A stretch of 64,000 nucleotides of DNA from Siphonodentalium dalli (taxonomy: Eukaryota; Mollusca; Scaphopoda; Gadilida; Siphonodentaliidae), in contig CP136062.1 in NCBI GenBank assembly GCA_032622095.1, forward strand, positions 40,362,918 through 40,426,917, written 5' to 3'. Both the position numbers and the translations under genes were made by a program. The notes under the pieces are model-generated. The model saw only the letters and a program-made list of their open reading frames with translations, did no database searches and had not been told where the DNA came from. Shown here piece after piece: positions 1 through 64,000 of the stretch; position 1 is the first letter of the stretch, and every line of letters starts with the position of its first letter.

Positions 1-3000
1 AGTTATCCCCGCCACACACATATATAGGTATCACCACCACATACATATATAGGTATCCCCACCACACACATATATAGGTATCCCCACCACATACATATAT
101 AGGTATCACCACCACACACATATAGGTATCCCCGACACATACATATAGGTATCCCCACCACACACATATAGGTATCCCCACCACACACATATATAGGTAT
201 CACCACCACATACATCTATAAATATCACCACCACATACATCTATAGGTATCCCCACCACATACATCTATAGGTATTCCCGCCACACACATCTATAGGTAT
301 CCTCACCACACACATATATAGGTATCCCCACCACATACATCTATATGTATTCCCACCGCACACATATATAGGTATCCCCACCACACACATATATAGGTAT
401 CCCCACCACATACATCTATAGGTATCCCCACACACACATATAGGTATACCCGCCACACACATCTATAGGTATCCTACCACACACATATATAGGTATCCCC
501 ACCACAACATCTACAGGTATCCCCACCACATACATATATAGGTATCCCCACCACATACATCTATAGGTATCCCCGCCACACACATCTATAGGTATCCTCA
601 CCACACACATATATAGGTATCCCCACCACATACATCTATAGGTATCACCGCCACATACATCTATAGGTATCCCCACCACATACATATATAGGTATCTCCG
701 CCACACACATATATAGGTATCCCCACCACATACATCTATAGGTATCCCCATCACAAACATATATAGGTATCCCCACCACATACATATATAGGTATCCCCA
801 CCACATACATATATAGCTATCCCCACCACATACATCTATAGGTATCACCGCCACATACATCTTTAGGTATCCCCACCACATACATATATAGGTATCCCCG
901 CCACACACATATATAGGTATCCCCACCACACACATATATAGGTATCACCACAACACACATATATAGGTATCCCCGCCACATACATATGTAGGTATCCCCA
1001 CCACATACATATATAGGTATCACCACCACACACATATATAGGTATCCCCACCATATACATATATAGGTATCCCCATCACATACATTTATAGGTATCCCCA
1101 CCACACACATATATAGGTATCCCCACCACATACATATATAGGTATCCCCACCACATACATATATAGGTATCCCCACCACATACATCTATAAGTGTCCCCA
1201 CCACACACATATATAGGTATCCCCACCCCATACATCTATAGGTATCCCCACCACGCACATATATAGGTATCCCCACCACATACATATATAGGTATCCCCA
1301 CCACATACATATATAGGTATCCCCACCGCATACATATATAGGTATCCCCACCACACACATATATAGGTATCCCCACCACATACAAATATAGGTATCACCA
1401 CCACACACATATAGGTATTCCCGCCACATACATATAGGTATCCCCACCACACACATATAGGTATCCCCACCACACACATCTATAGGTACCACCACCACAT
1501 ACATATATAGGTATCCCCAACACATACATATATAGGTATCCCCACCACATACATATATAGGTATCCCCACCACATACATATATAGGTATCCCCACCACAT
1601 ACATCTATAGGTATCACAACCACAAACATATATAGGTATCCACACCACATACATATATAGGTATCCCCACCACATACATATATAGCTATCCCCACCACAT
1701 ACATATATAGGTATCACCGCCACATACATCTATAGGTATCCCCACCACATACATATATAGGTATCCCCGCCACACACATATTTAGCTATCCCCACCACAC
1801 TCATATATAGGTATCACCACCACACACATATATAGGTATCCCCGCCACATACATATGTAGGTATCCCCACCACATACATATATAGGTATCCCCACCACAT
1901 ACATCTATAAGTGTCCCCACCACACACATATATAGGTATCCCCACCACACACATCTATAGTTATCCCCACCACGCACATATATAGGTATCCCCACCACAT
2001 ATATATATAGGTATACCCACCACATACATCTATAGGTATCCCCACCACATACATATATAGGTATCCCCACCACACACATATATAGGCATCCACACCACAT
2101 ACATATATAGGTATCACCACCACACACATATATGTATTCCCGCCACATACATATAGGCATCCACACCACATACATATATAGGTATCACCACCACACACAT
2201 ATATGTATTCCCGCCACATACATATAGGTATCCCCACCACACACATATAGGTATCCCCACCACACACATATATATGTATCACCACCACATACATATATAG
2301 GTATCCCCAACACATACATATATAAGTATCCCCACCACATACTTATATAGGTATCCCCACCACATACATATATAGGTATTCCCACCACATACATATATAG
2401 GTATCCCCACCACATACATATATAGGTATCCCCACCACATACATATATAGGTATCCCCACCACATACATCTATAAGTATCCCCACCACATACATATATAG
2501 GTATCCCCACCACATACATCTATAGGTATCCCCACCACATACATATCCACATACATATATAGGTATCCCCACCACATACATATATAGGTATCCCCACCAC
2601 ACACATATATAGATATCCCAACCACACACATATATAGGTATCCCCACCACACACATATATATAGGTATCCCCGCCACACATATATATAGGTATCCCCACC
2701 ACATACATATATAGGTCTCCCCACCACATACATCTATAGGTATCCTCACCACACACATATATAGGTATCCCCACCACATACATATATAGGTATCCCCGCC
2801 ACACACATATATAGGTATCCCCGCCACATACATATATAGGTATCCCCACCACACACATATATAGGTATCACCACCACATACATATATAGGTATCACCACC
2901 ACATACATATATAGGTATCCCCGCCACATACATATATAGGTATCCCTCCACACATATCTATAGGTATCCCCACCATATACATATATTGGTATCCCCACCA

Positions 3001-5242
3001 TATACATATATAGGTATCCCCACCACACACATATATAGGTATCCCCACCACACACATATATAGGTATCCCCGCCACATACATATATAGGTATCACCACCA
3101 CACACATATATAGGTCTCCCCACCACATACATATATAGGTATCCCCACCACACACATCTATATGTATCCCCACCACACACAGATCTATAGGTATCCCCAC
3201 CACACACATATATAGGTATTCCCACAATACACATCTATAGTTATCCCCGCCACACACATATATAGGTATCCCCACCACATACATATATAGGTATCCCCAC
3301 CACACACATATATAGGTATCCCCACCACATACATATATAGGTATCACCGCCACATACATCTATAGGTATCCCCACCACATACATATATAGGTATCCCCGC
3401 CACACACATATATAGGTATCACCACCACACACATATATAGGTATCCCCGCCACATACATATGTAGGTATCCCCACCACATATATATAAACGTATCACCAC
3501 CACACACATATATAGGTATCCCCACCACATACATATATAGGTATCCCCATCACATACATTTATAGGTATCCCCACCACACACATATATAGGTATCCCCAC
3601 CACATACATATATAGGTATCACCACCACATACATATATAGGTATCCCCATCACATACATTTATAGGTATCCCCACCACACACATATATAGGTATCCCCAC
3701 CACATACATATATAGGTATCCCCACCACATACATATATAGGTATCCCCACCACATACATCTATAGGTATCCCCACCACACACATATATAGGTATCACCAC
3801 CACAAACGTCTATATGTGTCCCTACCACATACATATATAGGTAACCCCACCACATACATATATAGGTATCCCCACCACATACATCTATAGGTATCCCCAC
3901 CACACACATAAATAGGTATCAACACCACACACATATATAGGTATCACCACCACATACATCTATATGTATCCCCACCACATACATATATAGGTATCTCCGC
4001 CACATACATATATAGGTATCCCCACCACATACATATATAGGTCACCCCACCACACACATATATAGGTATCCCCACCACACACATATATAGGTATCCCCAC
4101 CACACACATATATATAGGTATCCCCGCCACACACATATATAGGTATCCCCACCACATACATATATAGGTCTCCCCACCACATACATCTATAGGTATCCCC
4201 ACCGCACACATCTATAGGTATCCTCACCACATACATATATAGGTATCCCTGCCACACACATATATAGGTATCCTCACCACACACATTTATAGGTATCCCC
4301 ACCACACACATATATAGGTATCGCCACCACACACATATATAGGTATCCCCACCACACACATCTATAGGTATCCCCACCACACACATATATAGGTATCCCC
4401 ACCACACACATATATAGGTATCCCCACCACACACATCTATAGGTATCCCCACCAAACACATATATAGGTATCCCCACCACATACATATATAGGTATCCCC
4501 ACCACATTCATACATAGGTATCACCTCCACATACATATATAGGTATCCTCACCACACACATCTATAGGTATCCCACACACACATATATAGGTATCCCCAC
4601 CACACACATCTATAGGTATCCCCACCACACACATCTATAGGTATCCCCACTACATACATATATATGTATCCCCACCACTTACATATATAGGTATCCCCGC
4701 CACATACATATATAGGTATCCCCACCACATACATATATAGGTATCCCCACCACACACATATATAGGTATCCCCACCACACACATATATAGGTATCCCCAC
4801 CACACACATATATATAGGTATCCCCGCCACTCACATATATAGGTATCCCCACCACATACATATATAGGTCACCCCACCACATACATATATAGGTATCCCC
4901 ACCACACACATCTATAGGTATCCCCACCACACACATATATTGGTATCACCACCACATGTATATATAGGTATCCCCGCCACACACATATATGTGTATCCCC
5001 GCCACATACATATATAGGTATCCCCACCACACACATCTATAGGTATCCCCACCATATACATATATAGGTATCACCACCACACACATATATAGGTATCACC
5101 ACCATACACATATATAGGTCTCCCCACCACATACATCTATAGGTATCCCCACCACACACATCTATATGTATCCCCACCACACACAGATCTATAGGTATCC
5201 CCACCACACACATATATAGGTATTCCCACAATACACATCTAT
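1..5242 (+). repeat. Family A block, first copy (5,242 bp between equivalent landmarks)
   Basis: Base 1 begins with the unusual unit start AGTTATCC, which recurs at 5,243, so this span is one complete cycle of family A with a second internal AGTTATCC at 3,239. It contains the shortened unit with CAACATCTACAGG (505), the GTGTCC units (1,192 and 1,911), a compound 37-bp unit near 2,546 and AGATCT landmarks (3,181 and 5,185). Bases 1 to about 3,826 are reproduced at 60,695-64,000. Bases from about 3,400 to 5,242 are reproduced at about 57,330-59,171 with an offset near 53,930. No gene is present. Confidence 0.85.
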
Positions 5243-8200
5243 AGTTATCACCGCCACACACATATATAGGTATCACCACCACATACATATATAGGTATCC
5301 CACCACACACATATATAGGTATCCCCACCACATACATATATAGGTATCACCACCACACACATATAGCTATCCCCGCCACATACATATAGGTATCCCCACC
5401 ACACACATATAGGTATCCCCACCACACACATATATAGGTATCACCACCACATACATCTATAGATATCACCACCACATACATCTATAGGTATCCCCACCAC
5501 ATACATCTATAGGTATCCTCACCACACACATATATAGGTATCCCCACCACATACATCTATATGTATTCCCACCACACACATATATAGGTATCCCCACCAC
5601 ACACATATATAGGTATCCCCACCACATACATCTATAGGTATCCCCACACACACATAAAGGTATACCCGCCACACACATCTATAGGTATCCCCACCACACA
5701 CATATATAGGTATCCCCACCACAACATCTACAGGTATCCCCACCACATACATATATAGGTATCCCCACCACATACATCTATAGGTATCCCCGCCACACAC
5801 ATCTATAGGTATCCTCACCACACACATATATAGGTATCCCCACCACATACATATATAGCTATCCCCATCACATACATCTATAGGTATCACCGCCACATAC
5901 ATCTATAGGTATCCCCACCACATACATATATAGGTATCCCCGCCACACACATATATAGCTATCCCCACCACATACATCTATAGGTATCACCGCCACATAC
6001 ATCTATAGGTATCCCCACCACATACATATATAGGTATCCCCGCCACACACATATATAGGTATCCCCACCACACACATATATAGGTATCACCACCACACAC
6101 ATATATAGGTATCCCCGCCACATACATATGTAGGTATCCCCACCACATACATATATAGGTATCACCACCACACACATATATAGGTATCCCCACCATATAC
6201 ATATATAGGTATCCCCGCCACATACATATGTAGGTATCCCCACCACATACATATATAGGTATCACCACCACACACATATATAGGTATCCCCACCATATAC
6301 ATATATAGGTATCCCCATCACATACATTTATAGGTATCCCCACCACACACATATATAGGTATCCCCACCACATACATATATAGGTATCCCCACCACATAC
6401 ATATATAGGTATCCCCACCACATACATCTATAAGTGTCCCCACCACACACATATATAGGTATCCCCACCACATACATCTATAGGTATCCCCACCACGCAC
6501 ATATATAGGTATCCCCACCACATACATATATAGGTATCCCCACCACATACATATATAGGTATCCCCACCACATACATATATAGGTATCCCCACCACACAC
6601 ATATATAGGTATCCCCACCACACACATCTATAGGTACCACCACCACATACATATATAGGTATCCCCAACACATACATATATAGGTATCCCCACCACATAC
6701 ATATATAGGTATCCCCACCACATACATATATAGGTATCCCCACCACATACATCTATAGGTATCACAACCACAAACATATATAGGTATCCACACCACATAC
6801 ATATATAGGTATCCCCACCACATACATATATAGCTATCCCCACCACATACATATATAGGTATCACCGCCACATACATCTATAGGTATCCCCACCACATAC
6901 ATATATAGGTATCCCCGCCACACACATATTTAGCTATCCCCACCACACTCATATATAGGTATCACCACCACACACATAAATAGGTATCCCCGCCACATAC
7001 ATATGTAGGTATCCCCACCACATACATATATAGGTATCACCACCACACACATATATAGGTATCCCCACCACATACATATATAGGTATCCCATCACATACA
7101 TATATAGGTATCCCCACCACATACATATATAGGTATCCCCACCACATACATATATAGGTATCCCCATCACATACATCTATATGTATCCCCACCACACACA
7201 TATATAGGTATCCCCACCACATACATCTATAGGTATCCCCACCACGCACATATATAGGTATCCCCACCACATACATATATAGGTATCCCCACCACATACA
7301 TCTATAGGCATCCCCACCACATACATAGATAGGTATCCCCACCACATACATATATATGTATCCGCACCACATACATATATAGGTATCCCCACCACATACA
7401 TATATAAGTATCCCCACCACATACATCTATAGGTATCCCCACCACATACATATATAGGTATCCCCAACACATACATCTATAGGTATCCCCACCACACACA
7501 TCTATATGTATCCCCACCATACACATCTATAGGGATCCCCACCACACATATATATATAGGTATCCCCACCATACACATCTATATGTATCACCGCCACACA
7601 CATATATAGGTAACCCCACCACATACATCTATTGGTATCCCCACCATACACATCTATAGGTATCCCCAACATACACATCTATATGTATCACCGCCACACT
7701 CATATATAGGTATCCCCACCACACACATATATAGGTATCCCCACCACATACATATATAGGTATCACCACCACACACATATAGGTATCCCCGCCACATACA
7801 TATAGGTATCCCCACCACACACATATAGGTATCCCCACCACACACATATATAGGTATCAACACCACATACATCTATAGATATCACCACCACATACATCTA
7901 TAGGTGTCCCCACCACATACATCTATAGGTATCCCCGCCACACACATCTATAGGTATCCTCACCACACACATATATAGGTATCCCCACCACATACATCTA
8001 TATGTATTCCCACCACACACATATATAGGTATCCCCACCACACACATATATAGGTATCCCCACCACATACATCTATATGTATCCCCACACACACATAAAG
8101 GTATACCCGCCACACACATCTATAGGTATCCCCACCACACACATATATAGGTATCCCCACCACAACATCTACAGGTATCCCCACCACATACATATATAGG

Positions 8201-8849
8201 TATCCCCACCACATACATCTATAGGTATCCCCGCCACACACATCTATAGGTATCCTCACCACACACATATATAGGTATCCCCACCACATACATATATAGC
8301 TATCCCCATCACATACATCTATAGGTATCACCGCCACATACATCTATAGGTATCCCCACCACATACATATATAGGTATCCCCGCCACACACATATATAGG
8401 TATCCCCACCACATACATCTATAGGTATCCCCATCACAAACATATATAGGTATCCCCACCACATACATATATAGGTATCCCCACCACATACATATATAGC
8501 TATCCCCACCACATACATCTATAGGTATCACCGACACATACATCTATAGGTATCCCCACCACATACATATATAGGTATCCCCGCCACACACATATATAGG
8601 TATCCCCACCACACACATATATAGGTATCACCACCACACACATATATAGGTATCCCCGCCACATACATATGTAGGTATCCCCACCACATACATATATAGG
8701 TATCACCACCACACACATATATAGGTCTCCCCACCACATACATCTATAGGTATCCCCACCACACACATCTATATGTATCCCCACCACACACAGATCTATA
8801 GGTATCCCCACCACACACATATATAGGTATTCCCACAATACACATCTAT
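5243..8849 (+). repeat. Family A block, landmark cycle 5,243-8,849
   Basis: This segment runs between two AGTTATCC landmarks. It holds landmark D (CAACATCTACAGG) at 5,722, landmark E (GTGTCC after CTATAA) at 6,434 and the TAGGGATCC unit at 7,530, then D again at 8,163 and an AGATCT unit at 8,792. The order D-E-TAGGGAT and the 633-bp spacing from TAGGGAT to the next D recur at 9,829-12,339 and 12,339-15,425, so this is the first of three related higher-order copies (D-to-D 2,441 bp). All open frames are repeat-derived. Confidence 0.8.
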
Positions 8850-9828
8850 AGTTATCCCCGCCACACACATATATAGGTATCACCACCACATACATATATA
8901 GGTATCCCCACCACACACATATATAGGTATCCCCACCACATACATATATAGGTATCACCACCACACACATATTGCTATCCCCGCCACATACATATAGGTA
9001 TCCCCACCACACACATATAGGTATCCCCACCACACACATATAGAGGTATCACCACCACATACATCTATAGATATCACCACCACATACATCTATAGGTATC
9101 CCCACCACATACATCTATAGGTATCCTCACCACACACATATATAGGTATCCCCACCACATACATCTATATGTATTCCCACCACACACATATATAGGTATC
9201 CCCACCACACACATATATAGGTATCCCCACCACATACATCTATAGGTATCCCCACACACACATAAAGGTATACCCGCCACACACATCTATAGGTATCCCC
9301 ACCGCACACATATATAGGTATCCCCACCACAACATCTACAGGTATCCCCACCACATACATATATAGGTATCCCCACCACATACATCTATAGGTATCCCCG
9401 CCACACACATCTATAGGTATCCTCACAACACACATATATAGGTATCCCCACCACATACATATATAGCTATCCCCATCACATACATCTATAGGTATCACCG
9501 CCACATATATCTATAGGTATCCCCACCACATACATATATAGGTATCCCCGCCACACACATATATAGGTATCCCCACCACATACATCTATAGGTATCCCCA
9601 CCACATACATATATAGGTATCACCACCACACACATATATAGGTATCCCCACCATATACATATATAGGTATCCCCATCACATACATTTATAGGTATCCCCA
9701 CCACACACATATATAGGTATCCCCACCACATACATATATAGGTATCCCCACCACATACATATATAGGTATCCCCACCACATACATCTATAAGTGTCCCCA
9801 CCACACACATATATAGGTATCCCCACCA
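8850..9828 (+). repeat. Truncated family A segment between higher-order copies
   Basis: This stretch carries two D landmarks only 499 bp apart (9,330 and 9,829) without the E and TAGGGAT landmarks between them. It therefore looks like a shortened version of the 2.4-3.1-kb blocks on either side. The 9,829 landmark has the private form CAACATGTACAGG. Only 25-bp units are present. Confidence 0.7.
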
Positions 9829-12338
9829 CAACATGTACAGGTATCCCCACCACATACATATATAGGTATCCCCACCACATACATCTATAGGTATCCCCGC
9901 CACACACATCTATAGGTATCCTCACCACACACATATATAGGTATCCCCACCACATACATATATAGCTATCCCCATCACATACTTCTATAGGTATCACCGC
10001 CACATACATCTATAGGTATCCCCACCACATACATATATAGGTATCCCCGCCACACACATATATAGGTATCCCCACCACATACATCTATAGGTATCCCCAT
10101 CACAAACATATATAGGTATCCCCACCACATACATATATAGGTATCCCCACCACATACATATATAGCTATCCCCACCACATACATCTATAGGTATCACCGC
10201 CACATACATCTATAGGTATCCCCACCACATACATATATAGGTATCCCCGCCACACACATATATAGGTATCCCCACCACACACATATATAGGTATCACCAC
10301 CACACACATATATAGGTATCCCCGCCACATACATATGTAGGTATCCCCACCACATACATATATAGGTATCACCACCACACACATATATAGGTATCCCCAC
10401 CATATACATATATAGGTATCCCCATCACATACATTTATAGGTATCCCCACCACACACATATATAGGTATCCCCACCACATACATATATAGGTATCCCCAC
10501 CACATACATATATAGGTATCCCCACCACATACATCTATAAGTGTCCCCACCACACACATATATAGGTATCCCCACCACATACATCTATAGGTATCCCCAC
10601 CACGCACATATATAGGTATCCCCACCACATACATATATAGGTATCCCCACCACATACATATATAGGTATCCCCACCACATACATATATAGGTATCCCCAC
10701 CACACACATATATAGGTATCCCCACCACATACATATATAGGTATCACCACCACACACATATAGGTATTCCCGCCACATACATATAGGTATCCCCACCAAA
10801 CACATATAGGTATCCCCACCACACACATCTATAGGTACCACCACCACATACATATATAGGTATCCCCAACACATACATATATAGGTATCCCCACCACATA
10901 CATATATAGGTATCCCCACCACATACATATATAGGTATCCCCACCACATACATCTATAGGTATCACAACCACAAACATATATAGGTATCCACACCACATA
11001 CATATATAGGTATCCCCACCACATACATATATAGCTATCCCCACCACATACATATATAGGTATCACCGCCACATACATCTATAGGTATCCCCACCACATT
11101 CATATATAGGTATCCCCGCCACACACATATTTAGCTATCCCCACCACACTCATATATAGGTATCACCACCACACACATAAATAGGTATCCCCGCCACATA
11201 CATATGTAGGTATCCCCACCACATACATATATAGGTATCACCACCACACACATATATAGGTATCCCCACCACATACATATATAGGTATCCCATCACATAC
11301 ATATATAGGTATCCCCACCACATACATATATAGGTATCCCCACCACATACATATATAGGTATCCCCATCACATACATCTATATGTATCCCCACCACACAC
11401 ATATATAGGTATCCCCACCACATACATCTATAGGTATCCCCACCACGCACATATATTGGTATCCCCACCACATACATATATAGGTATCCCCACCACATAC
11501 ATCTATAGGCATCCCCACCACATACATATATAGGTATCCCCACCACATACATATATATGTATTCGCACCACATACATATATAGGTATCCCCACCACATAC
11601 ATATATAAGTATCCCCACCACATACATCTATAGGTATCCCCACCACATACATCTATAGGTATCCCCACCACACACATCTATATGTATCCCCACCATACAC
11701 ATCTATAGGGATCCCCACCACACATATATATATAGGTATCCCCACCATACACATCTATATGTATCACCGCCACACACATATATAGGTAACCCCACCACAT
11801 ACATCTATTGGTATCCCCACCATACACATCTATAGGTATCCCCAACATACACATCTATATGTATCACCGCCACACTCATATATAGGTATCCCCACCACAC
11901 ACATATATAGGTATCCCCACCACATACATATATAGGTATCACCACCACACACATATAGGTATCCCCGCCACATACATATAGGTATCCCCACCACACACAT
12001 ATAGGTATCCACACCACACACATATATAGGTATCAACACCACATACATCTATAGATATCACCACCACATACATCTATAGGTATCCCCACCACATACATCT
12101 ATAGGTATCCCCGCCACACACATCTATAGGTATCCTCACCACACACATATATAGGTATTCCCACCACATACATCTATATGTATTCCCACCACACACATAT
12201 ATAGGTATCCCCACCACACACATATATAGGTATCCCCACCACATACATCTATAGGTATCCCCACACACACATAAAGGCATACCCGCCACACACATCTATA
12301 GGTATCCCCACCACACACATATATAGGTATCCCCACCA
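9829..12338 (+). repeat. Higher-order repeat copy, 2,510 bp (D-E-TAGGGAT block)
   Basis: Landmarks are D at 9,829, E at 10,541 and TAGGGAT at 11,706, with the next D at 12,339. D-to-E is 712 bp here, as in the blocks starting at 5,722 and 12,339. TAGGGAT-to-D is 633 bp in all three. Variant order in 10,425-11,078 is matched 3,058 bp downstream at 13,483-14,136. Confidence 0.82.
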
Positions 12339-12724
12339 CAACATCTACAGGTATCCCCACCACATACATATATAGGTATCCCCACCACATACATCTATAG
12401 GTATCCCCGCCACACACATCTATAGGTATCCTCACCACACACATATATATGTATCCCCACCACATACATATATAGCTATCCCCATCACATACATCTATAG
12501 GTATCACCGCCACATACATCTATAGGTATCCCCACCACATACATATATAGGTATTCCCGCCACACACATATATAGGTATCCCCACCACATACATCTATAG
12601 GTATCCCCATCACAAACATATATAGGTATCCCCACCACATACATATATAGGTATCCCCACCACATACATATATAGCTATCCCCACCACATACATCTATAT
12701 GTATCACCGCCACATACATCTATA

Positions 12725-13272
12725 GGTATCCCCACCACATACATATATAGGTATCCCCGCCACACACATATATAGGTATCCCCACCACACACATATATAG
12801 GTATCACCACCACACACATATATAGGTATCCCCGCCACATACATATGTAGGTATCCCCACCACATACATATATAGGTATCACCACCACACACATATATAG
12901 GTATCCCCACCATATACATATATAGGTATCCCCATCACATACATTTATAGGTATCCCCACCACACACATATATAGGTATCCCCACCACATACATATATAG
13001 GTATCCCCACCACATACATATATAAGTATCCCCACCACATACATCTATAAGTGTCCCCACCACAAACATATATAGGTATCCCCACCACATACATCTATAG
13101 GTATCCCCACCACGCACATATATAGGTATCCCCACCACATACATATATAGGTATCCCCACCACATACATATATAGGTATCCCCACCACATACATATATAG
13201 GTATCCCCACCACACACATATATAGGTATCCCCACCACATACATATATAGGTATCACCACCACACACATATA
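12725..13272 (+). repeat. 548-bp tandem duplication, left copy
   Basis: The unit order from 12,725 restarts at 13,273, exactly 548 bp later, and continues to 13,820. The junction at 13,272/13,273 joins a short 23-bp unit to a unit that normally lies 548 bp upstream. Repeated markers include a CATATGTAGG unit and the CTATAAGTGTCC unit (13,051 and 13,599). Confidence 0.8.
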
Positions 13273-13820
13273 GGTATCCCCACCACATACATATATAGGT
13301 ATCCCCGCCACACACATATATAGGTATCCCCACCACACACATATATAGGTATCACCACCACACACATATATAGGTATCCCCGCCACATACATATGTAGGT
13401 ATCCCCACCACATACATATATAGGTATCACCACCACACACATATATAGGTATCCCCACCATATACATATATAGGTATCCCCATCACATACATTTATAGGT
13501 ATCCCCACCACACACATATATAGGTATCCCCACCACATACATATATAGGTATCCCCACCACATACATATATAGGTATCCCCACCACATACATCTATAAGT
13601 GTCCCCACCACAAACATATATAGGTATCCCCACCACATACATCTATAGGTATCCCCACCACGCACATATATAGGTATCCCCACCACATACATATATAGGT
13701 ATCCCCACCACATACATATATAGGTATCCCCACCACATACATATATAGGTATCCCCACCACACACATATATAGGTATCCCCACCACATACATATATAGGT
13801 ATCACCACCACACACATATA
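13273..13820 (+). repeat. 548-bp tandem duplication, right copy
   Basis: Second copy of the 12,725-13,272 block. It retains the same variant order and then runs on into the normal downstream sequence (23-bp units with GGTATTCCCG at 13,821), which is also found downstream of the single-copy equivalent near 10,760. Confidence 0.8.
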
Positions 13821-15424
13821 GGTATTCCCGCCACATACATATAGGTATCCCCACCAAACACATATAGGTATCCCCACCACACACATCTATAGGTACCACC
13901 ACCACATACATATATAGGTATCCCCAACACATACATATATAGGTATCCCCACCACATACATATATAGGTATCCCCACCACATACATATATAGGTATCCCC
14001 ACCACATACATCTATAGGTATCACAACCGCAAACATATATAGGTATCCACACCACATACATATATAGGTATCCCCACCACATACATATATAGCTATCCCC
14101 ACCACATACATATATAGGTATCACCGCCACATACATCTATAGGTATCCCCACCACATACATATATAGGTATCCCCGCCACACACATATTTAGCTATCCCC
14201 ACCACACTCATATATAGGTATCACCACCACACACATAAATAGGTATCCCCGCCACATACATATGTAGGTATCCCCACCACATACATATATAGGTATCACC
14301 ACCACTCACATATATAGGTATCCCCACCACATACATATATAGGTATCCCATCACATACATATATAGGTATCCCCAACACATACATATATAGGTATCCCCC
14401 ACCACATACATATATAGGTATCCCCATCACATACATCTATATGTATCCCCACCACACACATATATAGGTATCCCCACCACATACATCTATAGGTATCCCC
14501 ACCACGCACATATATAGGTATCCCCACCACATACATATATAGGTATCCCCACCACATACATCTATAGGCATCCCCACCACATACATATATAGGTATCCCC
14601 ACCACATACATATATACGTATCCGCACCACATACATATATAGGTATCCCCACCACATACATATATAAGTATCCCCACCACATACATCTATAGGTATCCCC
14701 ACCACATACATATATAGGTATCCCCCCAACACATACATCTATAGGTATCCCCACCACACACATCTATATGTATCCCCACCATACACATCTATAGGGATCC
14801 CCAACACACATATATATAGGTATCCCCACCATACACATCTATATGTATCACCGCCACACACATATATAGGTAACCCCACCACATACATCTATTGGTATCC
14901 CCACCATACACATCTATAGGTATCCCCAACATACACATCTATATGTATCACCGCCACACTCATATATAGGTATCCCCACCACACACATATATAGGTATCC
15001 CCACCACATACATATATAGGTATCACCACCACACACATATAGGTATCCCCGCCACATACATATAGGTATCCCCACCACACACATATAGGTATCCCCACCA
15101 CACACATATATAGGTATCACCACCACATACATCTATAGATATCACCACCACATACATCTATAGGTATCCCCACCACATACATCTATAGGTATCCCCGCCA
15201 CACACATCGATAGGTATCCTCACCACACACATATATAGGTATCCCCACCACATACATCTATATGTATTCCCACCACACACATATATAGGTATCCCCACCA
15301 CACACATATATAGGTATCCCCACCACATACATCTATAGGTATCCCCACACACACATAAAGGTATACCCGCCACACACATCTATAGGTATCCCCACCACAC
15401 ACACATATATAGGTATCCCCACCA

Positions 15425-17689
15425 CAGCATCTACATGTATCCCCACCACATACATATATAGGTATCCCCACCACATACATCTATAGGTATCCCCGCCACA
15501 CACATCTATAGGTATCCTCACCACACACATATATAGGTATCCCCACCACATACATATATAGCTATCCCCATCACATACATCTATAGGTATCCCCGCCACA
15601 CACATATATAGGTATCCCCACCACATACATCTATAGGTATCCCCATCACAAACATATATAGGTATCCCCACCACATACATCTATAAGTGTCCACGCCATA
15701 CACATATATAGGTATCCTCACCACACACATCTATAGGTATCCCCACCACACACATATATAGGTATCGCCACCACACACATATATAGGTATCCCCACCACA
15801 CACATATATAGGTATCCCCACCACACACATCTATATGTATCACCACCACATACATATATAGGTATCCCCACCACACACATCTATATGTATCACCACCACA
15901 TACATATATAGGTATCCCACCACACACATATATAGGTATCCCCACGACATACATATATAGGTATCCCCACCACACACATATAGGTATCCTCATCACACAC
16001 ATATATAGGTATCCTCACCACACACATATATAGGTATCCCCGTCACATACATCTATAGGTATCACCACCACATACATCTATATATATCACCACCACATAC
16101 ATCTATAGGTATCCCCACCACATACATCTATAGGTATCCCCGCCACACACATCTATAGGTATCCTCACCACACACATATATAGGTATCCCCACCACAAAC
16201 ATCTATATGTATTCCAACAACACACATATATAGGTATCCCCACCACACACATATATAGGTATCCCCACCACATACATCTATAGGTATCCCCACCACACAC
16301 ATATAGGTATACCCGCCACACACATCTATAGGTATCACCACCACATACATATATAGGTATCCCCACCACATACATCTATAGGTATCCCCGCCACACACAT
16401 CTATAGGTATCCTCACCACACACATATATAGGTATCCCCACCACATACATATATAGGTATCACCACCACACACATCTATAGGTATTACCACCACATACAT
16501 CTATAGGTATCACCACCACATACATCTATAGGTATACATACCACATACATCTATAGGTATCCCCACCACATACATATATAGGTATCAACACCACACACAT
16601 CTGTAAGTATCCTCACCACACACATATATAGGTTTCCCCACCACATACATATATAGGTATCCCCACCACACACATATATAGGTATCACCACCTCAAACGT
16701 CTATATGTATCCCTACCACATACATCTATAGGTAACCCCACCACATACATATATAGGTATCCCCACCACATACATCTATAGGTATCCCCACCACACACAT
16801 ATATAGGTATCAACACCACACACATATATAGGTATCACCACCACATACATCTATAGGTATCCCCACCACATACATATATAGGTATCTCCGCCACATACAT
16901 ATATAGGTATCCCCACCACATACATATATAGGTATCCCCACCACACACATATATAGGTATCCCCACCACACACATATATATGTATCCCTACCACACACAT
17001 ATATATAGGTATCCCCGCCACACACATATATAGGTATCCCCACCACATACATATATAGGTCTCCCCACCACATACATCTATAGGTATCCCCACCACACAC
17101 ATCTATAGGTATCCTCACCACATACATATATAGGTATCCCCGCCACACACATATATAGGTATCCTCACCACACACATCTATAGGTATCCCCACCACACAC
17201 ATATATAGGTATCGCCACCACACACATATATAGGTATCCCCACCACACACATCTATAGGTATCCCCACCACACACATATATAGGTATCCCCACCACACAC
17301 ATATATAGGTATCCCCACCACACACATATATAGGTATCCCCACCAAACACATATATAGGTATCCCCACCACATACATATATAGGTATCCCCACCACATAC
17401 ATATATAGGTATCACCACCACATACATATATAGGTATCCTCACCACACACATCTATAGGTATCCCACCACACACATATATAGGTATCCCCACCACACACA
17501 TCTATAGGTATCCCCACCACACACATCTATAGGTATCCCCACTACATACATATATATGTATCCCCACCACATACATATATAGGTATCCCCACCACATACA
17601 TATATAGGTATCCCCACCACATACATATATAGGTATCCCCACCACACACATATATAGGTATCCCCACCACACACATATTTAGGTATCCC
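15425..17689 (+). repeat. Mixed segment: family A end, family B-like fragment and F-type units
   Basis: After the D landmark at 15,425 the variants change. From about 15,700 the units resemble family B, including the rare GGTATACATACC unit at 16,531. From about 16,680 they resemble the block also seen at 3,800-5,200 and 57,700-59,200, marked by GGTATCTCCGCC and 27-bp units. I read it as a mosaic of two families; edges are approximate. No gene is present. Confidence 0.65.
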
Positions 17690-20334
17690 CACCACACACA
17701 TATATATAGGTATCCCCGCCACACACATATATAGGTATCCCCACCACATACATATATAGGTCTCCCCACCACATACATATATAGGTATCCCCACCACACA
17801 CATCTATAGGTATCCCCACCACACACATATATTGGTATCACCACCACATATATATATAGGTATCCCCGCCACACACATATATAGGTATTCCCGCCACATA
17901 CATATATAGGTATCCCCACCACACACATCTATAGGTATCCCCACCATATACATATATAGGTATCACCACCACACACATATATAGGTATCACCACCACACA
18001 CATATATAGGTCTCACCACCACATACATCTATAGGTATCCCCACCACATCCATCTATATGTATCCCCACCACACACAGATCTATAGGTATCCCCACCAGC
18101 CACATATATAGGTATTCCCACAATACACATCTATAGTTATCCCCGCCACACACATATATAGGTATCACCACCACATACATATATAGGTATCCCCACCACA
18201 CACATATATAGGTATCCCCACCACATACATATATAGGTATCACCACCACATACATATATAGGTATCCCCAACACATACATATATAGGTATCCCCACCATA
18301 TACTTATATAGGTATCCCCACCACATACATATATAGGTATCCCCAACACATACATATATAGTTATCCCCACCATATACTTATATAGGTATCCCCACCACA
18401 TAGTTATATAGGTATCCCCACCACATACATCTATAGGTATCCCCATCACAAACATATATAGGTATCCCCACCACATACATATATAGGTATCCCCACTACA
18501 TACATATATAGCTATCCCCACCACATACATCTATAGATATCACCGCCACATACATCTATAGGTATCCCCACCACATACATATATAGGTATCCCCGCCACA
18601 CACATATATAGGTATCCCCACCACACACATATATAGGTATCACCACCACACACATATATAGGTATCCCCGGCACATACATATGTAGGTATCCCCAACACA
18701 TACATATATAGGTATCACCACCACACACATATATAGGTATCCCCACCATATACATATATAGGTATCCCCATCACATACATTTATAGGTATCCCCACCACA
18801 CACATATATAGGTATCCCCACCACATACATATATAGGTATCCCCACCACATACATATATAGGTATCCCCACCACATACATCTATACGTGTCCCCACCACA
18901 CACATATATAGGTATCCCCACCACATACATCTATAGGTATCCCCACCACGCACATATATAGGTATCCCCACCACATACATATATAGGTATCCCCACCACA
19001 TACATATATAGGTATCCCCACCACATACATATATAGGTATCCCCACCTCACACATATATAGGTATCCCCACCACATACATATATAGGTATCACCACCACA
19101 CATATATAGGTATTCCCGCCACATACATATAGGTATCCCCACCACACACATATAGGTATCCCCACCACACACATATATAGGTATCACCACCACATACATA
19201 TATAGGTATCCCCAACACATACATATATAGGTATCCCCACCACATACATATATAGGTATCCCCACCACATACATACATAGGTATCCCCACCACATACATC
19301 TATAGGTATCCCCACCACAAACATATATAGGTATCCACACCACATACATATATAGGTATCCCCACCACATACATATATAGCTATCCCCACCACATACATA
19401 TATAGGTATCACCGCGACATACATCTATAGGTATCCCCACCACATACATATATAGGTATCCCCGCCACACACATATATAGGTATTCCCACCACACACATA
19501 TATAGGTATCACCACCACACACATATATAGGTATCCCCGCCACATACATATGTAGGTATCCCCACCACATACATATATAGGTATCACCACCACACACATA
19601 TATAGGTATCCCCACCACATACATATATAGGATTCCCATCACATACATATATAGGTATCCCCACCACATACATATATAGGTATCCCCACCACATACATAT
19701 ATAGGTATCCCCATCACATACATCTATATGTATCCCCACCACACACATATATAGGTATCCCCACCACATACATATATAGGTATCCCCACCACGCACATAT
19801 ATAGGTATCCCCACCACATATATCTATAGGTATCCCCACCACATACATATATAGGTATCCCCACCACATACATATATAGGTATCCCCACCACATACATAT
19901 ATAGGTATCCCCACCACATATATCTATAGGTATCCCCACCACATACATATATAGGTATCCCCACCACATACATATATAGGTATCCCCACCACATACATAT
20001 ATAGGTATCCCCACCACATACATATATAGGTATCCCCATCACATACATCTATATGTATCCCCACCACACACATATATAGGTATCCCCACCACATACATAT
20101 ATAGGTATCCCCACCACATACACCACATACATATATAGGTATCCCCACCACATACATATATAGGTATCCCCACCACATACATATATAGGTATCCCCACCA
20201 CATACATATATAAGTATCCCCACCACATACATCTATAGGTATCCCCACAACATACATATATAGGTATCCCCAACACATACATCTATAGGTATCCCCACCA
20301 CACCATCTATAGGTATCCCCACCATACACATCTA
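17690..20334 (+). repeat. Superblock X, family A part
   Basis: The unit order matches 32,994-35,380 at a constant offset of 15,304 bp over most of its length. Paired landmarks include AGATCT (18,077 and 33,381), CTATACGTGTCC (GTGTCC at 18,887 and 34,191) and AGTTATCC (18,135 and 33,439). The X copy is about 258 bp longer near 19,800-20,250, where units are locally reduplicated at 100-bp spacing. Confidence 0.82.
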
Positions 20335-22710
20335 TAGGGATCCCCACCACACATATATATATATAGGTATCCCCACCATACACATCTATATGTATCACCG
20401 CCACACACATATATAGGTAACCCCACCACATACATCTATTGGTATCCCCACCATACACATCTATAGGTATCCCCACCATACACATCTATATGTATCACCG
20501 CCACACTCATATATAGGTATCCGCACCACATACATCTATAGGTATTACCACCACATACATGTATAGGTATCCCCACCACACACATATAGGTATCCTCACC
20601 ACACACATATATAGGTATCCTCACCACACACATATATAGGTATCCCCGTCACATACATCTATAGGTATCACCACCACATACATCTATAGGTATCACCACC
20701 ACACACATCTATAGGTTTCCCCACCACACACATCTATAGGTATCCTCACCACATACATATATAGGTATCCCCGCCACACACATATATAGGTATCCTCACA
20801 TCACACATCTATAGGTATCCCCATCACACACATATATAGGTATCGCCACCACACACATATATAGTTATCCCCACCACACACATCTATATGTATCCCCACC
20901 ACACACATATATAGGTATCCCCACCACACACATCTATAGGTATCCCCACCAAACACATATATAGGTATCCCCACCACATACATATGTAGGTATCCCCACC
21001 ACATACATATATAGGTATCACAACCACATACATCTATAGATATCACCACCACATACATATATAGGTATCCCCACCACATACGTCTATAGGTATCCCCGCC
21101 ACACACATCTATAGGTATCCTCACCACACACATATATAGGTATCCCCACCACATACACCTATAGGCATCCCCACCACACACATATATAGGTATCCCCAAC
21201 ACACACATATATAGGTATCCCCACCACATACATCTATAGGTATCCCCACCACACACATATAGGTATACCCGCCACACACATCTATAGGTATCACCACCAC
21301 ATACATCTATAGGTAACACCACCACAACATCTATAGGTATCCCCACCACATACATATATAGGTATCCCTACCACATACATCTATATGTATCCCCGCCACA
21401 CACATCTATAGGTATCCTCACCACACACATATATAGGTATCCCCGCCACATACATCTATAGGTATCACCACCACACACATCTATAGGTATTACCACCACA
21501 TACATCTATAGGTATCACCACCACATACATCTATAGGTATACATACCACATACATCTATAGGTATCCCCACCACATACATCTATAGGTATCCCCGCCACA
21601 CACATCTGTAGGTATCCTCACCACACACATATATAGGTTTCCCCACCACATACATATATAGGTATCCCCACCACACACATATATAGGTATCACCACCACA
21701 AACGTCTATATGTATCCCTACCACATACATCTATAGGTAACCCCACCACATACATATATAGGTATCCCCACCACACACATATATAGGTATCGCCACCACA
21801 CACATATATAGTTATCCCCACCACACACATCTATATGTATCCCCACCACACACATATATAGGTATCCCCACCACACGCATCTATAGGTATCCCCACCAAA
21901 CACATATATAGGTATCCCCACCACATACATATGTAGGTATCCCCACCACATACATATAAAGGTATCACCACCACATACATCTATAGATATCACCACCACA
22001 TACATCTATAGGTATCCCCACCACATACATCTATAGGTATCCCCGCCACACACATCTATAGGTATCCTCACCACACACATATATAGGTATCCCCACCACA
22101 TACATCTATAGGTATCCCCACCACACACATATATAGGTATCCCCATCACACACATATATAGGTATCCCCACCACATACATCTATAGGTATCCCCACCACA
22201 CACATATAGGTATACCCGCCACACACATCTATAGGTATCACCACCACATACATCTATAGGTAACACCACCACAACATCTATAGGTATCCCCACCACATAC
22301 ATATATAGGTATCCCTACCACATACATCTATAGGTATCCCCGCCACACACATCTATAGGTATCCTCACCACACACATATATAGGTATCCCCACCACATAC
22401 ATCTATAGGTATCACCACCACACACATCTATAGGTATTACCACCACATACATCTATAGGTATCACCACCACATACATCTATAGGTATACATACCACATAC
22501 ATCTATAGGTATCCCCACCACATACATCTATAGGTATCCCCGCCACACACATCTGTAGGTATCCTCACCACACACATATACAGGTTTCCCCACCACATAC
22601 ATATATAGGTATCCCCATCACACAAATATATAGGTATCACCACCACAAACGTCTATATGTATCCCTACCACATACATCTATAGGTAACCCCACCACATAC
22701 ATATATAGGT
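20335..22710 (+). repeat. Family B copy in superblock X (B0)
   Basis: It begins at the TAGGGATCC unit and its adjacent (TA)-expanded unit. It contains two GGTATACATACC units 947 bp apart (GTATAC at 21,537 and 22,484), the same spacing seen in the 35-43 kb copies. Compared with copy B1 it lacks about 124 bp net, in the region near 20,570-20,600. At about 22,710 it passes into family C instead of returning to the TAGGGAT unit. Confidence 0.82.
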
Positions 22711-25112
22711 ATCCCCACCACATACATCTATAGGTATCCCCACCACACACATATATAGGTATCAACACCACACACATATATAGGTATCACCACCACATAC
22801 ATCTATATGTATCCCCACCACATACATATATAGGTATCTCCGCCACATACATATATAGGTATCCCCACCACATACATATATAGGTATCCCCACCACAAAC
22901 ATATATAGGTATCCCCATCACACACATATATAGGTATCCCCACCACACACATATATATAGGTATCCCCGCCACACACATATATAGGTATCCCCACCACAT
23001 ACATATATAGGTCTCCCCACCACATACATCTATAGGTATCCCCACCACACACATCTATAGGTATCCTCACCACATACATATATAGGTATCCCCGCCACAC
23101 ACATATATAGGTATCCTCACCACACACATATATATGTATCCCCACCACACACATATATAGGTATCGCCACCACACACATATATAGGTATCCCCACCACAC
23201 ACATCTATAGGTATCCCCACCACACACATATATAGATATCCCCACCATACACATCTATATGTATAACCGCCACACTCATATATAGGTATCCCCACCACAT
23301 ACATCTATAGGTATCACCACCACATACATGTATATGTATCCCCACCACATAAATCTATAGGTATCCCCACCACACACATCAATATGTATCACCACCACAT
23401 ACATATATAGGTATCCCCACCACACACATATATAGGTATCCCCACCACATACATATATAGGTATCCCCACCACACACATATAGGTATCCTCACCACACAT
23501 ATATAGGTATCCTCACCACACACATATATAGGTCTCCCCGCCACATACATATATAGGTATCACCACCACATACATCTATAGTTATCACCACCACATACAT
23601 CTATAGGTATCCCCACCACATTCATCTATAGGTATCCCCACCACATACATCTATATGTATCCCCGCCACACACATCTATCGGTATCCTCACGACACACAT
23701 ATATAGGTATCCCCACCACATACATCTATATGTATCCCCACCACACACATATATAGGTATCCCCACCACAAACATATATAGGTATTCCCACCACATACAT
23801 CTATAGGTATCCCCACCACATACATATATAGGTATCCCCACCACATACATCTATAGGTATCCCCACCACATACATATATAGGTATCCCCACCACATACAT
23901 ATATAGGTATCCCCAACACACACATCTATAGATATCCCCGCCATACACGTCTATAGGTATCCCCTCCACATACATATATAGGTATCCCCACCAAATACAT
24001 CCATATGTATCCCCGCCACACACATCTATAGGTATCCTCACCACACACATATATAGGTATCCCCACCACATACATATATAGGTATCCCCACCACACACAT
24101 ATATAGGTATCACCACCACATACATCTATATGTATCCCCACCACGTACATATATAGGTAACCCCACCACATACATATATAGGTATCCCCACCACATACAT
24201 CTATATGTATCCCCACCACACACATATATAGGTATCACCACCACACACATATATAGGTATCACCACCACATACATCTATAGGTGTCTCCACCACATACAT
24301 CTATGGGTATAACCACCACACACATATATAGGTATCACCACCACATACATCTATAGGTATCTCCACCACATACATCTATGGGTATCCCCGCCACATACAT
24401 ATATAGGTATCCCCACCACATACATATATAGGTAGCACCACCATATACATCTATAGGTATCCCCACCACACACATCTATATGTATCCCCACCACAAACAT
24501 CTATAGGTATCCCCGCCACACACATCTATAGGTATCACCACCACATACATTTATAGGTATCCCCATCACATACATATATAGGTATCCCCACCACATACTT
24601 ATATAGGTATCCCCACAATATACATATATAGGTATCCTCACCACATACATATATAGGTATCCCCACCACATACATATATAGGTATCCCCACCACATACAT
24701 CTATGTGTATCCCCACCACACACATATATAGGTATCCCCACCACATACATATATAGGTATCCCCACCACACACATATATAGGTATCCCCACCACATACAT
24801 ATATAGGTATCCCCACCACATACATCTATATGTATCCCCACCAAACACATATATAGGTATCCCCACCACATACATATATAGGTATCCCCACCACATACAT
24901 ATATAGGTATCCCCACCACATACATATATAGGTATCCCCACCACATACATATATAGGTATCCACACCACATACATCTATAAGTATCCACATCACATACAT
25001 ATATAGGTATCCCCACCACATACATATATAGGTATCCCCACCACATACATATACAGGTATCCCCACCACATACATCTATAGGTATCCCCACCACATACAT
25101 ATATATGTATCC
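22018..25112 (+). repeat. [B tail + family C] tandem repeat, copy 1
   Basis: A block of about 3.1 kb that is repeated directly downstream. Offsets to copy 2 are 3,095 bp at the left, 3,195 bp after a private 100-bp duplication in copy 2, 3,145 bp at the GGTATCTCCGCC unit and 3,100 bp at the CTATGGGTAT unit (24,301 and 27,401). Family C is marked by CTATGGGTAT and by CATACTTATATAGG units. No gene is present. Confidence 0.78.
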
Positions 25113-28100
25113 TCACCACATACATATATAGGTATCCCCGCCACACACATATATAGGTATCCCCACCACACACATATATAGGTATCCCCACCACATACAT
25201 CTATAGGTATCCCCACCACACACATATATAGGTATCCCCATCACACACATATATAGGTATCCCCACCACATACATCTATAGGTATCCCCACCACACACAT
25301 ATAGGTATATCCGCCACACACATCTATAGGTATCACCACCACATACATCTATAGGTAACACCACCACAACATCTATAGGTATCCCCACCACATACATATA
25401 TAGGTATCCCTACCACATACATATATAGGTATCCCCGCCACACACATCTATAGGTATCCTCACCACACACATATATAGGTATCCCCACCACATACTTCAT
25501 TAGGTCTCCCTACCACATACATCTATAGGTATCCCCGCCACACACATCTATAGGTATCCTCACCACACACATATATAGGTATCCCCACCACATACTTCAT
25601 TAGGTATCACCACCACACACATCTATAGGTATTACCACCACATACATCTATAGGTATCACCACCACATACATCTATAGGTATACATACCACATACATCTA
25701 TAGGTATCCCCACCACATACATCTATAGGTATCCCCGCCACACACATCTGTAGGTATCCTCACCACACACATATACAGGTTTCCCCACCACATACATATA
25801 TAGGTATCCCCATCACACACATATATAGGTATCACCACCACAAACGTCTATATGTATCCCCACCACATACATCTATAGGTATCCCCACCACACACATATA
25901 TAGGTATCAACACCACACTCATATATAGGTATCACCACCACATACATCTATATGTATCCCCACCACATACATATATAGGTATCTCCGCCACATACATATA
26001 TAGGTATCCCCGCCACATACATATATAGGTATCCCCGCCACACACATATATAGGTATCCCCATCACACACATATATAGGTATCCCCACCACACACATATA
26101 TATAGGTATCCCCGCCACACACATATATAGGTATCCCCACCACATACATATATAGGTCTCCCCACCACATACATCTATAGGTATCCCCACCACACACATC
26201 TATAGGTATCCTCACCACAAACATATATAGGTATCCCCGCCACACACATATATAGGTATCGCCACCACACACATATATAGGTATCCCCACCACACACATC
26301 TATAGGTATCCCCACCACACACATATATAGATATCCCCACCATACACATCTATATGTATAACCGCGACACTCATATATAGGTATCCCCACCACATACATC
26401 TATAGGTATCACCACCACATACATGTATAGGTATCCCCACCACATAAATCTATAGGTATCCCCACCACACACATCAATATGTATCACCACCACATACATA
26501 TATAGGTATCCCCACCACACACATATATAGGTATCCCCACCACATACATATATAGGTATCCCCACCACACACATATAGGTATCCTCACCACACACATATA
26601 TAGGTATCCTCACCACACACATATATAGGTCTCCCCGCCACATACATATATAGGTATCACCACCACACACACATATATAGGTATCACCACCACATACATC
26701 TATAGGTATCCCCACCACATTCATCTATAGGTATCCCCACCACATACATCTATATGTATCCCCACCTCACACATCTATAGGTATCCTCACGACACACATA
26801 TATAGGTAACCCCACCACATACATCTATAGGTATCCCCACCACACACATATATAGGTATCCCCACCACAAACATATATAGGTATCCCCACCACATACATC
26901 TATAGGAAATCCCCATCACATACATATATAGGTATCCCCACCACATACATCTATAGGTATCCCCACCACATACATATATAGGTATCCCCACCACATACAT
27001 ATATAGGTATCCCCAACACACACATCTATAGATATCCCCGCCATACACGTCTATAGGTATCCCCTCCACATACATATATAGGTATCCCCACCAAATACAT
27101 CCATATGTATCCCCGCTACACACATCTATAGGTATCCTCACCACACACATATATAGGTATCCCCACCACATACATATATAGGTATCCCCACCACACACAT
27201 ATATAGGTATCACCACCACATACATCTATATGTATCCCCACCACGTACATATATAGGTAACCCCACCACATACAAATATAGGTATCCCCACCACATACAT
27301 CTATAGGTATCCCCACCACACACATATATAGGTATCACCACCACACACATATATAGGTATCACCACCACATACATCTATAGGTATCTCCACCACATACAT
27401 CTATGGGTATAACCACCACACACATATATAGGTATCACCACCACATACATCTATAGGTATCTCCACCACATACATCTATGGGTATCCCCGCCACATACAT
27501 ATATAGGTATCCCCACCACATACATATATAGGTAGCACCACCATATACATCTATAGGTATCCCCACCACACACATCTATAGGTATCCCCACCACACACAG
27601 CTATAGGTATCCCCACCACACACATCTATAGGTATCACCACCACATACATTTATAGGTATCCCCATCACATACATATATAGGTATCCCCACCACATACTT
27701 ATATAGGTATCCCCACAATATACATCTATAGGTATCCTCACCAAATACATATATAGGTATCCCCACCACATACATATATAGGTATTCCCACCACATACAT
27801 CTATATGTATCCCCACCACACACATATATAGGTATCCCCACCACATACATATATAGGTATCCCCACCACACACATATATAGGTATCCCCACCACATACAT
27901 ATATAGGTATCCCCACCACATACATCTATATGTACCCCCACCACACACATATATAGGTATCCCCACCACATACATATATAGGTATCCCCACCACATACAT
28001 ATATAGGTATCCCCACCACATACATATATAGGTATCCCCACCACATACATATATAGGTCTCCCCACCACATACATCTATAAGTATCCCCACCACATACAT

Positions 28101-28200
28101 ATATAGGTATCCCCACCACATACATATATAGGTATCCCCACCACATACATATAGAGGTATCCCCACCACATACATCTATAGGTATCCCCACCACATACAT
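25113..28200 (+). repeat. [B tail + family C] tandem repeat, copy 2
   Basis: It repeats the order of copy 1: a B-like tail (25,113 to about 25,856, with GGTATACATACC at 25,678) followed by family C (about 25,857-28,200). The C part is matched a third time at about 51,900-54,238, with an offset of 26,191 bp at the left and 26,038 bp at the right. Confidence 0.78.
25405..25604 (+). repeat. Private 100-bp (4-unit) tandem duplication
   Basis: The odd unit ending CATACTTCATTAGG occurs at 25,491 and 25,591 and nowhere else that I saw. The three units before it (CCCGCC, CCTCAC, CCCCAC types) are the same in both copies. The duplication is therefore exactly four units and recent. Confidence 0.85.
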
Positions 28201-31200
28201 ATATATGTATCCTCACCACATACATATATAGGCATCCCCGCCACACACATATATAGGTATCCTCACCACACACATCTATAGGTATCCCCACCACACACAT
28301 ATATAGGTATCGCCACCACACACATATATAGGTATCCCCACCACACACATATATAGGTATCCCCACCACACACATATATAGCTATCCCCACCACACACAT
28401 ATATAGGTATCCCAACCACACACATTTATTGGTATCCCCACCACACACATATATAGGTATCCCCACCACATACATATATAGGTATCCCCACCACATACAT
28501 ATATAGGTATCACCACCACATACATATATAGGTATCCTCACCACACACATCTATAGGTATCCCACCACACACATATATAGGTATCCCCACCACACACATC
28601 TATAGGTATCCCCACCACACATATCTATAGGTATCCCCACTACATACATATATATATGTATCCCCACCACACACATATATAGGTATCCCCACCACATACA
28701 TATATAGCTATCCCCACCACATACATATATACGTATCACCGCCACATACATCAATAGGTATGCCCACCACATACATATATAGGTATCCCCGCCACACACA
28801 TATATAGGTATCCCCACCACACACATATATAGGTATCACCACCACACACATATATAGGTATCCCCGCCACATACATATGTAGGTATCCCCACCACATATA
28901 TATATAGGTATCACCACCACACACATATATAGGTATCCCCACCACATACATATATAGGTATCCCCATCACATACATATATAGGTATCCCCACCACACACA
29001 TATATAGGTATCCCCACCACATACATATATAGGTATCACCACCACATACATATATAGGTATCCCATCACATACATTTATAGGTATCCCAACCACACACAT
29101 ATATAGGTATCCCCACCACATACATATATAGGTATCCCCACCACATACTTATATAGGTATCCCCACCACATACATCTATAAGTGTCCCCACCACACACAT
29201 ATATAGGTATCCCCACCACACACATCTATAGGTATCCCCACCACGCACATATATATAGGTATCCCCACCACATACATATATAGGTATCCCCACCACACAC
29301 ATATATAGGCATCCCCACCACATACATATATAGGTATCACCACCACACACATATATGTATTCCCGCCACATACATATAGGTATCCCCACCACACACATAT
29401 AGGTATCCCCATCACACACATCTATAGGTATCACCACCACATACATATATAGGTATCCCCAACACATACATATATAAGTATCCCCACCACATACTTATAT
29501 AGGTATCCCCACCACATACATATATAGGTATTCCCACCACATACATATATAGGTATGCCCACCACATACATATATAGGTATCCCCACCACATACATATAT
29601 AGGTATCCCCACCACATACATCTATAAGTATCCCCACCACATACATATATAGGTATCCCCACCACATACATCTATAGGTATCCCCACCACATACATATAT
29701 AGGTATCCCCGCCACACACATATATAGGTATCCTCACCACACACATCTATAGGTATCCCCACCACACACATATATAGGTATCGCCACCACACACATATAT
29801 AGGTATCCCCACCACACACATATATAGGTATCCCCACCACACACATATATAGGTATCCCCACCACACACATATATAGGTATCCCAACCACACACATCTAT
29901 TGGTATCCCCACCACACACATATATAGGTATCCCCACCACATACATATATAGGTATCACCACCACACACATATAGGTATTTCCGCCATATACATATAGGT
30001 ATCCCCACCACACACATATAGGTATCCCCACCACACACATCTATAGGTATCACCACCACATACATATATAGGTATCCCCAACACATACATATATAAGTAT
30101 CCCCACCACATACTTATATAGGTATCCCCACCACATACATATATAGGTAATCCCACCACATACATATGTAGGTATCCCCACCACATACATATATAGGTAT
30201 CCCCACCACATACATATATAGGTATCCCCACCACATACATCTATAAGTATCCCCACCACATACATATATAGGTATCCCCACCACATACATCTATAGGTAT
30301 CCCCACCACATACATATATAGGTATCCCCACCACATACATATATATGTATCCCCACCACATACATCTATAGGTATCCCCACCACATACATATATATGTAT
30401 CCTCACCACATACATATATAGGTATCCCCGCCACACACATATATAGGTATCCTCACCACACACATCTATAGGTATCCCCACCACACACATATATAGGTAT
30501 CGCCACCACACACATATATAGGTATCCCCACCACACACATATATAGGTATCCCCACCACACACATATATAGGTATCCCCACCACACACATATATAGGTAT
30601 CCCAACCACCCACATATATTGGTATCCCCACCACACACATATATAGGTATCCCCAACACATACATATATAGGTATCCCCACCACATACATATATAGGTAT
30701 CACCACCACATACATATATAGCTATCCTCATCACACACATCTATAGGTATCCCACCACACACATATATAGGTATCCCCACCACACACATCTATAGGTATC
30801 CCCACCACACATATCTATAGGTATCCCCACTACATACATATATATGTATCCCCACCACACACATATATAGGTATCCCCGCCACATACATATATAGGTATC
30901 CCCGCCACATACATATATAGGTATCCCCACCACATACATATATAGGTATCCCCACCATACACATATATAGATATCCCCACCACACACATATATAGGTATC
31001 CCCACCACACACATATATATATGTATCCCCGCCACACATATATATAGGTAGCCCCACCACATACATATATAGGTCTCCCCACCACATACATCTATAGGTA
31101 TCCCCACCACACACATATATAGGTATCACCACCACATACATATATAGGTATCCCCGCCACACACATATATAGGTATCCCCGCCACATAAATATATAGGTA

Positions 31201-31597
31201 TCCCCACCACACACATATATAGGTATCCCCACCACACACATATATAGGTATCACCACCACATACATATATAGGTATCCCCGCCACACACATATATAGGTA
31301 TCCCCGCCACATACATATATAGGTATCCCCACCACACACATCTATAGGTATCCCCACCATATACATATATAGGTATCACCACCACACACATATATAGGTA
31401 TCCCCACCACACACATATATAGGTATCCCCGCCACATACATATATAGGTATCCCCACCACACACATATATAGGTCTCCCCACCACATACATATATAGGTA
31501 TCCCCACCACACACATCTATATGTATCCCCACCACACACAGATCTATAGGTATCCCCACCACACACATATATAGGTATTCCCACAATACACATCTAT
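28201..31597 (+). repeat. Superblock X, A-prime part
   Basis: Units here resemble both 54,239-57,144 and the region around 2,280-3,240. Landmarks include GTGTCC at 29,182 and the closing AGTTATCC at 31,598. Internally there is partial reduplication: CATACTTATATAGG units recur 619 bp apart (29,492 and 30,111), and units starting GGTATCCCAACC recur near 28,410, 29,880 and 30,600. No gene is present. Confidence 0.72.
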
Positions 31598-32993
31598 AGT
31601 TATCCCCGCCACACACATATATAGGTATCCCCACCACATACATATATAGGTATCCCCACCACACACATATATAGGTATCCCCACCACATACATATATAGG
31701 TATCACCACCACACACATAAAGGTAGTCCCGCCACATACATATAGGTATCCCCACCACACACATATAGGTATCCCCGCCACACACATATATAGGTATCAC
31801 CACCACATACATATATAGGTATCCCCAACACATACATATATAGGTATCCCCACCATATACTTATATAGGTAACCCCACCACATACATATATAGGTATCCC
31901 CACCACATACATCTATAGGTATCCCCACCACAAACATATATAGGTATCCCCACCACATACATATATAGGTATCCCCACCACATACATACATAGCTATCCC
32001 CACCACATACATCTATACGTATCACCGCCACATACATCAATAGGTATCCCCACCACATACATATATAGGTATCCCCGCCACACACATATATAGGTATCCC
32101 CACCACACACATATATAGGTATCACCACCACACACATATATAGGTATCCCCGCCACATACATATGTAGGTATCCCCACCACATATGTATATAGGTATCAC
32201 CACCACACACATATATAGGTATCCCCACTACATACATATATAGGTATCCCCATCACATACATTTATGGGTATCCCCACCACACACATAGTTAGGTATCCC
32301 CACCACATACATATATAGGTATCACCACCACATACATATATAGGTATCCCCATCACATACATTTATAGGTATCCCCACCACACACATATAGGTATTCCCG
32401 CCACATACATATAGGTATCCCCACCACACACATATAGGTATCCCCACCACACACATCTATAGGTATCACCACCACATACATATATAGGTATCCCCAACAC
32501 ATACATATATAAGTATCTCCACCACATACTTATATAGGTATCCCCACCACATACATATATAAGTATTCCCACCACATACATCTATAGGTATCCCCACCAC
32601 AAACATATATAGGTATCCCCACCACATACATATATAGGTATCCCCACCACATACATATAAAGCTATCCCCACCACATACATATAAAGGTATCACAGCCAC
32701 ATACATCTATAGGTATCCCCACCACATACATTTATAGGTATCCCCACCACACACATAGTTAGGTATTCCAACCACACACATATATAGGTATCACCACCAC
32801 ACACATATATAGGTATCCCCGCCACATACATATGTAGGTATCCCCACCACATACATATATAGGTATCACCACCACCCACATATATAGGTATCCCCACCAC
32901 ATACATATATAGGTATTCCCGCCACATACATATATAGGTATCCCCACCACACACATATATTGGTATCCCCACCACACACATATATAGGTATCC
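31598..32993 (+). repeat. Family A link between superblocks X and Y
   Basis: This segment starts at the AGTTATCC landmark (31,598) and ends where the 15,304-bp correspondence with superblock X begins, near 32,990. It contains several units with CATAGTTAGG (near 32,287 and 32,755), which I did not notice elsewhere. Only repeat units are present. Confidence 0.65.
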
Positions 32994-35380
32994 CACCACA
33001 CACATATATATAGGTATCCCCGCCACCCACATATATAGGTATCCCCACCACATACATATATAGGTCTCCCCACCACATACATATATAGGTATCCCCACCA
33101 CACACATCTATAGGTATCCCCACCACACACATATATTGGTATCACCACCACATATATATATAGGTATCCCCGCCACACACATATATAGGTATTCCCGCCA
33201 CATACATATATAGGTATCCCCACCACACACATCTATAGGTATCCCCACCATATACATATATAGGTATCACCACCACACACATATATAGGTATCACCACCA
33301 CACACATATATAGGTCACACCACCACATACATCTATAGGTATCCCCACCACACACATCTATATGTATCCCCACCACACACAGATCTATAGGTATCCCCAC
33401 CAGCCACATATATAGGTATTCCCACAATACACATCTATAGTTATCCCCGCCACACACATATATAGGTATCACCACCACATACATGTATAGGTATCCCCAC
33501 CACACACATATATAGGTATCCCCACCACAAACATATATAGGTATCACCACCACATACATATATAGGTATCCCCAACACATACATATATAGGTATCCCCAC
33601 CATATACTTATATAGGTATCCCCACCACATACATATATAGGTATCCCCAACACATACATATATAGGTATCCCCACCATATACTTATATAGGTATCCCCAC
33701 CACATACATATATAGGTATCCCCACCACATACATCTATAGGTATCCCCATCACAAACATATATAGGTATCCCCACCACATACATATATAGGTATCCCCAC
33801 TACATACATATATAGCTATCCTCACCACATGCATCTGTAGATATCACCGCCACATACATCTATAGGTATCCCCACCACATACATATATAGGTATCCCCGC
33901 CACACACATATATAGGTATCCCCACCACACACATATATAGGTATCACCACCACACACATATATAGGTATCCCCGCCACATACATATGTAGGTATCCCCAC
34001 CACATACATATATAGGTATCACCACCACACACATATATAGGTATCCCCACCATATACATATATAGGTATCCCCATCACATACATTTATAGGTATTCCCGC
34101 CACACACATATATAGGTATCCCCACCACATACATATATAGGTATCCCCACCAAATACATATATAGGTATCCCCACCACATACATCTATACGTGTCCCCAC
34201 CACACACATATATAGGTATCCCCACCACATACATCTATAGGTATCCCCACCACGCACATATATAGGTATCCCCACCACATACATATATAGGTATCCCCAC
34301 CACATACATATATAGGTATCCCCACCACATACATATATAGGTATCCCCACCTCACACATATATAGGTATCCCCACCACATACATATATAGGTATCACCAC
34401 CATACATATATAGGTATTCCCGCCACATACATATAGGTATCCCCTCCACACACATATAGGTATCCCCACCACACACATATATAGGTATCACCACCACATA
34501 CATATATAGGTATCCCCAACACATACATATATAGGTATCCCCACCACATACATATATAGGTATCCCCACCACATACATATATAGGTATCCCCACCACATA
34601 CATCTATAGGTATCCCCACCACAAACATATATAGGTATCCACACCACATACATATATAGGTATCCCCACCACATACATATATAGCTATCCCCACCACATA
34701 CATATATAGGTATCACCGCCACATACATCTATAGGTATCCCCACCACATACATATATAGGTATCCCCGCCACACACATATATAGGTATTCCCACCACACA
34801 CATATATAGGTATCACCACCACACACATATATATGTATCCCCGCCACATACATATGTAGGTATCCCCACCACATACATATATAGGTATCACCACCACACA
34901 CATATATAGGTATCCCCACCACATACATATATAGGTATCCCATCACATACATATATAGGTATCCCCACCACATACATATATAGGTATTCCCACCACATAC
35001 ATATATAGGTATCCCCATCACATACATCTATATGTATCCCCACCACACACATATATAGGTACCCCCACCACATACATATATAGGTATCCCCACCACGCAC
35101 ATATATAGGTATCCCCACCACATACATATATAGGTATCCCCACCACATACATCTATAGGTATCCTCACCACATACATATATAGTTATCCCCACCACATAC
35201 ATATATAGGTATCCCCACCACATACATATATAGGTATCCCCACCACATACATATATAAGTATCCCCACCACATACATCTATAGGTATCCCCACAACATAC
35301 ATATATAGGTATCCCCAACACATACATCTATAGGTATCCCCACCACACCCATCTATAGGTATCCCCACCATACACATCTA
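32994..35380 (+). repeat. Superblock Y, family A part
   Basis: Counterpart of 17,690-20,334 at an offset of 15,304 bp, with the same order of AGATCT, AGTTATCC, CTATACGTGTCC and CATATGTAGG units. It differs by scattered substitutions and by lacking about 258 bp just before the TAGGGAT landmark. Confidence 0.82.
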
Positions 35381-37975
35381 TAGGGATCCCCACCACACAT
35401 ATATATATATAGGTATCCCCACCATACACATCTATATGTATCACCGCCACACACATATATAGGTAACCCCACCACATACATCTATTGGTATCCCCACCAT
35501 ACACATCTATAGGTATCCCCACCATACACATCTATATGTATCACCGCCACACTCATATATAGGTATCCGCACCACATACATCTATAGGTATCACCACCAC
35601 ATACATGTATAGGTATCCCAACCACATACATCTATAGGTATCCCCACCACACACATCTATATGTATCACCACCACATACATATATAGGTATCCCCACCAC
35701 ACACATATATAGGTATCCCCACGACATACATATATAGGTATCCCCACCACACACATATAGGTATCCTCACCACACACATATATAGGTATCCTCACCACAC
35801 ACATATATAGGTATCCCCGTCACATACATCTATAGGTATCACCACCACATACATCTATAGGTATCACCACCACACACATCTATAGGTTTCCCCACCACAC
35901 ACATCTATAGGTATCCTCACCACATACATATATAGGTATCCCCGCCACACACATATATAGGTATCCTCAACTCACACATCTATAGGTATCCCCACAACAC
36001 ACATATATAGGTATCGCCACCACACACATATATAGTTATCCCCACCACACACATCTATATGTATCCCCACCACACACATATATAGGTATCCCCACCACAC
36101 ACATCTAGAGGTATCCCCACCAAACACATATATAGGTATCCCCACCACATACATATGTAGGTATCCCCACCACATACATATATAGGTATCACCACCACAT
36201 ACATCTATAGATATCACCACCACATACATCTATAGCTATCCCCACCACATACGTCTATAGGTATCCCCGCCACACACATCTATAGGTATCCTCACCACAC
36301 ACATATATAGGTATCCCCACCACATACATCTATAGGTATCCCCACCACACACATATATAGGTATCCCCAACACACACATATATAGGTATCCCCACCGCAT
36401 ACATCTATAGGTATCCCCACCACACACATATAGGTATACCCGCCACACACATCTATAGGTATCACCACCACATACATCTATAGGTAACACCACCACAACA
36501 TCTATAGGTATCCCCACCACATACATATATAGGTAACACCACCACAACATCTATAGGTATCCCCGCCACACACATCTATAGGTATCCTCACCACACACAT
36601 ATATAGGTATCCCCACCACATACATCTATAGGTATCACCACCACACACATCTATAGGTATTACCACCACATACATCTATAGGTATCACCACCACATACAT
36701 CTATAGGTATACATACCACATACATCTATAGGTATCCCCACCACATACATCTATAGGTATCCCCGCCACACACATCTGTAGGTATCCTCACCACACACAT
36801 ATATAGGTTTCCCCACCACATACATATATAGGTATCCCCACCACACACATATATAGGTATCACCACCACAAACGTCTATATGTATCCCTACCACATACAT
36901 CTATAGGTAACCCCACCACATACATATATAGGTATCCCCACCACACACATATATAGGTATCGCCACCACACACATATATAGTTATCCCCACCACACACAT
37001 CTATATGTATCCCCACCACACACATATATAGGTATCCCCACCACACACATCTATAGGTATCCCCACCAAACACATATATAGGTATCCCCACCACATACAT
37101 ATGTAGGTATCCCCACCACATACATATATAGGTATCACCACCACATACATCTATAGATATCACCACCACATACATCTATAGGTATCCCCACCACATACAT
37201 CTATAGGTATCCCCGCCACACACATCTATAGGTATCCTCACCACACACATATATAGGTATCCCCACCACATACATCTATAGGTATCCCCACCACACACAT
37301 ATATAGGTATCCCCATCACACACATTTATAGGTATCCCCACCACATACATCCATAGGTATTCCCACCACACACATATAGGTATACCCGCCACAGACATCT
37401 ATAGGTATCACCACCACATACATCTATAGGTAACACCACCACAACATCTATAGGTATCCCCACCACATACATATATAGGTATCCCTACCACATACATCTA
37501 TAGGTATCCCCGCCACACACATCTATAGGTATCCTCACCACACACATATATAGGTATCCCCACCACATACATCTATAGGTATCACCACCACACACATCTA
37601 TAGGTATTACCACCACATACATCTATAGGTATCACCACCACATACATCTATAGGTATACATACCACATACATCTATAGGTATCCCCACCACATACATCTA
37701 TAGGTATCCCCGCCACACACATCTGTAGGTATCCTCACCACACACATATATAGGTTTCCCCACCACATACATATATAGGTATCCCCACCACACACATATA
37801 TAGGTATCACCACCACAAACGTCTAAATGTATCCCTACCACATACATCTATAGGTAACCCCACCACATACATATATAGGTATCCCCACAACATACATATA
37901 TAGGTATCCCCAACACATACATCTATAGGTATCCCCACCACACCCATCTATAGGTATCCCCACCATACACATCTA
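35381..37975 (+). repeat. Family B higher-order repeat, copy B1 (2,595 bp)
   Basis: The copy is measured from TAGGGAT to TAGGGAT and has GTATACATACC units at 36,707 and 37,654, 947 bp apart. It is 1 bp shorter than B2 and B3. At 36,532 it carries a second 24-bp GGTAACACC unit where B2 and B3 have a 25-bp GGTATCCCTACC unit, which explains the single-base difference. Confidence 0.88.
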
Positions 37976-40571
37976 TAGGGATCCCCACCACATATATATA
38001 TATATAGGTATCCCCACCATACACATCTATATGTATCACCGCCACACACATATATAGGTAACCCCACCACATACATCTATTGGTATCCCCACCATACACA
38101 TCTATAGGTATCCCCACCATACACATCTATATGTATCACCGCCACACTCATATATAGGTATCCGCACCACATACATCTATAGGTATCACCACCACATACA
38201 TGTATAGGTATCCCCACCACATACATCTATAGGTATCCCCACCACACACATCTATATGTATCACCACCACATACATATATAGGTATCCCCACCACACACA
38301 TATATAGGTATCCCCACGACATACATATATAGGTATCCCCACCACACACATATAGGTATCCTCACCACACACATATATAGGTATCCTCACCACACACATA
38401 TATAGGTATCCCCGTCACATACATCTATAGGTATCACCACCACATACATCTATAGGTATCACCACCACACACATCTATAGGTTTCCCCACCACACACATC
38501 TATAGGTATCCTCACCACATACATATATAGGTATCCCCGCCACACACATATATAGGTATCCTCAACTCACACATCTATAGGTATCCCCACAACACACATA
38601 TATAGGTATCGCCACCACACACATATATAGTTATCCCCACCACACACATCTATATGTATCCCCACCACACACATATATAGGTATCCCCACCACACACATC
38701 TAGAGGTATCCCCACCAAACACATATATAGGTATCCCCACCACATACATATGTAGGTATCCCCACCACATACATATATAGGTATCACCACCACATACATC
38801 TATAGATATCACCACCACATACATCTATAGCTATCCCCACCACATACGTCTATAGGTTTCCCCGCCACACACATCTATAGGTATCCTCACCACACACATA
38901 TATAGGTATCCCCACCACATACATCTATAGGTATCCCCACCACACACATATATAGGTATCCCCAACACACACATATATAGGTATCCCCACCGCATACATC
39001 TATAGGTATCCCCACCACACACATATAGGTATACCCGCCACACACATCTATAGGTATCACCACCACATACATCTATAGGTAACACCACCACAACATCTAT
39101 AGGTATCCCCACCACATACATATATAGGTATCCCTACCACATACATCTATAGGTATCCCCGCCACACACATCTATAGGTATCCTCACCACACACATATAT
39201 AGGTATCCCCACCACATACATCTATAGGTATCACCACCACACACATCTATAGGTATTACCACCACATACATCTATAGGTATCACCACCACATACATCTAT
39301 AGGTATACATACCACATACATCTATAGGTATCCCCACCACATACATCTATAGGTATCCCCGCCACACACATCTGTAGGTATCCTCACCACACACATATAT
39401 AGGTTTCCCCACCACATACATATATAGGTATCCCCACCACACACATATATAGGTATCACCACCACAAACGTCTATATGTATCCCTACCACATACATCTAT
39501 AGGTAACCCCACCACATACATATATAGGTATCCCCACCACACACATATATAGGTATCGCCACCACACACATATATAGTTATCCCCACCACACACATCTAT
39601 ATGTATCCCCACCACACACATATATAGGTATCCCCACCACACACATCTATAGGTATCGCCACCACACACATATATAGGTATCCCCACCACATACATATGT
39701 AGGTATCCCCACCACATACATATATAGGTATCACCACCACATACATCTATAGATATCACCACCACATACATCTATAGGTATCCCCACCACATACATATGT
39801 AGGTATCCCCACCACATACATATATAGGTATCACCACCACATACATCTATAGATATCACCACCACATACATCTATAGGTATCCCCACCACACACATATAT
39901 AGGTATCCCCATCACACACATTTATAGGTATCCCCACCACATACATCCATAGGTATTCCCACCACACACATATAGGTATACCCGCCACAGACATCTATAG
40001 GTATCACCACCACATACATCTATAGGTAACACCACCACAACATCTATAGGTATCCCCACCACATACATATATAGGTATCCCTACCACATACATCTATAGG
40101 TATCCCCGCCACACACATCTATAGGTATCCTCACCACACACATATATAGGTATCCCCAACACATACATCTATAGGTATCACCACCACACACATCTATAGG
40201 TATTACCACCACATACATCTATAGGTATCACCACCACATACATCTATAGGTATACATACCACATACATCTATAGGTATCCCCACCACATACATCTATAGG
40301 TATCCCCGCCACACACATCTGTAGGTATCCTCACCACACACATATATAGGTTTCCCCACCACATACATATATAGGTATCCCCACCACACACATATATAGG
40401 TATCACCACCACAAACGTCTAAATGTATCCCTACCACATACATCTATAGGTAACCCCACCACATACATATATAGGTATCCCCACAACATACATATATAGG
40501 TATCCCCAACACATACATCTATAGGTATCCCCACCACACCCATCTATAGGTATCCCCACCATACACATCTA
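37976..40571 (+). repeat. Family B higher-order repeat, copy B2 (2,596 bp)
   Basis: The landmark order and spacing match B3, with GTATACATACC at 39,303 and 40,250. It looks almost identical to B3 apart from scattered changes and a four-unit patch at 39,780-39,879, where the preceding 100 bp (39,680-39,779) are repeated in place of four different units. Confidence 0.88.
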
Positions 40572-43167
40572 TAGGGATCCCCACCACATATATATATATA
40601 TAGGTATCCCCACCATACACATCTATATGTATCACCGCCACACACATATATAGGTAACCCCACCACATACATCTATTGGTATCCCCACCATACACATCTA
40701 TAGGTATCCCCACCATACACATCTATATGTATCACCGCCACACTCATATATAGGTATCCGCACCACATACATCTATAGGTATCACCACCACATACATGTA
40801 TAGGTATCCCCACCACATACATCTATAGGTATCCCCACCACACACATCTATATGTATCACCACCACATACATATATAGGTATCCCCACCACACACATATA
40901 TAGGTATCCCCACGACATACATATATAGGTATCCCCACCACACACATATAGGTATCCTCACCACACACATATATAGGTATCCTCACCACACACATATATA
41001 GGTATCCCCGTCACATACATCTATAGGTATCACCACCACATACATCTATAGGTATCACCACCACACACATCTATAGGTTTCCCCACCACACACATCTATA
41101 GGTATCCTCACCACATACATATATAGGTATCCCCGCCACACACATATATAGGTATCCTCACCTCACACATCTATAGGTATCCCCACCACACACATATATA
41201 GGTATCGCCACCACACACATATATAGTTATCCCCACCACACACATCTATATGTATCCCCACCACACACATATATAGGTATCCCCACCACACACATCTAGA
41301 GGTATCCCCACCAAACACATATATAGGTATCCCCACCACATACATATGTAGGTATCCCCACCACATACATATATAGGTATCACCACCACATACATCTATA
41401 GATATCACCACCACATACATCTATAGCTATCCCCACCACATACGTCTATAGGTATCCCCGCCACACACATCTATAGGTATCCTCACCACACACATATATA
41501 GGTATCCCCACCACATACATCTATAGGTATCCCCACCACACACATATATAGGTATCCCCAACACACACATATATAGGTATCCCCACCACATACATCTATA
41601 GGTATCCCCACCACACACATATAGGTATACCCGCCACACACATCTATAGGTATCACCACCACATACATCTATAGGTAACACCACCACAACATCTATAGGT
41701 ATCCCCACCACATACATATATAGGTATCCCTACCACATACATCTATAGGTATCCCCGCCACACACATCTATAGGTATCCTCACCACACACATATATAGGT
41801 ATCCCCACCACATACATCTATAGGTATCACCACCACACACATCTATAGGTATTACCACCACATACATCTATAGGTATCACCACCACATACATCTATAGGT
41901 ATACATACCACATACATCTATAGGTATCCCCACCACATACATCTATAGGTATCCCCGCCACACACATATGTAGGTATCCTCACCACACACATATATAGGT
42001 TTCCCCACCACATACATATATAGGTATCCCCACCACACACATATATAGGTATCACCACCACAAACGTCTATATGTATCCCTACCACATACATCTATAGGT
42101 AACCCCACCACATACATATATAGGTATATCCACCACACACATATATAGGTATCGCCACCACACACATATATAGTTATCCCCACCACACACATCTATATGT
42201 ATCCCCACCACACACATATATAGGTATCCCCACCACACACATCTATAGGTATCCCCACCAAACACATATATAGGTATCCCCACCACATACATATGTAGGT
42301 ATCCCCACCACATACATATATAGGTATCACCACCACATACATCTATAGATATCACCACCACATACATCTATAGGTATCCCCACCACATACATCTATAGGT
42401 ATCCCCGCCACACACATCTATAGGTATCCTCACCACACACATATATAGGTATCCCCACCACATACATCTATAGGTATCCCCACCACACACATATATAGGT
42501 ATCCCCATCACACACATTTATAGGTATCCCCACCACATACATCCATAGGTATCCCCACCACACACATATAGGTATACCCGCCACAGACATCTATAGGTAT
42601 CACCACCACATACATCTATAGGTAACACCACCACAACATCTATAGGTATCCCCACCACATACATATATAGGTATCCCTACCACATACATCTATAGGTATC
42701 CCCGCCACACACATCTATAGGTATCCTCACCACACACATATATAGGTATCCCCACCACATACATCTATAGGTATCACCACCACACACATCTATAAGTATT
42801 ACCACCACATACATCTATAGGTATCACCACCACATACATCTATAGGTATACATACCACATACATCTATAGGTATCCCCACCACATACATCTATAGGTATC
42901 CCCGCCACACACATCTGTAGGTATCCTCACCACACACATATATAGGTTTCCCCACCACATACATATATAGGTATCCCCACCACACACATATATAGGTATC
43001 ACCACCACAAACGTCTAAATGTATCCCTACCACATACATCTATAGGTAACCCCACCACATACATATATAGGTATCCCCACAACATACATATATAGGTATC
43101 CCCAACACATACATCTATAGGTATCCCCACCACACCCATCTATAGGTATCCCCACCATACACATCTA
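40572..43167 (+). repeat. Family B higher-order repeat, copy B3 (2,596 bp)
   Basis: This copy shows the commonest arrangement of B. Landmarks are GTATACATACC at 41,899 and 42,846, a (TA)7 unit near 40,587, 23-bp units and a TACATGTATAGG unit near 40,794. B is close to 104 units of 25 bp (2,600 minus 4). Within it, about 947 bp is present as a diverged tandem pair. Confidence 0.88.
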
Positions 43168-44968
43168 TAGGGATACCCACCACATATATATATATATAGG
43201 TATCCCCACCATACACATCTATATGTATCACCGCCACACACATATATAGGTAACCCCACCACATACATCTATTGGTATCCCCACCATACACATCTATAGG
43301 TATCCCCACCATACACATCTATATGTATCACCGCCACACTCATATATAGGTATCCGCACCACATACATCTATAGGTATCACCACCACATACATGTATAGG
43401 TATCCCCACCACATACATCTATAGGTATACATACCACATACATCTATAGGTATCCCCACCACATACATCTATAGGTATCCCCGCCACACACATCTGTAGG
43501 TATCCTCACCACAGACATATATAGGTTTCCCCACCACATACATATATAGGTATCCCCACCAAACACATATATAGGTATCACCACCACAAACGTCTATATG
43601 TATCCCTACCACATACATCTATAGGTAACCCCACCACATACATATATAGGTATCCCCACCACACACATATATAGGTATCGCCACCACACACATATATAGT
43701 TATCCCCACCACACACATCTATATGTATCCCCACCACACACATATATAGGTATCCCCACCACACACATCTATAGGTATCCCCACCAAACACATATATAGG
43801 TATCCCCACCACATACATATGTAGGTATCCCCACCACATACATATATAGGTATCACCACCACATACATCTATAGATATCACCACCACATACATCTATAGG
43901 TAACCCCACCACATACATATATAGGTATCCCCACCACACACATATATAGGTATCGCCACCACACACATATATAGTTATCCCCACCACACACATCTATATG
44001 TATCCCCACCACACACATATATAGGTATCCCCACCACACACATCTATAGGTATCCCCACCAAACACATATATAGGTATCCCCACCACATACATATGTAGG
44101 TATCCCCACCACATACATATATAGGTATCACCACCACATACATCTATAGATATCACCACCACATACATCTATAGGTATCCCCACCACATACATCTATAGG
44201 TATCCCCGCCACACACATCTATAGGTATCCTCACCACACACATATATAGGTATCCCCACCACATACATCTATAGGTATCCCCACCACACACATATATAGG
44301 TATCCCCATCACACACATTTATAGGTATCCCCACCACATACATCCATAGGTATCCCCACCACACACATATAGGTATACCCGCCACAGACATCTATAGGTA
44401 TCACCACCACATACATCTATAGGTAACACCACCACAACATCTATAGGTATCCCCACCACATACATATATAGGTATCCCTACCACATACATCTATAGGTAT
44501 CCCCGCCACACACATCTATAGGTATCCTCACCACACACATATATAGGTATCCCCACCACGTACATCTATAGGTATCACCACCACACACATCTATAGGTAT
44601 TACCACCACATACATCTATAGGTATCACCACCACATACATCTATAGGTATACATACCACATACATCTATAGGTATCCCCACCACATACATCTATAGGTAT
44701 CCCCGCCACACACATCTGTAGGTATCCTCACCACACACATATATAGGTTTCCCCACCACATACATATATAGGTATCCCCACCACACACATATATAGGTAT
44801 CACCACCACAAACGTCTAAATGTATCCCTACCACATACATCTATAGGTAACCCCACCACATACATATATAGGTATCCCCACAACATACATATATAGGTAT
44901 CCCCAACACATACATCTATAGGTATCCCCACCACACCCATCTATAGGTATCCCCACCATACACATCTA
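43168..44968 (+). repeat. Family B copy B4, internally deleted, with a 275-bp duplication (1,801 bp)
   Basis: After the TACATGTATAGG unit and one further unit it jumps straight to GGTATACATACC (GTATAC at 43,425), skipping about 1,070 bp present in B1-B3. It also carries an exact 11-unit tandem duplication (43,624-43,898 and 43,899-44,173). Its landmark reads TAGGGATACC rather than TAGGGATCC. Confidence 0.87.
43624..44173 (+). repeat. 275-bp (11-unit) tandem duplication inside B4
   Basis: GGTAACCCCACC units at 43,624 and 43,899 start two copies of the same 11-unit series (each with GGTATCGCC, ATAGTTATCC, CAAACACATA, CATATGTAGG and ATAGATATCACC units). The duplication accounts exactly for the difference between 1,801 bp (B4) and 1,526 bp (B5). 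Confidence 0.88.
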
Positions 44969-46494
44969 TAGGGATCCCCACCACATATATATATATATAG
45001 GTATCCCCACCATACACATCTATATGTATCACCGCCACACACATATATAGGTAACCCCACCACATACATCTATTGGTATCCCCACCATACACATCTATAG
45101 GTATCCCCACCATACACATCTATATGTATCACCGCCACACTCATATATAGGTATCCGCACCACATACATCTATAGGTATCACCACCACATACATGTATAG
45201 GTATCCCCACCACATACATCTATAGGTATACATACCACATACATCTATAGGTATCCCCACCACATACATCTATAGGTATCCCCGCCACACACATCTGTAG
45301 GTATCCTCACCACACACATATATAGGTTTCCCCACCACATACATATATAGGTATCCCCACCACACACATATATAGGTATCACCACCACAAACGTCTATAT
45401 GTATCCCTACCACATACATCTATAGGTAACCCCACCACATACATATATAGGTATCCCCACCACACACATATATAGGTATCGCCACCACACACATATATAG
45501 TTATCCCCACCACACACATCTATATGTATCCCCACCACACACATATATAGGTATCCCCACCACACACATCTATAGGTATCCCCACCAAACACATATATAG
45601 GTATCCCCACCACATACATATGTAGGTATCCCCACCACATACATATATAGGTATCACCACCACATACATCTATAGATATCACCACCACATACATCTATAG
45701 GTATCCCCACCACATACATCTATAGGTATCCCCGCCACACACATCTATAGGTATCCTCACCACACACATATATAGGTATCCCCACCACATACATCTATAG
45801 GTATCCCCACCACACACATATATAGGTATCCCCATCACACACATTTATAGGTATCCCCACCACATACATCCATAGGTATCCCCACCACACACATATAGGT
45901 ATACCCGCCACAGACATCTATAGGTATCACCACCACATACATCTATAGGTAACACCACCACAACATCTATAGGTATCCCCACCACATACATATATAGGTA
46001 TCCCTACCACATACATCTATAGGTATCCCCGCCACACACATCTATAGGTATCCTCACCACACACATATATAGGTATCCCCACCACGTACATCTATAGGTA
46101 TCACCACCACACACATCTATAGGTATTACCACCACATACATCTATAGGTATCACCACCACATACATCTATAGGTATACATACCACATACATCTATAGGTA
46201 TCCCCACCACATACATCTATAGGTATCCCCGCCACACACATCTGTAGGTATCCTCACCACACACATATATAGGTTTCCCCACCACATACATATATAGGTA
46301 TCCCCACCACACACATATATAGGTATCACCACCACAAACGTCTAAATGTATCCCTACCACATACATCTATAGGTAACCCCACCACATACATATATAGGTA
46401 TCCCCACAACATACATATATAGGTATCCCCAACACATACATCTATAGGTATCCCCACCACACCCATCTATAGGTATCCCCACCATACACATCTA
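44969..46494 (+). repeat. Family B copy B5, internally deleted (1,526 bp)
   Basis: It has the same internal junction as B4 and B6, with GTATACATACC units at 45,226 and 46,173 (947 bp apart). The length equals 61 units of 25 bp plus 1 bp. A CACGTACATC unit near 46,083 is shared with B4 (near 44,558) but not with the full-length copies. Confidence 0.88.
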
Positions 46495-48022
46495 TAGGGA
46501 TCCCCACCACATATATATATATATAGGTATCCCCACCATACACATCTATATGTATCACCGCCACACACATATATAGGTAACCCCACCACATACATCTATT
46601 GGTATCCCCACCATACACATCTATAGGTATCCCCACCATACACATCTATATGTATCACCGCCACACTCATATATAGGTATCCGCACCACATACATCTATA
46701 GGTATCACCACCACATACATGTATAGGTATCCCCACCACATACATCTATAGGTATACATACCACATACATCTATAGGTATCCCCACCACATACATCTATA
46801 GGTATCCCCGCCACACACATCTGTAGGTATCCTCACCACACACATATATAGGTTTCCCCACCACATACATATATAGGTATCCCCACCACACACATATATA
46901 GGTATCACCACCACAAACGTCTATATGTATCCCTACCACATACATCTATAGGTAACCCCACCACATACATATATAGGTATCCCCACCACACACATATATA
47001 GGTATCGCCACCACACACATATATAGTTATCCCCACCACACACATCTATATGTATCCCCACCACACACATATATAGGTATCCCCACCACACACATCTATA
47101 GGTATCCCCACCAAACACATATATAGGTATCCCCACCACATACATATGTAGGTATCCCCACCACATACATATATAGGTATCACCACCACATACATCTATA
47201 GATATCACCACCACATACATCTATAGGTATCCCCACCACATACATCTATAGGTATCCCCGCCACACACATCTATAGGTATCCTCACCACACACATATATA
47301 GGTATCCCCACCACATACATCTATAGGTATCCCCACCACACACATATATAGGTATCCCCATCACACACATTTATAGGTATCCCCACCACATACATCCATA
47401 GGTATCCCCACCACACACATATAGGTATACCCGCCACAGACATCTATAGGTATCACCACCACATACATCTATAGGTAACACCACCACAACATCTATAGGT
47501 ATCCCCACCACATACATATATAGGTATCCCTACCACATACATCTATAGGTATCCCCGCCACACACATCTATAGGTATCCTCACCACACACATATATAGGT
47601 ATCCCCACCACATACATCTATAGGTATCACCACCACACACATCTATAGGTATTACCACCACATACATCTATAGGTATCACCACCACATACATCTATAGGT
47701 ATACATACCACATACATCTATAGGTATCCCCACCACATACATCTATAGGTATCCCCGCCACACACATCTGTAGGTATCCTCACCACACACATATATAGGT
47801 TTCCCCACCACATACATATATATAGGTATCCCCACCACACACATATATAGGTATCACCACCACAAACGTCTAAATGTATCCCTACCACATACATCTATAG
47901 GTAACCCCACCACATACATATATAGGTATCCCCACAACATACATATATAGGTATCCCCAACACATACATCTATAGGTATCCCCACCACACCCATCTATAG
48001 GTATCCCCACCATACACATCTA
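46495..48022 (+). repeat. Family B copy B6, internally deleted (1,528 bp)
   Basis: Same structure as B5, with GTATACATACC at 46,752 and 47,699. The 2-bp excess over B5 is one extra TA in a unit near 47,820. Confidence 0.88.
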
Positions 48023-51000
48023 TAGGGATCCCCACCACATATATATATATATAGGTATCCCCACCATACACATCTATATGTATCACCGCCACACACATAT
48101 ATAGGTAACCCCACCACATACATCTATTGGTATCCCCACCATACACATCTATAGGTATCCCCACCATACACATCTATATGTATCACCGCCACACTCATAT
48201 ATAGGTATCCGCACCACATACATCTATAGGTATCACCACCACATACATGTATAGGTATCCCCACCACATACATCTATAGGTATCCCCACCACACACATCT
48301 ATATGTATCACCACCACATACATATATAGGTATCCCCACCACACACATATATAGGTATCCCCACGACATACATATATAGGTATCCCCACCACACACATAT
48401 AGGTATCCTCACCACACACATATATAGGTATCCTCACCACACACATATATAGGTATCCCCGTCACATACATCTATAGGTATCACCACCACATACATCTAT
48501 AGGTATCACCACCACACACATCTATAGGTTTCCCCACCACACACATCTATAGGTATCCTCACCACATACATATATAGGTATCCCCGCCACACACATATAT
48601 AGGTATCCTCACCTCACACATCTATAGGTATCCCCACCACACACATATATAGGTATCGCCACCACACACATATATAGTTATCCCCACCACACACATCTAT
48701 ATGTATCCCCACCACACACATATATAGGTATCCCCACCACACACATCTAGAGGTATCCCCACCAAACACATATATAGGTATCCCCACCACATACATATGT
48801 AGGTATCCCCACCACATACATATATAGGTATCACCACCACATACATCTATAGATATCACCACCACATACATCTATAGCTATCCCCACCACATACGTCTAT
48901 AGGTATCCCCGCCACACACATCTATAGGTATCCTCAGCACACACATATATAGGTATCCCCACCACATACATCTATAGGTATCCCCACCACACACATATAT
49001 AGGTATCCCCAACACACACATATATAGGTATCCCCACCACATACATCTATAGGTATCCCCACCACACACATATAGGTATACCCGCCACACATATCTATAG
49101 GTATCACCACCACATACATCTATAGGTAACACCACCACAACATCTATAGGTATCCCCACCACATACATATATAGGTATCCCTACCACATACATCTATAGG
49201 TATCCCCGCCACACACATCTATAGGTATCCTCACCACACACATATATAGGTATCCCCACCACATACATCTATAGGTATCACCACCACACACATCTATAGG
49301 TATTACCACCACATACATCTATAGGTATCACCACCACATACATCTATAGGTATACATACCACATACATCTATAGGTATCCCCACCACATACATCTATAGG
49401 TATCCCCGCCACACACATAAGTAGGTATCCTCACCACACACATATATAGGTTTCCCCACCACATACATATATAGGTATCCCCACCACACACATATATAGG
49501 TATCACCACCAGAAACGTCTATATGTATCCCTACCACATACATCTATAGGTAAGCCCACCACATACATATATAGGTATCCCCACCACACACATATATAGG
49601 TATCGCCACCACACACATATATAGTTATCCCCACCACACACATCTATATGTATCCCCACCACACACATATATAGGTATCCCCACCAAACACATATATAGG
49701 TATCCCCACCACATACATATGTAGGTATCCCCACCACATACATATATAGGTATCACCACCACATACATCTATAGATATCACCACCACATACATCTATAGG
49801 TATCCCCACCACATACATCTATAGGTATCCCCGCCACACACATCTATAGGTATCCTCACCACACACATATATAGGTATCCCCACCACATACATCTATATG
49901 TATCCCCACCACACACATATTTAGGTATCCCCATCACACACATATATAGGTATCCCCACCACATACATCCATAGGTATCCCCACCACACACATATAGGTA
50001 TACCCGCCACACACATCTATAGGTATCACCACCACATACATCTATAGGTAACACCACCACAACATCTATAGGTATCCCCACCACATACATATATAGGTAT
50101 CCCTACCACATACATCTATAGGTATCCCCGCCACACACATCTATAGGTATCCTCACCACACACATATATAGGTATCCCCACCACATACATCTATAGGTAT
50201 CACCACCACACACATCTATAGGTATTACCACCACATACATCTATAGGTATACATACCACATACATCTATAGGTATCCCCACCACATACATCTATAGGTAT
50301 CCCCGCCACACACATCTGTAGGTATCCTCACCACACACATATATTGGTTTCCCCACCACATACATATATAGGTATCCCCACCACACACATATATAGGTAT
50401 CACCACCACAAACGTCTATATGTATCCCTACCACATACATCTATAGGTAACCCCACCACATACATATATAGGTATCCCTACCACATACATCTATAGGTAT
50501 CCCCGCCACACAGATCTATAGGTATCCCCACCACATACATATGTAGGTATCCCCACCACATACATATATAGGTATCACCACCACATACATCTATAGATAT
50601 CACCACCACATACATCTATAGGTATCCCCACCACATACATCTATAGGTATCCCCGCCACACACATCTATAGGTATCCTCACCACACACATATATAGGTAT
50701 CCCCACCACATACATCTATAGGTATCCCCACCACACACATATATAGGTATCCCCATCTCACACATTTATAGGTATCCCCACCACATACATCCATAGGTAT
50801 CCCCACCACACATATATAGGTATACCCGCCACAGACATCTATAGGTATCACCACCACATACATCTATAGGTAACACCACCACAACATCTATAGGTATCCC
50901 CACCACATACATATATAGGTATCCCTACCACAACATCTATAGGTATCCCCACCACATACATATATAGGTATCCCTACCACATACATCTATAGGTATCACC

Positions 51001-51389
51001 ACCACACACATCTATAGGTATTACCACCACATACATCTATAGGTATCACCACCACATACATCTATAGGTATACATACCACATACATCTATAGGTATCCCC
51101 ACCACATACATCTATAGGTATCCCCGCCACACACATCTGTAGGTATCCTCACCACACACATATATAGGTTTCCCCACCACATACATATATAGGTATCCCC
51201 ACCACACACATATATAGGTATCACCACCACAAACGTCTAAATGTATCCCTACCACATACATCTATAGGTAACCCCACCACATACATATATAGGTATCCCC
51301 ACAACATACATATATAGGTATCCCCAACACATACATCTATAGGTATCCCCACCACACCCATCTATAGGTATCCCCACCATACACATCTA
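48023..51389 (+). repeat. Family B copy B7, expanded (3,367 bp)
   Basis: It keeps the segment that is deleted in B4-B6 and carries three GTATACATACC units (49,350, 50,247 and 51,068; spacings 897 and 821 bp) instead of two. It therefore appears to contain a third, trimmed version of the 947-bp subrepeat. The excess over 2,596 bp is 771 bp. Confidence 0.85.
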
Positions 51390-51819
51390 TAGGGATCCCC
51401 ACCACATATATATATATATAGGTATCCCCACCATACACATCTATATGTATCACCGCCACACACATATATAGGTAACCCCACCACATACATCTATTGGTAT
51501 CCCCACCATACACATCTATAGGTATCCCCACCATACACATCTATATGTATCACCGCCACACTCATATATAGGTATCCGCACCACATACATCTATAGGTAT
51601 CACCACCACATACATGTATAGGTATCCCCACCACATACATCTATAGGTATCCCCACCACACACATCTATATGTATCACCACCACATACATATATAGGTAT
51701 CCCCACCACACACATATATAGGTATCCCCACGACATACATATATAGGTATCCCCACCACACACATATAGGTATCCTCACCACACACATATATAGGTATCC
51801 TCACCACACACATATATAG
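51390..51819 (+). repeat. Family B partial copy B8
   Basis: It starts at TAGGGAT (51,390), follows the B order for about 430 bp through the two CCTCACC units, then switches to family C units at about 51,820 (GGTATCACCACCTC, where B has GGTATCCCCGTC). Confidence 0.82.
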
Positions 51820-52419
51820 GTATCACCACCTCATACATCTATATGTATCCCCACCACATACATATATAGGTATCTCCGCCACATACATATATAGGTATCC
51901 CCACCACATACATATATAGGTATCCCCACCACACACATATATAGGTATCCCCACCACACACATATATAGGTATCACCACCACAAACGTCTATATGTATCC
52001 CTACCACATACATCTATAGGTAACCCCACCACATACATATATAGGTATCCCCACCACATACATCTATAGGAATCCCCACCACACACATATATAGGTATCA
52101 ACACCACACACATATATAGGTATCACCACCTCATACATCTATATGTATCCCCACCACATACATATATAGGTATCTCCGCCACATACATATATAGGTATCC
52201 CCACCACATACATATATAGGTATCCCCACCACACACATATATAGGTATCCCCATCACACACATATATAGGTATCCCCACCACACACATATATATAGGTAT
52301 CCCCGCCACACACATATATAGGTATCCCCACCACATACATATATAGGTCTCCCCACCACATACATCTATAGGTATCCCCACCACACACATCTATAGGTAT
52401 CCTCACCACATACATATAT
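51820..52419 (+). repeat. 300-bp (12-unit) duplication at the B/C junction
   Basis: The unit word ACCACCTCATACATC occurs at both 51,826 and 52,126, exactly 300 bp apart, followed by the same CTATATGTATCC and GGTATCTCCGCC units. The two 12-unit runs are not fully identical further on, so the right edge is approximate. Confidence 0.75.
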
Positions 52420-54238
52420 AGGTATCCCCGCCACACACATATATAGGTATCCTCACCACACACATCTATATGTATCCCCACCACACACATATATAGGTAT
52501 CGCCACCACACACATATATAGGTATCCCCACCACACACATCTATAGGTATCCCCACCACACACATATATAGGTATCCCCACCATACACATCTATATGTAT
52601 AACCGCCACACTCATATATAGGTATCCCCACCACATACATCTATAGGTATCACCACCACATACATGTATAGGTATCCCCACCACATAAATCTATAGGTAT
52701 CCCCACCACATACATCAATATGTATCACCACCACATACATATATAGGTATCCCCACCACACACATATATAGGTATCCCCACCACATACATATATAGGTAT
52801 CCCCACCACACACATATAGGTATCCTCACCACACACATATATAGGTTTCCTCACCACACACATATATAGGTCTCCCCGCCACATACATATATAGGTTTCA
52901 CCACCACATACATCTATAGGTATCTCCACCACATACATCTATAGGTATCCCCAACACATACATATATAGGTATCCCCACCACATACATCTATAGGTATCC
53001 CCACCACATACATATATAGGTATCCCCACCACATACATATATAGGTATCCCCAACACACACATCTATAGATATCCCCGCCATACACGTCTATAGGTATCC
53101 CCTCCACATACATATATAGGTATCCCCACCAAATACATCCATATGTATCCCCGCCACACACATCTATAGGTATCCTCACCACACACATATATAGGTATCC
53201 CCACCACATACATATATAGGTATCCCCACCACACACATATATAGGTATCACCACCACATACATCTATATGTATCCCCACCACGTACATATATAGGTAACC
53301 CCACCACATACATATATAGGTATCCCCACCACATACATCTATAGGTATCCCCACCACACACATATATAGGTATCACCACCACACACATATATAGGTATCA
53401 CCACCACATACATCTATAGGTATCTCCACCACATACATCTATGGGTATAACCACCACACACATATATAGGTATCACCACCACATACATCTATAGGTATCT
53501 CCACCACATACATCTATGGGTATCCCCGCCACATACATATATAGGTATCCCCACCACATACATATATAGGTAGCACCACCATATACATATATAGGTATCC
53601 ACACCACACACATCTATAGGTATCCCCACCACACACATCTATAGGTATCCCCGCCACACACATCTATAGGTATCCCCGCCACACACATCTATAGGTATCC
53701 CCATCACATACATATATAGGTATCCCCACCACATACTTATATAGGTATCCCCACAATATACATCTATATGTATCCTCACCACATACATATATAGGTATCC
53801 CCACCACATACATATATAGGTATCCCCACCACATACATCTATATGTATCCCCACCACACACATATATAGGTATCCCCACCACATACATATATAGGTATCC
53901 CCACCACACACATATATAGGTATCCCCACCACATACATATATAGGTATCCCCACCACATACATCTATATGTATCCCCGCCACACACATATATAGGTATCC
54001 CCACCACATTCATATATAGGTATCCCCACCACATACATATATAGGTATCCCCACCACATACATATATAGGTATCCCCACCACATACATATATAGGTATCC
54101 CCACCACATACATCTATAAGTATCCCCACCACATACATATATAGGTATCCCCACCACATACATATATAGGTATCCCCACCACATACATATATAGGTATCC
54201 CCACCACATTCATCTATAGGTATCCCCACCACATACAT
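51820..54238 (+). repeat. Superblock Y, family C (single copy)
   Basis: The unit order matches 25,857-28,200 (offsets 26,191 to 26,038 bp) and 22,711-25,100. The CTATGGGTAT unit lies at 53,439. Only one C copy is present here, against two in superblock X. Confidence 0.8.
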
Positions 54239-57144
54239 ATATATGTATCCTCACCACATACATATATAGGTATCCCCGCCACACACATATATAGGTATCC
54301 TCACCACACACATCTATAGGTATCCCCACCACACACATATATAGGTATCGCCACCACACACATATATAGGTATCCCCACCACACACATATATAGGTATCC
54401 CCACCACACACATATATAGGTATCCCCACCACACACATGTATAGGTATCCCAACCGCACATATCTATTGGTATCCCCACCACACATATCTATTGGTATCC
54501 CCACCACATACATATATAGGTATCCCCACCACATACATATATAGGTATCACCACCACATACATATATAGGTATCCTCACCACATACATATATAGGTATCC
54601 TCACCACACACATCTATAGGTATCCCACCACACACATATATAGGTATCCCCACCACACATATCTATAGGTATCCCCACTACATACATATATATGTATCCC
54701 CACCACACACATATATAGGTATCCCCACCACATACATATATAGCTATCCCCACCACATACATATATAGCTATCCCCACCACATACATCTATAGGTATCCT
54801 CACCACATACATATATAGGTATCCCCGCCACACACATATATAGGTATCCCCACCACACACATATATAGGTATCACCACCACACACATATATAGGTATCCC
54901 CGCCACATACATATGTAGGTATCCCCACCACATATATATATAGGTATCACCACCACACACATATATAGGTATCCCCACCACATACATATATAGGTATCCC
55001 CATCACATACATTTATAGGTATCCCCACCACACACATATATAGGTATCCCCACCACATACATATATAGGTATCACCACCACTTACATATATAGGTATCCC
55101 CATCACATACATTTATAGGTATCCCCACCACACACATATATAGGTATCCCCACCACATACATATATAGGTATCCCCACCACATACATATATAGGTATCCC
55201 CACCACATACATCTATAAGTGTCCCCACCACACACATATATAGGTATCCCCACCACACACATCTATAGGTATCCCCACCACGCACAAATATAGGTATCCC
55301 CACCACATATATATATAGGTATCCCCACCACATACATCTATAGGTATCCCCACCACATACATATCCACATACATATATAGGTATCCCCACCACATACATA
55401 TATAGGTATCACCACCACACACATATTTGTATTCCCGCCACATACATATAGGTATCCCCACCACACACATATAGGTATCCCCACCACACACATCTATAGG
55501 TATCACCACCACATACATATATAGGTATCCCCAACACATACATATATAAGAATCCCCACCACATACTTATATAGGTATCCCCACCACATACATATATAGG
55601 TATTCCCACCACATACATATATAGGTATCCCCACCACATACATATATAGGTATCCCCACCACATACATATATAGGTATCCCCACCGCATACATCTATAAG
55701 TATCCCCACCACATACATATATAGGTATCCCCACCACATACATCTATAGGTATCCCCACCACATACATATCCACATACATATATAGGTATCCCCACCACA
55801 CACATATATAGGCATCCCCACCACATACATATATAGGTATCACCACCACACACATATATGTATTCCCGCCACATACATATAGGTATCCCCACCACACACA
55901 TATAGGTATCCCCACCACACACATCTATAGGTATCACCACCACATACATATATAGGTATCCCCAACACATACATATATAAGTATCCCCACCACATACTTA
56001 TATAGGTATCCCCACCACATACATATATAGGTATTCCCACCACATACATATATAGGTATCCCCACCACATACATATATAGGTATCCCCACCACATACATA
56101 TATAGGTATCCCCACCGCATACATCTATAAGTACCCCCACCACATACATATATAGGTATCCCCACCACATACATCTATAGGTATCCCCACCACATACATA
56201 TCCACATACATATATAGGTATCCCCACCACATACATATATAGGTATCCCCACCACACACATATATAGATATCCCAACCACACACATATATAGGTATCCCC
56301 ACCACACACATATATATAGGTATCGCCGCCACACATATATATAGGTATCCCCACCACATACATATATAGGTCTCCCCACCACATACATCTATAGGTATCC
56401 CCACCACACACATATATAGGTATCACCACCACATACATCTATAGGTATCTCCACCACATACATCTATGGGTATCCCCGCCACATACATATATAGGTATCC
56501 CCACCACATACATATATAGGTATCCCCACCACATACATCTATAGGTATCCCCACCACACACATATATAGGTATCACCACCACACACATATATAGGTATCA
56601 CCACCACATACATCTATAGGTATCTCCACCACATACATCTATGGGTATAACCACCACACACATATATAGGTATCACCACCACATACATCTATAGGTATCT
56701 CCACCACATACATCTATGGGTATCCCCGCCACATACATATATAGGTATCCCCACCACATACATATATAGGTATCCCCACCACATACATATATAGGTATCC
56801 CCACCACATACATATATAGGTATCTCCACCACATACATCTATGGGTATCCCCGCCACATACATATATAGGTATCCCCACCACACATATCTATAGGTATCC
56901 CCACCATATACATATATAGATATCACCACCACACACATATATAGGTATCCCCACCACACACATATATAGGTATCCCCGCCACATACATATATAGGTATCA
57001 CCACCACACACATATATAGGTCTCCCCACCACATACATATATAGGTATCCCCACCACACACATCTATATGTATCCCCACCACACACAGATCTATAGGTAT
57101 CCCCACCACACACATATATAGGTATTCCCACAATACACATCTAT
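54239..57144 (+). repeat. Superblock Y, A-prime part
   Basis: Counterpart of 28,201-31,597, ending at the AGTTATCC landmark (57,145). Compound 37-bp units with CATATCCACATAC occur three times (near 55,374, 55,770 and 56,201; spacings 396 and 431 bp). A short run with C-family CTATGGGTAT units (about 56,420-56,860) interrupts the correspondence with superblock X. No gene is present. Confidence 0.75.
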
Positions 57145-57920
57145 AGTTATCCCCGCCACACACATATATAGGTATCCCCACAACATACATATATAGGTAT
57201 CCCCACCACTCACATATATAGGTATCCCAACCACATACATATATAGGTATCACCGCCACATACATCTATAGGTATCCCCACCACATACATATATAGGTAT
57301 CCCCGCCACACACATATATAGGTATCCCCACCACACACATATATAGGTATCACCACCACACACATATATAGGTATCCCCGCCACATACATATGTAGGTAT
57401 CCCCACCACATATATATAAACGTATCACCACCACACACATATATAGGTATCCCCACCACATACATATATAGGTATCCCCATCACATACATTTATAGGTAT
57501 CCCCACCACACACATATATAGGTATCCCCACCACATACATATATAGGTATCACCACCACATACATATATAGGTATCCCCATCACATACATTTATAGGTAT
57601 CCCCACCACACACATATATAGGTATCCCCACCACATACATATATAGGTATCCCCACCACATACATATATAGGTATCCCCACCACATACATCTATAGGTAT
57701 CCCCACCACACACATATATAGGTATCACCACCACAAACGTCTATATGTATCCCTACCACATACATATATAGGTAACCCCACCACATACATATATAGGTAT
57801 CCCCACCACATACATCTATAGGTATCCCCACCACACACATATATAGGTATCAACACCACACACATATATAGGTATCACCACCACATACATCTATATGTAT
57901 CCCCACCACATACATATATA
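57145..57920 (+). repeat. Family A segment matching 3,239-3,990
   Basis: It starts at AGTTATCC and includes the irregular unit with ATATAAACGTATCACC (57,414) and a CAAACGTCTATATG unit near 57,734. Both are also found near 3,485 and 3,804, and again near 63,656 and 63,978. Only repeats are present. Confidence 0.78.
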
Positions 57921-59441
57921 GGTATCTCCGCCACATACATATATAGGTATCCCCACCACATACATATATAGGTATCCCCACCACACACATATATAGGTAT
58001 CCCCACCACACACATATATAGGTATCCCCACCACACACATATATATAGGTATCCCCGCCACACACATATATAGGTATCCCCACCACATACATATATAGGT
58101 CTCCCCACCACATACATCTATAGGTATCCCCACCACACACATCTATAGGTATCCTCACCACATACATATATAGGTATCCCTGCCACACACATATATAGGT
58201 ATCCTCACCACACACATCTATAGGTATCCCCACCACACACATATATAGGTATCGCCACCACACACATATATAGGTATCCCCACCACACACATCTATAGGT
58301 ATCCCCACCACACACATATATAGGTATCCCCACCACACACATATATAGGTATCCCCACCACACACATCTATAGGTATCCCCACCAAACACATATATAGGT
58401 ATCCCCACCACATACATATATAGGTATCCCCACCACATTCATATATAGGAATCACCTCCACATACATATATAGGTATCCTCACCACACACATCTATAGGT
58501 ATCCCACACACACATATATAGGTATCCCCACCACGCACATCTATAGGTATCCCCACCACACACATCTATAGGTATCCCCACTACATACATATATATGTAT
58601 CCCCACCACTTACATATATAGGTATCCCCGCCACATACATATATAGGTATCCCCACCACATACATATATAGGTATCCCCACCACACACATATATAGGTAT
58701 CCCCACCACACACATATATAGGTATCCCCACCACACACATATATATAGGTATCCCCGCCACTCACATATATAGGTATCCCCACCACATACATATATTGGT
58801 CTCCCCACCACATACATATATAGGTATCCCCACCACACACATCTATAGGTATCCCCACCACACACATATATTGGTATCACCACCACATATATATAGGCAT
58901 CCCCGCCACACACATATATGTGTATCCCCGCCACATACATATATAGGTATCCCCACCACACACATCTATAGGTATCCCCACCATATACATATATAGGTAT
59001 CACCACCACACACATATATAGGTATCACCACCACACACATATATAGGTCTCCCCACCACATACATCTATAGGTATCCCCACCACACACATCTATATGTAT
59101 CCCCACCACACACAGATCTATAGGTATCCCCACCACACACATATATAGGTATTCCCACAATACACATCTATAGTTATCCCCGCCACACACATATATAGGT
59201 ATCACCACCACATACATATATAGGTATCCCCACCACACACATATATAGGTATCCCCACCACATACATATATAGGTATCACCACCACACACATATAGGTAT
59301 CCCCGCCACATACATATAGGTATCCCCACCACACACATATAGGTATCCCCACCACACACATATATAGGTATCACCACCACATACATCTATAGATATCACC
59401 ACCACATAAATCTATAGGTATCCCCACCACATACATCTATA
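57921..59441 (+). repeat. 1,521-bp tandem duplication, left copy
   Basis: It starts at a GGTATCTCCGCC unit and is followed by a second copy at 59,442. Landmarks repeat at 1,521 bp (57,921 and 59,442) and at 1,523 bp after a unit that has one TA fewer here (near 58,890). The same block occurs once near 3,990-5,500. Confidence 0.85.
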
Positions 59442-60964
59442 GGTATCCCCGCCACATACATATATAGGTATCCCCACCACATACATATATAGGTATCCCC
59501 ACCACACACATATATAGGTATCCCCACCACACACATATATAGGTATCCCCACCACACACATATATATAGGTATCCCCGCCACACACATATATAGGTATCC
59601 CCACCACATACATATATAGGTCTCCCCACCACATACATCTATAGGTATCCCCACCACACACATCTATAGGCATCCTCACCACATACATATATAGGTATCC
59701 CTGCCACACACATATATAGGTATCCTCACCACACACATCTATAGGTATCCCCACCACACACATATATAGGTATCGCCACCACACACATATATAGGTATCC
59801 CCACCACACACATCTATAGGTATCCCCACCACACACATATATAGGTATCCCCACCACACACATATATAGGTATCCCCACCACACACATCTATAGGTATCC
59901 CCACCAAACACATATATAGGTATCCCCACCACATACATATATAGGTATCCCCACCACATTCATATATAAGTATCACCTCCACATACATATATAGGTATCC
60001 TCACCACACACATCTATAGGTATCCCACACACACATATATAGGTATCCCCACAACACACATCTATAGGTATCCCCACCACACACATCTATAGGTATCCCC
60101 ACTACATACATATATATGTATCCCCACCACTTACATATATAGGTATCCCCGCCACATACATATATAGGTATCCCCACCACATACATATATAGGTATCCCC
60201 ACCACACACATATATAGGTATCCCCACCACACACATATATAGGTATCCCCACCACACACATATATATAGTTATCCCCGCCACTCACATATATAGGTATCC
60301 CCACCACATACATATATAGGTCTCCCCACCACATACATATATAGGTATCCCCACCACACACATCTATAGGTATCCCCACCACACACATATATTGGTATCA
60401 CCACCACATATATATATAGGTATCCCCGCCACACACATATATGTGTATCCCCGCCACATACATATATAGGTATCCCCACCACACACATCTATAGGTATCC
60501 CCACCATATACATATATAGGTATCCCCACCACACACATATATAGGTATCATCACCACACACATATATAGGTCTCCCCACCACATACATCTATAGGTATCC
60601 CCACCACACACATCTATATGTATCCCCACCACACACAGATCTATAGGTATCCCCACCACACACATATATAGGTATTCCCACAATACACATCTATAGTTAT
60701 CCCCGCCACACACATATATAGGTATCACCACCACATACATATATAGGTATCCCCACCACACACATATATAGGTATCCCCACCACATACATATATAGGTAT
60801 CACCACCACACACATATAGGTATCCCCGCCACATACATATAGGTATCCCCACCACACACATATAGGTATCCCCACCACACACATATATAGGTATCACCAC
60901 CACATACATCTATAAATATCACCACCACATACATCTATAGGTATCCCCACCACATACATCTATA
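59442..60964 (+). repeat. 1,523-bp tandem duplication, right copy
   Basis: Second copy of 57,921-59,441, with AGATCT at 60,637 and AGTTATCC at 60,695 against 59,114 and 59,172 in the left copy. Both copies share private changes, for example units with CCTGCCACAC (near 58,180 and 59,701) and CACCTCCACATAC (near 58,454 and 59,975). Confidence 0.85.
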
Positions 60965-63900
60965 GGTATCCCCGCCACACACATCTATAGGTATCCTCAC
61001 CACACAAATATATAGGTATCCCCACCACATACATCTATATGTATTCCCACCGCACACATATATAGGTATCCCCACCACACACATATATAGGTATCCCCAC
61101 CACATACATCTATAGGTATCCCCACACACACATATAGGTATACCCGCCACACACATCTATAGGTATCCTACCACACACATATATGGGTATCCCCACCACA
61201 ACATCTACAGGTATCCCCACCACATACATATATAGGTATCCCCACCACATACATCTATAGGTATCCCCGCCACACACATCTATAGGTATCCTCACCACAC
61301 ACATATATAGGTATCCCCACCACATACATCTATAGGTATCACCGCCACATACATCTATAGGTATCCCCACCACATACATATATAGGTATCTCCGCCACAC
61401 ACATATATAGGTATCCCCACCACATACATCTATAGGTATCCCCATCACAAACATATATAGGTATCCCCATCACATACATATATAGCTATCCCCACCACAT
61501 ACATCTATAGGTATCACCACCACATACATATATAGGTATCCCCACCGCATACATATATAGGTATCCCCACCACACACATATATAGGTATCCCCACCACAT
61601 ACATATATAGGTATCACCACCACACACATATAGGTATTCCCGCCACATACATATAGGTATCCCCACCACACACATATAGGTATCCCCACCACACACATCT
61701 ATATGTACCACCACCACATACATATATAGGTATCCCCAACACATACATATATAGGTATCCCCACCACATACATATATAGGTATCCCCACCACATACATAT
61801 ATAGGTATCCCCACCACATACATCTATAGGTATCACAACCACAAACATATATAGGTATCCACACCACATACATATATAGGTATCCCCACCACATACATAT
61901 ATAGCTATCCCCACCACATACATATATAGGTATCACCGCCACATACATCTATAGGTATCCCCACCACATACATATATAGGTATCCCCGCCACACACATAT
62001 TTAGCTATCCCCACCACACTCATATATAGGTATCACCACCACACACATATATAGGTATCCCCGCCACATACATATGTAGGTATCCCCACCACATACATAT
62101 ATAGGTATCCCCACCACATACATCTATAAGTGTCCCCACCACACACATATATAGGTATCCCCACCACACACATCTATAGGTATCCCCACCACGCACATAT
62201 ATAGGTATCCCCACCACATATATATATAGGTATACCCACCACATACATCTATAGGTATCCCCACCACATACATATATAGGTATCCCCACCACACACATAT
62301 ATAGGAATCCACACCACATACATATATAGGTATCACCACCACACACATATATGTATTCCCGCCACATACATATAGGTATCCCCACCACACACATATAGGT
62401 ATCCCCACCACACACATCTATATGTATCACCACCACATACATATATAGGTATCCCCAACACATACATATATAAGTATCCCCACCACATACTTATATAGGT
62501 ATCCCCACCACATACATATATAGGTATTCCCATCACATACATATTTAGGTATCCCCACCACATACATATATAGGTATCCCCACCACATACATATATAGGT
62601 ATCCCCGCCACATACATCTATAAGTATCCCCACCACATACATATATAGGTATCCCCACCACATACATCTATAGGTATCCCCACCACATACATATCCACAT
62701 ACATATATAGGTATCCCCACCACATACATATATAGATATCCCCACCACACACATATATAGATATCCCAACCACCCACATATATAGGTATCCCCACCACAC
62801 ACATATATATAGGTATCCCCGCCACACATATATATAGGTATCCCCACCACATACATATATAGGTCTCCCCACCACATACATCTATAGGTATCCCCACCAC
62901 TCACATATATAGGTATCCCCACCACATACATATATAGGTATCCCCGCCACACACATATATAGGTATCCCCGCCACATACATATATAGGTATCCCCACCAC
63001 ACACATATATAGGTATCACCACCACATACATATATAGGTATCACCACCACATACATATATAGGTATCCCCGCCACATACATATATAGGTATCCCCACCAC
63101 ACATATCTATAGGTATCCCCACCATATACATATATAGGTATCCCCACCATATACAGATATAGGTATCCCCACCACACACATATATAGGTATCCCCACCAC
63201 ACACATATATAGGTATCCCCGCCACATACATATATAGGTATCACCACCACACACATATATAGGTCTCCCCACCACATACATATATAGGTATCCCCACCAC
63301 ACACATCTATATGTATCCCCACCACACACAGATCTATAGGTATCCCCACCACACACATATATAGGTATTCCCACAATACACATCTATAGTTATCACCGCC
63401 ACACACATATATAGGTATCCCCACCACATACATATATAGGTATCCCCACCACACACATATATAGGTATCCCCACCACATACATATATAGGTATCACCGCC
63501 ACATACATCTAAAGGTATCCCCACCACATACATATATAGGTATCCCCGCCACACACATATATAGGTATCCCCACCACACACATATATAGGTATCACCACC
63601 ACACACATATATAGGTATCCTCGCCACATACATATGTAGGTATCCCCACCACATATATATAAACGTATCACCAACACACACATATATAGGTATCCCCACC
63701 ACATACATATATAGGTATCCCCATCACATACATTTATAGGTATCCCCACCACACACATATATAGGTATCCCCACCACATACATATATAGTTATCACCACC
63801 ACATACATATATAGGTATCCCCATCACATACATTTATAGGTATCCCCACCACACACATATATAGGTATCCCCACCACATACATATATAGGTATCCCCACC

Positions 63901-64000
63901 ACATACATATATAGGTATCCCCACCACATACATCTATAGGTATCCCCACCACACACATATATAGGTATCACCACCACAAACGTCTATATGTATCCCTACC
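60695..64000 (+). repeat. Second copy of the window's first 3.8 kb
   Basis: From AGTTATCC at 60,695 the unit order repeats that from base 1. The offset is 60,694 bp at first, falling stepwise to 60,174 bp at the right edge, so this copy is about 520 bp shorter. Both share the rare CTATAAATATCACC unit (near 228 and 60,911), the D landmark (505 and 61,199), the compound unit (2,546 and 62,694) and AGATCT (3,181 and 63,330). It overlaps the end of the preceding duplication copy by about 270 bp. Confidence 0.85.

Follow-up and report, generated by a model that had tools for sequence, protein, structure and literature searches.

Two superblocks, X and Y, lie near each other in an array of a 25-bp satellite and contain blocks named A, B, C and A-prime, and the question raised by this locus is how such a pair arose. 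Satellite DNA usually grows by repeated copying within a tract, and the original prediction derived X and Y from one old segmental duplication of more than 10 kb, after which each copy expanded alone. We compared the blocks of X and Y with each other, with the surrounding array and with the rest of the genome.

The stretch of DNA analyzed here (64 kb, C2:40362918-40426917, hereafter the window) lies as a whole inside one head-to-tail array of the 25-bp satellite. Tandem repeat analysis returned 2,563 copies of the unit in the window at 88% matches, and 2,570 unit starts were counted, with 376 different units among them. At all 29 sampling places on contig C2, from 39.880 to 40.605 Mb, the unit ran in the + direction (the last three by eye); the array begins on the left between 39,875,299 and 39,880,000 and ends on the right between 40,604,799 and 40,606,918, giving a length of ∼725–732 kb, provided that there is no interruption between the sampled places. 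With hundreds of kilobases of tandem units in one direction, the array is satellite DNA. We read 276 kb of it in full (244 kb including the window, 17 kb to the right and 15 kb at 40.580–40.595 Mb), of which 212 kb is array sequence beyond the window. More of the 25-bp pattern was seen to the left of the array, at C2:39.596–39.641 Mb, and a second satellite with a period of 185 bp adjoins the array on that side (C2:39862918-39875299). A 64-base piece of the latter has 235 exact matches genome-wide, and the 100 matches listed all lie on contig C1, at 151.07–151.13 and 167.84–167.92 Mb. Unlike the array on contig C2, the 25-bp satellite at C1:167.7–172.4 Mb switches direction between neighboring stretches. 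Literature listings on a 25-bp satellite or comparable repeats contained nothing that could be matched to this animal, which is no proof of absence from print.

The landmark AGTTATCC, which occurs 27 times in the window versus 0.70 expected, was found exactly at 18135, 31598, 33439 and 57145, as had been reported for the limits of X and Y. Six diagonals had been predicted between the two superblocks and were scored as runs of 300-bp windows at ≥95%. Five of them were clear: diagonal 15304 (17672-20044 with 32976-35348, 97.7%), diagonal 15170 (21361-22797 with 36531-37967, 97.5%), diagonal 26191 (25804-26392 with 51995-52583, 94.9% over the run with a peak of 0.990), diagonal 26038 (26895-28568 with 52933-54606, 97.1%) and diagonal 25547 (31157-31730 with 56704-57277, 95.0%, peak 0.990). 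The sixth, 15046, did not rise above the shuffled control, its peak of 0.953 lying inside the control maxima of 0.943–0.957 obtained from ten unit-shuffled controls with 1,500 random offsets each. Further, a scan at 400 bp and 96.5% found 457 segments in the window versus 0 in one unit-shuffled copy. A chance origin of the pattern was rejected by these shuffled controls, in the segment scan as well as on the diagonals. The features are collected in Table 1.

Table 1. Features of the window (positions counted from its first base)
Feature	Position	Strand	Evidence and nearest copies
25-bp satellite array, unit TATCCCCACCACATACATATATAGG	1..64000	+	repeat and unit-start analysis; no part of the window outside the array
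Block A of X	17672..20044	+	diagonal 15304; closest copies at +219 kb (0.55%) and at +96 kb (0.63%)
Block B of X, with a 947-bp internal duplication	20774..22807	+	segment scan
C1, first C copy of X	23801..25457	+	groups in the C1 clade (100/99) with those at +101.5, +117.6 and +223.5 kb
C2, second C copy of X	26900..28560	+	diagonal 26038; groups in the C2 clade (99/96) with those at +104.6 and +120.7 kb
A-prime of X, scrambled relative to Y	28765..31730	+	distance scan, diagonal test
Block A of Y	32976..35348	+	diagonal 15304; closest copy at +127.4 kb (0.39%)
B expansion of Y, spacings of ∼2,596, 1,526 and 1,651 bp	35166..49804	+	landmarks, segments
C of Y (Y-type)	52933..54606	+	diagonal 26038; closest copy at +134.9 kb (0.48%)
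A-prime of Y, scrambled relative to X	54801..57277	+	diagonal test

The order A, B, C, A-prime proposed for both superblocks stood in its first three members, which are colinear in X and Y, as a single duplication would have left them; A-prime is a rearranged mixture rather than a colinear block and stands outside the A-B-C scheme. A 2.3-kb query from A-prime of X (29200-31500) met Y at a distance of 8.6%, within the 7.5–9.4% of the other 42 background minima, and had only two close places in 244 kb, ending at +110.1 kb (3.0%) and +125.3 kb (1.0%). Pieces of 300 bp are common to the A-prime of X and that of Y at several different offsets. For the piece 31157-31730, 5 of 28 other copies were closer than the copy in Y (4.18%) and 2 were tied with it. 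The A query stood at background level over A-prime (8.4–9.2%), and A-prime as a form of A was rejected on this basis at the resolution used. The window also holds 11 whole units of unusual length, ten of which make up five copies of a 37-bp compound and one a 34-bp compound. The 37-bp compound unit (17 + 20) lies at 2527, 55345, 55751, 56182 and 62675 of the window, has 22 occurrences in the 276 kb and may be a lineage mark of A-prime-like blocks. The 34-bp compound unit (20106-20139, near the end of the A diagonal of X) occurs once in the 276 kb and is possibly a junction scar or a late slip.

We next turn to the copy numbers of B and C. Consistent with the seven B copies plus a fragment proposed for Y, landmark spacings of 2595, 2596, 2748, 1526, 1526 and 1651 from 36034 to 48676 give seven B starts, with the fragment at 43698; a search with a 1.9-kb B query separated six of them. 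Likewise, X has one B, the one with the internal duplication, and a C doubled at 3,100 bp. The same 1.9-kb search found one B each in X and the next two superblocks of its type, two each in the Y-type superblocks at +127 and +150 kb, and three, two and two in the three superblocks to the left of the window; in the superblock at +219 kb it found no copy, although the B marker described below occurs there. Sevenfold B looks specific to Y, its two nearest sister superblocks having two copies each, and local expansion is the simplest reading of it, loss in both sisters being possible. That B is expanded in Y only agrees with the part of the original prediction that called for independent local expansion in each copy. 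The doubled C does not: superblocks fall into an X-type, with a short B and two C blocks, and a Y-type, with several B blocks and one C. Two C marker hits, 2,949–3,148 bp apart, were found in 4/10 superblocks, namely X and the three whose A lies near +96, +112 and +219 kb, and a single hit in 6/10. Because the doubled C is common to the other X-type superblocks, the doubling is older than X itself, and a doubling private to X was rejected, all four X-type superblocks having two C.

A 16-copy C tree resolved a C1 clade (4 copies, 100/99), a C2 clade (3 copies, 99/96) and a Y-type clade (6 copies, 96/99), within which the copies from the three superblocks to the left of the window group together as a subclade (100/98). 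The superblock at +219 kb has a second C that lay outside the C2 clade, beside another divergent copy. The C2 copies joined the Y-type C at 73/85 in a 13-copy tree, and another arrangement was obtained at 65/68 in the 16-copy tree; C1 and C2 of X differ by 3.07%, compared with 1.99% for C2 of X versus C of Y. The AU test did not reject a grouping of all X-type C in one clade (p 0.27), and trees and distances are compatible with a doubling of C either before or after the X-type/Y-type split.

If one event had made X and Y, then the blocks of the pair should be closer to each other than to other copies in the array. Both superblocks have closer relatives outside the window. Among 20 other copies, the closest to the A block of X differs from it by 0.55%; the A of Y differs from it by 1.25% and has its own closest copy at 0.39%. 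The C1 block of X is 0.48% from the closest of 15 others; the C2 block is 0.78% from the closest of 15 others, with C of Y next at 1.99%; and C of Y is 0.48% from its closest copy and 1.99–3.19% from the two C of X. The B of X has its closest relative among 19 copies at 1.10% and a B of Y at 1.21%. The copy of the piece 25804-26392 in Y (5.09%) was less close than 5 of 30 others, one of them within X. All of these values are to be set against background medians of 11–13%, versus 0.4–4% between block copies. X and Y were thus no closer to each other than to other blocks for A, C1, the piece 25804-26392 and the end piece of A-prime, the outcome named in the original prediction as contrary to it; for C2 and B this was not clearly so, Y being the second closest of 15 for C2 and copies from Y ranking third and later for B, at 1.21% versus 1.10%.

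Best-partner runs over 244 kb gave a similar picture. Among those listed, 14/14 runs overlapping X pointed outside the window (+72.6 to +93.9 kb) and 0 to Y, and 1/25 overlapping Y (52001-52800) pointed to X, an observation that would fit a direct X-Y duplication; the remaining listed runs of Y had partners among the B copies of Y itself or outside the window. In the trees the superblock A copies form one clade (100/100) whose inner branches are weak, most being under 95 in the larger tree of 21 copies and few starred in the other. The AU test rejected the A of X and the A of Y as sisters (p 0.0016 with 18 copies, 0.008 with 21 copies) and also rejected one clade of the three C copies of the window (p 1.3e-5). 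Overall, the colinear A, B and C, the B expansion confined to Y and the one run shared with X are outweighed by the closer relatives elsewhere, the rejected sister relation and the doubled C of other superblocks, and we consider a single old duplication followed by separate expansion of each copy to be highly improbable. What survives of the original prediction is the copying of stretches of more than 10 kb inside the array and an expansion of B that looks particular to Y.

Such copying included the boundary between the two superblocks. Four listed segments, 98.3–99.0% alike, repeat the X-Y junction region (23468-39546) at +93.77 to +93.85 kb, and 52275-57935 recurs at +82.0 kb (99.2%). The 11.8-kb change of offset, from +93.8 to +82.0 kb, is about the amount expected from the extra B copies of Y. 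The superblock at +112 kb has C copies of X-type, yet over the tree columns its A core does not differ from that of the Y-type superblock at +127 kb, which argues for exchange between the types. To the left of the window, the three superblocks between −80 kb and 0 (C2:40.283–40.363 Mb) recur at ∼28–30 kb, with offsets from 27,993 to 30,685. The stretch from +70 to +90 kb (C2:40.433–40.453 Mb), which sits between Y and the next X-type superblock, has periods of ∼5,153 and 2,650 bp and lies outside the A-B-C scheme.

To count superblocks, exact 40-base sequences served as genome-wide markers for A, B and C, and A hits separated by less than 6 kb were joined. The A marker gave 15 hits, 13 of them at C2:40.282–40.582 Mb and 2 on contig C1. 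The C marker gave 46, distributed over C2:40.257–40.591 Mb (17), C2:84.385–84.411 Mb (7) and contigs C1 (11), C3 (2), C6 (4) and C9 (5), and the B marker gave 107, of which 100 were listed, including all of those on contig C2. From these counts, A is nearly confined to the array on contig C2, whereas B and C are not and also occur without A, for example on contigs C1, C3, C6 and C9. Ten A clusters were found at C2:40.28–40.59 Mb, and in 10/10 B and then C followed ahead of the next A. The 17 C hits of this series comprise 14 inside the ten superblocks and three, at 40.258–40.262 Mb, that precede the first A. Two stretches of ∼37 kb and ∼61 kb without A markers interrupt the series, and the outermost superblock (A at +219 kb) fits the scheme imperfectly, with its odd second C and empty B search. 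A superblock measures ∼13–29 kb, or ∼540 to 1,170 units of 25 bp. The superblocks are blocks of variants in fixed order whose copies are more alike than neighboring units, that is, a higher-order repeat; regular tandem copies of constant length were not found, the distance from A to A ranging from 15.0 to 69 kb and the numbers of B and C varying.

Taken together, the results make it very likely that X and Y are 2 of the 10 marker-defined copies of an irregular, nested higher-order repeat, shaped by repeated copying within the array, later exchange and an expansion of B in Y. Superblocks and at least one X-Y junction would have been copied again within the array, exchange between superblock copies would have continued afterward, and B would then have expanded locally in Y. 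The continued exchange would explain why parts of one superblock have different nearest relatives. The same mosaic of relatives is what gene conversion alone would leave if the superblocks were old and evenly related and local conversion made some pairs look close, but the colinear copies of several kilobases with shared copy-number features such as the doubled C, and the constant offset of ∼93.8 kb maintained across 16 kb, call for the copying of long stretches and make conversion alone highly improbable. The copies lie whole numbers of units apart (38, 61, 104, 124, 608, 613 and 1043), a register partly forced by similarity-based alignment. The products observed are recurrence in a fixed order, two forms, relatives outside the window and unit register; the mechanism that we infer from them is unequal crossing-over in register or break-induced copying, together with conversion.

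Satellite arrays tend to suffer from assembly artefacts, and some superblock copies could represent two haplotypes, or misjoined reads, placed one after the other; copies ∼82–94 kb apart are 98.3–99.2% alike, a level that two haplotypes could show. Given, however, that copies occur at many distances and divergences (0.4–4%) with internal copy-number differences, and that there is no N in the 276 kb read, we regard this origin as very unlikely.

The repeated in-array copying proposed here resembles the evolution of human alpha satellite. The array of the human chromosome 8 centromere, in the available portion of PMC8099727, consists of 171-bp units in higher-order repeats that are regular and arranged in layers of mirror symmetry. 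Like that array, the present one has short units in a larger repeat with variants and parts that differ in age and divergence, and unequal crossing-over plus amplification serves as explanation in both (same portion of PMC8099727). Unlike it, the unit here is 25 bp and there are about ten irregular copies; centromere function has been shown for the chromosome 8 array (PMC8099727, in that portion) and is a possible role here. A second likeness is to the cascading higher-order repeats of human chromosome 15, in which, according to the accessible text of PMC11050224, sub-fragments are repeated inside a larger repeat and variant copies differ in them; the varying numbers of B and C would be the counterpart here. 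The chromosome 15 repeats have 15 or 20 monomers in 429 and 164 copies, compared with ∼540–1,170 monomers in about ten copies here (PMC11050224, same text), and the largest primate higher-order unit named in the accessible part of PMC11276891 is a 59mer. By analogy, the superblock system appears to work like human alpha-satellite higher-order repeat evolution, the very short unit and the large, irregular superblock setting it apart.

Regarding the genome setting, an exact pattern of five units has 45 hits on 7/9 contigs: they lie mid-contig on C1, C3, C5, C6 and C9, but C2 has two regions with them, C8 has them at its start, and C4 and C7 have none for this one pattern. A (peri)centromeric place of the 25-bp array is plausible, and a centromeric role is possible. 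Elsewhere in the genome, core histone genes form tandem clusters on contigs C5, C8 and C9 with a spacing near 4–5 kb (150/520 candidates scored), one locus having together what we take, from the reading of the frames, to be H3 and an H1-like frame; these genes point to an animal. CCCTAA repeats were seen at the start of contig C3 (1/11 contig ends examined), and the insect-type telomere pattern had 0 hits in the genome.

More tentatively, and with low confidence, an array-specific macro-repeat of 13–29 kb, whose two forms can be copied as an X-Y pair, might be the turnover unit of a candidate (peri)centromeric array. If true, the array evolves by the shuffling of whole superblocks and not of single units. 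Relatedness judged from 64 kb of sequence can be misleading, because the nearest relatives, as with X and Y, lie beyond those limits. For this array, in an animal whose chromosomes are very large (contigs of 190–301 Mb), a probable order of events can also be read: the superblock forms come first, whole superblocks and an X-Y junction are copied next, and B expands locally in one copy last.
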